In this document: in pieces, positions 1 through 64,000 of the stretch
How the letters are laid out: each line of letters opens with the position of its first letter
Numbering within the stretch: the first letter of the stretch is position 1
From: Renibacterium salmoninarum ATCC 33209
GTDB lineage: Bacteria > Actinomycetota > Actinomycetes > Actinomycetales > Micrococcaceae
DNA length: 64,000 bases
Assembly: GCF_000018885.1 (NCBI RefSeq)
Contig: NC_010168.1
Coordinates: 868,001-932,000 of the forward strand
Reading direction: 5' to 3'
Made by a program: the position numbers and the translations under genes
The notes under the pieces: model-generated
Seen by the model: the letters and a program-made list of their open reading frames with translations, nothing else
Databases searched by the model: none
What the model was told of the DNA's origin: nothing

Positions 1-506
1 GGGTGGTCGATGGCGAGCATCTCGGTTTCTTGGGCAGCCCAGAGCTCCCAACACGGTGCGTAGGTTTCGCCGTCGCGCGACAGCGCTCTTTTCTTGCGAA
101 CGTCGTCGGGGGCATCGACCCAAATCGCCACGTCAAGTAATGCTCGCGCGGCCGATTGCGCGGCACCAACTCCTTCCACAATCACGATTTCTGCGGCGTT
201 AGTGAGCCTAGTTTCGCCGTCGAAATGGGCAGCCCAATCCCAGCTGGTCCACTGTGCATCGCGGCCAGCTGCGAGCGGCGTCAGCACAGTCTGCAAGTAG
301 CGCTCGACGCCAGTCGCCAGGCCATTCCAACCTGGATAAATATCCTCTAAATGAAAGAGCGAGACTTTTCGATGCTCACGGAGCAATGAGGCGAGTTCCC
401 CGGCGAGTGACGTCTTGCCGCTGCCAGATCGACCATCAATACCGATGATTACCGGCCGCGGCGAACTGCCTAGTTGAGATGGTTCCGTTGGTACAGGTTC
501 AGACAT
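1..506 (-). CDS. P-loop nucleoside/uridine kinase-like ATPase, 3' end outside window
   Basis: Reading from ATG 506..504 leftward, the frame stays open to the window edge, giving about 168 residues. Near residue 25 there is a Walker A motif, GRSGSGKT, preceded by VIIGID. A later VIVEGVG strand and WVDAPDDVRKKRALSRDG resemble the Walker B and arginine-rich lid of uridine kinase-like phosphotransferases. The substrate cannot be set from the sequence. The start overlaps the end of the upstream phosphatase gene by 8 bases, so the two are probably co-transcribed. The C-terminus lies beyond the window, so integrity is unknown. Confidence 0.75.
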   Translation of the reverse strand, partial: MSEPVPTEPSQLGSSPRPVIIGIDGRSGSGKTSLAGELASLLREHRKVSLFHLEDIYPGWNGLATGVERYLQTVLTPLAAGRDAQWTSWDWAAHFDGETRLTNAAEIVIVEGVGAAQSAARALLDVAIWVDAPDDVRKKRALSRDGETYAPCWELWAAQETEMLAIDH

Positions 507-1029
507 GGTGCCGCGGATCGGCGGCACCGAGATGCTCAAGTACCCCAGGAATTACCGCGTCAATGAGTCGGTAGGCTTCTTCAAAGTCCTCGATGCCGCC
601 ATACCAGGGGTCGGCAATACCCAGTTCACCCGGCTCGGCAGCCGGATCAAATTCGCGTAATAACCGGACTTTCGCTCGGGTTGCTGCACTTGGTGCATGC
701 TCGCGTAGCCAGTCGAAATGATCGGTATCCATGGCCAAAATCAAATCGTTTTCCACGAAATCGTGTGAGCTAATTTGCCGTGCGTGATGAACCTTGTTGC
801 CGTCGTCAAAACTTGCGCCGTGGTCGATGCCGTCCGCGAGGCCATGGCTGATCAGCACGGAGGCCGCCCTCGGATCAATTGGGTTGCCCTGTTCCCAGGA
901 GGTGGTGCCGGCAGAGTCGACGACGATGTCTGCCGTGCTGCCAACGGCATGGCGCAACATAAGCTCCGCCATCGGAGAACGGCAGATGTTTCCGGTGCAC
1001 ACGGTGATGATCCGGTACGTCTGGGTCAT
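499..1029 (-). CDS. Low-molecular-weight protein-tyrosine phosphatase
   Basis: 176 aa, the normal family length. The N-terminal P-loop CTGNICRSPMAE carries the catalytic Cys and Arg of the CX5R(S/T) signature. The C-terminal DPWYGG supplies the general-acid Asp. The family dephosphorylates phosphotyrosine on proteins, often autokinases or exopolysaccharide regulators; the target here is not known. Translation starts at ATG 1029. The promoter region is short because IS copy 1 begins only about 50 bp upstream (1078), so native transcription may be disturbed or now driven from the element. Confidence 0.92.
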   Translation of the reverse strand: MTQTYRIITVCTGNICRSPMAELMLRHAVGSTADIVVDSAGTTSWEQGNPIDPRAASVLISHGLADGIDHGASFDDGNKVHHARQISSHDFVENDLILAMDTDHFDWLREHAPSAATRAKVRLLREFDPAAEPGELGIADPWYGGIEDFEEAYRLIDAVIPGVLEHLGAADPRHHV

Positions 1030-1107
1030 GTTTTCAGCTTACCCAGAACTGTGCGGCAGATGCTGGGCAACGGAGAGTTAATCGCTCCGGTGTGTCCGGA
1101 GGGTTTC

Positions 1108-1998
1108 TCAGACGATGAGCCTGTCGGCGGCTGCCGTGCTCTGGTAGTGATTGTAGTAGTGGTTTTCTAGCTCTACTGGTGGGATGTCTCCGCAGTACTG
1201 GTAGAGCCTTCGGTGGTTGTACCAATCGGCCCATTCAGCGGTGCCGATTTCGACTTCTTCTAGAGTCCGCCAGGGCTTGCCGGGTTTGATCAGCTCGGTC
1301 TTATAAAGCCCGTTGATGGTTTCCGCCAAGGCGTTGTCGTAACTATCACCCACAGAACCGATCGAGGGGCGGATACCGGCCTGGGCCAGGCGTTAGGTGA
1401 AGGCCAAGGAGGCGTATTGAGCCCCGGCATCGTGATGATGAATCACCCCGGAAATCTCAGCCCCGGCCCGTTCACGACTCCAGATTGCCTGATTAACTGC
1501 GTTGAGCACTAGCACGGTGTTCATAGAAGCACTCGCTGACCAGCCCAGGATCCTCCGAGAGTAAGCATCGATCACGAAGGCAACATAGACCCACCCGGAC
1601 CAGGTCGAAACATAGGTGAAATCATCTACCCATAGCCGATCCGGTGCCGTTGGTGTGAAATCACGGCGGACCAAGTCCTTCGCTCGGGCCGCCTTCGAGT
1701 CTTTGATCGTGGTGCGTTTGACCTTGCCACGGACCGCACCCTGTATGCCAAGTAACCCCATGAGCCGTTCTACCGTGCACCTGGCCACCGGCACACCTTC
1801 ACGGTTCATCGCCAACCAGACTTTCCTGGTGCCGTAAACCCCGTAATTAGCGGCATACACCTTCTGGATCACGGGCTTGAGCACCTCATCACGTTGTTCT
1901 CGGTGAGATCGTGTTTTATCCACCCATTCGTAGTACGTGGACGGGGTGGTCTTCACCCCGTCCCAGTAAGCACCTGGCAGATCGACTCGACACCCCAC
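1108..1998 (-). pseudogene. IS994-like orfB (DDE transposase), nonsense-mutated
   Basis: Same 296-codon frame as the intact orfB of copies 2 and 3, but codon GAA of YASLAFTERLAQ has become TAA (1393..1395). This separates the first two catalytic acids (WVDDFTY, HHHDAGAQY) from the third (the Glu in DNALAETINGLYKTE). The remaining pieces are nearly identical to copies 2 and 3, so the change is recent. This copy cannot make a complete transposase but could be mobilised in trans if its mutated end is tolerated. Confidence 0.92.
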
Positions 1999-2007
1999 CG
2001 CAATCCA

Positions 2008-2373
2008 TTATTCTCGCGGTGACCGGCATGGTCCTTGATGTATTTCACGATCAGTGTTGTGGCGGTCGAGTTCGACCGCGAAAAAAGCTGAAGCACTCCG
2101 AAGGATCGCGTTCGCCCGTTTCAGCTCAGCGTTCTCACGCCGTAACCGTTTCAGCTCGGCCGATTCCGTGCTCGTTGTTCCAGTTCTAGTACCAACATCG
2201 ATCTCGGCTTGCCGGACCCATTTACGCACCGTTTCCGGCACACCCACACCCAAAAGCTGGGCAACTTTTTGCATCGCCGCCCACTCCGAAGATGCACCCT
2301 CCATCTCCGCCACCATGCGCACCGTATGATCCTTCAACTCCTGCGGATACCGTGTCGTAGTTTTCCCTGCCAT
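2008..2373 (-). CDS. IS994-like orfA, helix-turn-helix transposase subunit
   Basis: 121 aa; identical in sequence to orfA of copy 2. The N-terminal half has the IS3-type HTH (PQELKDHTVRMV through VPETVRKWVRQAE). The C-terminal half has the leucine-zipper-like ELKRLRRENAELKRANAILR expected of OrfA. It binds the IS ends. The frame closes with TAA three codons before the annotated orfB start. Confidence 0.9.
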   Translation of the reverse strand: MAGKTTTRYPQELKDHTVRMVAEMEGASSEWAAMQKVAQLLGVGVPETVRKWVRQAEIDVGTRTGTTSTESAELKRLRRENAELKRANAILRSASAFFAVELDRHNTDREIHQGPCRSPRE

Positions 2374-2423
2374 GTCCTGATCCTCTCAAACAAGAAAGTC
2401 TCCGGACACACCGGGGCGATTCA

Positions 2424-2696
2424 TGGCTCAAGGGTGATTGGAACTTGTCCGGACAATACATCACACCGACCGGAGCAAGCGCGCAGATCAAGTTTAACTA
2501 TCACGCGAAGAACGTCTACATTGTGGTCGCTGGTGAGGGAAACATCACAGTGACGGACAACGGTTCAAGCAAACAGGTCAAAGTGAGTGGTACACCGACG
2601 TTGTATCCGATTTAGCAGAAAGACTCGCTAAGTTCTGGCGATCTCACGGTGGATCTGCCGCAAGGAATCCAAGCCTACTCATTCACCTACGGATAA
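2424..2696 (+). pseudogene. dipZ: Remnant: C-terminal domain of a DipZ/CcdA-thioredoxin fusion protein
   Basis: Directly after the IS end an open frame reads WLKGDWNLSGQYITPTG, then KFNYHAKNVYIVVAGEG, then, after a one-base shift in an A run near 2580, VSGTPTLYPI, an in-frame TAG (2614), and finally LPQGIQAYSFTYG before TAA at 2694. This matches the extreme C-terminal carbohydrate-binding-like domain of DipZ-type cytochrome c biogenesis/thioredoxin proteins. The membrane and thioredoxin parts are absent from the window. It has no start, one frameshift and one stop, so it is a dead fragment. Confidence 0.75.
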
Positions 2697-2802
2697 ATCT
2701 CGCGGAAAACTTGCTGGATGGATGCTGAGAATATCGCCAGTATCCATCCAGCGGGCACGCACGAACTATTGAGGTAAGCCAATAGTGAGCTAGCGTGGAA
2801 GG

Positions 2803-3605
2803 ATGAAGTTGAAGCAGATGGTCGGAAAACGCTTGGTACGCCAACGCGTTACGCCGACCATTGTGCTGCTGACGATTCTGACAACTGCAATGACCGCCTG
2901 TGGGGTTGATGCATTGGGCAGCAGTACTGAAGGCACTGCGATCACCCTGAAACCCAGTAGCAGCGCGGCTACGCAGGGACCGTGCTGGGCGGACCGGCAA
3001 CGAGCGCTACAGCCGGCAGAACTATATTTGGTTATCGGAGAATCAATCAGTACCGGATACCAAACCTCAGTTGAAGACTCTTGGCCCAACCTACTAGTAC
3101 AAGATTTTGATCGGGTTGGTGAGCCCGTCACGGTAATAAACGCAGCCGAAAACGGTGCAGGGTATTTGGTTCCTGGCGCAGAAGGCAGGACGTTTGACGA
3201 GCAAGCGAAAGCGTCTGTTACCTCTGAAACAGCGGTTGTTGTGGTTTACGGCTCTGAAAATGACATTGGCGAAGACCTGTCAAAGATCAGCGACAAGGTC
3301 CAGTTGACTGCCGCTAACCTGCGGGAACAAGCGCCGGACGCAAAACTGGTTTTTGTTGGTCCGGCCTCCTACGACGCTGAAGTAGATCCCGAACTTCTGG
3401 CTATTCGCGATCAGATTCAAAGCGGCGCCCAAGAAGCTTCGGTAGAGTTCGTCGATCCGATTAGCGATCAATGGATTATGGGCAAGCGCGATGAGTTAAT
3501 CGGCCCGGATGGAGACCCCCCAGTGTTGAGGGCCATGTCTACCTTTCGCAAAAATTTGAGGCAATCGTAGCGCCAATGCTCAATCTGTCGGCGCCGGTGC
3601 CCTGA
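2803..3605 (+). pseudogene. SGNH-hydrolase-like lipoprotein, frameshifted at the catalytic His
   Basis: The N-terminus is a lipoprotein signal with lipobox-like TTAMTAC followed by G. The domain begins LYLVIGESIS, where GES is the block I serine position, and contains VVVYGSENDIG (block III-like). Near the end the frame reads GPDGDPPVLRAM and stops at 3570. Reading one base off from about 3520 gives SVEGHVYLSQKFEAIVAPM and a stop at 3603-3605, which restores the usual GDHPSxxGH block V and C-terminal helix. One base is therefore missing in a C run exactly where the catalytic His codon should be. A good ribosome site (ggaagg) precedes ATG 2803. Confidence 0.8.
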
Positions 3606-3648
3606 CGCGCCATCGTGGAGCTTACCCGTAGGGTGAAACGGCTAGATT

Positions 3649-4471
3649 TCAGAATTCGACTAGCAGGCACGGTCCGCCAGCAGGCAAACCGGCGTCAATG
3701 ACGGTGACCAGGCCATCGGCATAATGTTTGGCCCCGGTGTTTTCTGCAGCTTCTTTTCCTTCGGATTCGCCAATGACACTGTGCCCGTGCATGATCCGAC
3801 GACCACCAAATTGCTGCAACATTCCGTTGGCAGCAGCTGGCCCCGCATCTTCACGGAAGTCGTATCGACGAGTCAGATCTGACCAAAGTTGCCACAGCTC
3901 GGTTGGCTCATTCGACCGCAAAACTTGGCCGACACGTTGATTAACTTGCGCTACAGTCTGGCCCCATTGGCGATATCCGACGACATCGGAGTGCAGGAGG
4001 AGGTGCTCAGCTACTAAGGCCATAGCCGGCCGTCTAACTAGCCAATCGATATGGTGATCGGAAAGTTGCCATTGATTGATCGGAGCTCTGGCCCTGGTTG
4101 CGCGCCCAGGAGGCCTCGAAGGACCGCTCGCCGAGCGCAGTGAGAATTGGTGTTGCGCCAAAACGGTGCATGCCCAAAGCAAGAACTTCATGATTACCAA
4201 GAAGCGCTTGGACCTCGCCGCCGCTGGCTTGCGCTTCATCCGAGAGACGCATCAGGAGATCGACGACGCCGACGCCGTCGGGACCGCGATCGAAATAATC
4301 ACCTAGGCACCAAAGCTGCTGGTTCCCGCCACTCCATCGCGCCGCGGAATCAACCAGACCGGCTTCGTGGAGTGCTTCGAGGAACTCGTTGAGATGTCCA
4401 TGAATATCGCTGACCGCGAATCGGATGGGTGTTCTGGCCGCCCCAGCAACAAGCAGGCTTCTGTCAATCAT
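3649..4471 (-). pseudogene. PPP-family metallophosphoesterase, frameshifted
   Basis: From ATG 4471 (ribosome site aaggac upstream) the first frame shows the metal-binding blocks SDIHGH, GDYFDRG and LLGNHE. Around 4085-4100 the frame is lost. The continuation APINQWQLSDHHIDWL to RRIMHGHSVIG, with the last histidine block, is in another frame ending at 3649. Together they make one calcineurin-like phosphatase of the bacterial serine/threonine phosphatase/ApaH type. The substrate cannot be told. The longer first frame running up to 4531 overlaps the tRNA and is not the real start. Confidence 0.85.
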
Positions 4472-4504
4472 GAGGTCCTTGCCTAATTTGTGAGGCAGTG
4501 GTTG

Positions 4505-4586
4505 TGCGCGAGGCGGGACTCGAACCCGCACGTCCTAAGACACCAGAACCTAAATCTGGCGTGTATACCAATTTCACCACTCGCGC
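4505..4586 (-). tRNA. tRNA-Leu (anticodon UAG)
   Basis: Minus strand: acceptor GCGCGAG pairs with CTCGCGC, discriminator A at 4505. The D arm contains TGGTGAAATTGGTA, the anticodon stem CCAGA/TCTGG encloses TTTAGGT with anticodon TAG, there is a long variable arm (class II), and the T arm reads GCGGGTTCGAGTCCCGC. No CCA is encoded. Confidence 0.95.
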
Positions 4587-4613
4587 CGTAAGTGTCGGCT
4601 AACCGACCGCCAT

Positions 4614-5087
4614 CTAGTCTAGCCCGAGATCGCGTCGAAGTTTTGCAACATGCCCCGTGGTGCGAACATTGTATTGCGCCAAGAGCACAATTCCAGCCTC
4701 GTCAAGCACGAAAGTTGACCGAATTAGACCTTGATAGGTGCGACCATAGTTCTTTTTTTCGCCCCAAACCCCATAGGCCTCGGCCACCGAATGATCCGGG
4801 TCGGCGAGGAGGGTGAAATTTAGTGACTCGGCTTCGGTGAACTTAGATAAGGCGCTAACTTCATCAGGTGAAATTCCTACAACGGCGTATCCTGCTGCAG
4901 CAAGTGAACTCAGATTATCGCGGAAATCGCAGGCTTCTTTGGTGCATCCCGGGGTGGATGCAGCAGGGTAAAAATAAAGCACCGTTTTGTGGCCGGCGAA
5001 GCTCTTGAGCGAATGGCTCTGTCCGTTCGCATCGGTGAGGTTGAAAGCCGGAGCGGCATCTCCGGAATTGAGACGTGGTGTAGTCAT
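4614..5087 (-). CDS. bcp: Thioredoxin-dependent thiol peroxidase (peroxiredoxin Bcp)
   Basis: 157 aa from ATG 5087, chosen because gaaggag lies just upstream; a start at 5141 is less likely. The family motif YPAASTPGCTKEACDFRD carries the peroxidatic Cys and, five residues later, the resolving Cys. It reduces hydrogen and organic peroxides in the cytoplasm using thioredoxin. The divergent marR-type regulator next door is broken. The tRNA-Leu lies immediately downstream. Confidence 0.95.
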   Translation of the reverse strand: MTTPRLNSGDAAPAFNLTDANGQSHSLKSFAGHKTVLYFYPAASTPGCTKEACDFRDNLSSLAAAGYAVVGISPDEVSALSKFTEAESLNFTLLADPDHSVAEAYGVWGEKKNYGRTYQGLIRSTFVLDEAGIVLLAQYNVRTTGHVAKLRRDLGLD

Positions 5088-5162
5088 AACAGACTCCTTC
5101 GAGCGAAGCGGTTGATTGAACTTCAGCATATCGTGAGACAAGATAGTAAGTAGCCTTATCTT

Positions 5163-5641
5163 ATGTTGGTTTCAACTGTCAATTTGAGGGCTATGCTTTC
5201 CTCATGCCAGACACGGACCGGTGGCCAACTGCTGACCACGGCTGCGCGGCTTGTAGAGCACGATTGGAATGAGAGATTAGCCAGCATTGGTGTGACCCAT
5301 GCTGGGATAATTGCCCTTGACGTGCTCGCTTCCCGAGGTCCAATGTCGCAGGCAAAGCTTGCCTCTTGGGCAAGAGTCCAAGCGCAGACCATGGGTAAAA
5401 CTTTAAGCCGGCTTGAACTTCGTGGCCATATCCAACGAATTCGGAGTACCGAAGACCGCCGGAGCCAATTGGTTTCATTAACTGCTGAGGGTCAAAGGTT
5501 CTGGGGCAAGCGCAAGAAATGGAATGTGGCTTGCTGGACGACACCGGTATGGACGATGCTGACCTGCGAGATATGTTGCGTCAGATCATCACCAATTTGG
5601 GTAAATCTCAACTACCGAATGCCGACTCAGTTCGCTCATGA
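5163..5641 (+). pseudogene. MarR-family transcriptional regulator, frameshifted
   Basis: The winged-helix region is readable (GVTHAGIIALDVLASRGPMSQ, QAQTMGKTLSRLELRGHIQR, STEDRRSQLVSLTAEGQ). After FWG near 5505 the frame is lost. Shifting one base gives QAQEMECGLLDDTGMDDADL, then RDMLRQIITNLG and a natural stop at 5639-5641. The start is also unclear: MPDTDRW in another frame at about 5204 resembles a normal N-terminus, so a second small deletion near 5220 is possible. It is divergent from bcp, a usual place for an oxidative-stress MarR. Confidence 0.75.
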
Positions 5642-5672
5642 GCCAGAATTCGCTAGCTGACCCAGCGGCCAG

Positions 5673-6668
5673 CTAGCTCAGAAGGGCCTCAACAACCTTC
5701 TGTACACCAAATGCTTCTTCGAAGCTGGCTAGATTGGGTCGTTCAGCTCCCCGAATTGCAGCTGCGAAAAGTGAGAGTCGAGTATCCTCGCCACCTCGAT
5801 TGGCGGGAAGCTCAACTGGTTGCCAGCCGTTACCTTGGTGCTGAGACAACTTTCCGCAGTCCTTGAGGAGATACGAGCGCTCGGTTCCCCATAGATACCA
5901 TTCGTAATTCTCATGGCTTGCGGCACCCGCCGAGGCATGAATCTGCACCGGAACGTCGTCGGCAGTCAGCAACGCCGAAAGCCAAATTTCGGATCCGCCA
6001 TCGTCGGGAAAGCGGACGTCGTGGGCTTTAACATCCAGAGTGCCCAGCATGCGTTGTGTCAAATAGATGAAATGGGAGAGTACCTCGCGGATAAAGCCGC
6101 CCTGCTCTCGCTCTGCGAGCCAGCCAGCGTGACTTTGGAATTCGCGGGGCCACTGCGGAAACTGCAGGCGGATTTCGGCGCCGCGCAGCTCGCCAAGTTC
6201 GCCAGCCCGGATGCTTTGTTCCAGGTGGATGATCGAGTTGCGGTCTGAGAGCGCAAAGTTGACGGCGCAGATTTTCCCGGACTCTTTAGCCGCCTCGACC
6301 ATAGCCTGTCCTTGATCGAGTTGAATCGTCAGAGGCTTTTCGCAAAATACATGTTTTCCCTGAGCCAACGCCGCTAGCGTGAGCGTGGCATGTGATTCTG
6401 GTGGCGTAGCGATGTAAACGGCGTCAATCGAGGGGTCAGTGAGCACCTCGTCGGCGCTGGCAACGGTGCGCAACCCCGAGATGAGTGTCGATGCCGAGGC
6501 TCTGGAAGCGGCGTTGGAATCTGCTGCGACGGCAACGTCAAAGTCTGCGTGTCCAATTGTTGCTTCCAAGAGCTTGCTGCCCATCGCGCCAAGGCCAATA
6601 ACGCCCAGTGTCAACTTTGACGTTGCTTCAGTTGCTTGCTCGTCTACGGGGTTGATGTGTGAAGTCAT
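5673..6668 (-). CDS. Gfo/Idh/MocA-family NAD(P)-dependent oxidoreductase
   Basis: 331 aa, full length. The Rossmann motif GVIGLGAMGSKL is near residue 22, followed by the family signature HVFCEKPLTIQLDQGQAMV with the conserved EKP. The C-terminal substrate domain (GWLAEREQGGFIREVLSHFI) is intact. Members oxidise or reduce sugars, inositols or related compounds; the substrate cannot be inferred. aaggatc precedes ATG 6668. Confidence 0.88.
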   Translation of the reverse strand: MTSHINPVDEQATEATSKLTLGVIGLGAMGSKLLEATIGHADFDVAVAADSNAASRASASTLISGLRTVASADEVLTDPSIDAVYIATPPESHATLTLAALAQGKHVFCEKPLTIQLDQGQAMVEAAKESGKICAVNFALSDRNSIIHLEQSIRAGELGELRGAEIRLQFPQWPREFQSHAGWLAEREQGGFIREVLSHFIYLTQRMLGTLDVKAHDVRFPDDGGSEIWLSALLTADDVPVQIHASAGAASHENYEWYLWGTERSYLLKDCGKLSQHQGNGWQPVELPANRGGEDTRLSLFAAAIRGAERPNLASFEEAFGVQKVVEALLS

Positions 6669-6785
6669 ACCGATCCTTATGAAACCGAGGGGAGGATCTA
6701 CGTGGTCGTCGAGATCCGCTGCCTCTCTAGCCTAGTGGGCTGCTGGGCGGGCGACGGTGCTGAGGTCATAAGACGAGGTCATATT

Positions 6786-6821
6786 ACGAAGGGTACCGCC
6801 TTTGCAGACGGCACCCTTCGT
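6786..6821 (-). terminator. Hairpin terminator below the 6869..7633 protease
   Basis: The arms ACGAAGGGT and ACCCTTCGT are complementary, extended by CCG-type pairs around a loop near 6801. It lies 48 bp downstream of the protease stop on the minus strand. The T run is short. Confidence 0.65.
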
Positions 6822-6868
6822 ATTGTTTAGTCCTACTAACTACTGTGTGCTGATGACTCGCGGCGGAG

Positions 6869-7633
6869 TTACTTCGCGACTACGCCACTTACGCTCTTGA
6901 TCCACGAGGCGGATGCCGGAACCGAGGCGTAGAGCACATTGCCTTGCGGATCTCCGCTATCGCTGTCGTTAACCGGGCCAGAGCAGACGCCTACGACCTT
7001 GCCATTGACGATCAGCGGTCCACCAGAGTCACCGTAGTAAGCCTGACCGGAGTTGCCCTTTTGTGAGATTGCCGGGCCAGGCCAGTGGCTGCTATCCAAA
7101 CCGTTGATCGTGACGCTAGCGGTCTTCAACTTCGACGGCAACGACGTGCCAGAGCCTTGCGCTCCCCAGCCGTAGATATCGCCCGGGTTGCCAGCGGAAG
7201 GATTGCTTGCACCTAGCGGCGCATAGCTGCCCTGGTACGAGGTCTTTAGCTCGATCAGGGCAACATCACCTTGGCTCCACGAAGAAACGCTCTTAGCCGC
7301 GATTGACGTACCGCCACCCAGGCTGGCACTGCCGACTCGCACGGACATCTGCGAGGCCGATTTGCCTTCAACACAGTGCTTAGCAAGTAGCACCCACGTT
7401 GGTGCGATGATCGAGGCCGAGCAATTGAACCGACCGGTGACGTATTGCTGAGTAGCGAAGGGAACCTTGGAGAAATCTGCCGTGGAGCCAGCAATAATCC
7501 GCGGGCTAATTCCACTGGCAGCTTTTACTGCCGGGGCAGGTGCCACAGTAGTGCTGGCGGAAGCAACTGTTGCACCAGTCAATGAAAGCACAGCGACAGT
7601 TCCGAGCGTTGCAATCAATTTAGTGAATTTCAT
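6869..7633 (-). CDS. Secreted trypsin-like serine protease (S1 family)
   Basis: 254 aa. A Sec signal peptide of about 26 residues ends in ASAS, followed by a short propeptide and the activation-type site RIIAGST. The catalytic triad is visible as His in LLAKHC (usually AAHC), Asp in QGDVALIEL and Ser in GDSGGPL. Four Cys could form two disulfides. It is probably an exported, self-contained endopeptidase. The neighbour at 7707..8415 is a paralogue with the same layout, so this is a tandem duplication of which only this copy is intact. Its substrate is unknown; a role in attacking host protein would be inference. Confidence 0.9.
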   Translation of the reverse strand: MKFTKLIATLGTVAVLSLTGATVASASTTVAPAPAVKAASGISPRIIAGSTADFSKVPFATQQYVTGRFNCSASIIAPTWVLLAKHCVEGKSASQMSVRVGSASLGGGTSIAAKSVSSWSQGDVALIELKTSYQGSYAPLGASNPSAGNPGDIYGWGAQGSGTSLPSKLKTASVTINGLDSSHWPGPAISQKGNSGQAYYGDSGGPLIVNGKVVGVCSGPVNDSDSGDPQGNVLYASVPASASWIKSVSGVVAK

Positions 7634-7706
7634 GGAAAGCCTTTCTCCCGAATATTGAATGATTAATATGCAGAAACGGCATCTTTGCCGAATATTTGCA
7701 TGAAAA

Positions 7707-8415
7707 CTACTTTACGATGACGCCACTTACCGATTTAATCCAGTTTGCTGCATTGGGCACTGAGGTGTAGTCCGAACGTGAATTCGGATTATTTCCTTGG
7801 CTATAGCTCGTTGAAGCAACGCCAACAAGTTTGCCACCAACAATCAACGGTCCACCGGAATCACCTTTCCAAGCTTGTCCGTTGATTCCAGTGTGGTAAA
7901 TCGAACGTCCACCATCGTTATCTGATCCGAATCCAGAGATCCGGACGTTAGCAGTTTTCAATTTTAGTGTTTCGCGGCCCCAACCATAGATAGCGCTATT
8001 GCTACCAACACTGGGCTCCGTCGTCCCGAGCGTCGCGTAGGTAGTGTTGTAGGGCTTTGAGAGCTCCACTAACGCAAGATCGCCGTCGGACCAAGTGACA
8101 GTGCGCTTTGAAGTGACGACAGTTCCTTGTCCCAGAGTGCCGCTTCCGACGCGGAAGCTGATCGTTCCGCCACCTACGCAGTGCTTTGCGGTCAGTACCC
8201 AGGTTGCGGAAATGACCGATGACGTGCAGTTGAATTGGCTGTTAGCCAAGAGCTGCGAGGTGAACGGAACCGACGAATAATCTGCAGTGCTGCCGCCTAC
8301 GATGCGCGGTGAGGGTCTGGTCTCCATTGACCGGTGCGGCTGTTGCGGCAGTTGATCCTGCTAACAGCGCCATGCTTGCCACCGCAGTTACGGCAATAGT
8401 TTGGCGAATTTTCAT
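7707..8415 (-). pseudogene. Second secreted trypsin-like protease, frameshifted after signal peptide
   Basis: ATG 8415 with aaggag upstream starts a clear signal peptide (KIRQTIAVTAVASMALL to ATAAPVNGD). One frame over, from about 8320, the mature protease SPRIVGGSTADYSS continues to the stop at 7707 with an intact triad: His in LTAKHC, Asp in DGDLALVEL, Ser in GDSGGPL. A single-base shift in the propeptide therefore separates export signal from enzyme. The catalytic domain itself shows no other damage, so the lesion is recent or could be a phase-variable or sequencing event. Confidence 0.82.
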
Positions 8416-8783
8416 GTTTCTCCTTGATTGGACGGTTGTTTTCAGCTGAGCAATCAATAACAGAACCATTACCTATTTTGTGCAAAATGGAAATGGCGCT
8501 CGAACAATTAGATGGCCTATAGCAATCAAATATCTAATTAATATGTTCGGGTGAATTCAACCCAATCAGTAACGGAAATTCGCGTCAAGGCTTCCAGGCG
8601 TATATCAAGGTAAAAATCAGGGTTCTTTCAGGAAGCGAGCCTAGTTTCTGATGCTTCAATACCTATTAGGTTTGGATTAGTCGGAATAAGCTGGGCGGAG
8701 GGCGTCGTCGATCCCTCGATGATGAAGCTCATTTTTAGCCAAAAATTTAGCCGACGATTTAACCAAAGACGAAGGGGTCGAGG
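8416..8783. other. Intergenic region between divergent genes, no gene seen
   Basis: About 370 bp of AT-rich DNA between the broken protease (leftward) and the PNK-type phosphatase (rightward). It must hold both promoters, but I see no convincing hexamer pair. No ORF with a ribosome site, no long repeat and no RNA gene was recognised. Confidence 0.6.
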
Positions 8784-9215
8784 ATGCAGGAGCGGGATGC
8801 GGGACTTCCAGCGGTTTATCTTGTCGACATTGACGGCACGGTGGCGCTTTTTAACGGTCGAAACCCTTATTACGAAAGCCGCGTTAGCTCCGATTTGCTG
8901 AATGAACCGGTCGCGGAAGTATTGAAATCTTTGCTGGCTACCGGGGAGAAGCTGATCTTTATCACCGGAAGGACGGACGCTTCCGCTTTAGACACTGCGC
9001 AGTGGCTAGCACGCCACGGCCTTGAGAATCTGGCAATTCATCATCGCGCAGGCGGCGACGGGCGTCAGGATGCGGTGGTGAAACGGGAGCTATTCGAGCA
9101 ACATATTCGCGGACAGTTTAGAGTCAAGGCGGTCTTTGATGACCGGCAACAGGTTGTTGATATGTGGCGGGAGCTCGGCCTGACAGTTTTTCAAGTTGCG
9201 CCAGGAAACTTCTAA
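8784..9215 (+). CDS. Stand-alone polynucleotide 3'-phosphatase-like HAD protein
   Basis: 143 aa with the HAD nucleophile motif YLVDIDGTVA (DxDGT), motif II-like LIFITGRTD, and a C-terminal VFDDRQQVVDMWRELGL followed by VFQVAPGNF, the signature ending of T4 PnkP-type 3'-phosphatase domains. There is no kinase domain and none is encoded nearby. It may remove 3'-phosphates in DNA or RNA repair; that is by family analogy. A gagg ribosome site precedes ATG 8784 and a strong terminator follows. Confidence 0.75.
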   Translation: MQERDAGLPAVYLVDIDGTVALFNGRNPYYESRVSSDLLNEPVAEVLKSLLATGEKLIFITGRTDASALDTAQWLARHGLENLAIHHRAGGDGRQDAVVKRELFEQHIRGQFRVKAVFDDRQQVVDMWRELGLTVFQVAPGNF

Positions 9216-9242
9216 ACGATCTGATCATCGTGACCAAAAACA

Positions 9243-9276
9243 AAGGTCCCGATCACTTTTTCGTGATCGGGACCTT
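9243..9276. terminator. Strong bidirectional intrinsic terminator
   Basis: A perfect 14-bp stem (AAGGTCCCGATCAC with GTGATCGGGACCTT) encloses a six-base loop, TTTTTC. It serves the phosphatase gene on the plus strand and tRNA-Lys on the minus strand. Confidence 0.85.
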
Positions 9277-9283
9277 CTCGCTG

Positions 9284-9356
9284 TGCACCCCCCGGGACTC
9301 GAACCCGGAACCCATTGATTAAGAGTCAATTGCTCTGCCAGTTGAGCTAGAGGTGC
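9284..9356 (-). tRNA. tRNA-Lys (anticodon CUU)
   Basis: Minus strand: acceptor GCACCTC pairs with GGGGTGC, with discriminator A at 9284. The D arm is AGCTCAACTGGCAGAGC, the anticodon loop CTCTTAA has anticodon CTT, and the T arm is CCGGGTTCGAGTCCCGG. No CCA is encoded. Confidence 0.96.
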
Positions 9357-9474
9357 AATACTATTGCGGCCACTTTCAGACTGTTTTAGCAGTCATTCTG
9401 TGATCCGCAACGACACATAATACTACACGGTTTTTGAACCACTGTGAAATCAGGATTCGCATTCCGCGACAGCT

Positions 9475-10461
9475 GTGCTCGAAGCCACTAAAGTGCTGCT
9501 GGTTAGAAATCATATCTTGATCCGAAACGTCCTGCTGCCGTCCGAAGAACTGTTGACATCGATTCAGCCCGTGCCTGACGGGCTGAATGTCGCGGTCTGG
9601 AACCTCGATGAAGCCTCGGCGCCCTTCGCGTCGGAGGAGGTCGACGCCGTCGTCCTTCCCTACGTGGGCGCTCTGGCGCCGTATCAAAAGCGGCTCGCGG
9701 ATTTTCCGAATTTGAAGTTGGTGCAAACGCAGACGACTGGGTTCGACGGCGTAGCCAACCTAGGTGGTCCCCAGGTTGCTATCTGCTCAGCAGCTGGCGT
9801 GCACGCCGCTTCAACGGCAGAGTTGGCCATTGGGCTAATTTTGGCCTCATTACGGGGCCTAGACGTCGCGGCCCGAGACCAGCCCCATGCGCTTTGGCGA
9901 CATGAGCGTCGAACTTCACTTGCTGATCGAAAGGTCTTGCTGCTCGGAGTAGGTGGCATTGGCCGGGAGATTGAGCATCGGCTAAGGCCTTTTGAAGTCT
10001 CGATAACACGCGTTGGCCGGACTCGTCGCGAAGATGAGCATGGCACGGTACATAGCTTTCAAGAACTGCTCGAACTCGCGCCGCAACACGATGTGCTCAT
10101 CGCTGTCGTTCCTCTGACGGAGGAAACTACCGGTCTTGTGGGCGAAGAGCTGTTGGCAAAACTTCCGAATGGTGCCTTGGTGGTAAACGTTGGTCGTGGT
10201 GCTGTGGTTGATTCAGACGCGTTGACCGTCGAGGTTTTGTCCGGAAGGTTGCATGCCGCGTTAGATGTTTTCGATCCGGAACCCATACCGGCAAATCATC
10301 CACTGTGGCGCGCACCAAAAGCTTTCATCACGCCACATTTGGGCGGAGATTCGAGTGCTTTCCCGCGGAGAATTGCTGAGTTTCTCCAGAAGCAATTGAA
10401 CTCTTTTGCGCTCGGAGAGCTGCCAGCAAATTTGGTCCGAACAGGTTTTTATCAGGAATAA
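9475..10461 (+). CDS. D-isomer-specific 2-hydroxyacid dehydrogenase family protein
   Basis: 328 aa from GTG 9475. The NAD-binding loop LLLGVGGIGREIE sits near residue 160. The catalytic residues of the family are present: Arg in VNVGRGAVVDS, Glu in ALDVFDPEPIP and His in ITPHLGG. It should interconvert a 2-hydroxy acid and a 2-keto acid; the exact substrate is unknown. It reads toward ilvD, 80 bp away. Confidence 0.88.
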   Translation: MLEATKVLLVRNHILIRNVLLPSEELLTSIQPVPDGLNVAVWNLDEASAPFASEEVDAVVLPYVGALAPYQKRLADFPNLKLVQTQTTGFDGVANLGGPQVAICSAAGVHAASTAELAIGLILASLRGLDVAARDQPHALWRHERRTSLADRKVLLLGVGGIGREIEHRLRPFEVSITRVGRTRREDEHGTVHSFQELLELAPQHDVLIAVVPLTEETTGLVGEELLAKLPNGALVVNVGRGAVVDSDALTVEVLSGRLHAALDVFDPEPIPANHPLWRAPKAFITPHLGGDSSAFPRRIAEFLQKQLNSFALGELPANLVRTGFYQE

Positions 10462-10541
10462 GCCAGCTAAAACTGCGTCATAGAACGGTCCGCTTTGTGG
10501 ACGCTTTCGCATGCTGCGATGCACAGTCATAGACTCTGCTC

Positions 10542-12263
10542 ATGAGTGTGGAAACCAGTAGCGAAACCGGCAACAAACCAGATATCAAACCGAGAAGCCG
10601 CATTGTCACCGACGGAATTGCCGCCGCGCCTGCTCGAGGAATGCTCCGAGCCGTTGGCTTTGGCGACGAGGACTTTGCGAAGCCGCAGATTGGCGTCGCG
10701 AGTTCGTGGAACGAAATTACCCCCTGCAATCTCTCCCTTGATCGGCTGGCCAAAGCCGTCAAAGAGGGCGTGCATGCCGGCGGCGGCTTCCCGATGATCT
10801 TTGGCACAATTTCGGTGTCCGATGGCATTTCGATGGGGCACGAAGGTATGCACTTCTCGCTTGTCTCCCGCGAAGTGATTGCTGACTCGGTAGAGACTGT
10901 TATGCAAGCAGAACGCATCGATGGCTCGGTGCTGCTTGCTGGCTGCGATAAGTCATTGCCGGGCATGTTGATGGCCGCAGCCCGGCTCAATGTGTCCAGT
11001 GTTTTCCTCTACGCCGGCTCAATCATGCCCGGCTGGGTCAAGCTTGAAGACGGCACAGAGAAAGACGTCACGCTTATTGACGCCTTTGAAGCTGTCGGTG
11101 CCTGCGCAGCCGGCAAAATGTCGGTGGGGGATCTAGACCGAATCGAACGGGCAATTTGTCCGGGCGAAGGTGCCTGCGGTGGTATGTACACCGCGAACAC
11201 TATGGCCTGTATTGGCGAGGCCTTGGGTATGTCCTTGCCTGGCTCGGCTGCGCCGCCAAGTGCGGACCGCCGTCGCGATATGTTCGCGCACCGTTCTGGC
11301 GAGGCTGTTGTTGAGTTGCTCCGCCGGGGCATTCGCTCGCGCGACATCATGACCAAGGAAGCCTTTGAGAACGCGATTGCGGTCACGATGGCTTTTGGCG
11401 GCTCCACGAACGCAGTGCTGCACCTACTTGCTATTGCTCGTGAGGCCGAGGTTGATCTGCAGCTTGAGGACTTCAACCGAATTGGTGACAAGATCCCGCA
11501 CCTCGGCGACCTCAAGCCTTTTGGCCGATACGTGATGAACGACGTCGACCGGGTGGGCGGCGTGCCGGTGATAATGCGCGCGCTGCTCGATGCCGGGCTA
11601 CTGCATGGTGATGCCTTGACCGTGACCGGTAAGACTCTGGCCGAAAATCTTGAAGCGATCAATCCGCCAGATCTGGATGGCAAGATTTTGCGTGCGTTGG
11701 ATAATCCAATCCACAAAACTGGTGGGTTGAGTGTGCTCAAGGGCTCGCTTGCACCTGGCGGCGCCGTGGTTAAGACCGCCGGGTTCGACGCCGAGGTTTT
11801 CGAAGGCCCGGCTCGGGTTTTTGAACGCGAACAAGGCGCACTCGAAGCGCTTAAGGCTGGCGAAATCAAAGCGGGCGACGTCGTCGTGATCCGCTATGAA
11901 GGCCCTAAAGGTGGGCCGGGTATGCGCGAAATGCTCGCCATCACTGGCGCGATCAAGGGCGCTGGCCTGGGCAAAGACGTGTTGTTGTTGACCGACGGTC
12001 GGTTCTCCGGAGGTACAACGGGTCTGTGCATCGGGCACGTGGCGCCGGAAGCTGTCGACGCCGGGCCAATCGCCTTTGTGCAAGACGGCGACCTAATCCG
12101 GGTTGATATCCCCAACAAGAGTTTCGATCTCTTGGTTGACGAAGCAGAGCTGGAAGCTCGGAAAATCGGTTGGGAGCCGTTGCCTGCTCGCTTCACTAAA
12201 GGCGTGTTGGCTAAGTACGCTAAGCTTGTGCACTCGGCTTCCGAAGGCGCATACTGCGGCTAA
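10542..12263 (+). CDS. ilvD: Dihydroxy-acid dehydratase
   Basis: 573 aa, full length. It dehydrates 2,3-dihydroxyisovalerate and its isoleucine counterpart to the 2-keto acids of valine and isoleucine synthesis. Fe-S cluster cysteines are visible in [24 protein letters not shown] and [15 protein letters not shown]; the C-terminal domain has [11 protein letters not shown]. It lies upstream of the attenuator-controlled ilvBNC operon and is separated from it by a 40-bp palindrome, so the two are probably separate transcription units. Confidence 0.97.
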
Positions 12264-12288
12264 ACCAAAGTTATGCCCACTCGTAACG

Positions 12289-12328
12289 CCCTGGGCGGGG
12301 ACATAAGTACTTATGTCCCCGCCCAGGG
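12289..12328. repeat. Perfect 40-bp palindrome after ilvD
   Basis: 20-bp arms with no spacer. Each half is CCCTGGGCGGGGACATAAGT or its complement. It starts 25 bp past the ilvD stop. Half of the core (GGGACATAAGTG) is repeated once more at about 12338. A likely terminator or RNA 3'-end structure; it lacks a T run. Confidence 0.85.
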
Positions 12329-12406
12329 GCTAGAGATGGGACATAAGTGTGTGAAGTCCGCGCTGGGAAAGGTCAGCGAGTGTCCATTAACCGGATATCA
12401 TGTCCA

Positions 12407-12412
12407 TATAAT
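12407..12412 (+). promoter_or_regulatory. Candidate -10 box of the ilvBNC promoter
   Basis: TATAAT lies 55 bp before the leader peptide start, in an AT-rich stretch; no strong -35 is visible at 17 bp. A TTGACA at 12432 has no good -10 and would start transcription at or inside the leader, so I prefer the upstream box. Confidence 0.45.
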
Positions 12413-12466
12413 GAGACCAGTAGTGGCCCGGTTGACACTCGGCGGCGAGACGGGAAAACTACAGGT

Positions 12467-12514
12467 ATGCAGATCGGAATTCTTGTCGTACTTACCAAGC
12501 GCGTGACGGCCTAG
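12467..12514 (+). CDS. ilvBNC leader peptide (attenuator)
   Basis: 15 codons: MQIGILVVLTKRVTA, stop TAG. Seven of the 15 residues are Ile, Leu or Val, clustered ILVVL, as in the known leader of Corynebacterium ilvBNC. A terminator hairpin follows 50 bp later and ilvB 98 bp after that. Ribosome stalling at the branched-chain codons when charged tRNA is scarce should favour read-through. The ribosome site before ATG is weak (acaggt). Confidence 0.82.
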   Translation: MQIGILVVLTKRVTA

Positions 12515-12566
12515 CCCACAAGGCAAACCGTCCGGCTGGTAACAGTCCGAGCTGCATAGCACGCGC

Positions 12567-12604
12567 AAACCCCTCGCAGAGCCCACCGGCTGGAGGGGTT
12601 TTTT
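12567..12604 (+). terminator. Attenuator terminator in the ilvB leader
   Basis: Stem AAACCCCTC with GAGGGGTTT, about 17 bases between the arms, followed by a six-T run. It lies between the leader peptide stop and ilvB, so it is the transcription attenuator. The competing antiterminator pairing was not resolved by eye. Confidence 0.85.
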
Positions 12605-12701
12605 CGTTTCCGAACAAGGCTTGATCGAAAGTCAGATTTACCGTGCGATACCGGATCGCTAGTGCAGGTTGCTGCAATAGCGAAAACGAAGGAAGACTCA
12701 C

Positions 12702-14600
12702 ATGAGTAATGGTTCGACCATCAGCCCGGCGTTGATGGCCAGCAAGCCGCACCCCGCGGCGAAGAACGACCCGAATGCCAAAGCAGATACTGCTAAGGCC
12801 GAAGCGGCTGCTGCTGCCTCGCCGGTTCAAGGACTCAACCGAGTTATTGAACCGATTCAGATGAGCGGGTCTCAGGCCATTGTGCGTGCCCTTGAAGAGC
12901 TTGGTGTCACCGATATTTTCGGTCTCCCCGGTGGAGCCATTCTGCCAACTTACGATCCGCTCATGGCATCGGATATGAACCACGTGCTAGTTCGACACGA
13001 GCAAGGTGCCGGACACGCCGCCGAAGGCTATGCGATGGTGACTGGCAAGGTAGGCGTTTGTATCGCGACGTCGGGGCCCGGTGCAACCAACCTCGTAACG
13101 GCAATCATGGATGCGCATATGGACTCAGTGCCCATGGTCGCGATCACCGGGCAGGTGGCCTCAGCGGTCATTGGCACTGATGCTTTCCAAGAATCTGACA
13201 TTATGGGCATCACGATGCCCATCACGAAACACTCCTTTCTGGTCACCGACCCCGAACAGATTCCGCGAGTGCTTGCCGAGGCATTTCACCTAGCCGGAAA
13301 CGGGCGACCCGGTCCGGTGCTGGTAGACATTGCCAAGGACGCACAACAGGCGCAGATGACTTTTTCTTGGCCGCCGACGATCGATTTGCCCGGGTATCGC
13401 CCGGTCTTTCGCGGTCACTCCAAGCAATTGCGTGAAGCAGCGAGATTTATTGCTGAGGCGAAGAAACCAGTTCTCTATGTGGGCGGTGGCGTTATCAAAG
13501 GCCATGCTTCGGTGGAGCTGAAGGCGCTAGCAGAGCTGACGAACGCACCAGTTGTTACGACGTTGACCGCGCGTGGTGCCTTTCCGGACTCACATCCGCA
13601 ACACGTCGGAATGCCGGGCATGCATGGCTCGGTTTCCGCGGTCACGGCGCTGCAGCAATCGGATCTGCTGATCACTTTGGGCGCTCGATTTGATGACCGC
13701 GTCACGGGAATTTTGGCGAGTTTCGCGCCCGGGGCAAAAGTTATTCACGCAGATATTGACCCGGCTGAAATCTCCAAGAATCGCACGGCAGATGTGCCAA
13801 TTGTCGGCTCGGTCAAGGAAATCATTCCTGATCTGGCCGAGGCCGTTGCGGCCGAGTTTGCCGAAGTGGGCACACCGGATCTGACTGAATGGTGGGCCTT
13901 CCTCAACAACCTCCGCAGCACCTATCCGTTGGGATGGACCGAACCGGAAGACGGCCTGATTTCGCCGCAGAAGGTTATCCAGCGCATTGGTGCCTTGAGC
14001 GGCCCCGAAGCGATCTATGCCTCTGGCGTAGGTCAGCATCAGATGTGGGCTGCGCAATTCATCAAATATGAGCGACCGCATTCTTGGCTCAACTCCGGTG
14101 GTGCCGGCACGATGGGTTATTCGGTGCCGGCCGCGATGGGCGCCAAAGTTGGTGACCCCGACCGGGTGGTTTGGGCGATCGACGGCGATGGTTGTTTCCA
14201 GATGACTAATCAGGAACTTGCCACTTGCCGGATCAACAATATTCCTATCAAAGTCGCCATTATCAATAATTCATCCTTGGGCATGGTGCGGCAATGGCAG
14301 ACCTTGTTTTACGAGGGTCGCTATTCAAACACTGATCTGAATACGGGTCACAACACCATCCGGGTGCCGGATTTCGTAAAGCTTGCCGAGGCTTACGACT
14401 GCGTGGGTCTGCGTTGCGAACGCGACGAAGATATCGATGCGACCATTCAGAAAGCCCTGGCGATCAGTGATCGACCGGTAATCATCGATTTTGTGGTTAG
14501 CCCAAATTCTATGGTCTGGCCGATGGTTCCAGCTGGCGTGAGCAATGATCAAATTCAAGTAGCTCACAATTTGACTCCGCAATGGGAAGAGGAGGACTAG
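12702..14600 (+). CDS. ilvB: Acetolactate synthase large subunit
   Basis: 632 aa. This ThDP enzyme condenses two pyruvates, or pyruvate with 2-ketobutyrate. The catalytic Glu lies in [14 protein letters not shown]; the ThDP/Mg motif is [18 protein letters not shown] to NN. An N-terminal extension of about 50 residues, rich in Ala and Lys, precedes the first conserved block, as in other actinobacteria. Start ATG 12702 follows aaggaaga. ilvN follows after 3 bp, so the two subunits are translated together. Confidence 0.98.
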
Positions 14601-14603
14601 AAA

Positions 14604-16185
<1,582 letters not shown>

Positions 16186-16230
16186 CAATGTGGGCATGAT
16201 TGCCCGCGTTTGCTATTCCCTTACGGCGAA

Positions 16231-16269
16231 GAGGCCGGGTCTACACGTAACACTGTGGGCTCGGCCTTT
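16231..16269 (+). terminator. Weak hairpin between ilvC and serA
   Basis: GAGGCCG pairs with CGGCCTT across about 24 bases and ends in a short T run. It may end the ilvBNC transcript. Confidence 0.4.
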
Positions 16270-16323
16270 GCCATATCAATAGACTCGTCCTAGCCATTCC
16301 GCCTTAACTGCTGAGGAACCCCT

Positions 16324-17916
16324 GTGACCGCCAAGCCTGTAGTCCTGCTCGCTGAAGAACTTGCCCCCGCAACTATCGAGGCCCTGGGCCCGGATTTTGA
16401 GATCCGGCACACCGATGGTGCTGATCGATCTCAACTGCTCTCGGCGATTGCCGACGTCGATGCAATCTTGGTCCGTTCCGCAACCCAGGTCGACGCCGAG
16501 GCAATTGTTGCCGCTAAGAAACTTAAAGTTATTGCTCGGGCTGGCTTTGGCCTGGATAACGTCGATATCAAGGCTGCCACCCAGGCCGGTGTGATGGTAG
16601 TAAATGCGCCAACGTCAAACATTGTCTCTGCTGCTGAACTAACAGTTGGCCACATACTTAGCTTGGCCCGGCACATTCCAGCAGCTAGCGCAGCGCTCAA
16701 AGCAGGGGAGTGGAAGCGCTCAAAGTACACCGGAACCGAGTTGTACGAGAAGAAGGTCGGCATCATTGGCCTTGGCCGAATCGGTGCGCTAATTACCGCA
16801 CGATTGCAGGCTTTCGAAACTCAGATTCTTGCTTACGATCCATACATCACTTCAGCCCGGGCCGCTCAACTCGGTGTGCAGCTGGTGACTTTGGACGAGC
16901 TATTGGCACAGTCGGACTTCATCACGATCCACATGCCTAAGACGCCGGAAACTGTTGGCATGATTGGCCCCGAAGCATTCAAAAAGATGAAGAAGAGCGC
17001 CTACGTAATCAACGTGGCCCGCGGCGGATTGATTGATGAATCGGCGCTTTACGATGCGCTACAGGCGGGCGAGATTGCCGGTGCTGGCATTGACGTTTTT
17101 GTCAAAGAACCCAGCACCGATCTGCCGTTCTTTGGCTTAGACAATGTTGTGGTCACCCCGCACCTGGGCGCATCGACAGATGAAGCGCAGGAAAAGGCCG
17201 GCATCTCTGTTGCCAAATCTGTGCGGCTTGCCCTGGCTGGTGAGCTGGCGCCAGATGCAGTCAACGTTGCCGGTGGCGTCATCGATTCCGAGGTCCGGCC
17301 TGGAATCCCGTTGATTGAAAAACTGGGTCGAGTCTTTACCGCGTTGACGCACGCTTCAGTTACCCAAATCGACGTTGAAGTAGCTGGCGAGATTGCCAGT
17401 AAGGACGTGAAGGCGTTGGAGCTCGCGGCACTCAAAGGAATCTTTACCGACGTCGTCTCTGAGCAGGTTTCCTATGTCAACGCGCCAGTACTGGCAGAAC
17501 AGCGCGGCATTAACGTCCGGCTCATCACCACAGACGAGGTCGAGGACTACCGGAACGTGCTCACCCTACGCGGTGCCCTTTCTGACGGTTCGCAAATTTC
17601 GGTAGCTGGAACCCTCACCGGCCCTAAGCAGACCGAGAAGCTGGTCGGGGTAAACGGCTACGACGTCGAGATTCCGATGAGTGAGCACCTCATCGTTCTG
17701 GTTTACCAGGACCGTCCGGGTGTTGTGGGTACCGTGGGTGGAATCTTGGGCGAAAAGGGCATCAATATCGCTGGGATGCAGGTTTCCCGTGCTGATGATG
17801 GCAATCAAGTGCTTTGCCTTCTCACGGTAGATAGCGCGGTGCCGCAAGATGTGCTCGATTCCGTTCGCGACTCCATCGATGCCAGTACCGCCCGCGAGGT
17901 TGATCTGGAAAGCTAG
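16324..17916 (+). CDS. serA: D-3-phosphoglycerate dehydrogenase
   Basis: 530 aa, the long actinobacterial form with an intervening domain and a C-terminal ACT domain. The NAD loop is GIIGLGRIGALI. Catalytic residues are Arg in INVARGGLID, Glu in FVKEPSTD and His in VTPHLGAS. The ACT start is LIVLVYQDRPGVVGTV. It opens the serine pathway and is feedback-regulated by serine. Start GTG 16324. Confidence 0.97.
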   Translation: MTAKPVVLLAEELAPATIEALGPDFEIRHTDGADRSQLLSAIADVDAILVRSATQVDAEAIVAAKKLKVIARAGFGLDNVDIKAATQAGVMVVNAPTSNIVSAAELTVGHILSLARHIPAASAALKAGEWKRSKYTGTELYEKKVGIIGLGRIGALITARLQAFETQILAYDPYITSARAAQLGVQLVTLDELLAQSDFITIHMPKTPETVGMIGPEAFKKMKKSAYVINVARGGLIDESALYDALQAGEIAGAGIDVFVKEPSTDLPFFGLDNVVVTPHLGASTDEAQEKAGISVAKSVRLALAGELAPDAVNVAGGVIDSEVRPGIPLIEKLGRVFTALTHASVTQIDVEVAGEIASKDVKALELAALKGIFTDVVSEQVSYVNAPVLAEQRGINVRLITTDEVEDYRNVLTLRGALSDGSQISVAGTLTGPKQTEKLVGVNGYDVEIPMSEHLIVLVYQDRPGVVGTVGGILGEKGINIAGMQVSRADDGNQVLCLLTVDSAVPQDVLDSVRDSIDASTAREVDLES

Positions 17917-17918
17917 CC

Positions 17919-17944
17919 AATAGTTCGACGGCGATCGAACTATT
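17919..17944 (+). terminator. Hairpin terminator after serA
   Basis: AATAGTTCG pairs with CGAACTATT around an eight-base loop, three bases after the serA stop; short T run. Confidence 0.65.
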
Positions 17945-17963
17945 TCGGGTGCAGGATGGATTC

Positions 17964-19319
17964 ATGACCATTGCAGCGCCTAGAACAGTCGGAGTTAGCC
18001 GGACCTGGTTTGGTCTCATCGCGCTGTCTTTGGCTTTTGGCCTGGTGCAACTAGATGCCTCGATTGTGACCGTTGCGCTGAATACCATTCGGGCGGCTTT
18101 TAGCGGCGGGCTCTCTGCTGCGCAATGGGTTCTGGACGGATACACCGTACCGTTTGCCGCAGCTATGCTCACCGCTGGAGCCCTGGGCGATCGGCTTGGA
18201 CATCGAAAGATTTGCGTCGGCGGATTTGCGCTATTTGCCGCTGCCTCAGTGCTCTGCACCCTCGCCCCGGATCTAACTTGGCTCATCGCAGGGCGGGTCG
18301 TACATGGCTTGGGCGCCGCAGTCTTCGCTTGCATTAGTGAGTGATTTGTTCCCGGATTCGGCTGCTCGTGCTCGCGCCTTAGGTATTTGGGGTGGCGTGG
18401 CTAGCGTGGGATTCGCGGCTGGTCCTTTATTGTGCGGTGCGCTGATCAGTAGTTGGCATTGGTCCGCCATTTTCTGGATCAATCTGCCCTTGTGTTTGCT
18501 CATCGGTTCGGCAATTTGGTTTAGAACTGAGGAATCGCCGAGGCGAGCTCGACGGCTAGATCTGCCAGGAGCGCTACTTGGCACCGTGGCGTTAGCATCG
18601 TTAACGGCAGCGATTATTGAGGTCGCTAGCGCGGTGTGGCTCAGTGCAGCGCTCCTTGTGGTTGCCCTGCTCAGCGGGATTCTGTTCGCGTTAGTTGAGC
18701 GGCGGCAAATTGAACCGATGATTCCCGCCGGACTTTTTAGAAGCCATGGTTTTAACTGGGCAGTTGGTACGGGGTTCCTTTTCAACTTCGCACTATATGG
18801 CAGCCTGTTTGGAGTTGCCCTGACCTTTCAGACGAAGTATCAACTGGGGCCGTTAAGGCAGTGGTCTTGCGGTACTACCACTTGCCCTATTGGTTAGTTT
18901 TGGTGCTACAGCGAGCGGATTTATCACCTCCAAGCTAGGCGCTAAGGTGCCGATGTTGTTGGGCTTTAGTGCTGCAGCTGTCGGCGCAACCGTCATCGCC
19001 ATTGGTGATGGTGTCTCCTCGGTTTCTCTGATCATGGTGGGCCTAGGCTTATTTAGGGCTGTGTTCTTTTGCCATGCCTGCTATGACTTCAGTAGCCCTT
19101 TTTTGGGCACCGGCGGAACATCGAGGTCTAGCCAGCGGGGTGCTCAATACTTCTCGTCAGACTGGCGGCGCAATTGGCATCGCCTTTTTAGGTGCGGTGA
19201 TTGGTATCGCAGGATTCGCTGGATTGGTGCTGGCTATGGTCATTGTGGTGATCTGCTACGCGATGGCCGTGCTGAGTACACTTCAAGCTACGCAATCGGA
19301 GGCTAAGGCGGATTCATGA
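17964..19319 (+). pseudogene. MFS drug-efflux-type transporter (DHA2/EmrB-like), several frameshifts
   Basis: The protein is readable only across three frames. TM1-4 region: QLDASIVTVALNTIRAAF, DGYTVPFAAAMLTAGAL, GDRLGHRK; this frame ends near 18344. A second frame carries SDLFPDSAARARALGIWGG to FQTKYQLGPL and ends at 18897. A third carries GATASGFITSKLGAKVPML, and from about 19070 another shift leads to AEHRGLASGVLNTSRQTGGA and the natural end at 19319. At least three indels; it is dead. The last bases overlap its likely regulator, which is intact. Confidence 0.88.
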
Positions 19320-20056
19320 CGGGCGAAGCGGATCTTTCTCGAGTAGGTGAACTGTTTGCAGACAGAACTCGAAGTCGAATGCTCATGGCACTAGCGTCGG
19401 GCAAGGAACTTCCAGCAAGCGTCTTAGCCAGCGAAGCCGGGGTTACTCGTTCCACGGCGAGTAGCCACCTGAAGAAGCTTTCCGACGGCGGCCTGCTCGC
19501 GGTCGCAGTGCATGGTCGAAATCGCTACTACCGCTTGGCTGATCAACAAGTTGCAGAAGTAATTGAGAAGCTATTAGAGCTAGCACCGGCCGAGCCAATT
19601 ACCTCGTTACGGGCAGAAACTAAAGCTGCCAAACTTCGGTTAGCCCGAACTTGTTACGACCATTTTGCCGGCAAACTCGGAGTTGCGGTGATGGAAAGTA
19701 TTTTGCGGCACGGCTTTCTTCAAGGCGGCGACGGGCGATACCGGTTTGAGTCTGCCCGCGAAGATCGCCCGGCAAGTCCTGGTAGAGACATCGATTATCA
19801 GATCACGTCGGCAGGTGCTGATTTTTTTGCCACATTGGGTGTGCAGCTAACCAATTCTGGCCGGCCGCTAGTTCGCTACTGCATTGATTGGACCGAGCAA
19901 CGCCATCACGTGGCAGGCCAGTTGGGGCGCGGAATCTTTGATCGGTTCCTTGCCGAGAACTGGATCGTGCGCAGAAACACGGGCAGGGCTTTGCAAGTTA
20001 CTGACAGTGGTGTGAAAGCGCTCAAACAGCATTTCGACGTCGTCTGGTCAGGCTAA
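19316..20056 (+). CDS. ArsR-family helix-turn-helix regulator
   Basis: 246 aa. The N-terminal winged helix shows VLASEAGVTRSTASSHLKKL then GGLLAVAVHGRNRYYRLAD, the ArsR/SmtB pattern. The long C-terminal part (CYDHFAGKLGVAVMESILRH) is typical of a subset of actinobacterial ArsR proteins next to MFS exporters. No clear metal-binding Cys pair in the recognition helix. ATGA overlap with the dead transporter implies a former operon whose regulator has outlived its target. Confidence 0.85.
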   Translation: MTGEADLSRVGELFADRTRSRMLMALASGKELPASVLASEAGVTRSTASSHLKKLSDGGLLAVAVHGRNRYYRLADQQVAEVIEKLLELAPAEPITSLRAETKAAKLRLARTCYDHFAGKLGVAVMESILRHGFLQGGDGRYRFESAREDRPASPGRDIDYQITSAGADFFATLGVQLTNSGRPLVRYCIDWTEQRHHVAGQLGRGIFDRFLAENWIVRRNTGRALQVTDSGVKALKQHFDVVWSG

Positions 20057-20116
20057 TCCGGCGCGTCACAAAGTCATCTTTCGACAAGGCGCTAGCGCTA
20101 CGGGTACTTTCAATAG

Positions 20117-21706
20117 GTGACTGAGTCTTCTAATAAACGCCCGTACTACCTCACTACGGCCATCACCTATCCCAACGGCGTGCCGCATATCGGCCATGCC
20201 TACGAATATGTTTCTGCTGATGCGCTGGCTCGATTCAAGCGTTTAGACGGATTCGATGTCTTTTACATGTCCGGCACCGATGAACACGGCATCAAGGTTC
20301 AGCAGGCAGCGGAGAAAGAGGGCGTAACGCCGCTTGAGCTGGTGGACCGCAATTCCGCTGCGATTCGTGCCGTGCACGATCTAGTAGAAAGCAGCTACGA
20401 CCGGTTCATTCGTACCACCGAACCGGAACACTATTTAGCGTCCCAAGAGCTCTGGCGCCGGATGGAAGCTAATGGCGACATCTATCTAGATAAATACACT
20501 GGCTGGTATTCGGTACGTGACGAAGCGTATTACACCGATGAGCAGACGGAACTGCGGGCCGATGGCATCCGATACGCCATCGAAACTGAGACCGAGGTGA
20601 CCTGGACCGAGGAAGAATCCTATTTCTTCCGGCTTTCGAATTATCAAGAGAAACTTCTGGCCCTCTACGAAGCCCAGCCCGAATTTGCTGCGCCGCAATA
20701 CCGGTTCAACGAAGTGATCAGCTTTGTGAAATCTGGTCTGCAGGACTTGTCGATTAGCCGCACCTCATTCAACTGGGGAGTGCCTGTTCCCGGAAACGAT
20801 AAGCACGTCATGTACGTGTGGGTCGACGCACTGACTAACTATTTGACCGGGGCAGGCTTTCCCGATGAGAGCTCATCGCAGTGGAAGTATTGGCCGGCCG
20901 ATGTGCACATTATTGGTAAGGACATCTCTCGGTTCCACGCGATCTTCTGGCCTGGATTCCTCATGAGCGCTGGCCTGCCGCTGCCGAAGCGTGTGATGAT
21001 TCACGGATTTTTGTTCAATAACGGCGTCAAGATGTCCAAGTCCTTCGGCAATGTTGTTGCGCCAGCCGATTGGGTCGCAGCTTATGGCGTTGACGCCGTC
21101 CGGTTTTTCTTCCTTCGCGAAGTTTCCTACGGCCAAGATGGCAACTACAGCCATGAAGCGATAATCAGCCGGAAGAACTCAGATCTAGCAAATAACTTAG
21201 GCAATCTCGCGCAGCGCTCGCTGTCTATGGTGGCCAAGAATTGCGACGGCGTAGTGCCCACACCGGGCGAATTCAGTTCGGCAGACCAAGCTATTCTTGC
21301 CAAGGCGCAGGCATTGTTAGCGGCCAATCGGGCCAGCTACGAGGTGCAGGAATTTCACCGCGCGCTGGAAGCGATTTGGGCTGTCCTGGGTGATACCAAT
21401 GCCTACTTTGCCGACCAGGCTCCCTGGGTGCTCCGGAAAACCGATCCGGAGCGGATGGCTACGGTGCTCTACGTGACGCTTGAAGTTTTGCGGATTGTAG
21501 CTTTGCTGATTCAGCCGGTTATGCCAGGATCGGCAGCTAAATTGCTGGACGTTTTGGGAGTGTCGGCGGCTGAAGGCGCGCGAGACTTCACCGCCGTCGA
21601 AACTCCGCTGGTCGCTGGCACGGCGCTACCAGCGCCGTCGCCAATCTTCCCGCGTTACGAAGAGCCCGCCGAAGCCTCAGCCCACGGCAAACCCCAAACA
21701 CACTAA
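20117..21706 (+). CDS. metG: Methionyl-tRNA synthetase
   Basis: 529 aa from GTG 20117. Class I signatures: [12 protein letters not shown] (HIGH) and [10 protein letters not shown] (KMSKS). The zinc-binding knuckle region is of the short type, without the four-Cys zinc motif of the E. coli enzyme. The last His codon and the stop lie inside the left arm of a 37-bp perfect palindrome. Confidence 0.97.
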
Positions 21707-21777
21707 CAAACGCTGCACCACTTTTGGTCGTTATGAGCTCCTCATAACGACCAAAAGTGGTGCAGCGTTTGTTAGTG
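21701..21777. repeat. 37-bp perfect inverted repeat overlapping metG stop
   Basis: Arms 21701-21737 and 21741-21777 are exactly complementary, loop CTC. The left arm includes the final His codon and TAA of metG; the right arm ends 7 bp before the stop of the convergent ABC permease. It contains CGCTGCACCACTTTTGGTCG. Probably a shared bidirectional terminator; a perfect 37-bp stem is far longer than termination needs. Confidence 0.9.
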
Positions 21778-21784
21778 GTGCGGG

Positions 21785-24223
21785 TTATTCGGTGGCTAGA
21801 CCTTCTACGGGGGAAAGTCTTGCTGCGCGCCGGGCGGGTACAACAGAAGCAGCTAGGCCAGCCACGGCTGCGATGCCCACCACAACAAGCAGCTCTAACC
21901 ACGGCACATTGGGTAGCACAGTGGCAAAGCTACCTAGTGCGGATTGGGTACCCAGCCAGCCGTACAACGTACCGAGGGCGACGCCGATCAGAGCTGCCAC
22001 CCCGGCAATCAACACGGCTTCCAAGGCGAGCATGCTGCGTAGGCCCCGTCTAGTCAGTCCAAGTGCCCGAAGTAGCGCATTCTCTCGAGTCCGTTCCAAG
22101 ACCGACAGCGAGAGCGTATTGGCCACGCCGATCAGCGCAATCAATACTGCGATTCCGAGTAATGCTGTCACCACCAGGAGCAAGATGTCGATGACCTGGT
22201 TGAAAGACGCTTTCTCCAATGCTCCGCCATTGACGGCGGAATCTTGGACGCCAAGTGTTTTGGCCACTTGTCCACGTAAATCCAGAATCTGGGCACCGCT
22301 CAACCCCGGCACCAACTTGATCCAGGCTTCAGCTTTGGCATCGGCAGGCGCTGGAATTGTAGCTAAATTGACCATCGAACCAAAGGTTCTAGAATTTGAG
22401 GCAGCAACGGGAAGTTCCTTGCTGCCATTAGGCAAGGTGATGCTTTTCGAAGTGTCAGTTGTGGACTTAGGCATGAGCAGTTTGCCCGGCTGCACACGGT
22501 TACCCTCCGCGCTAATAACTGCCGCAGCATCCGCCGAAGATATGCCAAGGACGGGAACGTTCGCTCCTTGATTATCAATGGTGCCGACGATCGGCAGTTG
22601 TGCTACTGCGGCGACGCCGTTGACTGATTTCAACGCAGCGATCTGGCCGGGTGTGTAGTGCCCGGCGTCGGCAGTGACATCCACTGGATAGCGATCGTCC
22701 AAGGTCGAACTAAAAGCGCTCCGAGCCGTTGAAGCACCCGTCAGCATAATTGACACCAGGGTAACGCCAATGAGTAAAGCGGAAGCAGTCGCGGTTGTCC
22801 GTCCTGGACTGCGCACCGCATTGAGCGCGGCGAGCTTGCCCGGAACGCCAGCTGGGGCAGCCAACTTGCCAAAGGTCGCAACCAGTCGCGGGATGAAGAG
22901 CGAACCGCACAGAAGGACGCCGAAAAAGGTCATTGCGCCACCGGGCAGAGCAAATGCGAGATTCGTTGAGATTGCGCCCGCTGCTAAGAGCAAGCCGCCC
23001 AAACCAATCAGCAGTCCGCCGATCGTCAGTCGGACTTTGCCGCCGCGATTACTCAGAGCAGCATCTTCGGTCGGTCGCATTGCTGCCAACGGGGCGACCG
23101 AAGTAGCTGCGCGGGCTGGGATCAAAGCGGCACCGATAGTGAGGAGGATTCCGACGACGAGCCCAATAACCACGGCCTGCCAGTTGGCTTCAAAAGTGGC
23201 AAAATGGTTCTGGGGCATGCTGCTGATCCATTTGATCAATAGCGCCATTCCGGCCAGCGCCAGTGTAACTCCGGCCGCCGAGGCGATAAACCCGACAACG
23301 ACTGCTTCGACCAGTATCGAGTTTCGGATCTGGCTCTTTTTGGCTCCTACACAACGCAACAAAGCAAGTTCTCTTGTCCGTTGCGCGACCAAAACTGAAA
23401 AGGTGTTTGAGACGACCAACACCGCGAAAATAATCGCGATGGCAGCGAAAGCGAGCAGAACCAGCGTCAGACTGTCATTCCCGCCGGTAAAGCTCTTCAT
23501 GACGGTGTTGGTCTCTTCATCCGCGCTTCGCACGGTAGCGTCGGCATATCCCGCGCCGTTCAGGGCTTGCGAAATTTCAGCGCGTTTGGCATCGGAGAGG
23601 CCGCCGTCGAGCTTGAGCTGGATGTTGGCGTAACTCATTGGTGTGCTTGCTAGCGGAGCGACTGTTTGTGAGGCAGTAAGCAACTGGGCGGAGCCAGATG
23701 ACATGGGGTCCGCGCTGGGCTGCATAATTCCGGTGATTTTGACTGGTGCAGATTGACCGTCGGAACTAGTTATTGTCAGTTCGGATCCGAGCTGGAGCGA
23801 ATTGCGCTTTGCTGTTTCTTCATCGATTACTGCTTGGCCAGGCGCAGTAGGAAAAGCGCCGGAAAGCAATGTTGATGCCTCTAAAGCTTGGTCAGCGGGA
23901 GAGTTCTTGAGCAGCGCGTTGAAACTGCCTGATTCGGCTTTAGCTTGAACGGAAAGACTGATCTGGCCATAGCTTGCGGCAACGCCCGGAATCTTCTCCG
24001 TGGCCTTGAGTGCTTCGGTATCGAGCGGCTTGCTCTTGCCGCCAGTCACCACGGCGTCGGCTTTTGCAAAGGACTGGCCAACACTGGCTTTTAGCGTCGC
24101 TTGGGTCGAGGAATTGACCAACAGAGTGGCAACCAAAAAAGCGACGGCGAGCAACACAGCCAAGGCGATAGCGACGAAGCGTCTGGCGTGCAATCGGACT
24201 TGGGCGAATGCGATTTGCAGCAT
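21785..24223 (-). CDS. FtsX-like ABC transporter permease
   Basis: 812 aa, two FtsX repeats. An N-terminal TM (FVAIALAVLLAVAFLVATLL) is followed by a large periplasm-side MacB-like domain, then three TM segments, a second extracytoplasmic domain and a final TM group ending VVVGIAAVAGLAASVVPARR. ATG 24223 is chosen because it lies one base after the stop of the ATPase gene. Forms an exporter or mechanotransmission complex with the 24225..24983 ATPase. The adjacent two-component system, which would be expected to control it, is broken. Confidence 0.9.
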   Translation of the reverse strand: MLQIAFAQVRLHARRFVAIALAVLLAVAFLVATLLVNSSTQATLKASVGQSFAKADAVVTGGKSKPLDTEALKATEKIPGVAASYGQISLSVQAKAESGSFNALLKNSPADQALEASTLLSGAFPTAPGQAVIDEETAKRNSLQLGSELTITSSDGQSAPVKITGIMQPSADPMSSGSAQLLTASQTVAPLASTPMSYANIQLKLDGGLSDAKRAEISQALNGAGYADATVRSADEETNTVMKSFTGGNDSLTLVLLAFAAIAIIFAVLVVSNTFSVLVAQRTRELALLRCVGAKKSQIRNSILVEAVVVGFIASAAGVTLALAGMALLIKWISSMPQNHFATFEANWQAVVIGLVVGILLTIGAALIPARAATSVAPLAAMRPTEDAALSNRGGKVRLTIGGLLIGLGGLLLAAGAISTNLAFALPGGAMTFFGVLLCGSLFIPRLVATFGKLAAPAGVPGKLAALNAVRSPGRTTATASALLIGVTLVSIMLTGASTARSAFSSTLDDRYPVDVTADAGHYTPGQIAALKSVNGVAAVAQLPIVGTIDNQGANVPVLGISSADAAAVISAEGNRVQPGKLLMPKSTTDTSKSITLPNGSKELPVAASNSRTFGSMVNLATIPAPADAKAEAWIKLVPGLSGAQILDLRGQVAKTLGVQDSAVNGGALEKASFNQVIDILLLVVTALLGIAVLIALIGVANTLSLSVLERTRENALLRALGLTRRGLRSMLALEAVLIAGVAALIGVALGTLYGWLGTQSALGSFATVLPNVPWLELLVVVGIAAVAGLAASVVPARRAARLSPVEGLATE

Positions 24224-24224
24224 T

Positions 24225-24983
24225 TTAGGCCCCAAAAGTTGCCAGTGCGGCAAGTACGGTTCCGGGAGTTGGATTGCTCAGTTCGCCAGCCAATTCACCA
24301 TCGCTGAGCAGCACAACGCGGTCGGTGTAGGAAGCCGCAATCGGATCGTGCGTGACCATGATGATGCTTTGGCCCATTTCCTGTGAGGAACGGCGCAACA
24401 TGCCGAGCACCTCGGCGCCAACGCGTGAGTCCAGGTTGCCGGTGGGCTCATCAGCAAAAATCACCTCGGGCCGGGTCAGCAATGCTCGGGCGACGGCGAC
24501 GCGCTGCTGCTGACCACCAGATAGCTGATACGGACGGTGCTTGAGCCGGTCAGTCAGGCCCAGCGTTGAGGTGATGAAGGTGAACCAATCCTTGTCTACG
24601 CTTCCGTTCGCCAGCGCGACCGGCAGGGTGATGTTCTGCTCAGCGGTCAGGGTAGGCACCAAATTAAAGGCCTGAAAAATGAAGCCGATTCGGTCCTGAC
24701 GCAGGGCCGTTAGCTGGCCATCGTCAAGTTGAGTGATGTCGGTGCCGCCAAGGTGAATGCTGCCGCCGTCGACCGAATCCAATCCTGCGAGGCAATGCAT
24801 CAGCGTGGACTTGCCGCTACCGGAGGGGCCCATGATTGCAGTGAACCGAGAGCGGTCAAAATCGATGTCTACATCTTTTAAGGCGACGACCGCAGTCTCA
24901 CCTTTGCCGTAGTGTTTGCGCAGGCCGCGGGCGGAGACCGCCGTGCCTTGGTGAGTGTATTCGCGTTCAGTCAAAGTCGTCAT
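24225..24983 (-). CDS. ABC transporter ATP-binding protein (MacB/LolD type)
   Basis: 252 aa. Walker A is GPSGSGKSTL, signature LSGGQQQRVAVARAL, Walker B VIFADEPTGNLDS, H-loop VTHDP. The EPTGNLDS form is typical of the LolD/MacB/FtsE group that partners FtsX-like permeases. Translationally linked to the permease. Confidence 0.94.
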   Translation of the reverse strand: MTTLTEREYTHQGTAVSARGLRKHYGKGETAVVALKDVDIDFDRSRFTAIMGPSGSGKSTLMHCLAGLDSVDGGSIHLGGTDITQLDDGQLTALRQDRIGFIFQAFNLVPTLTAEQNITLPVALANGSVDKDWFTFITSTLGLTDRLKHRPYQLSGGQQQRVAVARALLTRPEVIFADEPTGNLDSRVGAEVLGMLRRSSQEMGQSIIMVTHDPIAASYTDRVVLLSDGELAGELSNPTPGTVLAALATFGA

Positions 24984-25076
24984 ACATCAAAACTACGGAG
25001 CGCCGAGCGCAAGCGAATCGGGCTACGGGGTGATTCAACGAGCGGGCCAGCGCCGACGACTCAGACCCTGGTATGA

Positions 25077-25831
25077 CTAGTTTGGCGTGACGGCACCGGT
25101 TTCATAGGCAATGACCACAATCTGCACTCGGTCGCGTGCACCCAGTTTGCTGAGGATGTGCCCCACATGCGTTTTTACGGTCGCCTCAGAAAGGAATAGA
25201 TTGCTGGCAATTTCCGGGTTGGAATAACCTTGCGCGATGAGCAGGAATAGCTCGTGTTCCCGTGCGGTCAAGCTCTGCACCGCTTGTTGATGCTCATCTT
25301 TGGCCTGGCCTGGCTCGGCGCAGAGAGCATTGGTGCAACATGGTCCAAAAGTCGGCGAGTAGTGGAGGGTGCAATAACTGCATCGCCGCGATAGACGGTG
25401 CGAATTGCGTCTAGCAGCTCTTCCGGCGGCGCATCTTTGAGTAGGAATCCGCTGGCGCCAGCCTGGATTGCGGCCAAAGCATATTCGTCTAAGTCAAAAG
25501 TGGTCAGCACCACTACCTTCAGGGCCGCTAACCGTGATCCAGGTGTTGCGGTGCGGACGCGTTCCATCAATCGCCGAGTAGTTTCGATGCCATCCATACC
25601 GGGCATCCGAACATTCATCAGCACGACGTCGGCCACGGTCGCGGAGAGCGCGGAGAGCGCCTCGCGGCCGTCTCCGGCTTGTATCACCACGTCGAGGTCC
25701 GATTGTGAGTTGATCAGCATCGTGAATCCAGAGCGGACCAATTGCTGGTCATCAACGAGGGCCACCTTGATGACTTCGGGCTCATCAGTCGAGGAGTCCA
25801 GGTTGCTTTGCTCTTGTGCGGAATCGCTCAC
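25077..25831 (-). pseudogene. NarL/LuxR-type response regulator, frameshifted and with phospho-Asp changed to Asn
   Basis: The receiver domain (VIKVALVDDQQLVRSGF, VVVLTTFDLDEYALAAIQAG, LLKDAPPEELLDAI) is in one frame ending at 25268. The LuxR HTH (SLTAREHELFLLIAQGYSN, EATVKTHVGHILSKLGARD) is in another, ending at 25077. One base is missing near 25300 before KDEHQQAV. The normal DVVLMDVRMPG is DVVLMNVRMPG here: residue 73, codon 25613..25615, is Asn, so even the receiver domain could not be phosphorylated normally. Pairs with the dead kinase upstream. Confidence 0.88.
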
Positions 25832-25832
25832 G

Positions 25833-27028
25833 TTAGGCCTCTGTATAGGGAATGAATGCGTTGATGCAGAACCCGCCGCCGGGCTGTGCTTTGGCTTCTA
25901 GGCTTCCATCGTAAAGCTTGACCCGTTGGCTCATCCCGCGCAGGCCATTACAACCGCCAGCTGCAGGTGGGTCTGCGGCAGCGCCGCGACCGTCATCTTG
26001 CAATGTCACGGCTAATCCACGGGACTGCCAATCGAGACTGACTACGGTATGAACTTGCGGCCCAGCGTGTTTTAGCACGTGGGTAAGGCCCTCCTGGACC
26101 ATCCGGTAGACCGTCAACTCAGCGCCGCCGGGCAACGCTCGCCGAGCCTGACCAGACGGAGTGAACTCGGCCGAAAGTCCAGCGGCTCGGAAGCCCAGAA
26201 GTAGCTCATCTAGATCGGTAAGGCTCGGCAACGGTCGGTAGGACGTCGTTTCGTCGCCGCGGAGCACGCCGAGCAGACGACGCATTTCACTGAGCGAGGT
26301 ACGGCCAGTTTCGGCGATGGTTCGTAGCACTCGGGTTGCCGCCGTGGGGTCTTGCTCGGCCGCTTACCGCCCGCCGTCGGCCTGGGTAATAATCACCGAC
26401 AGTGAGTGCGCCACAATATCGTGCATTTCGCGGGCAATATGGGCGCGCTCATCGCTCGCGGCAAGGTCTCGCTCTTGCTGTTGTTCAATTTCCAGCCGCC
26501 TAGCCCGGTTTTCTAAAGCTTGTTCACGGAGTCTGCGTGTTCTGGTCAAGTCACCGAGAGTCCAGCTGAACAAGACCCATGGAACCAAATCATGAGCACC
26601 AAGATCACTTGATAGGGCAAATTGGCAATGGTGAACGGGCTGCCGCTGGTGTCTCTGGCAGCGGCGTAGAAGCGGGTAATGAGCAGGATTGCGCCGAGCA
26701 ACGCCAAGCCAAGACCGCCAAGACTGGCCCATCGCGGCGCATAGGCGGCCAACGAATAAACTACGAGGATCACCGCGACGTCTGCGAACAGTGGTGGGGC
26801 GCCAAGGGCTCACTGCGTTAGCGCGACGGCGGCGAGGATAATTCCAGCGGCCACTGGGCGGGTACGTCGCCAGGCCAGCGGAACAACCAAGAACGTTGAA
26901 ACAATAAACGAGGGAATACTGTTGCCAAGTACGGAAAGCGCAGTAAATGCCCAAAGCACAATAATGCCGGCGAAATCCACCGCAAAGCGATGGCTCCGGA
27001 ACCACTCGTAGATTTTGTGCATGACCAT
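25833..27028 (-). pseudogene. Membrane sensor histidine kinase (HisKA_3 type), two nonsense codons and a frameshift
   Basis: From ATG 27028 a TM region (VDFAGIIVLWAFTALSVLGN) reads to ALTQ, then TGA at 26810..26812 in place of Trp, then GAPPLFADVAVILVVYS in the same frame. Near 26580 the frame shifts. SWTLGDLTRTRRLREQA continues to the H-box EREMHDIVAHSLSV-type sequence (AHIAREMHDIVAHSLSV), then QADGGR and TAA (26364..26366) where Tyr is usual. The ATPase part follows: DDGRG is present, but the N box reads VQEGLTHVLKHAG, with His where Asn should bind Mg-ATP. It ends two bases before the response regulator start. Confidence 0.88.
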
Positions 27029-27200
27029 GGTTAACGACTTTACGGCGCAAGGTGCCGGCAAAGCATCCTGCCACGGTCTGAAACCTGGTTAGCTGCCTGA
27101 ATAGTCGCGGCTTGGCGTGCTGGCGTCCTACCGAATAGCACAGTGTCCGAAAGGTGAGACGTTTTGACCAGCATGTGGATGCTTTGGTTAAGCTAGAGCG

Positions 27201-28250
27201 ATGAGTATCGATTTGGCAGTGATCCCTGGCGACGGCATCGGTCCGGAAGTTGTCACTGAGGCCCTGAAAGTTCTTCAGGCAGTGGTGGTTCCTACTGGCG
27301 TTGAACTCAAGCAGACTGAATACGCGCTTGGTGCTCAGCACTGGCTTGAGACGGGGGAGACGCTTTCCGAGGAGACGTTAGCGTCGCTACGCCAGCACGA
27401 TGTGATTCTGTTTGGTGCGGTTGGCGGAGCGCCTGGCGATACCAGAATTCCATCAGGACTCATTGAGCGCGAGATGCTGCTTAAGATTCGCTTTTCCTTA
27501 GATCACTACGTCAACTTGCGGCCATTTAAGCTTTATCCAGGTGTGCCAAGTCCGCTGGCTACGCCCGGAAAGATCGACTTTGTGGTGGTGAGGGAAGGTA
27601 CCGAGGGGCCGTACGTCGGTAACGGTGGTTCGCTGCGCAAGGGCACCGACCAAGAAGTTGCCAATGAGCTTTCGGTCAATACCGCCTTTGGTGTACAACG
27701 AGTGGTCCGGGACGCTTTTCGCCGGGCCAGCAAGACCGAGCGTAAAAAACTCACCTATGTGCATAAACACAACGTTCTGGTGCATGCCGGACATTTGTGG
27801 AAGCGGACGGTCGAATCGATTGCCACTGATTTTCCGGAAGTTTCGGTGGATTACCTGCACGTAGACGCCGCCACCATTTTCTTTGTGACTGATCCCTCGC
27901 GTTTCGATGTGATTGTTACCGACAATCTCTTTGGCGATATTTTGACGGATCTCTCCGCAGCAATTACTGGCGGCATTGGTCTGGCAGCCTCGGGCAATAT
28001 CAATATGGATCGAACTGCCCCTTCGATGTTTGAACCGGTACACGGATCCGCGCCGGATATTGCTGGCCAGCAAAAGGAGGATCCGACGGCGGCAATTCTG
28101 TCCGCTGCCATGCTGCTTGATCACTTGGAATTTCCGGAACTGTCAGCGAAGATCTATGCGGCGGTCGAGGCCGACGTCGCCACCCGAGCAGAGCTGGGCA
28201 GCAGGACTACTGCGGCGATTAGCGATGCGATCGTCGCCAGATTGGGCTGA
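27201..28250 (+). CDS. leuB: 3-isopropylmalate dehydrogenase
   Basis: 349 aa. It oxidatively decarboxylates 3-isopropylmalate in leucine synthesis. Visible: [14 protein letters not shown], the substrate-binding YVHKHNVL region, and the signature [20 protein letters not shown] followed by [15 protein letters not shown]. Intact. Monocistronic in this layout; ilvE follows 140 bp later. Confidence 0.97.
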
Positions 28251-28390
28251 AGCCCGAATCGGAATATCGATAGGTCCAATGTCGCCATTTTTGCTGCACT
28301 TTTGGGCCAACTTGCGGAGTACAGTTAATCCTTGATAACCCGATACAAGCCATCGTGAAGCATCGCAATGCGACATCCCGTGGAGGAATC

Positions 28391-29503
28391 ATGACTCAAA
28401 CAGCGACCGAATTAGCCTTCGCTCAGCAGCTCTCGGAGAACCCGAAGTCTGCTCAGGAACGGGAAACTATTCTTGCTAAACCCGGATTCGGAGACTACTT
28501 CACCGACAATACCGCCGTCGTCGATTACACCGCGACCGCGCCGGGTGAGGGATCCTGGCATAACGCTCGGATTGAGCCCTATGGCCCGATCTCGCTAGAC
28601 CCGGCCGCATCCGTGCTGCACTATGGCCAAGAAATTTTCGAAGGGCTTAAGGCGTACCGACACGCTGACGGTTCGGTTTGGACCTTCCGCCCGGAGCGCA
28701 ACGCTGCGCGACTGAATACTTCTGCGCAGCGCTTGGCGTTGCCGCAGCTGCCTGAGCAGGTCTTCCTCGACGCGATTGCTGGCGTCGTGCAGGCAGATCA
28801 GGAATGGGTGCCGTCAGGTGATGGTGAAAGCCTCTACCTGCGTCCCTTCATGATTGCCACCGAAGCTTTTTTGGGCGTGCGAGCTGCTCGCGAAGTTTCC
28901 TTCCGGGTCATCGCTTCGCCTGCTGGTAACTACTTCGGCGGCGAGCTGAAGCCGGTGTCGATCTGGATTTCACGTAACTACGCTCGCGCTGGCCGCGGCG
29001 GCACTGGCGCTGCCAAATGCGGCGGCAATTACGCAGCTTCACTTTTACCGCAACTTGAGGCTCAAGCGCACGGCTGCCAGCAGGTGCTGTTCCTTGATCA
29101 GGAGAATAGCAACGCCGTCGAGGAATTGGGTGGCATGAATGTGTTCTTTGTGATGAAGGACGGTTCGCTGGTTACTCCGGCTCTTTCCGGCAGCATTTTG
29201 GAAGGTGTTACGCGGTCTTCGGTGTTGCAGTTGGGTCGCGACCGTGGCTTGGACGTTCAGGAGCGCACCATCACGCTGGATGAATGGCGCGAGGGCGTCA
29301 ATTCTGGCGAGATCGCTGAAGTCTTTGCCTGTGGCACAGCAGCTGTTATCACGCCGATCGGCCGTCTGCTGGACGAGAACGAAGAAATCGGTTCTGCGGA
29401 CGCGAAGGCGGGCGAGGTGACTTTGAGCATCCGTGCGGAACTTCTTGGCATTCAGACCGGTGCTGTTGAGGACAAGCACGGCTGGTTGCGCCGCTTGGTC
29501 TAG
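28391..29503 (+). CDS. ilvE: Branched-chain amino acid aminotransferase
   Basis: 370 aa from ATG 28391, chosen for the ggagga ribosome site; an upstream in-frame start at 28355 lacks one. Fold type IV PLP enzyme: phosphate-site RPFMIATEAFLGV, PLP lysine in GAAKCGGNYAASLL, and GMNVFFVMKDG near the C-terminal half. Final step of Ile, Leu and Val synthesis. Confidence 0.97.
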   Translation: MTQTATELAFAQQLSENPKSAQERETILAKPGFGDYFTDNTAVVDYTATAPGEGSWHNARIEPYGPISLDPAASVLHYGQEIFEGLKAYRHADGSVWTFRPERNAARLNTSAQRLALPQLPEQVFLDAIAGVVQADQEWVPSGDGESLYLRPFMIATEAFLGVRAAREVSFRVIASPAGNYFGGELKPVSIWISRNYARAGRGGTGAAKCGGNYAASLLPQLEAQAHGCQQVLFLDQENSNAVEELGGMNVFFVMKDGSLVTPALSGSILEGVTRSSVLQLGRDRGLDVQERTITLDEWREGVNSGEIAEVFACGTAAVITPIGRLLDENEEIGSADAKAGEVTLSIRAELLGIQTGAVEDKHGWLRRLV

Positions 29504-29540
29504 GTCGTTGACCGCACCCCTCCAGAACCGCACCACCCCA

Positions 29541-29618
29541 TTTCAGATAGCAAGACGACTCTGCGTTAGCAAGAAGCCCAGCTTCCTTGCTAACGCAGAG
29601 TCGTCTTGCTATCTGAAA
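29541..29618. repeat. Palindrome, family A member 1, after ilvE
   Basis: 33-bp perfect arms (29541-29573 and 29586-29618) with a 12-base loop. The arm carries GATAGCAAGACGAC, seven bases, then TAGCAAGAA. It lies 37 bp after the ilvE stop and 18 bp before the next gene. Related arms occur at 38485 and 59116. Confidence 0.9.
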
Positions 29619-29636
29619 CCGTGAAATAGTTGGCTC

Positions 29637-30407
29637 ATGCGTATAGCCCGTTTTGTTTTGGATGCTGATCCCATGTACGGCGTAGTTGATGCCGCCGGTG
29701 AAACTGTGACCGTGATCAAGGGAGATCCCTTCTTCAACGGCGTAGAGCCAACAGGGGAGACCCACCCGTTAGAGGATGTCCGGTTGTTGGCACCCATCAT
29801 TCCGCGCTCCAAAGTTGTTGGCATTGGTCGGAATTATGCTGAGCATGCCAAGGAATTGGGCAACGAAGTACCGGCCAGCCCACTCATGTTCCTCAAGCCA
29901 AATACCTCGGTGATTGGGCACAACGATCCGATTGCGCTGCCGGAATTCTCCGAAGAGGTCTCCTACGAGGCTGAGCTCTGCATCGTGATTGGCCGCATTT
30001 GCAAGGACGTGCCTGAGGACCGCGTGGACGAAGTGATCTTTGGCTACACCTGTGGCAATGACTTGACTGCGCGCGATGCGCAACGCAAGGACAACCAGTG
30101 GGCCCGAGCAAAGGGCTTTGATGGATCTGCTCCGCTAGGGCCGTGGATTGAAACCGAGCTCGACGTCGAAGACTTGGCTGTACAAGGCAGGCTCAACGGC
30201 AAAGTGGTCCAAGACGGTCGCACCGACCAGATGATTTGGGGCGTCAAGGCGCTGGTTTCGTATGTCTCGCAGGCATTCACGTTGTTGCCGGGCGACGTCA
30301 TCATGACCGGTACGCCGGCCGGCGTCGGCCTAGTCACTGAAGGTGACCGCTTCGAAGTTGAAATTGAGGGGATCGGTACGTTGTCCAATCTCATCGTCCG
30401 CCGATAA
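29637..30407 (+). CDS. Fumarylacetoacetate hydrolase family protein
   Basis: 256 aa. The FAH fold is shown by [16 protein letters not shown], the metal-binding acids in [28 protein letters not shown], and [15 protein letters not shown]. Members cleave or decarboxylate acylpyruvates or act as oxaloacetate decarboxylases. The substrate is not decidable. Followed by gltX after 25 bp. Confidence 0.92.
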
Positions 30408-30432
30408 TACCCAGACTAAAGCTGAGAGCATC

Positions 30433-31923
30433 ATGACTATTCCCCTTATTGACGCGGCGACTCCGGTCCGCGTCCGTTTTTGCCCGTCACCTACTGGAAC
30501 CCCGCACGTCGGCCTGATTCGCACGGCGTTGTTCAACTGGGCTTATGCTCGGCATACCGGTGGCAAGCTGGTTTTCCGCGTGGAAGATACTGATGCTGCA
30601 CGCGATAGCGAAGAGAGTTACCAGCAACTGCTCGATGCGCTGAACTGGATGGGCATTGACTGGGATGAGGGCGTAGAGGTAGGCGGCCCGCACGAACCGT
30701 ACCGTCAATCGCAGCGGAGCGAAATTTACCAGGATGTCATCGCGAAATTGCGTGACGGTGGATTCGTTTACGAATCATATTCGACACCGGATGAGATTGA
30801 GGCGCGACACAAAGCTGCCGGGCGTGACCCAAAGTTGGGCTACGACGGCTTTGATCGAGATCTTTCGGCAGAACAGATTGCTGCGTTCAAAGCAGAAGGC
30901 CGTGAAGCTGCCTTGCGGCTGCGGATGCCCGATGAAGACATCACTTTCACCGACCTGGTCCGCGGCGAAATCACCTTCAAGGCTGGCTCAGTGCCGGACT
31001 TCGCCGTAGTGCGGCCAAACGGTGCGCCGCTGTACACGCTGACGAACCCGGTAGACGACGCATTGATGGGCATTACCCACGTTTTGCGTGGCGAGGACAT
31101 CTTATCCTCCACACCGCGGCAAATAGCCCTGTACCGGGCGCTACACGCCGTGGGCGTGGCTGACTATCTGCCGGAATTCGGCCACCTGCCCTATGTCATG
31201 GGCCAGGGCAACAAGAAGCTGTCCAAACGCGATCCGGAATCTAGCTTGTTCCTGTTGCTCGAATGGGGCTTTATCAAAGAGGGTTTGCTGAATTACTTGG
31301 CGCTGCTGGGCTGGTCGCTTAGCGCGGATGAAGACATTTTCACGGTTGAGGAACTAGTCAAGGCCTTTGACGTGCACGACGTGTTGGGCAACCCGGCTCG
31401 CTTTGACGTAAAGAAGGCTGAGTCAATCAACGGAACCCATGTGCGGTTGCTTGCGCCAGAGGATTTCCGAGGCCGACTTGTGCCGTACTTGCAGGCCGCT
31501 GAGTTGGTTAGTGCGGAGCTCACCGAACGGCAGTCTGCCGTTTTGACCGAAGTTGCGCCGCTGGTCCAGGAACGGATACAGCTGTTGGCTGAAGCGCCGG
31601 CGATCTTGCGTTTCCTTTTCGTTGCGGACGACGACGTCGAACCCGCCGAAGATGCGCTGAAGGGACTGCCCGAGAATTTGGTTGAGGTGCTGGATGCGGC
31701 GATTACCGCCGTCGAGCCGTTGACTGAGTGGAACGCTGAGACCATTCAGGACGCGCTGCGTACTGCCTTGATTGATGATCTGGGCCTCAAACCACGATTG
31801 GCCTTTGGGTCGGTGCGTACCGCGATGTCTGGCCGACGGATTTCGCCGCCGCTGTTTGAATCGATGGTGATCTTGGGCAAGGAATCTTCGCTGGCTCGGT
31901 TACGCAGATTCCGAGACCGATGA
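30433..31923 (+). CDS. gltX: Glutamyl-tRNA synthetase
   Basis: 496 aa from ATG 30433. Class I motifs: [20 protein letters not shown] (HIGH variant HVGL) and [11 protein letters not shown] (KMSKS variant). It charges tRNA-Glu, and possibly tRNA-Gln for amidation. An upstream in-frame ATG at 30343 would lie inside the FAH gene and is rejected. Stop overlaps the next gene (ATGA). Confidence 0.97.
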
Positions 31924-32631
31924 CATTTGGTGCGCCCATTCGGGCAGTACTTTTTGATATTGATGACACGCTAGTTGACTGGCGTTCAGCCACGGAGCTG
32001 GCAGTGCAAGCGATTAGCTCGGAGTTTGTTCCCGACCTTTCAGCTGAGGACTGGGGAAGATTCAACGTGATTTTCCGAGTTGATTCGGCCGGGTTCTACC
32101 AGGCGTATCTTGACGGCAAATTGGGTTTCGTTGAGCAGCGAATCGCTCGGGTTCAATTGGCCTTTGCTGAAGTTGGCGGACGGCTGCCAGACGAAGTGGC
32201 GGAGCAATGGAATTCTGCCTATGGAGGCGGAGATTAATAGCCGATGGGCACCGTACGCTGATGTTTTGCCGCTACTAGATGCCTTGGATACTTTAGGGAT
32301 TCCGTACGGCGCTGTGAGCAATAATGTAGCCGATTATCAGCGTCGGAAATTGGACCTGGCTGGCTTGCAACGAATTTCCGTTTTGGTTGGCACCGACACG
32401 GTGGGCGTGCCCAAGCCGGACCCAGCGATTTTCCACGAGGGTGCCCGGCAACTTGGATTAGAGCCTGCCTTCACTTTGTATGTGGGGGACAACCTGGTGA
32501 TTGACGCCTTAGGTGCTGCGTCGGCAGGCTTGCCGTCGGTGTGGCTCAATCGGGATGGCGGCATTGATGAGCAGCGGGATGGACCGCAGATGACGAGTCT
32601 CGATGAGCTGCTTGGGCTTTTAGGCGAGTAA
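31920..32631 (+). pseudogene. HAD-superfamily hydrolase, frameshifted
   Basis: It starts in the ATGA overlap with gltX. The nucleophile motif VLFDIDDTLVDW and cap region read to EQWNSAYGG, then a stop at 32235-32237. One frame over from about 32220, AEINSRWAPYADVLPLLDAL continues with YGAVSNN, GVPKPDPAIFHEGA and YVGDNLVIDALGA to 32631. One indel in a G/A-rich stretch. Substrate unknown. Confidence 0.87.
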
Positions 32632-32743
32632 CTTATTCGCTGCCATTTCCGCTTAATAACTACAGATCTCTTGAATTAGAGATTGAGAATGGCTATTTTA
32701 AATGATATTTCCACTAAACAGTGGACTTATGGGAGGAAAAGCC

Positions 32744-32899
32744 ATGAAAAAGGTATTTGCTACTTTAGCTGTTGTCGCGGCGGTGGCTGGACTGTCGGTA
32801 GTGACAGCCAGTAGCGCTCAGGCCAAAGCGGACTTTAGCTGTGTGAACTCGGGTGCATCGGGTCAGGGCTGGTCGTACGAAATCATCCGCTGCCGATAA
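32744..32899 (+). CDS. Small secreted peptide with two cysteines, function unknown
   Basis: 51 aa. An excellent ribosome site (gggaggaaaa) precedes ATG 32744 and a strong terminator follows 11 bp after the stop, so it is a self-contained gene. Signal peptide: MKKVFATLAVVAAVAGLS to SSAQA, leaving about 24 residues (KADFSCVNSGASGQGW, then SYEIIRCR). The two Cys could form one disulfide ring of 17 residues between them. No family recognised; could be an exported antimicrobial, signal or surface peptide. Confidence 0.72.
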   Translation: MKKVFATLAVVAAVAGLSVVTASSAQAKADFSCVNSGASGQGWSYEIIRCR

Positions 32900-32910
32900 T
32901 TTACCCAAGG

Positions 32911-32946
32911 GAGGCTTCGCCGGTTTGCTCCGACGGAGCCTCTTTT
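32911..32946 (+). terminator. Intrinsic terminator of the small peptide gene
   Basis: GAGGCT pairs with AGCCTC, extended by CG/CCGG pairs across a short TTTGC loop, followed by TTTT. Confidence 0.85.
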
Positions 32947-33119
32947 GTGGGTTGGAATTTGGTTTCTGACGATCTGACTGGGTTGTTTCTGATTTGCTGC
33001 GAACACTTCACAACAGATAGCGGCGCGGTTGTGACTGGAAGGGCTGCTGAGGCTGTTATCCAGTAGCCGAGATGCGCTATGTGTTGTGGCGTGTTCGGCC
33101 ACAACGCGACAGATGATTT

Positions 33120-34036
33120 CTAGGAGATTTTTCCTCGCCTTCGCATGACGATGGAGAGGATGCAGCCGATCAAAATAATCGCGCAAATGATGATGCCGAT
33201 TAGGCCGCCCGCACCACTTGGGCTGATAAAGGTCGCCTGGGTCTTGAGCTGGTTAGCGCCCTCATCGAGCGCTTTCGCGCCGGCTATTAGTCCCTTATTC
33301 TGGTCAGGATTAGTGATGCCATCCGCTAGCTGATCAGTGCCGTCAGCAAGCTTCTTGGAACCTGGAGCTAAGCCTGGCTGCGTCGGATCAGAAGGATCCT
33401 TGTACATGCCGCTGAGTAGCTGGTTGGTGCCGTCGGCAAGCTTTTGGGTTCCTTCCTTGAGCCCGTATGGTGATTCGCTCAACGGGTCGGTTTACATGCC
33501 TTGAAGTGCTTGGGCAGTGCCATCGGCTAGGCGTCCGGAACCGTTAAGCAGGTTTTCCTGGCCGCCGTTGTCTCCGTTGATGCCGTACTTTATCTGTTCG
33601 ACGCCGCTGGCAAGGCTTGGCTTGCTGGAGGTGCCTTCGATGACTCCGGAGTAGAGCTGGTTGACGCCGGCAACTAGGCTGGGCTTTGTGGCTGTGCCTT
33701 GGATAACGCCTGCGTAAAGCTGGTTCACACCAGCTTGTAAAGCAGGGGTGCCATCAGGACGAGGACCTACAACGCAGGTCTTGAGCTGGGCGATGCCATC
33801 GACCAGGCTGGGGTTGCCGGGAGTGCTTGGCCCTGCAACGCCTGCCTGAAGCTGAGCTACGCCGTCGCGAAGACTAGGGGTCCCATCAGGTCGTGGGCCT
33901 AGGACACCTGCGTAAAGCTGTTGGACACCGGCTACAAGGCTACGTTTCCCGTCAGGTCGTGGCCCCAAAACTTTATCGTAAAGCTCTTGAACGCTCTCTT
34001 TGACACTGGGTTCTTCTTTCGTTCCGGGGCCAATAC
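33120..34036 (-). pseudogene. Tandem-repeat membrane protein (YhgE/Pip-like repeats), 5' truncated by IS copy 2
   Basis: About 300 codons remain. Roughly ten repeats of about 22 residues of the type GPRPDGTPSL, spacer, GVxQLxAGV run from the IS border (34036) to about 33250. A single TM (GLIGIIICAIILIGCILSIV) and the basic tail MRRRGK follow. One in-frame TAA at 33492..33494 replaces the Tyr seen in the next repeat (GMYKDPSDP). The start and N-terminus are gone; the region beyond the IS is ftsY, so they were deleted, not just displaced. Such repeats occur in phage-infection-protein/YhgE type surface proteins. Confidence 0.82.
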
Positions 34037-34086
34037 TGAATCGCCCCGGTGTGTCCGGAGACTTTCTTGTTTGAGAGGATCAGGAC

Positions 34087-34452
34087 ATGGCAGGGAAAAC
34101 TACGACACGGTATCCGCAGGAGTTGAAGGATCATACGGTGCGCATGGTGGCGGAGATGGAGGGTGCGTCTTCGGAGTGGGCGGCGATGCAAAAAGTTGCC
34201 CAGCTTTTGGGTGTGGGTGTGCCGGAAACGGTGCGTAAATGGGTCCGGCAAGCCGAGATCGATGTTGGTACTAGAACTGGAACAACGAGCACGGAATCGG
34301 CCGAGCTGAAACGGTTACGGCGTGAGAACGCTGAGCTGAAACGGGCGAACGCGATCCTTCGGAGTGCTTCAGCTTTTTTCGCGGTCGAACTCGACCGCCA
34401 CAACACTGATCGTGAAATACATCAAGGACCATGCCGGTCACCGCGAGAATAA
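34087..34452 (+). CDS. IS994-like orfA
   Basis: 121 aa, same protein as in copy 1; HTH then leucine-zipper-like helix. Starts 50 bp inside the left end. Frame closes at TAA 34450-34452. The expected N-terminal part of OrfB (IKDHAGHRENNGLRWGVES) lies in the +1 frame over its end. Confidence 0.92.
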   Translation: MAGKTTTRYPQELKDHTVRMVAEMEGASSEWAAMQKVAQLLGVGVPETVRKWVRQAEIDVGTRTGTTSTESAELKRLRRENAELKRANAILRSASAFFAVELDRHNTDREIHQGPCRSPRE

Positions 34453-34461
34453 TGGATTGCG

Positions 34462-35352
34462 GTGGGGTGTCGAGTCGATCTGCCAGGTGCTTACTGGGAC
34501 GGGGTGAAGACCACCCCGTCCACGTACTACGAATGGGTGGATAAAACACGATCTCACCGAGAACAACGTGATGAGGTGCTCAAGCCCGTGATCCAGAAGG
34601 TGTATGCCGCTAATTACGGGGTTTACGGCACCAGGAAAGTCTGGTTGGCGATGAACCGTGAAGGTGTGCCGGTGGCCAGGTGCACGGTAGAACGGCTCAT
34701 GGGGTTACTTGGCATACAGGGTGCGGTCCGTGGCAAGGTCAAACGCACCACGATCAAAGACTCGAAGGCGGCCCGAGCGAAGGACTTGGTCCGCCGTGAT
34801 TTCACACCAACGGCACCGGATCGGCTATGGGTAGATGATTTCACCTATGTTTCGACCTGGTCCGGGTGGGTCTATGTTGCCTTCGTGATCGATGCTTACT
34901 CTCGGAGGATCCTGGGCTGGTCAGCGAGTGCTTCTATGAACACCGTGCTAGTGCTCAACGCAGTTAATCAGGCAATCTGGAGTCGTGAACGGGCCGGGGC
35001 TGAGATTTCCGGGGTGATTCATCATCACGATGCCGGGGCTCAATACGCCTCCTTGGCCTTCACCGAACGCCTGGCCCAGACCGGTATCCGCCCCTCGATC
35101 GGTTCTGTGGGTGATAGTTACGACAACGCCTTGGCGGAAACCATCAACGGGCTTTATAAGACCGAGCTGATCAAACCCGGCAAGCCCTGGCGGACTCTAG
35201 AAGAAGTCGAAATCGGCACCGCTGAATGGGCCGATTGGTACAACCACCGAAGGCTCTACCAGTACTGCGGAGACATCCCACCAGTAGAGCTAGAAAACCA
35301 CTACTACAATCACTACCAGAGCACGGCAGCCGCCGACAGGCTCATCGTCTGA
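34462..35352 (+). CDS. IS994-like orfB, DDE transposase
   Basis: 296 codons from GTG 34462. The rve integrase core has D in WVDDFTYVSTW, D in IHHHDAGAQYASL and E in YDNALAETINGLYKTE. The first 15 codons (GCRVDLPGAYWDG) do not look like IS3 OrfB. The family-like start GLRWGVESICQVLTGTG is in the other frame and ends at TGA 34505-34507, right after a GGGG run from which a -1 slip would enter VKTTPSTYYEW. All three copies share this. Confidence 0.92.
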   Translation: MGCRVDLPGAYWDGVKTTPSTYYEWVDKTRSHREQRDEVLKPVIQKVYAANYGVYGTRKVWLAMNREGVPVARCTVERLMGLLGIQGAVRGKVKRTTIKDSKAARAKDLVRRDFTPTAPDRLWVDDFTYVSTWSGWVYVAFVIDAYSRRILGWSASASMNTVLVLNAVNQAIWSRERAGAEISGVIHHHDAGAQYASLAFTERLAQTGIRPSIGSVGDSYDNALAETINGLYKTELIKPGKPWRTLEEVEIGTAEWADWYNHRRLYQYCGDIPPVELENHYYNHYQSTAAADRLIV

Positions 35353-35421
35353 GAAACCCTCCGGACACACCGGAGCGATTCACGCTGATTATCGGCGGCT
35401 GCGTTATGAGAAGCTTGGTGA

Positions 35422-36609
35422 GTGAATGACATTTGGCTTCTGATTCTGTACATCGTCGTCGGACTTGCCGTGCTTGGCAGCCTGCTGGCCGTCTTCCTCA
35501 AGACCTCGCGCAATAGGAACTCCTATAGTGCTACCAGAGACGCTAACGACCCTGCTCCCGGCGGAACGCTTACTGAAGATCGCGATGCCACTGGCGAAAG
35601 CTCGGTGCCGCCGGTCTTGGTCGAAGAATCAGACGAAGGTTTGGTTGTCTTTCCCGGCGACGGTACGGCAATCGTGGAGACGCCGGAGCCGCCAGCGGGT
35701 CGGTTACAACGTCTGCGCGCGCGTCTGTCAAAGTCAAACAATGCCCTAGGCAAGGGACTTCTCGCACTACTTTCCAGCGACAAGATTGATGAAGGCGTTT
35801 GGGAAGAGCTCGAAGAAACGCTGCTGCTTGCCGATATCGGCACACAACCTAGTCTTGAATTGGTAGAGATTTTGCGCGAACGCGTCAAGATCATGGGTAG
35901 CCGCAGCCCGCAAGAAGTTCAGGCGATGCTGCGTGAAGAACTCATCAAACTAGTTGACCCAGGCATGGATCGCTCGTTGGCTGTCAGCCGCCAAGGTGAG
36001 CTTCCCGCCATCGTGCTAGTGGTCGGCGTCAATGGCGTTGGCAAAACCACCACGGTAGGTAAGCTCGCGCGCGTGTTGGTCGCTGAGGATAAAGATGTAC
36101 TGCTCGGCGCGGCAGACACTTTCCGCGCCGCGGCTGCCGAGCAGCTGGCTACTTGGGGTGCGCGAGTAGGCGTGCCAACGGTCAAGTCCGACGTCGACGG
36201 TGCTGACCCGGCTTCGGTGGCTTTCGAAGCCGTGAAGTCTGGCATCGAGCAAGAAGTCGATGTGGTGATGATTGATACGGCTGGCCGCCTGCAAAACAAG
36301 GTCGGATTGATGGACGAGCTTGGCAAGGTCAAGCGCGTCATTGAAAAACTTGCCAATGTTGGCGAAGTGTTGCTGGTTCTGGATGCGACCACTGGTCAGA
36401 ACGGTTTGACGCAGGCAAAGGTCTTTTCTGAAGTAGTCGATATCACCGGCATTGTGCTGACCAAACTGGACGGCACTGCTAAGGGCGGCATCGTCGTGGC
36501 GATTCAAAAGAGTTTGGGCGTACCGGTCAAATTAGTTGGCCTTGGCGAAGGTGCTGACGATCTTGCCCCGTTTGATGCGGAGCAATTTGTGGACGCAATT
36601 CTGAACTGA
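35422..36609 (+). CDS. ftsY: Signal recognition particle receptor FtsY
   Basis: 395 aa from GTG 35422. An N-terminal hydrophobic anchor (LLILYIVVGLAVLGSLLAVF), an acidic linker, then the NG GTPase domain: GVNGVGKTTTVGKLA (G1), DTFRAAAAEQL, DTAGRLQNK (G3), TKLDGTAKGG (G4). It docks ribosome-SRP complexes at the membrane; its partner ffh lies at 40122. IS copy 2 ends 39 bp upstream, so the native promoter is probably gone and transcription may come from the element. Confidence 0.96.
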   Translation: MNDIWLLILYIVVGLAVLGSLLAVFLKTSRNRNSYSATRDANDPAPGGTLTEDRDATGESSVPPVLVEESDEGLVVFPGDGTAIVETPEPPAGRLQRLRARLSKSNNALGKGLLALLSSDKIDEGVWEELEETLLLADIGTQPSLELVEILRERVKIMGSRSPQEVQAMLREELIKLVDPGMDRSLAVSRQGELPAIVLVVGVNGVGKTTTVGKLARVLVAEDKDVLLGAADTFRAAAAEQLATWGARVGVPTVKSDVDGADPASVAFEAVKSGIEQEVDVVMIDTAGRLQNKVGLMDELGKVKRVIEKLANVGEVLLVLDATTGQNGLTQAKVFSEVVDITGIVLTKLDGTAKGGIVVAIQKSLGVPVKLVGLGEGADDLAPFDAEQFVDAILN

Positions 36610-36831
36610 GCCTATTTGGCAGCTCTAGACATCGAATTTACCTGTTCGAAACATCAGCGTGACGCAGCATTTACGCCCGGTTGCCCCTTGTAACCTCGCT
36701 GCAATATAGATCCCTTTTAGGTGAAACACGATTTCGCCAGACTCAAAGGCAACAGTGACGCCGCCTCCGCGCGGCGTGTTCAATCACTGACGCACTAGAT
36801 GAGAAATAATTGGGAAAGGGGCGCGGCATTC

Positions 36832-38133
36832 ATGAATGAAGGTGATACCGCTTGGGTGTTGGTTTCAGCAGCACTGGTTCTGCTCATGACGCCCGGACTG
36901 GCGTTCTTCTACGGGGGGATGACGCGGTCCAAGGGTGTACTCAACATGATGATGATGAGCTTCGGAGCAATCGCCTTAGTCGGCGTGCTCTGGGTTCTCT
37001 AAGGTTACTCGGCGGCCTTCGGCACCGACGTCGCTGGTGGCCTGCTGGGCAACCCATTCGAAAAGTTTGGGCTGAACGGCATTCTCGAAACCGGTGACGG
37101 CATGCCTTTGGTTGGCACCATTCCGGAAATTGCCTTCGTTGGTTTCCAGGCGGTGTTCGCAATCATTACGGTGGCGTTGATCTCCGGCGCAATCGCCGAC
37201 CGCGCGAAATTTGGTGCCTGGATGTTGTTCGCTGGCATCTGGGTCACGGTGGTCTACTTCCCGGTGGCGCACTGGGTCTTTGACTTCAATAAAGATGCGA
37301 ACGGGAACCCGATTGGTGGCTGGATCGGTCAGGGCCTCGGCGCAATTGACTTTGCCGGTGGTACCGCCGTTCACATCAACGCGGGTGCTGCTGCGCTTGC
37401 GCTGGCATTGGTCTTGGGCAAACGCCTTGGCTTTGGTAAGGATCCCAGCCACCGTCCGCATAACTTGCCGTTTGTGATGCTCGGCGCCGGTTTGCTCTGG
37501 TTTGGCTGGTTCGGTTTCAATGCTGGCTCGGCTCTGGCCGCCAACGGCGTTGCCGGTATTGCTTGGATTAATACCTTGGCTGCGCCGGCTGGTCTGGTGG
37601 CTATTACGCCAGCGGCAGTTGCTATCACTCCGGTCTGGTCAATCGTTCTTGGCGTGCTAGCCGGAGTAGTTTGTGCCCTAGCTGTTGGTCTGAAATACAA
37701 GCTGGGTTATGACGACTCACTTGACGTTGTTGGGGTGCACCTAGTTGGTGGCTTGCTGGGCACACTGTTTATCGGCTTTGCAGCAAACCCCGGATCGCCG
37801 GCAGGTGGCACTGGGGTGTTCTACTGCGGTGGACTTGAGCTATTGGGTAAGCAAGCCATCGGTTCCTTTGCCGTGTTGATCTACTCTTTCGTAGTCGCCT
37901 TTATCGTGGGTTGGATTATCAACAAAACCATGGGGTTCAGGGTCTCGGAAGAGCACGAAGTCAATGGCATCGATGTTTCAGTTCATGCCGAGACTGCCTA
38001 CGAATTTGGTGGCAGAGTGGGCAGCGCATTCCATCCCTTGGATGAGGCGCTCCGCCGACGGCCGGCTGAGTCCGAGTCTGTGGTGCCAACACCTGCCAAG
38101 AGCACGGACGAGAACACTAGGGTGGAAGCATGA
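36832..38133 (+). pseudogene. amtB: Ammonium transporter, single nonsense codon
   Basis: 433 codons of a standard Amt channel from ATG 36832: AWVLVSAALVLLMTPGLAFF, YGGMTRSKGVLNMMMMSFG, then LWVL and TAA (37000-37002), then GYSAAFGTDVAGG in the same frame to the end. The family has Tyr at the stop position (WVLYGYS), so TAC or TAT became TAA. The rest, including the pore region with WLLFGWFGFNAGS-like sequence, is undamaged. It overlaps glnK by four bases. Confidence 0.92.
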
Positions 38134-38468
38134 AACTCATCACAGCGATCATTCGTCCGGAGAAGTTTGACGACGTTCGTGGCGCTTTAGAGAGCTATGG
38201 TGTGCAAGGCCTCACGGTCAGTGCGGCTAACGGTTATGGGCGTCAACGTGGTCACACCGAGGTCTATCGGGGTGCCGAATACGTGGTTGATTTGCTGCCC
38301 AAGATTCGGATAGAAGTACTTGCAACAAATGATCAGGTAGATGACATAGTCGACGTGATTATTTCGAGCTCGAACACCGGACGGGCTGGCGATGGCAAAG
38401 TCTGGACCGTTGATGTTTATGAAGCTGTCCGAGTGCGTACCGGTGAGCGGGGTACTGCTGCAGTCTGA
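38130..38468 (+). CDS. glnK: Nitrogen regulatory protein P-II
   Basis: 112 aa. The T-loop contains EVYRGAEYVVDLLPK with the Tyr that is adenylylated or uridylylated in this family; the B-loop reads TGRAGDGKVW. It senses ATP/ADP and 2-oxoglutarate and normally plugs AmtB. Intact even though its transporter partner carries a stop, so it may act on other targets. Confidence 0.96.
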   Translation: MKLITAIIRPEKFDDVRGALESYGVQGLTVSAANGYGRQRGHTEVYRGAEYVVDLLPKIRIEVLATNDQVDDIVDVIISSSNTGRAGDGKVWTVDVYEAVRVRTGERGTAAV

Positions 38469-38484
38469 CCGGTACTCATTCGGT

Positions 38485-38560
38485 TTGAGATAGCGAGACG
38501 ACGTGGGGCTAGCCAGAAAACATGTTTCCTAGCTAGCCCCACGTCGTCTCGCTATCTCAA
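38485..38560. repeat. Palindrome, family A member 2, between glnK and zwf
   Basis: 28-bp perfect arms 38485-38512 and 38533-38560 (29 with the next pair). The arm holds GATAGCGAGACGAC, seven bases, then TAGCCAGAA. It separates convergent genes: 16 bp after glnK, 13 bp from the zwf stop. Confidence 0.9.
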
Positions 38561-38573
38561 TTGCGTTCCGGGC

Positions 38574-39986
38574 CTAGGCAGGTTCGCTACTAGTAGGCCA
38601 ACTCGCTGGCCCCGAACTTCCGGCGGCGTAGTCATCCATCGGAATTTTGTTTGCCTGCCAAGCTTTCAACGTTGGTTCAACGATTTGCCAGCACAGCTCG
38701 GCAGTATCACCCCGGACCGAGAGTAACGGATCGCCCTTGAGCACGCCGTCGAGCATTTCACCATAGGGCAGCAACGGATCGCCAGCTAGATCCGCTTCCA
38801 GCCGAACCCGGTTCAAGGTGAAGAGATCGCCAGGTCCATTGACATCGAGGTCTAGTCGAAGCGTGTCGGGTCCAAAACCGATGTGCAGTCGGGTAGGCGA
38901 GTCGGTGCCAAGGAATCCAGTGGGCAAATGCGGCACGGACTTGTACGTGATGATCGCTTCTTTACGGGCTTTACCTAAAGATTTACCCGAGCGCAGCGTG
39001 AAGGGCACGCCAGCCCAACGCCAGTTAGCAATTGAAACTTGAACTTCAGCCAGCGTCTCGGTGTTATTTTTCGGGTCAACGCCGGATTCGCTCACGTAAT
39101 CAGGCACCTTCCGTCGGCCAATTTTCCCGGCAGAATAGCGGGCTCGTCGACTGTTCTTTGGCTCCGCAGTGCTGGCCCGCAGTACGGTGGCAATGCCATC
39201 GCGCACGTCTTGCTCGCTGAGGGTAGCCGGTGGCTCCATGGCGACGATTGCCATGATCTGGAGCAGATGGCTTTGGATCATGTCGCGCAGCGCGCCAGCC
39301 CGGTCGTAATATCCAGCCCGGTTTTCCAACGTGAGGTCCTCGTCGAAAACGATCTCTACTTTCTCGATGTGATCCGCATTCCAGAGTGGTTCGAGAAGTC
39401 GATTCGCAAAGCGAAGGCCCAGAATATTGAATACCGTGGATTTGCCAAGAAAATGATCCACCCGATGAATATGGTCTTCAGGTACCAGCGCAGCGAGCGT
39501 CTCATTGAGTCGATCCGCAGATTCGACCGAGGAACCAAATGGCTTCTCCATCACTAGCCGAGTTTCTGCCGGCAGGTCTGCCGCGGTCAAAATTTCGCAG
39601 GCACGCTGGCTCACCGCAGGCGGTAAGGCGAAATAGACTGCAACTGGCCCGGTCAACTTTGCTAGTAACGCGGGCAATTCACTCGGCGCCGTGACATCAA
39701 TCTGGTGGTAGACGCTGGTCTTTTCGACCTTTGCTAGCGCGGTGCGACCAGCTGCATTTGCCTCCTTGGCAGCATCGCCGAAGACTCTGCTGACTCTTTT
39801 GTCCCAAGGCTCAGCGGGTGCGTCGCCGGTGCCAGCACCAACCACAGTCAGGTTTTTTGCTCGCCCTGCCGCGATCAACCGCGCGACGCCGGGCAGTAGC
39901 AACCTTCCGGTCAGGTCGCCAGAGGCACCCAGGATGAGCAGAGTTCGGATACTGCCGGTTTCAGAATTTCGCTTTGTTTCAGCCAC
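38574..39986 (-). CDS. zwf: Glucose-6-phosphate dehydrogenase-like protein
   Basis: 470 aa. NADP motif LILGASGDLTGRLLLPG, EKPFGSS lysine, and catalytic-region RVDHFLGKSTVFNILGLRF. It should oxidise glucose 6-phosphate to 6-phosphogluconolactone. The catalytic loop has GKSTV where the common enzyme has GKETV, and sequence around it is divergent, so it may be a second-type paralogue rather than the main housekeeping enzyme. Confidence 0.88.
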   Translation of the reverse strand: MAETKRNSETGSIRTLLILGASGDLTGRLLLPGVARLIAAGRAKNLTVVGAGTGDAPAEPWDKRVSRVFGDAAKEANAAGRTALAKVEKTSVYHQIDVTAPSELPALLAKLTGPVAVYFALPPAVSQRACEILTAADLPAETRLVMEKPFGSSVESADRLNETLAALVPEDHIHRVDHFLGKSTVFNILGLRFANRLLEPLWNADHIEKVEIVFDEDLTLENRAGYYDRAGALRDMIQSHLLQIMAIVAMEPPATLSEQDVRDGIATVLRASTAEPKNSRRARYSAGKIGRRKVPDYVSESGVDPKNNTETLAEVQVSIANWRWAGVPFTLRSGKSLGKARKEAIITYKSVPHLPTGFLGTDSPTRLHIGFGPDTLRLDLDVNGPGDLFTLNRVRLEADLAGDPLLPYGEMLDGVLKGDPLLSVRGDTAELCWQIVEPTLKAWQANKIPMDDYAAGSSGPASWPTSSEPA

Positions 39987-40121
39987 CTACCCAGCATGTC
40001 ACTTTCGCTGCCAGATTGGCAGGGATCAATCTGGCAGTTTGATCCGTTGACCTTGGTATCCTTGATAGTTGATCCACTCAAAGCTTTAGACTTCTTAGAC
40101 CTCTTCGAAAGATAACCTCTG

Positions 40122-41690
40122 GTGTTCAATTCACTTGCTGATCGGCTAGCCGCAACCTTCAAGAATCTTCGTGGCAAGGGCAGGCTTTCCGAAGCCGACG
40201 TCGATGCCACAGTCCGGGAGATTCGGCGCGCCTTGCTCGATGTGGACGTCGCGGTGCCTGTGGTGCGCGAATTCACCGGCAAAGTTCGTGAACGTGCCAT
40301 GGGTGCGGAGGTCAACGCCGCACTGAATCCGGCGCAGCAGATCGTCAAGATTGTTAACGAAGAACTTGTGGCAATTCTTGGTGGGCAGACCCGTCGGATT
40401 CGTCTGGCAAAGAACCCACCGACGGTCATCATGTTGGCTGGTCTCCAGGGTGCTGGTAAAACGACTTTGGCTGGAAAGCTTTCTAAATGGCTTAAGGGCC
40501 AGGGGCACTCACCGCTTTTGGTGGCAGCGGATCTACAGCGTCCTAACGCGGTCAAGCAGCTGCAGGTCAACGGCGAACGGGCCGGTGTGCGGGTCTTTGC
40601 CCCGCATCCTGGTGTTTCTTCCGAATTTGAGTCTGCTACTGGTGACCCGGTTGCGGTAGCACAAGCAGGCTTGGCCGAGGCACGCAGCAAGCTGCACGAC
40701 GTCGTCATCGTTGATACCGCCGGTCGCTTGGGTGTTGACGCAGAATTGATGCAGCAGGCCGCAGATATTCGGGCAGCGATCTCGCCGGACGAAGTGCTCT
40801 TCGTCATTGATGCGATGATCGGCCAAGATGCGGTTGCTACCGCGCAGGCCTTCGATGAAGGTGTGAATTTCACCGGCATCGTGCTCTCAAAGCTCGACGG
40901 CGACGCCCGCGGTGGTGCCGCACTTTCGGTGGCAACGGTCACCGGCAAACCGGTAATGTTCGCCTCGACCGGTGAGTCGCTAGATGACTTCGAAGTCTTC
41001 CATCCTGACCGGATGGCCTCGCGCATCCTTGATATGGGCGATGTCCTGACGCTCATCGAGCAGGCAGAGAAGAACTGGGACAAAGATGAAGCCGCTCGGA
41101 TGGCGAAGAAATTCGCTGACCAAGAGGATTTCACACTCGAAGACTTCTTGGCTCAGATGAACCAGATTCGCAATATGGGCTCGATGAAAAAGATGCTCAT
41201 GATGATGCCGGGCGCGCAAAATATTCGCCAGCAGCTTGAGCAGTTTGATGAGCGCGAGATTGACCGGGTCGAAGCAATTGTTCGTTCGATGACGCCGCAT
41301 GAGCGTGTTGCGCCCAAGATCATCAATGGTTCACGCCGGGCGCGCATCGCACGTGGTTCAGGTGTGCACGTTTCCGAGGTCAACGGTCTGTTGGAACGTT
41401 TTGGCCAAGCGCAGAAGATGATGAAAAAGATGGCTTCTGGCGGCGGTATGCCTGGCATGCCAGGTATTCCTGGTGCCGGTGGTGCGCGTAAGGGAGCAAA
41501 AAACGCGCCCAAAAAGAAAGCCCGGTCAGGAAATCCAGCCAAGGCCGCCCAGCAGTTGCGCGACGCTGAGGAGAAGCGATCTGCGAAGAGCAGCGCACCC
41601 ACTGGTGCTGCCTTTGGCGCGCAAAACCAAGAGTTCGACCCAACGGCCATGAATTTGCCCAAGGGTTTTGACAAGTTCCTCGGCAAATAG
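40122..41690 (+). CDS. ffh: Signal recognition particle protein Ffh
   Basis: 522 aa from GTG 40122. NG domain: GLQGAGKTTLAGKLSKWLK, DTAGRLGVDAELM, SKLDGDARGGAAL. The C-terminal M domain is Met-rich (MKKMLMMMPGAQNIRQQLEQ), with the SRP RNA-binding ERVAPKIINGSRRARIARGSG and a basic GGMPGMPGIPGAGG tail. Binds 4.5S RNA and signal sequences and pairs with FtsY. Confidence 0.97.
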   Translation: MFNSLADRLAATFKNLRGKGRLSEADVDATVREIRRALLDVDVAVPVVREFTGKVRERAMGAEVNAALNPAQQIVKIVNEELVAILGGQTRRIRLAKNPPTVIMLAGLQGAGKTTLAGKLSKWLKGQGHSPLLVAADLQRPNAVKQLQVNGERAGVRVFAPHPGVSSEFESATGDPVAVAQAGLAEARSKLHDVVIVDTAGRLGVDAELMQQAADIRAAISPDEVLFVIDAMIGQDAVATAQAFDEGVNFTGIVLSKLDGDARGGAALSVATVTGKPVMFASTGESLDDFEVFHPDRMASRILDMGDVLTLIEQAEKNWDKDEAARMAKKFADQEDFTLEDFLAQMNQIRNMGSMKKMLMMMPGAQNIRQQLEQFDEREIDRVEAIVRSMTPHERVAPKIINGSRRARIARGSGVHVSEVNGLLERFGQAQKMMKKMASGGGMPGMPGIPGAGGARKGAKNAPKKKARSGNPAKAAQQLRDAEEKRSAKSSAPTGAAFGAQNQEFDPTAMNLPKGFDKFLGK

Positions 41691-41710
41691 AAGCGGGCTG
41701 AACCAGGCTA

Positions 41711-42430
41711 TTGGCTGTTACTTCTAGCTCGTCTAGGCGCGTTGTCTTTGTCCACGGCAGTGGGTTCTTCGGTGCTGCGGCTTGGCCCGCACAACATGTG
41801 TTGGCAGGCAGCTTCGATTGCCTCTTTGTACGCAGGTCGGGCTTCGATGCGGTGCTGGAGCCGTTGCCCACCGATTTTGTTGCCGATGCGCAAATAGTCA
41901 TTGACAATCTGCAGCTCGATGGACAACAAGGCGGTCACGTCGTCGCGCATGCTCAAGGTGCGATCTCGGCAATGATGGCGGCAGTCCAGCGTCCAGACTT
42001 GGTCCATTCGCTGACCTTGTGTGAGCCGGCATGTCTGTCATTGACCAAGGACTTACCGGCAACCGCTGCGCATATGAAGCTTATGCAGCCAGTCTTCGAT
42101 CAGCGGGCCACGCTGGACGACGTCGGCTATCACCGTCAGTTCGCTCAGCTTGCGTTTGGTGAGGCCGCTCGAGTTTTAGACCCGGACGACGCTGAGGCTT
42201 TACGTTCCGCGCATCGGCTTCGCTTGCAGGCGCCAGCATGGGCGGCCCCGCTCGATATTGTGCCTGGCGTACCCACTCTGGTACTCACCGGTGGCTGGGA
42301 GCCTATGTATGAAGAAGTTGCGGAATATCTCTCCAGCACTGGGGCGCAGCATCTGGTGGCGGGCGGCGGCCACCGACCGCAAGATACCGAGAACGGTCAG
42401 CGAGCGATCAAAGAGTTTTTAGCCGCTTAG
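41711..42430 (+). CDS. Alpha/beta-hydrolase fold protein lacking the nucleophile Ser
   Basis: 239 aa from TTG 41711. The oxyanion strand VVFVHGSGFFG and late LVLTGGWEPMYEE and GGGHRPQDTE (catalytic His position) are clear. The nucleophile elbow, normally GHSxGG, reads VVAHAQGAIS: Ala stands where Ser should be. It is therefore either a non-hydrolytic member or has lost activity by substitution. Frame is intact otherwise. Confidence 0.8.
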   Translation: MAVTSSSSRRVVFVHGSGFFGAAAWPAQHVLAGSFDCLFVRRSGFDAVLEPLPTDFVADAQIVIDNLQLDGQQGGHVVAHAQGAISAMMAAVQRPDLVHSLTLCEPACLSLTKDLPATAAHMKLMQPVFDQRATLDDVGYHRQFAQLAFGEAARVLDPDDAEALRSAHRLRLQAPAWAAPLDIVPGVPTLVLTGGWEPMYEEVAEYLSSTGAQHLVAGGGHRPQDTENGQRAIKEFLAA

Positions 42431-42484
42431 CCGCCGCGTCATGTGCTCCGCGTCATTTGCATCACATCAGGGAGCTCAGCGCTT

Positions 42485-42545
42485 CACTTGTGCGCAGATA
42501 AGCGGGGTGGAGCGATCCAATACCCGGCTTATCTGCACACAAGTG
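42485..42545. repeat. Palindrome, family B member 1
   Basis: 19-bp arms 42485-42503 and 42527-42545, with one G-T-type mismatch. Arm CACTTGTGCGCAGATAAGC. It lies between the convergent hydrolase and the broken DUF559-like gene. The same arm core occurs at 43518. Confidence 0.85.
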
Positions 42546-42553
42546 GCGTACAG

Positions 42554-43488
42554 TTAGTCCAGCGGGCAACCAGATCGCACGAGTGCGGCTCGAACTTTGG
42601 CCACTGCGTATGCTCCTTGTGCTTGCAAATCTGCCGCAGTCAACCTAACTATCGTCCAACCCGCGTGCTGCCAGCCGTCGTCCCTTGCGATGTCCGCTGC
42701 TAGCTGATTTCGGCTGCGGTGATGATCGCCTTCGTACTGGATCACAATTTTGTAGTTGATGTAGGCCAGGTCTGCCCAGCGGAGTGGACGGCCATCGATT
42801 TCGTCGTCGAGCGAATGATTTACCGTGGGCTCCGGTAAGCCCGCCGCAATCAAGCGCAGCCTGAGTCTACTTTCCTGTGGTGAATCCACACCGGGACGTA
42901 TCTTTGCTGCGGCAGCACGACGTAGTACGTTGGCTTTCGCCCGTACTGGTAGCAGCTCGGTGAGTTCCGCCACGCCACACAACGCTTTGCGGTGCTTGCC
43001 GAAATCCCGCGAGCGTGCGCGTACTAGAAAATCGCCAGCGACCACAAGATCTTCCTCGGTCAGAATGGTTGCTAGATCGCGCCACGTTCGCTCCGGCGTC
43101 GTAAGCCAAACTCCGCGGCGAAAGGTAATTTCGTTTCGCTCGATTCGTAGTCGATGACCGTGGACGCCCTTTCGCCGCGGTTGGGCAGCGGGCTGCCTAC
43201 GACTGATATCCAATTCCGCTCTGGCTTCGAGCCAGTAGGGCAGGGGAATCTGCCAGAGGATCGCGGCCGTGACGTGGCTTGCGAACGCTCCAGGGTTGCC
43301 GCCAGATGGCTTTGGACTAGCTCGGACAACTTCGCATCAGAGCCTTTGACTATCCGTAGCCCCCTGCTGGGGATCTCTAAATCAGCGGCGGTGCTCCGAG
43401 ACCGCGAAACGCCAAGTTCTTTTGCTTGGGCCAAGGTGAATGCGGGGCGGGGAAGTTCTTGAGGTAGCTGGTGGCGTCGCATCACCAC
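42554..43488 (-). pseudogene. DUF559-like (endonuclease-related) protein with N-terminal regulator-like region, frameshifted
   Basis: N-terminal frame from GTG 43488: RRHQLPQELPRPAFTLAQA to HLAATLERS. From about 43286 the homologous reading moves one frame (FASHVTAAILWQIPLPYWLE, RRKGVHGHRLRIERNEI, TTPERTWRDLA) and runs to 42554. The C-terminal part YINYKIVIQYEGDHHR followed by DIARDDGWQHAGWTIVRL is the PD-(D/E)XK-like DUF559/Vsr-related domain. A missing T in a TTCGCAAG context explains the break. Common in Arthrobacter as orphan genes; target unknown. Confidence 0.78.
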
Positions 43489-43517
43489 AGTTTACCGCCG
43501 AAGCCCGACGCTATCGG

Positions 43518-43580
43518 TCACTTGTGCGCAGCTGAGCCGGGTTCTGTGGATAAACATCCGACTCAACTGCGCACAAGTGA
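43518..43580. repeat. Palindrome, family B member 2
   Basis: 19-bp arms 43518-43536 and 43562-43580, one G-T-type mismatch. Arm TCACTTGTGCGCAGCTGAG. It ends 2 bp from the thiC stop and lies 29 bp before the start of the DUF559-like gene. Confidence 0.85.
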
Positions 43581-43582
43581 AA

Positions 43583-45427
<1,845 letters not shown>

Positions 45428-45487
45428 TGCTCCGAGGTTAGCAGACTGAACACCAAGAACTCTGATCCGCAAGGCTAGGCTGGTGCT

Positions 45488-45980
45488 ATGGAGTTCAAGA
45501 TTCGGCCAGCGCGAGCAGAAGACTACGAGAAGCTTCCTGAGATCGAGACTGCGGCAGACGCCGTGATTAACATGGTTGGGCTACCTGAAGCAAGCTCCCT
45601 AGCAGAATATCGGCAAGGAAAGTTTGTTGCGGTTGCGCAGAGATCCGGGAGGCTTTGCGGGCTAGCCAGAGTTGATGAGGTCGACGGACAAGCCCATTTG
45701 GAGCAGATTTCGGTGCTCCCAAGCGACTCAGGTCAAGGGATTGGCCGGGCGTTAGTTGAAACCGCCAAAACCTTGGGCACGGAATGCTGGTTATCGGCAG
45801 ATGACGCTATGTACCTTCCGCGATGTATCTTTCAACGCGCCGTTCTATGCGCGATGCGGCTTTGCAGTGCTGGAAGAACCTGCGAATCAGTTGTTAGCCC
45901 TGCGTCAACGCGAACGCGAACTCGGTCTTGACGGGCTGGGGGTTCGGGTTGCAATGATGACAGATTTAGCGCTGGCATAA
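45488..45980 (+). pseudogene. GNAT-family N-acetyltransferase, frameshifted
   Basis: ATG 45488: FKIRPARAEDYEKLPEIE, VDGQAHLEQISVLPSDSG and the acetyl-CoA loop QGIGRALVETA. After GTECWLS near 45800 the frame is lost; one frame over MTLCTFRDVSFNAPFYARCG to RVAMMTDLALA ends at 45980. Substrate unknown. Confidence 0.87.
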
Positions 45981-46116
45981 CAAGAAAACGATATGCCCGG
46001 CGCAACACGACCAATAGCAGGATAGGCAAAGGTTCGTAAGCTCCGAATCTCCAGATACTGTGGACTCGACGGAGGCCCGAACACCGGACCTCAAACGATC
46101 CATGGGAGGCCATGCC

Positions 46117-46545
46117 ATGTCCACCAATCAGCTGTTCATTGCTACCCACCACGAAGCCAGCCGTTTTGCCCGAGGAAACGGCTCGGCACCGAAAAATCTC
46201 ATTGATTTGGGTGAAGCCACGGATCTTGACCTTGAAGTTCTTGGCGAGCTAGCGGTAAAGACCGTCCACGCAACCGGCACAGAGACCGCGCTAGGAATGG
46301 TTGATGTTGATCTTGACCAACTTATGGTGCTTCCTGATGCACTAGTGGAAGTTTTCGCTGAGCTGCCCACCTTGGAAGATCAGGAAGAAGTTACCGAGCT
46401 AGCGGCGGCTTGGGCGGCTACTGAAGAACTCGCCAGCACCGTCGAGGTAGCTGAGCCACTCTTACGAAGCATCGCGGGCTTGGCCGCCCAGGTTATCGCA
46501 GCGGATGAAGATGCCAGATTGACGCTGTATTACATCACAGCGTAA
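46117..46545 (+). CDS. Conserved hypothetical acidic protein
   Basis: 142 aa from ATG 46117, chosen for gggagg upstream; earlier in-frame starts at 46102 or 46060 are possible. Begins MSTNQLFIATHHEASRFARG; strongly acidic and Ala-rich, probably all helical after residue 45. No catalytic motif, TM segment or signal peptide seen and no family recognised. It stands alone before the rpsP operon. Confidence 0.65.
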   Translation: MSTNQLFIATHHEASRFARGNGSAPKNLIDLGEATDLDLEVLGELAVKTVHATGTETALGMVDVDLDQLMVLPDALVEVFAELPTLEDQEEVTELAAAWAATEELASTVEVAEPLLRSIAGLAAQVIAADEDARLTLYYITA

Positions 46546-46562
46546 GAACTGCCCGGCTGAAG

Positions 46563-46592
46563 TTCGCATGCTGCGGAAGCATCTGGCATAAT
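46563..46592 (+). promoter_or_regulatory. Candidate promoter of the rpsP operon
   Basis: -35-like TTCGCA (46563) and -10 CATAAT (46587) with 18-bp spacing, about 125 bp before rpsP. The long leader may be regulated but no fold was established. Confidence 0.4.
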
Positions 46593-46724
46593 GAACAGGT
46601 ACTCGATCCGCGCAGCCCCTCTCTCTGCGTGCGCATTGTGTCCTTTAGAACCCTCAGATCGGCCCGCCCCACGGGAGCGTGACACGGGGTTCGACTCGTT
46701 TCAGAAACAGGAGTGACCACAAAA

Positions 46725-47156
46725 GTGGCCGTTAAGATTCGCCTTAAGCGCTTTGGTAAAATGCGCGCCCCGTACTACCGCATCGTCGTTGCGGACTCAC
46801 GCACCAAGCGTGATGGCCGTGCCATCGAAGAGATCGGCAAATACCACCCGACCGAAGATCCCTCGTACATCGAGGTTAACTCAGAGCGCGCTCAGTACTG
46901 GCTTTCCGTCGGTGCACAGCCTTCTGAGCAGGTTGCACAGATCCTGAAAATCACCGGTGACTGGCAGAAATTCAAGGGCCTCACCGGCTCTGAAGGCCGC
47001 CTGAAGACCAAAGCCACCAAAGACGCTTTCGTAGCGCCGGAGAAGAGCTCGGTCATCACCAAGGAAGCTATCACCCCGAAGAAGAAGGTTGCAGAAGCCG
47101 CTGAAGAGCCGGCTGCTGCAACCACTGAAGCGGCAGAAACCACCGAGGCTGAGTAA
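46725..47156 (+). CDS. rpsP: 30S ribosomal protein S16
   Basis: 143 aa from GTG 46725, giving the universal start (M)[19 protein letters not shown]; the in-frame GTG at 46713 is less likely. Longer than most S16 because of an Ala/Glu-rich tail ([20 protein letters not shown]) typical of actinobacteria. First gene of the rpsP-khpA-rimM-trmD group. Confidence 0.97.
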
Positions 47157-47160
47157 TTTG

Positions 47161-47400
47161 TTGGCCGAGGCTTTGGAGCACCTGGTACGCGGTATCGTAG
47201 ACAGCCCCGATGATGTGAGCGTTGCCGCTCGCAATAATCGGCGTGGCGAGACCTTGGAAGTTCGGGTTCACCCGGATGACCTTGGTCGAGTAATCGGTCG
47301 TCAAGGCCGAACCGCTCGCGCCTTGCGAACGGTTGTTGGCGCGTTTTCCGGTGGCGACCAAGTCCGAGTCGACGTCGTCGACACGGACCGGCGGCGCTGA
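47161..47400 (+). CDS. khpA: KH-domain RNA-binding protein KhpA
   Basis: 79 aa from a TTG start (47161; TTG 47158 is equally possible), four bases after rpsP. Single KH domain with the RNA-binding GxxG loop in GRVIGRQGRTARALR. In other bacteria it pairs with KhpB and binds many RNAs. Position between rpsP and rimM is conserved. Confidence 0.93.
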   Translation: MAEALEHLVRGIVDSPDDVSVAARNNRRGETLEVRVHPDDLGRVIGRQGRTARALRTVVGAFSGGDQVRVDVVDTDRRR

Positions 47401-47512
47401 GCTCAGCGTAGCCTCGCGGTAAACAGCTAAGATTGTGGCTCCGGCACTGAAAAGTGTCGGAGCACTTTCATTTCCAACCCAATTTCATCTTCAACCCAGC
47501 ATCAGGAGAAGC

Positions 47513-48040
47513 ATGCAAGTCCACGTTGGACGCATCGGCAAACCGCACGGCATTCGCGGCGAAGTCACGGTCGAGGTCTTGACTGATACCCCGCAAGAGC
47601 GATTCTCCGCGGGTGCCGTTTTCAGCACCGAACCGACTTCGGCAGGGCCGCTGACGGTAGAAACCGCGCGTTGGAACAAAGACATCTTGTTGTTGGGTTT
47701 TGAAGAAGTCAATGACCGCAATCGCGCTGAGACACTCCGTGGCACTCGACTGATTTTCGAAACGGATTCGGTAGCGTCAGATGAATCCGAATCGGATTCT
47801 TGGTACGAACACGAATTGATTGGCTTGGAAGCCCGAGTTGGCGATCAAACGGTCGGGAAGGTCTCGGCGCTCAACCCGATGCCGGCCCAAGATCTCTTAG
47901 TAATCACCACAGCCGCCGGCGAAGAAGTGTTGGTCCCATTTGTTGCCGAGATTGTTCCTGAGGTGGATATTGCGGCTGGGTTCATCCGGTTAGTACCACC
48001 AGGTGGGCTATTCGACATTAACCGCAAGGACGCAGAATAG
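47513..48040 (+). CDS. rimM: Ribosome maturation factor RimM
   Basis: 175 aa from ATG 47513 (ribosome site aggaga). N-terminal VHVGRIGKPHGIRGEVTVEV and C-terminal PRC-barrel with VLVPFVAEIVPEVDI. It helps mature the 30S head near S19. Stop abuts the trmD start. Confidence 0.96.
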   Translation: MQVHVGRIGKPHGIRGEVTVEVLTDTPQERFSAGAVFSTEPTSAGPLTVETARWNKDILLLGFEEVNDRNRAETLRGTRLIFETDSVASDESESDSWYEHELIGLEARVGDQTVGKVSALNPMPAQDLLVITTAAGEEVLVPFVAEIVPEVDIAAGFIRLVPPGGLFDINRKDAE

Positions 48041-48832
48041 ATGCGTCTTGACGTCATTAGTATTTTTCCGGACTATCTGGCACCGCTTGAACTGTCACTG
48101 ATCGGAAAAGCGCGACAAGACGGATTGTTGGAGCTAAACGTCCACGATCTGCGAGCGTTCACGACCGATCGGCACCGTACGGTGGACGATACTCCTTATG
48201 GTGGTGGTGCCGGGATGGTGATGAAGCCCGAACCCTGGGCCCTAGCTCTGGCATCTGTTGTTGAGCCAGCGGCGAAAAGTAAACCGGTCTTGATTGTTCC
48301 CTCGCCTGCTGGTGAAGTTTTTAACCAGCGGATCGCTGAAGAACTCGCGGCCGAATCTCATCTGGTCTTCGCTTGCGGGCGGTATGAGGGCATTGATGAA
48401 CGGGTGGTGGACTGGGCCCGTGAGTCGTTTACTGTTCGTCCCATGAGTTTGGGCGATTACGTGCTCAATGGGGGCGAGGTGGCGGTTATGGCCATGGTCG
48501 AAGCAACCGCCCGTCTTTTGCCGGGAGTAGTTGGTAATCCCGACTCGCTGCTAGAGGAGTCCCACCAAGATGGCCTCTTGGAATACCCGGTTTACACCAA
48601 ACCTTCAGCTTGGCGTGGTGTTGATATCCCCGCCGTGTTGTTGAGCGGAAACCATGCCAAAATTGCCAGATTTCGCCGGGACGAACAACTTCGCCGAACC
48701 GCGCAGCGCAGGCCAGACCTGTTAACGCAGCTGGATCCAGCAATTCTTGATCGAGCGGATCTGGCGGTATTGCGCGAGTCTGGTTATTTAACGGTCGACG
48801 GCGTCTTGACTAGGACTTCCGAACTGGGCTGA
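48041..48832 (+). CDS. trmD: tRNA (guanine-37-N1)-methyltransferase
   Basis: 263 aa. SPOUT trefoil knot enzyme: [14 protein letters not shown], the AdoMet loop [16 protein letters not shown] and [19 protein letters not shown]. It methylates G37 next to the anticodon and prevents frameshifting. ATG directly follows the rimM stop. Confidence 0.97.
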
Positions 48833-49052
48833 ATTGGTCCTCACTAGTGTTCATGTGGCAGAATTAGTACTTGTGTTTGCTGGGTTCTTCCTACCACAGG
48901 GGGATAGTGCCCACAAAGCGAACGCTCCGGTCGGGCCGTCCCGTGCTCAGACCGGCTAAACAATGCTCCGGAAGCGAAGTTTTTGACTTGTCTCGACTTT
49001 GACTGCCGTCATCAAAAGTGAATGACCTGTGGCGTTCGCCAGGAGTTGCAGA

Positions 49053-49415
49053 ATGCACATCCTAGATTCATTAGACGCAGCCAGCCTGCGTAGCGATGTT
49101 CCCGAATTCCGCGCCGGAGATAACCTCAAGGTGCACGTGAACATCATCGAAGGTAACCGCTCTCGTGTCCAGGTTTTCCAGGGCTTCGTGCTCGGTCGCC
49201 AGGGCGACGGCGTGCGTGAAACCTTCACCGTTCGCAAGGTCTCCTTCGGCGTCGGTGTAGAGCGTACCTTCCCGGTACACTCACCGATCATCGAAAAGAT
49301 CGAGGTCGTCACCCGCGGTGACGTTCGTCGCGCGAAGCTGTACTACATGCGTGATCTGCGAGGCAAGGCTGCGAAGATCAAAGAGAAGCGTGATAACGCT
49401 CCTACCAAGAAGTAG
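49053..49415 (+). CDS. rplS: 50S ribosomal protein L19
   Basis: 120 aa from ATG 49053 (ribosome site aggag). [19 protein letters not shown], then [20 protein letters not shown] and [20 protein letters not shown]. The 220 bp between trmD and rplS contain no other gene and probably a promoter and leader. Confidence 0.97.
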
Positions 49416-49430
49416 TCGGCGGATTTTCGT

Positions 49431-50111
49431 TTGACATCAAACACTGAGCGCCGACCCAGGAAACTGGGTTGGCGCTTTGTTTTGCTCGCCGTCGCCATCG
49501 CGGTTGTTCTGAGTGCGCTGATTCGCGCATTCTGGGTAGAGGTCTATTACATCCCCTCTGATTCGATGGACCCACAATTATTAGTGGGGGATCGAGTTGC
49601 GGTTTCGCGTACTGATTACACCTTTGGTCCGATCAATCGCGGCGACATCGTGGTTTTTGATGGCCGAGGTTCGTTCGATCCGCTGAATTCTGGTCGTGGT
49701 CCCATCGTGGATGCACTTGCCGGAATTGGCGAGTTTTTTGGTGTTGCCGGTAGCGATACTGTGTATGTGAAACGAGTCATTGGCGTTGCCGGTGATGAGG
49801 TAAAATGTTGCACTGTTGATGGAAAACTCACAGTCAACGGCGAAACTCTTGTTGAACCCTATGTATTTCCGGGGGAGGATCCCAGCACAATGTCTTTTGA
49901 TGTTGTGGTGCCGCAGGGTAAGTTGTGGCTGATGGGTGACCATCGATCAGTGTCTTCGGATTCTCGTTCTTTGCTGGGTAAGCCTGGTGGTGGACTGGTT
50001 TCGGTAAATAAAGTGATCGGTCGCCCAAGCCAAATTCTTTGGCCGTTCAATCGGTTTGGAACGGTTCCGCGGACTTTTATTGGTCCTGAAGTTCAGAAAG
50101 GCGCACAGTAG
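49431..50111 (+). CDS. lepB: Signal peptidase I, first of two
   Basis: 226 aa from TTG 49431. One N-terminal TM (FVLLAVAIAVVLSALIRAFW), catalytic Ser in YIPSDSMDPQLLVGDRV, catalytic Lys in VYVKRVIGVAGDEVKC and the GDHRSVSSDSR box. Cleaves signal peptides outside the membrane. Adjacent to a longer paralogue. Confidence 0.95.
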   Translation: MTSNTERRPRKLGWRFVLLAVAIAVVLSALIRAFWVEVYYIPSDSMDPQLLVGDRVAVSRTDYTFGPINRGDIVVFDGRGSFDPLNSGRGPIVDALAGIGEFFGVAGSDTVYVKRVIGVAGDEVKCCTVDGKLTVNGETLVEPYVFPGEDPSTMSFDVVVPQGKLWLMGDHRSVSSDSRSLLGKPGGGLVSVNKVIGRPSQILWPFNRFGTVPRTFIGPEVQKGAQ

Positions 50112-51020
50112 ATGTCGCACCCCACGCCGGAAACGGCTCAAGAACCTACGCCGGAGACTGGCCATGGCCGACGTCGTGCTGACGCCGAGAACGATCTAGA
50201 AAAAGAGCAGGCTACGGTGCCCACCTCAGTTGAACCTGACGAAGGATTCGACCCAGCGGAATCTGCACAGCGCAGCGAAGCAGCCGCGAAAAAAGCCGAT
50301 CCGAAACGTAACGGTGCCTGGTCTTGGTTTAAAGAGATCGCGATCGTCATCGTCATTGCGCTGATCTTGTCATTTGTGATCAAAACATTCTTGTTCCGCG
50401 CTTACTACATCCCGTCAGATTCAATGAACAACACTTTGTTGAAAGACGATCGGATCTTCGTCAACCTACTTGTGCCGCACCCATTTGCGCTGCAACGTGG
50501 CGACATTGTGGTGTTCAAGGACACGCAAGGCTGGCTGCCGCCCGCGCCGGAAAAATCCGTGAACTGGGTCAAAGAGTCGCTGACGTTCATCGGATTAATG
50601 CCGGATGAATCGCAGCAGCATTTGGTCAAACGCGTTATTGGTCTGCCAGGGGACCATGTCATTTGTTGCGATGCGCAAGGGCAAATCACCGTCAACGGTA
50701 AGGGCCTGGTTGAACCGTATCTTTACCCCGGAACCGATAATATGGCCGGCCCTAACGCAATTTTCGACGTCACGGTTCCGGCGGGAAAAATTTGGGTCAT
50801 GGGCGATAACCGAAATAACTCGGCCGACTCACGGTGGCATCAGAGTTTGAACAGTCAAGGCTTTATCGACCAGAACGACGTCGAGGGTGCAGCTGGACTG
50901 TTAGCTTGGCCGCTGAATCGTTGGACGGTGTTGGGCAACTACCCAGATACTTTCCGGGATGTCCCGGCGCCGACGTCGACGCCAGTTTCCAGCCCGGATC
51001 CAGTTCCGACTGGGAAGTAA
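50112..51020 (+). CDS. lepB: Signal peptidase I, second of two
   Basis: 302 aa, starting at the base after the first lepB. A charged, Glu-rich cytoplasmic extension of about 70 residues precedes the TM (IAIVIVIALILSFVIKTFLF). Ser in YIPSDSMNNTLLKDDRI, Lys in HLVKRVIGLPGDHVICC, box GDNRNNSADSR. The Pro/Thr/Ser-rich tail is unusual. Two intact copies suggest distinct substrates. Confidence 0.95.
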   Translation: MSHPTPETAQEPTPETGHGRRRADAENDLEKEQATVPTSVEPDEGFDPAESAQRSEAAAKKADPKRNGAWSWFKEIAIVIVIALILSFVIKTFLFRAYYIPSDSMNNTLLKDDRIFVNLLVPHPFALQRGDIVVFKDTQGWLPPAPEKSVNWVKESLTFIGLMPDESQQHLVKRVIGLPGDHVICCDAQGQITVNGKGLVEPYLYPGTDNMAGPNAIFDVTVPAGKIWVMGDNRNNSADSRWHQSLNSQGFIDQNDVEGAAGLLAWPLNRWTVLGNYPDTFRDVPAPTSTPVSSPDPVPTGK

Positions 51021-51074
51021 CCGGTACCGAAATCTGAATCAATCGCTCCGACGCTAGCCTTTGAGCGGTCGCTG

Positions 51075-51728
51075 ATGACCGCGGGAATCAGGTTTGTTGC
51101 TGGTGCCGATGAAGTTGGCCGCGGTGCGCTTGCGGGGCCAGTGAGCGTTGGCATGGTTGTTGTTGATGCTTCGGCGCAAAAACCGTTGGCCGGTGTGAAG
51201 GATTCTAAACTGCTCTCAGCTCAGGAACGCGAGAGTCTGGTGCCCTTGATCAAACACTGGGCAGTCGGTCATGCGGTGGGTCATGCCTCTGCCGCTGAAA
51301 TTGATGCGGGCGGACTGACCTCAGCCCTCCGGTTGGCTGGCACTAGAGCTTGGAATCAGCTTTTGGCGGCGGGAGTTCGAGCTGAGACTGTCATTTTGGA
51401 TGGAAATCACAATTGGCTCGCCAGCGCGCAACTGAGCATCTTCGATACGCCGACGGCGGATGAAGAGCTCGGTGTTGATGTGCCGGTTCAGACCAAGATA
51501 AAAGCTGATCTCAGCTGCCTAAGTGTTGCGGCGGCGAGTGTATTGGCAAAGGTAGAGCGAGACGCGATTTTGATTGAGTTAGACGCAGCCAACCCTCAAT
51601 TTGGCTGGAAGATCAATAAAGGTTACGCGACTGCATCGCACCGCAACGCCATTGATTTGCACGGTGCAAGCCAGTGGCATCGGATGAGTTGGCGTCTAGG
51701 CAGCGCCGTACGAGCGGATAGGGCATGA
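51075..51728 (+). CDS. rnhB: Ribonuclease HII
   Basis: 217 aa from ATG 51075. Acidic catalytic residues in GADEVGRGALAGPV (D, E) and VKDSKLLSAQERE; later VILDGNHNWL and KADLSCLSVAAASVLAKVERD. Removes ribonucleotides from DNA. Conserved place before DUF2469. Confidence 0.95.
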   Translation: MTAGIRFVAGADEVGRGALAGPVSVGMVVVDASAQKPLAGVKDSKLLSAQERESLVPLIKHWAVGHAVGHASAAEIDAGGLTSALRLAGTRAWNQLLAAGVRAETVILDGNHNWLASAQLSIFDTPTADEELGVDVPVQTKIKADLSCLSVAAASVLAKVERDAILIELDAANPQFGWKINKGYATASHRNAIDLHGASQWHRMSWRLGSAVRADRA

Positions 51729-51735
51729 TGGTTGA

Positions 51736-52074
51736 ATGAGCGCCGAGGATCTTGAAAACTACGAAACCGATATGGAATTACAGCTCTATCGGGAGTATCG
51801 CGATGTAGTTGGTTTATTTACCTATGTGGTCGAAACGGAGCGAAGGTTTTACTTGGCGAACCACGTCGATCTACAGGCAAGATCTGCAGACGGTGAAGTG
51901 TATTTCGATCTAACTTTGCAAGATGCCTGGGTTTGGGACGTCTATCGATCGGCTCGATTCGTCAAAAATGTTCGAGTCATTACCTTCAAAGATGTCAACG
52001 TTGAAGAGCTTGCCAAAAGCGATGATTTGGAATTGCTCAAAGCCTCCGATCTTGGCAACGATCTAGGGAATTGA
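51736..52074 (+). CDS. DUF2469 family protein
   Basis: 112 aa, actinobacterial family of unknown function that almost always follows rnhB. MSAEDLENYETDMELQLYRE, then VVETERRFYLANHVDL and DAWVWDVYRSARFVKNVRV. Acidic, no signal peptide or TM. Ends just before a pair of terminator hairpins. Confidence 0.93.
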   Translation: MSAEDLENYETDMELQLYREYRDVVGLFTYVVETERRFYLANHVDLQARSADGEVYFDLTLQDAWVWDVYRSARFVKNVRVITFKDVNVEELAKSDDLELLKASDLGNDLGN

Positions 52075-52093
52075 GCTAAATCCCCGCCAATGA

Positions 52094-52146
52094 GAACCCC
52101 GAAGCCGTAGCTCCGGGGTTCTGAAGATGCGTTCAACGCATCTTCA
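52094..52146. terminator. Two tandem hairpins after DUF2469
   Basis: First: GAGAACCCCG with CCGGGGTTCT-type pairing (52094-52121). Second: TGAAGATGCGT with ACGCATCTTCA, loop TCA (52122-52146), directly adjacent. Ends the rnhB transcript; two consecutive strong stems without a clear T run. Confidence 0.75.
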
Positions 52147-52326
52147 GGCTAGCAGGAATTAAACATATGCGACAGACTGTTTCCATTATTTGTTGAACTT
52201 TCAGTTGCTGCGGCAATCGAAGCAACTTCCCCTCCACAGGTAGTGAATCTGCTGCAGTTTTCCACATTCGTTGGCCCACGCTCCTTTTTGCCATTCCTCG
52301 GTAGTTTTGTCTTGGATGCTTGGCAG

Positions 52327-52683
52327 ATGAGAACGAAAATAGAGCTTGGTAAGCTTGGCGAGAACCTTGCCGCGGACTTCCTTGAACGCAGAGGGTTTCG
52401 AATTGTTGATACCAACTGGCGTTGTCCCAGCGGCGAAATAGACCTAGTTGCATTCGACGGCGAATTCTTGGTGATAGCTGAGGTCAAAGCGCGGCGGAGC
52501 TTGCGTTACGGGCATCCCTTTGAAGCGATTACTGATGCGAAGTTGCGTCGGTTGCGAACTTTGGCAGTGCTGTGGGCTAGGCATCACGGATTTTTCTCGT
52601 CGCCCATCAGGATAGATGCTGTTGCGGTACTGATCCCTCAAGGCGAAGAGCCTCGTCTGGAGCATCTTAGAGGTCTCGGATGA
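52327..52683 (+). CDS. YraN/UPF0102 family endonuclease-like protein
   Basis: 118 aa from ATG 52327. PD-(D/E)XK core: LGENLAADFLERRGFRIVD, then CPSGEIDLVAFDG and LVIAEVKARRS (D, E-x-K). Widely conserved next to rnhB and comM; may act in recombination or repair. Stop overlaps comM. Confidence 0.93.
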   Translation: MRTKIELGKLGENLAADFLERRGFRIVDTNWRCPSGEIDLVAFDGEFLVIAEVKARRSLRYGHPFEAITDAKLRRLRTLAVLWARHHGFFSSPIRIDAVAVLIPQGEEPRLEHLRGLG

Positions 52684-54214
52684 CGCTGGGGCGCTCGTTT
52701 TCAGTAGCTTTGGTCGGACTCCGAGGTCACATCGTTGAGGTCGAAGCAGATATCGGGCAGATGTTGCCTAATTTCCAGCTTTTGGGTTTGCCTGATGCCT
52801 CATTAGTTGAGGCGAAGGAACGAATTCGTGCGGCGGCACATAATTCCGGAATTCCTCTGAGTCGGCGGAAAATCACCGTGAATCTTTTGCCGGCATCGTT
52901 GCCCAAAAGAGGCAGTACTTTTGATCTGGCCATCGTAATGGCCGCACTGCGAGCGGCAAACGATGTGCGTGACCCGGGTCGAACGGTGTTTTTGGCTGAA
53001 CTAGGTCTCGACGGACGGCTCCGCCCCGTTCGCGGAATACTTCCTTCCGTGGTTGCAGCGGTCAAAGCAGGGTACGAGCAATTCGTGGTGGCGCCCGGCA
53101 ATGTGCGCGAAGCGCAGCTGGTGCCTGGGGCAAGTGTCCAAGGATTCGATTCCTTGGCGCATGTGGCCTTGAGCTTCGGGGCGAATGCCACGGAATTAGT
53201 CCTCCAAGATTGGCCAAGTTTTGACGAAACAGTGCCAAATATTGAGAGTGCTAAGGAACTAGATTTGGCTGATGTAGCAGGGCAGCCGGGGGCGAGGGCA
53301 GGCCTCGAAGTCGCGGCAGCTGGCAGGCACCATCTGCTTCTTGTCGGCCCGCCGGGTGCTGGAAAGACGATGCTGGCTGAACGGCTACCTGGCATACTTC
53401 CAGATCTTGATGATGGCCAAGCGATGGAAGTAACTGCCATTCATTCGATTGATGGATTGGCGGGTGGGCGAACCGAACTTATTCGCAGACCTCCGTTTGA
53501 ATGCCCTCACCATACGGCGAGCACTGCGTCAATTATTGGCGGCGGCTCGGGCATGCCGCGCCCCGGTGCGGCGTCGCGAGCGCATCGGGGCGTGCTTTTT
53601 TAGACGAGGCGCCAGAATACGAACGTCGGGTCCTAGATGCGTTGCGTCAGCCGTTAGAAAGCGGGGAGCTCGTCATTCACCGTTCCGCCGGGGTGGCAAC
53701 CTACCCGGCACGATTTCAGCTTGTTCTTGCCGCTAATCCTTGTCCTTGCGGGAATGCTAGCGGAAAGGGTCTGGAGTGTAGCTGCACACCAATTGCTCGC
53801 CGAAGATATTTCGGCAGACTCTCAGGGCCGCTTTTGGACCGGGTTGATATTCAAATGAACGTCAACAGACTTTCTCTGGCTCAACTATCTTCACAGACCG
53901 GCGGAGAGCCAAGTGCTGCGGCCGCGGGCAGGGTGCTTGCTGCTCGGGAGCGAGCCATCCGGCGGCTTTCGGCCTTCGAGCTAAAGTTCAATGCCGAGGT
54001 CTCAGGCCGAATCCTAAGGGGCCCGCTGAGATTGACTGAGTCGAGCACCCGAACTATTGATTTTGCGCTTGAACGAGGGAGCTTGACGGCACGTGGTTAT
54101 GACCGGGTGCTTCGAATCTCGTGGACCTTGGCAGATCTGGCTGACCTCGATCGTCCGGGAACAGATCAGATTGGCCAAGCTTTAGAGATGCGAAATCAAG
54201 GCGCAGCTCGATGA
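52680..54214 (+). pseudogene. comM: ComM/YifB-like AAA+ (Mg-chelatase-like), frameshifted in a T run
   Basis: N-terminal LonC-like domain (VGLRGHIVEVEADIGQMLP), Walker A LLVGPPGAGKTMLAERLPG, then AHRGVLF and TAG at 53601-53603. One extra T in the six-T run would give GVLFLDEAPEYERRVLDAL, the Walker B that now lies one frame over and continues (ANPCPCGNASGKG) to 54214. ComM is a hexameric helicase for branch migration of incoming DNA in natural transformation. ATGA overlaps with both neighbours remain. Confidence 0.9.
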
Positions 54215-54394
54215 CCCGGGCTGATTCACGACTGGCACGAGCAGCGCTGAGCCGCATTATGGAGCCGTCTGATCTGCACGGATTAGCAGTCATTCGGGTG
54301 CTTGGTCCTTGGGAAAGTATGCGCATCATCAGCGGAAATGCTCAGCTGCTCTCCGCGCAGGAAGTGAATCGCTCCGGTGTGTCCGGAGGGTTTC

Positions 54395-55285
54395 TCAGAC
54401 GATGAGCCTGTCGGCGGCTGCCGTGCTCTGGTAGTGATTGTAGTAGTGGTTTTCTAGCTCTACTGGTGGGATGTCTCCGCAGTACTGGTAGAGCCTTCGG
54501 TGGTTGTACCAATCGGCCCATTCAGCGGTGCCGATTTCGACTTCTTCTAGAGTCCGCCAGGGCTTGCCGGGTTTGATCAGCTCGGTCTTATAAAGCCCGT
54601 TGATGGTTTCCGCCAAGACGTTGTCGTAACTATCACCCACAGAACCGATCGAGGGGCGGATACCGGCCTGGGCCAGGCGTTCGGTGAAGGCCAAGGAGGC
54701 GTATTGAGCCCCGGCATCGTGATGATGAATCACCCCGGAAATCTCAGCCCCGGCCCGTTCACGACTCCAGATTGCCTGATTAACTGCGTTGAGCACTAGC
54801 ACGGTGTTCATAGAAGCACTCGCTGACCAGCCCAGGATCCTCCGAGAGTAAGCATCGATCACGAAGGCAACATAGACCCACCCGGACCAGGTCGAAACAT
54901 AGGTGAAATCATCTACCCATAGCCGATCCGGTGCCGTTGGTGTGAAATCACGGCGGACCAAGTCCTTCGCTCGGGCTGCCTTCGAGTCTTTGATCGTGGT
55001 GCGTTTGACCTTGCCACGGACCGCACCCTGTATGCCAAGTAACCCCATGAGCCGTTCTACCGTGCACCTGGCCACCGGCACACCTTCACGGTTCATCGCC
55101 AACCAGACTTTCCTGGTGCCGTAAACCCCGTAATTAGCGGCATACACCTTCTGGATCACGGGCTTGAGCACCTCATCACGTTGTTCTCGGTGAGATCGTG
55201 TTTTATCCACCCATTCGTAGTACGTGGACGGGGTGGTCTTCACCCCGTCCCAGTAAGCACCTGGCAGATCGACTCGACACCCCAC
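54395..55285 (-). CDS. IS994-like orfB, DDE transposase
   Basis: 296 codons, DDE residues in WVDDFTY, HHHDAGAQY and the Glu of LAETINGLYKTE. Two substitutions against copy 2 (ERLAQAG, YDNVLAE). The second, Ala to Val four residues from the catalytic Glu, might affect activity. Confidence 0.92.
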   Translation of the reverse strand: MGCRVDLPGAYWDGVKTTPSTYYEWVDKTRSHREQRDEVLKPVIQKVYAANYGVYGTRKVWLAMNREGVPVARCTVERLMGLLGIQGAVRGKVKRTTIKDSKAARAKDLVRRDFTPTAPDRLWVDDFTYVSTWSGWVYVAFVIDAYSRRILGWSASASMNTVLVLNAVNQAIWSRERAGAEISGVIHHHDAGAQYASLAFTERLAQAGIRPSIGSVGDSYDNVLAETINGLYKTELIKPGKPWRTLEEVEIGTAEWADWYNHRRLYQYCGDIPPVELENHYYNHYQSTAAADRLIV

Positions 55286-55294
55286 CGCAATCCA

Positions 55295-55660
55295 TTATTC
55301 TCGCGGTGACCGGCATGGTCCTTGATGTATTTCACGATCAGTGTTGTGGCGGTCGAGTTCGACCGCGAAAAAAGCTGAAGCACTCCGAAGGATCGCGTTC
55401 GCCCGTTTCAGCTCAGCGTTCTCACGCCGTAACCGTTTCAGCTCGGCCGATTCCGTGCTCGTTGTTCCAGTTCTAGTACCAACATCGATCTCGGCTTGCC
55501 GGACCCATTTACGCACCGTTTCCGGCACACCCACACCCAAAAGCTGGGCAACTTTTTGCATCGCCGCCCACTCCGAAGACGCACCCTCCATCTCCGCCAC
55601 CATGCGCACCGTACGATCCTTCAACTCCTGCGGATACCGTGTCGTAGTTTTCCCTGCCAT
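55295..55660 (-). CDS. IS994-like orfA
   Basis: 121 aa, HTH and leucine-zipper-like helix; one change from copies 1 and 2 (ELKDRTVRM). Confidence 0.92.
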   Translation of the reverse strand: MAGKTTTRYPQELKDRTVRMVAEMEGASSEWAAMQKVAQLLGVGVPETVRKWVRQAEIDVGTRTGTTSTESAELKRLRRENAELKRANAILRSASAFFAVELDRHNTDREIHQGPCRSPRE

Positions 55661-56788
55661 GTCCTGATCCTCTCAAACAAGAAAGTCTCCGGACACGCCG
55701 GGGCGATTCAACCTGAGCGCCGAGTCCGGTGCCGTTTGGAAGGGCATCGACGATTGCTTGAAACGCTGGAGTCCGAGGCTTCCGCAAGTCGCCGCTGAAC
55801 GTGATCTGACTACCATGGCCTCGATAGGGGGCGGCCTGCTAATCCCTGAAGATGCCGCTTGGCCGGCAGGATTGAAGGATCTCGGGCTGGCAGCACCTAT
55901 CGGTTTGTGGTTTCGCGGTACATCGGGACTGCCAGCATTATCGGATTGTGTGGCTGTGGTGGGTTCGCGAGACAGTACTGCCTACGGGAATGCCGTTGTG
56001 GCAGACATCGCACATGGACTAGCCGTAAGGCGGAAAACAGTGCTTTCAGGCGGTGCTTATGGCATCGATGCTGCCGCAAACCGGGCTGCCCTTACGGCGA
56101 AATCAGCCGAAAGCGTCGCGACGATTGCGGTGATGGCCGGTGGGCTTGACCGCTTCTATCCGGCCGGGAACGAGCTCCTTTTGCGTGAAATATCGCAAAG
56201 TGGGCTTCTTCTGGCCGAAGTTCCGCCCGGCTGTAATCCGACGAGGTATCGCTTTTTGCAGCGGAATCGACTTATCGCGGCGTTGAGCTCGGCTACCGTG
56301 GTTGTCGAAGCGCGATGGCGTTCCGGCGCATTGAATACTGCTCATCATGCCGCGGAGATGGGACGTCATGTTGCCGCAGTACCGGGTTCGGTTTATTCAG
56401 CGAATTCGGCTGGTTGTCATCGATTGTTGCGCGAAGGCGCGGCTGTATGCGTTTCGGATGCTGCTGAAATCTGTGAGCTCATTTCACCTAGCGGTGTTTT
56501 GTCACCGATGCATATTCCAGATCGTGCTGAACACGACGGGCTACCCGCCGAGGATTTGCTGCTTTTAGATGCTTTGCCAGTCCGCAGGGGGAGCAGTGTG
56601 GAAAAACTTGCCGGTGTTGCCGGGCTTGATGAAGCTTCTGTTCGAGCTGGCTTGGGCCGGCTCGAACTTTTGGAGCTTGCCAAACGGTCGGAGAACGGCT
56701 GGTTGCGGCGCAGACCGAGTTCAACCTGAGCCGTGAAAAAAGCCGAGCCGACCGGGATCTTGTCCGAGAGGGCGAGGAGTTCTAATGT

Positions 56789-57394
56789 TTGCGCATGGGT
56801 AAGTTGATTTTGACAATGCACACTAGCGCGGATGGCTTCGTGGCAACTGGGGACGGGAAAATGTGGCCGACTTTCGGTTGGCCTGCCGAAGCACAGAGCT
56901 TGGTCAACGAGCTGTATGCAGATGTCGAAGCTGCTATTTATGGTCGAGGAATCTATCAGACGGTCATTCCGTTTTGGACCGACGTCGCGATTAACGGTGT
57001 GCCTCATGGCGCGCCGTTAGGCGAGTTCGATCTGGATTTTGCAAGGCTGCTTTTGCCCGTTCGAAAATACGTAGTTTCTAGAACCTACGAGCCGCAAGAA
57101 CCAGATACAACAGCGATTCGAGCTAACATCGCCACCGAAGTCGAACGAATTAAGGCAGGGACGTCCGGTGCTGTAGTTCTGCTAGCTGGCGGCGCAATTA
57201 CCGCTGAGCTTCTCAAAGCCAAATTGATCGATGAGATTCTTCTACTGACCGGACCGGTACTCCTCGGCAGTGGAAGACCCTTGGCTGACCTATCCGAGCC
57301 GATCCCGCTGAGCTTGTTGAGCGTTGACACCTTTGCCCCGAAATGTGTGGTTTCGAGATATCGCATCGAAGCGGATTTTCCAACGCAGCGCTAA
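56789..57394 (+). CDS. Dihydrofolate reductase family (RibD C-terminal domain) protein
   Basis: 201 aa from TTG 56789 with gaggag nine bases upstream; ATG 56795 is an alternative. MHTSADGFVATGDGKMW, then EAAIYGRGIYQTVIPFW, VVLLAGGAITAELLKAKLID and LTGPVLLGSGRPL are the DHFR/RibD-C fold landmarks. Likely an NADPH-dependent reductase; substrate unknown. Confidence 0.88.
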   Translation: MRMGKLILTMHTSADGFVATGDGKMWPTFGWPAEAQSLVNELYADVEAAIYGRGIYQTVIPFWTDVAINGVPHGAPLGEFDLDFARLLLPVRKYVVSRTYEPQEPDTTAIRANIATEVERIKAGTSGAVVLLAGGAITAELLKAKLIDEILLLTGPVLLGSGRPLADLSEPIPLSLLSVDTFAPKCVVSRYRIEADFPTQR

Positions 57395-57470
57395 CAATCG
57401 GAACAACTCATGCTTAGCTCTTGCGGCGATGCGGCTTGAATGAATGCGTTTCAGCGCGCAGAGTATGTGA

Positions 57471-58397
57471 GTGAACGAGTCCGAACTACCCGTTGAATTC
57501 AATCGAATTCTCTCTGCGTTCAATCAGCACTTGCGCGCCGAGCGTGCTCGGTCAGAGCACACAATCCGGGCCTATTCGGCAGATGTAGAAAGCTTGATGT
57601 ACTACGCGATTGCCGCCGGCGTTCGGTCAATAGATGAGATCGACTTAGCCACTATCCGAGAGTGGCTAGGCGAGCAAAGTTCAGATGGCTTAGCCCGTTC
57701 AACTCTCGCACGTCGCGCAGCAAGTACTCGGACGCTGATGTCCTGGGCGCTTCGCGAGGAATTAATATCCGTAGATCCCACGCTACGACTCAAAGCGCCA
57801 AAGCGGCAGAAGACGCTGCCGGGAGTTTTGCAGCAGAATCAGATGGCTCGTATGCTCGCTGATTTAGCATCAGCGGCTGAAGAAGGATCGGCAGCTGCAT
57901 TGCGGGACCTAGCCATTGTCGAGTTACTTTACGCGGCAGGATTGCGTGTGGGCGAATTGGCTGGACTTGATCTTGACGATCTCGATTTCGAACGCCGAAC
58001 AGTCGTAGTGCTTGGTAAAGGAAATAAAGAGCGGAGCGTGCCTTTTGGTCAGCCCGCGGCTAGAGCGCTTCAGGCTTGGCTCCAAACTGGTCGACCGGCG
58101 TTTTATCGTGAGGGAAGCGGCGCTGCACTTTTTTTAGGCACCCGTGGCGGTCGGATCGATCAACGGCAGATCAGATCCGTCGTTGGAAGCCGTTTTGTGG
58201 CTTTGGGAGATACTTCTGCGACAAGTCCGCACGCCCTGCGACACACTGCAGCAACTCATTTGCTCGACGGCGGCGCAGATTTGCGCGCGGTACAAGAGAT
58301 TCTGGGCCACTCGTCGCTGGCAACGACTCAAATCTATACTCATGTCTCGGTCGATCGTCTTCGGTCGAGCTATCAGCAAGCGCATCCGCGAGCCTAA
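57471..58397 (+). CDS. xerC: Tyrosine recombinase XerC
   Basis: 308 aa from GTG 57471. SAM-like N-terminal DNA-binding domain, then catalytic Arg in AAGLRVGELAGLDL, Lys in LGKGNKERSVPF, HALRHTAATHLLDGGADL (H, R) and LGHSSLATTQIYTHVS (H, Tyr nucleophile). Resolves chromosome dimers with XerD. Normal neighbour of dprA. Confidence 0.95.
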   Translation: MNESELPVEFNRILSAFNQHLRAERARSEHTIRAYSADVESLMYYAIAAGVRSIDEIDLATIREWLGEQSSDGLARSTLARRAASTRTLMSWALREELISVDPTLRLKAPKRQKTLPGVLQQNQMARMLADLASAAEEGSAAALRDLAIVELLYAAGLRVGELAGLDLDDLDFERRTVVVLGKGNKERSVPFGQPAARALQAWLQTGRPAFYREGSGAALFLGTRGGRIDQRQIRSVVGSRFVALGDTSATSPHALRHTAATHLLDGGADLRAVQEILGHSSLATTQIYTHVSVDRLRSSYQQAHPRA

Positions 58398-58594
58398 GTT
58401 CCTGAGTCGTGGCGAAATCGAATTTCATTGAAGAAATTTCGTGATTGTTATTTCGCTGGCGTTATTGACTTAGATGCGGCACAATTGCAATAGATCCAAA
58501 CATGGGCAACTGTCTAAGACAGCGTTGTCAATGCAAGGATGTTTCATTCTGGTAGGTCGTTGGGGAAGACGCATCTACAGCTATGGAGGATGGA

Positions 58595-59098
58595 ATGTCT
58601 GTTGTAATGGCACGTGGAGTGCTTTTCGTGCACTCTGCCCCCACTGCGTTATGCCCACATGTCGAGTGGGCCATTGGTTCGGTGCTGGATAAGCGCACCG
58701 ATCTTGAGTGGACCTCTCAACCTGCCGCCCCCGGATCATTTCGCGCAGAGCTCTCTTGGGTAGGCCCGCAAGGCACTGGCTCGCTGCTTGCTTCAGCTTT
58801 ACGTGGCTGGGCACACCTTCGCTACGAGGTCACCGAGGAGCCTAGTGCTGGCGTAGATGGTGGGCGCTGGTCCCACACTCCTGAGCTGGGCATCTTTCAC
58901 GCGGTAACCGATGTGCACGGAAACATCATGGTCTCAGAGGACCGTATTCGTTATGCCTACGAATCTGGGGCGGGCGATCCAGCTCAGGTTTATCACGAGC
59001 TTTCGCTCGCCCTCGGTGAAGCCTGGGATGAAGAGCTCGAAGCCTTCCGACATGCAGCTGAAGGCGCGCCCGTCCGCTGGCTCCACCAAGTTGGATAG
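58595..59098 (+). CDS. DUF3145 family protein
   Basis: 167 aa from ATG 58595 (ggagg upstream; ATG 58583 possible). Actinobacterial family of unknown function found next to the fab operon. ARGVLFVHSAPTALCPHVEW, then LGIFHAVTDVHGNIMVSEDR. Probably cytoplasmic. Convergent with fabF. Confidence 0.9.
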   Translation: MSVVMARGVLFVHSAPTALCPHVEWAIGSVLDKRTDLEWTSQPAAPGSFRAELSWVGPQGTGSLLASALRGWAHLRYEVTEEPSAGVDGGRWSHTPELGIFHAVTDVHGNIMVSEDRIRYAYESGAGDPAQVYHELSLALGEAWDEELEAFRHAAEGAPVRWLHQVG

Positions 59099-59115
59099 CG
59101 CCCTCATCGCTTTTA

Positions 59116-59183
59116 GATAGTAAGACGACTTGGGGATAGCCAGAAGTACTACATTCTGGCTATCCCCAAGTCGTCTTACTATC
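59116..59183. repeat. Palindrome, family A member 3, between DUF3145 gene and fabF
   Basis: 30-bp perfect arms 59116-59145 and 59154-59183, loop of eight bases. Arm: GATAGTAAGACGAC, seven bases, TAGCCAGAA. It separates convergent genes: 17 bp after the DUF3145 stop, 24 bp from the fabF stop. Confidence 0.92.
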
Positions 59184-59207
59184 GCGAACGAGGTTTTCCG
59201 TAAATTT

Positions 59208-60443
59208 TTAGTAGTTACGGACCACGATCACGGCGTTATGTCCGCCAAAGCCAAAGGAATTGCTCAGGGCGACAATATCGCCGCTAGGCAAATCTCGAGA
59301 AGTCGTCACCACATCTAGCGGGATCTCTGGATCTTGCGTCTCCAGGTTAATCGTCGCTGGCGCTTTGCGATCGAATACTGCTTTCACGGTCAAAACAGCT
59401 TCGACCGCTCCGGATGCACCCAGGAGGTGTCCCATCTGGGATTTCGTCGCGGAAACCGCGATGTTGTCCACATGGTCTCCGAAAGCCGCGCGCAGGGCGG
59501 TGTATTCGGGCTTATCTCCAACCGGCGTCGAGGTGGCGTGTGCGTTGACGTGTACTACATCTTGCGGCAGCGCACGGGCGTCGAACAGGGCGGCTTTGAG
59601 CGCTCTGGTGGCTCCCAGGCCTTCCGGATCCGGCGCGGTGATGTGATAGGCGTCTGCGGTGACCGAAGTGCCAGCGAGTTCGCCGTAAATTCGAGCGCCG
59701 CGTGCCAAAGCGTGTTCCTCGGCCTCAAGCACCAGGGCGCCAGCACCTTCACCCATGACGAAACCGTCACGGTTGAGGTCGTATGGACGAGACGCGTGTT
59801 CCGGATCGTCATTTCGACGCGAAAGTGCTTGCATCGATGAAAATGCCGCGAGCGTCATCGGGTGAATCGCAGCCTCGGTACCACCGGCCACCACGATGTC
59901 GGTCTTACCTGAGCGAATCAACTCAAGCGCTTGATGAAGAGCTTCTGTGCCAGAAGCGCAGGCAGATACTGGAGTGTGTGCACCGCCTCGAGCTCCGAGA
60001 TCAAGGCTCACTGCCGCGGCTGCACCATTGGGCATCAACATTGGCACGGTCATTGGCAGTACTCGTCGAGGTCCGCGGTCACGCAATGTATCCCAGGCAT
60101 CGAGAAGCGTCCAAACTCCGCCAATTCCGGTAGCAAATGCAACGGCAAACCGATCCTGGTCAACTTCTGGATTACCAGCATCCGCCCAAGCTTCGCGGGC
60201 AGTGATTACTGCGAATTGGCTCGAGGGGTCAAGGCGTTTCGCCTCGACTCGGCCCAAAACCTCGGTGGCAGGAGTGGATGCGCGGGCTGCAAAGGTAACT
60301 GGCAGCTCATATTGACTTACCCAATCGTCAGTCAGCGTGCGCGCGCCGGAAACGCCAATCAAGGCGTTCTGCCAGGTTGTCTTGACGTCACCGCCAATCG
60401 GCGTGGTGGCGCCGAGTCCGGTGATGACTACTTTGCGGGGCAT
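59208..60443 (-). CDS. fabF: 3-oxoacyl-ACP synthase II
   Basis: 411 aa from ATG 60443; GTG 60452 in frame is possible. Condensing enzyme triad: Cys in PVSACASGTEALHQ, His in VHVNAHATSTPVGD and His in SQMGHLLGASGAVE. Elongates acyl-ACP with malonyl-ACP. Last gene of the fab operon. Confidence 0.97.
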   Translation of the reverse strand: MPRKVVITGLGATTPIGGDVKTTWQNALIGVSGARTLTDDWVSQYELPVTFAARASTPATEVLGRVEAKRLDPSSQFAVITAREAWADAGNPEVDQDRFAVAFATGIGGVWTLLDAWDTLRDRGPRRVLPMTVPMLMPNGAAAAVSLDLGARGGAHTPVSACASGTEALHQALELIRSGKTDIVVAGGTEAAIHPMTLAAFSSMQALSRRNDDPEHASRPYDLNRDGFVMGEGAGALVLEAEEHALARGARIYGELAGTSVTADAYHITAPDPEGLGATRALKAALFDARALPQDVVHVNAHATSTPVGDKPEYTALRAAFGDHVDNIAVSATKSQMGHLLGASGAVEAVLTVKAVFDRKAPATINLETQDPEIPLDVVTTSRDLPSGDIVALSNSFGFGGHNAVIVVRNY

Positions 60444-60479
60444 CTGATTCACTCTCTTGGGTGTCTAAAAACTCGTGGG

Positions 60480-60514
60480 GCTTGCGGCAAACGTCTTAGA
60501 GACGCGCCGCAAGC
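60480..60514 (-). promoter_or_regulatory. Hairpin between acpP and fabF
   Basis: GCTTGCGGC (60480-60488) pairs with GCCGCAAGC (60506-60514); the spacer contains a further CGTCT/AGACG pairing. No T run. It may attenuate or stabilise the acpP 3' end so that more ACP than FabF is made. Confidence 0.6.
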
Positions 60515-60570
60515 CAGCCGCCGAGCAGTATTGCTTCGAATTGCTCTAAATCGTGTGGAGTGCGAAAGCC

Positions 60571-60816
60571 TTATGCCTGCGCACTTGCGATGTAGCTGAC
60601 TGCGTCGCCCACGGTCTTGAGGTTTTTGACTTCCTCATCCGGGATGCGAACGCCAAACTTTTCCTCGGCGTTGACCACAATGGTCATCATCGAGATGGAG
60701 TCGATGTCCAAATCGTCGGTGAAGGACTTGTCCAACTCGACGGCTTCTGGCGCAAGGCCGGTCTCTTCGTTGACGATTTCAGCCAAACCGGCCAGGATTT
60801 CTTCGTTGCTAGCCAT
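60571..60816 (-). CDS. acpP: Acyl carrier protein
   Basis: 81 aa, acidic. Phosphopantetheine Ser in DDLDIDSISMMTIV (DSI motif instead of the common DSL). Carries growing acyl chains. Confidence 0.97.
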   Translation of the reverse strand: MASNEEILAGLAEIVNEETGLAPEAVELDKSFTDDLDIDSISMMTIVVNAEEKFGVRIPDEEVKNLKTVGDAVSYIASAQA

Positions 60817-60945
60817 TAGTGGCTCCCTCTCTCGGTGTCTGCCCGCTCTATCGTAGGCGGGCAGTGTTGATCAAACCACGGTTGCGGCTTGAAACGCGAC
60901 CTCTGCGGTGCATGTTGCGCCAAAAAGACCGTCAAAATCATGAAT

Positions 60946-62007
60946 TTACGGCAAAACCACTACTTGAGCACCGAAAACTAGGCCAGCGCCAAAGCCAATC
61001 TGCAGCGATAGTCCACCGCTCAGTTCCGGGTTCTCTTTCAAAAGTCGGCAGGAAGCCAGCGGGATTGACGCGGCCGAAGTGTTTCCAGTGTCTTCAATGT
61101 CACGCGCAACCACAACGTGCTCTGGCAGCGCCAATTCCTTGACCAAGGAGTCGATGATCCGCATATTGGCCTGGTGCGGGACGAACGCGGCCAAATCGGC
61201 TGCAGTAACCCCGGCGGCTTCTAGGGCCTGTTTGGCAACCTTGGCCATTTCCCAAACGGCCCAACGGAAAACGGTCTGACCGTCTTGACGCAAGGTCGGC
61301 CAAAGGCTGATTTCTGTTTCAGCAATTGCCGCTGCAGCTAATTTACCGTCGTTCTTCGCCGCGAGTGTTGCGTCTCTGACTTCGAGTAATGAGTGCGTCA
61401 TGCCAATGGCATCCCATTTACTTCCGTCTGAACCCCAAATGGTCGGTCCGATTCCTGCCTGATCCGAGGGCCCAATGATTGCCGCACCGGCGCCGTCGCC
61501 AAGGAGGAACGAGATGGTGCGTTCGTGGTTTTCGATCACATCGGAGAGCTTTTCGACGCCGACGACCAAAACATAATCGGCTGCGCCAGAACGAACTAAT
61601 GCGTCGGCTTGGCCGATTCCGTAGCAATACCCAGCGCAGGCCGCCGAGATATCGAAAGCTGGTGCAGGAGTTGCGCCAAGCCGCTCAGCAAGCAGCGATG
61701 CTGCAGAGGGGGTGGCGTACTGATGAGTCACGGTAGATACGATGACGGCGCCAAGCTGCGATGCCTCGATCCCTGCATTACTCAGGGCTTCGCGAGCGGC
61801 CGACTCTGCCATTTCCACCACGCCAATTTCGCGCGGTGCACGGAGCCTAGTCACAATGCCCGTACGTTGCCTGATCCACTCGTCAGAAGAATCGATCCAT
61901 TGGCAGACGTCGTCGTTGGTCACGACGATCTCAGACCGGTATGAGCCCAGTCCCAGAATACGAGTATGTGCGCGCAGTGCTGATTGTTTCAGCGCAGGAG
62001 TTGCCAC
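60946..62007 (-). CDS. fabH: 3-oxoacyl-ACP synthase III
   Basis: 353 aa, GTG start sharing its G with the fabD stop. Cys in DISAACAGYCYGIG, His in FVPHQANMRIID, Asn in DTGNTSAASIPLA. Starts fatty acid chains from acyl-CoA; branched primers from the Ile/Leu/Val pathway are likely in this group, which is inference. Confidence 0.97.
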   Translation of the reverse strand: MATPALKQSALRAHTRILGLGSYRSEIVVTNDDVCQWIDSSDEWIRQRTGIVTRLRAPREIGVVEMAESAAREALSNAGIEASQLGAVIVSTVTHQYATPSAASLLAERLGATPAPAFDISAACAGYCYGIGQADALVRSGAADYVLVVGVEKLSDVIENHERTISFLLGDGAGAAIIGPSDQAGIGPTIWGSDGSKWDAIGMTHSLLEVRDATLAAKNDGKLAAAAIAETEISLWPTLRQDGQTVFRWAVWEMAKVAKQALEAAGVTAADLAAFVPHQANMRIIDSLVKELALPEHVVVARDIEDTGNTSAASIPLASCRLLKENPELSGGLSLQIGFGAGLVFGAQVVVLP

Positions 62008-62957
62008 TACGATCCTTTGTTCGTTTCGGATGACGATTTCTCGGAAATTGCGATCAACTCGCGAGCAGCGTCTAGGTCCGCCGGTGTCTTTACTGCAACG
62101 GTAGCAATACCTGGCATTGCCCGCTTGGCTAATCCAGTGAGCGTGCCAGCGGGGGTTAGCTCAATCAGTGTATCGACGCCGAGCTCGAGCATGGTCTGCA
62201 TGCACAGATCCCAGCGGACCGGACGAGACACTTGATCAATTAAACTTTGCACGGCTTGCTTACCAGAGGTGAGCGCGGCGCCGTCGTGGTTAGATAGCAG
62301 CGTTACCAGTGGATCTTGCGGATGCAGACGAGGCTGGAGCTCCTCTAAAACGCCAACGGCGGATTGCATATGAATCGTGTGGAAAGCGCCGGCAACCTTC
62401 AGGGCAATGACCCGTGCCTTAGCTGGTGGAGTGGCAGCCAAGGCTGCAAGCTGCTCAAGAGTGCCGGCCGCAACTGTTTGACCGGTGCTATTCATATTGG
62501 CGGGTGTGAGGCCAGCAGCCGCAATTGCTTCAAGGACTTCGGCAGGATCCCCGCCGACGACGGCGCTCATCCCGGTTGGCGTGGCGGCAGCAGCTATGGC
62601 CATGTTGTTGGCGCGTTCGCGAACAAAAGTCATCGCCTCGCCTTGGCTAAGCACACCGGCTAGCGCAGCGGCAGTAATTTCACCAACGGAGTGTCCAGCC
62701 AAAACTGCAGGCGCGGTGGCTTGGTCGCTGCCAAGAAGTGCTCGAGCCGCGATCAGTCCGGCCGCTACGATGAGTGGCTGAGCTACTGCGGTGTCCTTGA
62801 TAGTTTCGGCGTCGGAGGTGGTGCCGTGGGCGATTAAATCGATGCCGACGGCGTCGCTCAAGTTGGCCAGTTGCTCCTGAACTCCGGGTAATTCAAGCCA
62901 AGGGCTGAGGAAGCCGGGGGACTGGGCGCCCTGTCCAGGGTAGACTATTGCAAGCAC
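62007..62957 (-). CDS. fabD: Malonyl-CoA:ACP transacylase
   Basis: 316 aa. YPGQGAQSPGFL at the start, nucleophile Ser in LAGHSVGEITAAALAG, Arg in FVRERANNMA and the late VAGAFHTIHM His. Loads malonate on ACP. First gene of the operon; the 113 bp upstream contain an inverted repeat. Confidence 0.97.
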   Translation of the reverse strand: MLAIVYPGQGAQSPGFLSPWLELPGVQEQLANLSDAVGIDLIAHGTTSDAETIKDTAVAQPLIVAAGLIAARALLGSDQATAPAVLAGHSVGEITAAALAGVLSQGEAMTFVRERANNMAIAAAATPTGMSAVVGGDPAEVLEAIAAAGLTPANMNSTGQTVAAGTLEQLAALAATPPAKARVIALKVAGAFHTIHMQSAVGVLEELQPRLHPQDPLVTLLSNHDGAALTSGKQAVQSLIDQVSRPVRWDLCMQTMLELGVDTLIELTPAGTLTGLAKRAMPGIATVAVKTPADLDAARELIAISEKSSSETNKGS

Positions 62958-63024
62958 GTTATCTAGCTTTCCAAACTCTGGTCGATTTATCGGTGTCTTG
63001 GAACACCAAGCTCACGATGCCATA

Positions 63025-63041
63025 TTGTAGAAAATCTACAA
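63025..63041 (-). promoter_or_regulatory. Inverted repeat upstream of fabD, possible operator
   Basis: TTGTAGA and TCTACAA separated by AAA, 68 bp before the fabD start in an AT-rich stretch. A dyad at this spot fits a site for the neighbouring PucR-type regulator, which in Streptomyces (FasR) acts on the fabD promoter. Confidence 0.55.
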
Positions 63042-63070
63042 AACTAGCGCGGTTACAGCAATAAATGAGC

Positions 63071-64000
63071 TTAGCTTTTAGTGGAGTTCCGATCATTCGC
63101 GGTCTTTAGCGGAGTTGCGAGTCGCCCAACGGCGAGTGCTGTCTGCAAAACGAAGGCTTCTCTTGGCAACAGCGGGTCCCATCCAGTGACATCAATGACC
63201 TTTCGAAGTCGGTACCGAACGGTATTGGCATGGATAAACAACTCACGGGCGGTAGCTTCGAGTGAATGTCCCAAGGAGAGATACGCGCTGAGGGTCTCTA
63301 CTAGCCCGTTAGAGGCAGAAAGAAGTGGGCGATATACATTGCGGACTAGCGCGCGCTTTGCGTCGTCGTCGCCATTCATAACTCGCTCCGGCCAAAGATC
63401 GTTTGCGGCAACAGGACGTGGCGCCTGGGGCCAGGACCGGACAGCAGCGAGCCCAGCGAAAGCCGCGCGCGCCGAATTGCTTGCCTCGACTAGCGATGAT
63501 GCTTCGGGGCCATAAACCACAGGACCAGTGCCAAAGAGTTCGCTGATTTTTGTGTAGGCGGATTCCTGGTCAGTCACGCCACCCAACACGACAATGAGGC
63601 GATCACCTTGAATGCCTACCAGGGCGTCTTCTGCGTGCCGACTTGCCATCCGGCGCAGCTCGTTGACGAATCCTTGGCCGGCGCCAGCTGGTGAGGCGCC
63701 AACCATTACGGTGAATCGGTCGTTTGATTTCCAGCCCAGTGCAGCAATTCGGGAGCGGAGCGCATCGGTGTTCTCACCGCGTAAGATTGCGTCCACAATG
63801 AGCGACTCCAATCGGGTATCCCAGGCCCCACGAGATTCCGCTGCCCGCGCATAAACATCCGCTGCCGCGAAAGCGACCTCGCGGGCGTACCGAAGAACAG
63901 CTTCCCGCAACGGTGCTTCATCGCCAGGTGCGGCAAGCTCGGGTACTTGATCTTCCACGACTTGGACCACTATCCGGATCAGTTGAAGCGCCTTTTGCAA
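63071..64000 (-). CDS. fasR: PucR/CdaR-family regulator of fatty acid synthesis (FasR-like), 5' end outside window
   Basis: 309 residues to the window edge; the N-terminus is beyond 64000. GGDEF-like middle region (RFTVMVGASPAGAGQGFV) and a C-terminal PucR HTH: SLEATARELFIHANTVRYRL, RKVIDVTGWDPLL. Directly upstream of fabD in the same direction, as is FasR in Streptomyces, where it activates the fab operon. Confidence 0.85.
   Translation of the reverse strand: MQKALQLIRIVVQVVEDQVPELAAPGDEAPLREAVLRYAREVAFAAADVYARAAESRGAWDTRLESLIVDAILRGENTDALRSRIAALGWKSNDRFTVMVGASPAGAGQGFVNELRRMASRHAEDALVGIQGDRLIVVLGGVTDQESAYTKISELFGTGPVVYGPEASSLVEASNSARAAFAGLAAVRSWPQAPRPVAANDLWPERVMNGDDDAKRALVRNVYRPLLSASNGLVETLSAYLSLGHSLEATARELFIHANTVRYRLRKVIDVTGWDPLLPREAFVLQTALAVGRLATPLKTANDRNSTKS

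Follow-up and report, generated by a model that had tools for sequence, protein, structure and literature searches.

Three long palindromes in a 64,000-nucleotide window of Renibacterium salmoninarum ATCC 33209 (NC_010168.1, positions 868,001 to 932,000) probably belong, as scattered copies without coding capacity, to a small DNA system that is mobile or maintains itself and whose predicted coding unit, an AbiEi-Vsr-like gene, is bracketed by two copies of the same palindrome. The observation on which the initial annotation rested, that of dispersed palindromes with covarying arms, is correct and larger than first stated.

As can be seen from Table 1, all three palindromes are present in the window; they align with one another, and differences in one arm are matched on the opposite arm. 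The arms of copy 1 are 33 nt long and 100% complementary, those of copy 2 38 nt and 95%, and those of copy 3 30 nt and 100%. The copies lie 37 bp (copy 1), 16 and 13 bp (copy 2) and 17 and 24 bp (copy 3) from gene stops, within the 13–40 bp first noted; no copy lies between divergent genes, and the next start codon after copy 1 is 18 bp away. We add to the earlier description a four-box layout, in which each arm carries two GATAGC-type boxes 19 bp apart (in copy 1, GATAGC and GTTAGC, both mirrored in the right arm), and a second palindrome-bracketed gene within the window. The 19-bp internal repeat is seen in all three copies (z 4.8, 4.4 and 3.5). Each copy has an orthologous element in two related genomes, G004 and G006, at L174 and L091 for copy 1 (where both flanks are shared), L089 and L090 for copy 2, and L171 and L093 for copy 3.

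Table 1. Palindromes and associated reading frames in the window.
Feature	Position	Strand	Setting
GATAGC-family palindrome, copy 1	29541..29618, core 29546-29613	.	co-directional aminotransferase class IV / FAA-hydrolase spacer
GATAGC-family palindrome, copy 2	38485..38560, core 38489-38556	.	convergent P-II / G6PD spacer
GATAGC-family palindrome, copy 3	59116..59183 (= core)	.	convergent DUF3145 / ketoacyl-synthase spacer
Outer box GATAGC, copy 1	29546..29551	+	inner box GTTAGC from 29565, 19 bp inward
Second-family palindrome (CACTTGTGCGCAG...)	42485..42545	.	left bracket of broken unit
Second-family palindrome	43518..43580	.	right bracket of broken unit
C-terminal piece, distant AbiEi/Vsr-like relative (P0001)	42554..43213	-	between second-family palindromes, frame interrupted
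Overlapping reading frame (P0002)	43072..43488	-	putative N-terminal part of broken gene 42554..43213

A covariance model search for further copies, as the initial annotation had proposed, found 29 places in R. salmoninarum (G000), 8–40 in four relatives and 2–6 in four more (40 in Psychromicrobium silvestre, G003; 29 each in G004 and G006; six, three of them weak, in G005). At least 9 of 395 genomes have the family (11 candidates scored per genome, with stricter filters). First-model matches in G008 (E 4e-6) and G027 (E 0.01) are not counted: by eye, their sequences (L054, L055) look like common hairpins that lack the inner box. The element is about 84 bp long with a 68-bp core; 58-bp cores also occur, one helical turn shorter. 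The two-box arm pattern gave 57 strand matches in the R. salmoninarum genome, whereas its reversed control gave 7; of the 57, 56 are the paired arms of 28 elements. Rfam had no match. Integron attC sites also have two boxes per arm, lie at gene 3′ ends and conserve fold more than sequence; the palindromes here differ in being dispersed, not arrayed.

Elements sit just 3′ of gene stops. Across the genomes, 134 exceeded our thresholds (16 covariance-model loci without such an element were left out), and none is intragenic by our own gene caller. With three 'edge' elements excluded, 131 placed elements remain; 52 lie between convergent genes, and of the 69 in co-directional spacers 62 are closer to the upstream stop than to the next start. 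Where a stop codon overlaps a core, it is in 12 of 13 cases a TAG supplied by a box. Seventeen of the 29 R. salmoninarum sites are common to relatives, so movement is old or rare. An empty-site comparison (L177 versus L376, G004/G006) gave no target duplication at a site that is not clean and has too diverged a spacer; in a second comparison (L158 versus L375) the right flank alone aligns. At L157/L175 both flanking genes are shared and the element and near spacer are not (38/67, 69/120), which points to replacement of the spacer or to independent insertions.

We analysed whether the arms compensate each other's changes. Indeed, across the 29 R. salmoninarum copies pairing occurs in 90.1% of 986 pair cells, compared with 77.7% after shuffling of the 3′ letters; the covariation score of 0.335 (0.117 after shuffling) was not reached in any of 500 shuffles. 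Our initial arm test required at least 17 of 25 arm pairs, a filter that favours complementarity (places kept: G000 29 of 29, G003 39 of 40, G004 20 of 29, G006 21 of 29); the filtered values for G004 and G006 are therefore superseded by arm identities from all 29 model places in each, 0.711 versus 0.600 shuffled (z 8.0) and 0.724 versus 0.596 (z 8.9). The arms thus covary in these two relatives; in P. silvestre they do not. Its 39 scored copies have an arm identity of 0.744 against 0.768 shuffled (z −2.8), and their outer arm positions 6–7 tend to differ between arms, although the boxes are conserved. Arms less alike than shuffled ones reject a perfect stem as a universal requirement. Comparison of near-identical genomes revealed arm copying and loop inversion at the DNA level (19 alignments made, 17 counted, leaving out the mispaired second copy of L152 and L157/L175; the G001 comparison excluded three unpaired loci, L299 at a contig end, L307 and L316). 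Two of the G001 copies, L307 and L316, have one arm truncated at its outer end.

The gene accompanying the palindromes lies between two elements in G000, G003, G004 (where the second bracket is a weak model match, E 2.1e-4), G006 and G115, and beside one element in G024, G312 and G318; it thus adjoins elements in eight of nine element-bearing genomes. In G005 no close cognate gene was found. In AbiE type IV toxin-antitoxin systems the gene for the AbiEii nucleotidyltransferase toxin is adjacent; at L077, L129 and L152 the brackets leave no room for another long ORF, and the genes on either side are the same from genome to genome. The locus of the gene differs between genera, and the gene is sometimes broken. 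Between R. salmoninarum and G003, G004 and G006 it is 53–56% identical, compared with 64–98% for the flanking genes. Pfam and NCBIfam returned nothing for this protein, and a PDB search by sequence alone nothing convincing. The protein is predicted to combine an AbiEi-fold DNA-binding region with a Vsr/homing-endonuclease-like nuclease domain, the latter with a predicted PD-(D/E)XK fold of Vsr type and its catalytic residues; D247, E258, G261 and K264 are invariant in 48 aligned homologues (wrong-frame, interrupted or redundant ORFs were left out). The Vsr-like homing endonucleases that the C-terminal domain resembles belong to the EDxHD type. The homologues have no family name or weak Pfam AbiEi/DUF559 labels, and several have PADLOC AbiEi matches.

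Judged from sequence, the genes of related actinobacterial proteins often lie between palindromes of their own that are spelled differently. Of 48 homologue loci, 30 have a palindrome on one side or more, where random placement gives a mean of 5.2 and a maximum of 11, and 10 have one on both sides (mean 0.10, maximum 2). In a set of 71 loci, 51 have at least one palindrome and 22 have both; at the sensitivity used, 20 have none. The two brackets of one locus have on average 48% of 6-mers in common, compared with 3.4% between loci (maximum 54%). The internal repeat in 73 bracketing palindromes is spaced at 19 bp in 28, at 20 bp in 10 and otherwise in 11, with none clear in 24. Other palindrome families are dispersed as well (34, 34, 11 and 11 strand matches; control 0). 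The similarity of the proteins and that of their palindromes, by k-mers, are weakly correlated (Mantel r 0.16, a value reached in 3 of 2,000 permutations), in a test made noisy by short GC-rich false palindromes such as L240.

The association of palindrome and gene is shown by sequence and model; binding, cutting and mobilisation are inferred. The four boxes, two per arm and 19–20 bp apart, would probably be bound by a protein dimer or tetramer, and the nuclease domain may introduce a nick or a cut, the palindrome perhaps being extruded as a cruciform or folded as a hairpin of single-stranded DNA. If the damage is repaired from the opposite arm or from a different copy, arms would stay complementary, loops would be inverted, the copies of a genome would become alike, and new copies would now and then arise at the 3′ ends of genes, where they would be least harmful. 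Every protein lineage has a palindrome sequence of its own, much as RAYTs do with REPINs.

Our best reading, which we hold with reasonable but not strong confidence, is a partnership like that of REPINs and RAYTs, with an unrelated enzyme in the place of the RAYT. REP/REPIN sequences and RAYTs (REP-associated tyrosine transposases; Bertels and Rainey 2011, PMC3116915) agree in extragenic, dispersed palindromic units with predicted hairpins, and in a dedicated enzyme gene flanked by matching repeats whose type is tied to the enzyme. They differ in that RAYT is a Y1/HUH tyrosine transposase, in contrast to the predicted AbiEi and Vsr-like folds here, and in that here one long palindrome carries two boxes per arm at 19 bp. 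The main REP superfamilies have a GTAG/CGTC-type tag at the hairpin foot (PMC3733652); the foot here is GATAG, and in other families GCGAAC, TGATGCC, CACTTG or GCACACC. The suggestion of a REP-like transposase substrate came close in proposing a mobile palindrome with a partner enzyme; it is not supported in that form, since the bracketed gene is not RAYT-like. AbiEi antitoxins and Rv2827c (type IV toxin-antitoxin; PMC7319586) differ in that the domain here is fused to a nuclease and in that the sites are dispersed at 3′ ends, not solely at the gene's own promoter. The C-terminal domain is like I-Bth0305I (3r3p), Vsr (1cw0), DUF559 and REase_MTES_1575 in predicted fold and invariant D, E and K (PMC3710099), and differs in being bracketed by multicopy palindromes, with no intron or intein setting seen.

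A wider reading, for and against which we see about equal chances, is that these are one widespread, unnamed actinobacterial class of self-maintaining palindromes, in which each family's own AbiEi-Vsr-like nuclease recognises the four boxes and drives conversion between arms and between copies; palindromes and protein would then change together within a lineage, and shifts of specificity would give rise to new families. We found no description of such a palindrome/AbiEi-Vsr system in searches of an open-access library; prior description elsewhere is possible. If true, this would be a second, independently evolved solution to the problem that REPINs and RAYTs solve, the persistence and spread of short palindromes in bacterial genomes, and would give a role with palindromes to an enzyme class so far tied to mismatch repair, homing and toxin-antitoxin control. 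It also suggests a function for actinobacterial proteins without a family name or with weak AbiEi/DUF559 labels. Arm overwriting and loop inversion between near-identical genomes would serve as natural experiments for hairpin-driven conversion, and the set of protein–site pairs would be useful for work on specificity.

The strongest alternative, which we nevertheless consider unlikely, is that the palindromes are immobile sites useful to the host, at which the AbiEi/Vsr-like protein acts as nucleoid organiser, operator or decoy, the nuclease being aimed at foreign DNA. Conservation of sites across species, retention of the boxes without the stem in P. silvestre and the helical-turn difference between core lengths are all consistent with this, as is the binding of inverted repeats by AbiEi and Rv2827c (PMC7319586). 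However, the copies are dispersed at 3′ ends and not at promoters, the gene changes locus by genus and is sometimes broken, and palindrome sequence differs among protein lineages.

Somewhat less likely still is a role of the palindromes as intrinsic terminators working in both directions, or as protectors of RNA 3′ ends, with complementarity selected on the RNA hairpin. The convergent and stop-proximal placement described above would fit, as would arm covariation in R. salmoninarum, G004 and G006. On the sense strand of the 69 co-directional elements, however, the mismatches number 103 G.U and 102 A.C; such equal counts reject RNA-structure selection as the main cause of covariation. P. silvestre contributes 99 of these 205, and a small RNA contribution may show in the splits obtained without it (58 and 48) and in R. 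salmoninarum alone (12 and 7). Unlike intrinsic terminators, the stems are followed by a T-tract (six or more T in any eight bases) in only 3 of 173 gene-sense downstream flanks, and none of the three window copies was picked up by a terminator scan that requires a T-run. Together with the uncompensated P. silvestre arms, these tests reject termination as the main function. The wobble counts, the lack of T-tracts and the instances of arm copying speak for symmetry at the DNA level, and termination at convergent genes may be a side effect. The bracketed nuclease gene is also left unexplained by a terminator. One R. salmoninarum copy lies close to a separate hairpin, its stem A/T-flanked, beside a gene read by eye as tuf.

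That the palindromes are remnants of MITE or REP type left by an unseen transposase, with the nuclease gene a passenger inserted by chance, would fit dispersed, extragenic, non-coding copies by the dozen but is very improbable, as matched brackets are found repeatedly at homologues whose palindromes are unrelated in sequence, far more often than random placement would give.

The window also holds a second palindrome family, with six copies in the genome, two of which bracket a broken unit (Table 1); no 19-bp internal repeat was seen in these two. The reading frame at the right-hand end of the unit probably holds the N-terminal part of the broken gene, a reading taken from position and sequence since its product has no Pfam match. 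The C-terminal piece aligns by hhalign to A7 (probability 98.1, E 7e-14), and matches PF18741 REase_MTES_1575 (E 4.7e-4) and PF04480 DUF559 (E 0.0065), both below the curated cut-offs.

The three palindromes described in the initial annotation were confirmed exactly as described, and they belong to a dispersed family of four-box elements, the GATAGC family. The covariance-model search of the whole genome and of relatives that the annotation had proposed yielded further copies; the model, built on 20 copies, gave 58 strand hits at 29 places in R. salmoninarum, and a pattern of the arm recovered 28 of these, plus one chance hit. Among the relatives, places numbered 40 in Psychromicrobium silvestre, 29 in a Renibacterium MAG (G004), 29 in G006, 8 in G024, 6 in G005, 5 in G115, 4 in G318 and 2 in G312; G001 (P. 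xiongbiense) and G002, of the same genus, had no GATAGC elements at E 0.01. A wider search found elements in at least 9 of 395 family genomes, which is a lower bound.

The core consists of GATAGC, 13 bp, G(A/T)TAGC, a middle and the mirror image, giving two boxes per arm spaced by 19 bp. It is mostly 68 bp long in R. salmoninarum, P. silvestre and most of G005, and mostly 67 bp in G004 and G006. In G024 and three genomes from another genus it measures 58 bp; the 10-bp difference, one helical turn, is located in the middle. Because the consensus between the boxes differs from genome to genome, even at orthologous sites, we read it as concerted evolution. Arm identity in R. salmoninarum was 0.919 versus 0.767 for shuffled arms (29 copies, also put through shuffle and slide controls; z 13.7). 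With every model place used, unselected (29 in each genome), it was 0.711 versus 0.600 in G004 (z 8.0) and 0.724 versus 0.596 in G006 (z 8.9); in P. silvestre it was 0.744 versus 0.768 (39 copies, z -2.8). A complementary stem is therefore not universal, unlike the boxes, which are retained. In P. silvestre (L094, L102-L104, L121-L151), the two arms tend to carry different bases at outer positions 6-7, with position 6 being T/C or C/T in 25 of 39 copies and identical in 11, as though perfect symmetry were avoided.

The elements lie at gene 3' ends, which bears out, together with the covariation, what the initial annotation had put forward. By our own codon-usage gene caller, none of the 134 elements kept by the script was inside a gene; 52 were in convergent, 69 in co-directional and 10 in divergent spacers, and 3 at locus edges, whereas spacer length in the same loci predicts 20, 71 and 40, respectively (chi-square p 3e-16). 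The upstream stop was the nearer gene end for 62 of the 69 co-directional copies, and a stop was at most 50 bp away for 91 of 121 elements. The core was overlapped by 13 of 173 gene ends, and in 12 of these the stop was a TAG derived from a box, as expected if elements are added onto gene ends. Many R. salmoninarum copies are old, since 17 of the 29 sites, judged by both flanks (L074 on weak evidence), also occur in P. silvestre, G004 or G006. Downstream of a gene that is duplicated in R. salmoninarum, PMC5320689 reports a perfect palindrome of 91 bp that carries a central-nucleotide difference; its stated positions coincide with none of the 29 places.

Arms are copied at the level of DNA. In the 69 co-directional elements, oriented by transcription, would-be G.U and A.C mismatches numbered 103 versus 102 (58 versus 48 without P. 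silvestre), and a T-tract was present in 3 of 173 flanks. Between the near-identical G004 and G006, 15 of 17 well-aligned sites had 0-3 changes, one had 9 and one 8. The three changes between L091 and L174 all fall within one arm, making or breaking exact complementarity. L097 and L176 differ by an inverted 21-nt middle segment (20 of 21 match when inverted, versus 15 as is) and at three neighbouring sites in one arm, and L156 and L180 differ at 8 sites in stem and loop. To judge by these alignments, the arm and loop changes have the appearance of DNA-level template switching or conversion.

Palindromes also bracket genes for a protein with a predicted AbiEi-fold DNA-binding region and Vsr-like nuclease domain. 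The scan for long palindromes covered 48 homologue loci in named genomes, together with 30 loci in 26 of the 39 relatives that gave hits, and bracketing was far above random placement. A palindrome was found on at least one side in 51 of 71 loci and on both sides in 22 (for example in P. xiongbiense, G002, Curtobacterium, Williamsia, Nocardia ninae, Microbacterium testaceum and Micrococcales MAGs). The two brackets of one locus had on average 48% of 6-mers in common, versus 3.4% between loci. Among the 73 palindromes that form brackets, the arm contains a repeat spaced by 19 or 20 bp in 38 and by another distance in 11, and 24 show no clear internal repeat. G001 and G002 have their own protein and dispersed palindrome family in place of GATAGC elements (34 pattern hits each; reversed control 0), and the Nocardia ninae pattern gave 11 hits (control 0). 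The second R. salmoninarum family, CACTTGTGCGCAG, has 6 copies (11 pattern hits, control 0), and no 19-bp repeat was seen in the arms of its two window members. Arms covary in the G001 (two one-armed copies excluded), G002, second R. salmoninarum and Nocardia ninae families, with z of 6.6, 7.2, 3.3 and 2.2. At least four related genes are present in R. salmoninarum: three came from the homologue search, and the fourth is the broken one in the window.

We suggest that the AbiEi/Vsr-like protein would bind the boxes and nick or cut the palindrome, and that repair would then spread sequence between arms and between copies. The binding step is plausible because AbiEi and Rv2827c bind inverted repeats, as PMC7319586 reports. 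REPIN/RAYT (PMC3116915) is the closest working analogue of such a palindrome and bracketed-gene system; however, the bracketed protein failed the REPIN/RAYT enzyme test, and the RAYT-like partner considered in the initial annotation is thus not supported as far as the bracketed gene goes.

Positions of palindromes and other features in R. salmoninarum
Feature	Sequence	Position	Strand	Remark
Window	genome, one 3,155,250-base contig	868001-932000
GATAGC palindromes	window	29541-29618; 38485-38560; 59116-59183
Second-family palindromes	window	42485-42545; 43518-43580		brackets around a broken-frame relative of the AbiEi/Vsr-like protein
Matched palindrome pair	paralogue locus L377	3117-3172; 4242-4305		own pair
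Single 90-bp palindrome	paralogue locus L290	2434-2523		directly after the gene's stop
37-bp perfectly complementary palindrome, 3-nt loop	window	21701-21777		convergent ORFs on either side; sequence unrelated; possible member of a further such family
Quasi-palindrome	window	12266-12351		inner 40-nt palindrome perfect (12289-12328); GGGACATAAGT repeated outside it
TPP riboswitch	window	45322-45432	-	68.7 bits

Two further sites were seen in the G004 and G006 pair. At L157 (G006) and L175 (G004) both flanking genes are common, and the element and near spacer are almost wholly different. For L158 (G006), the right flank alone aligns to the G004 stretch fetched around the element (L375); the L158 element may thus mark a rearrangement breakpoint.
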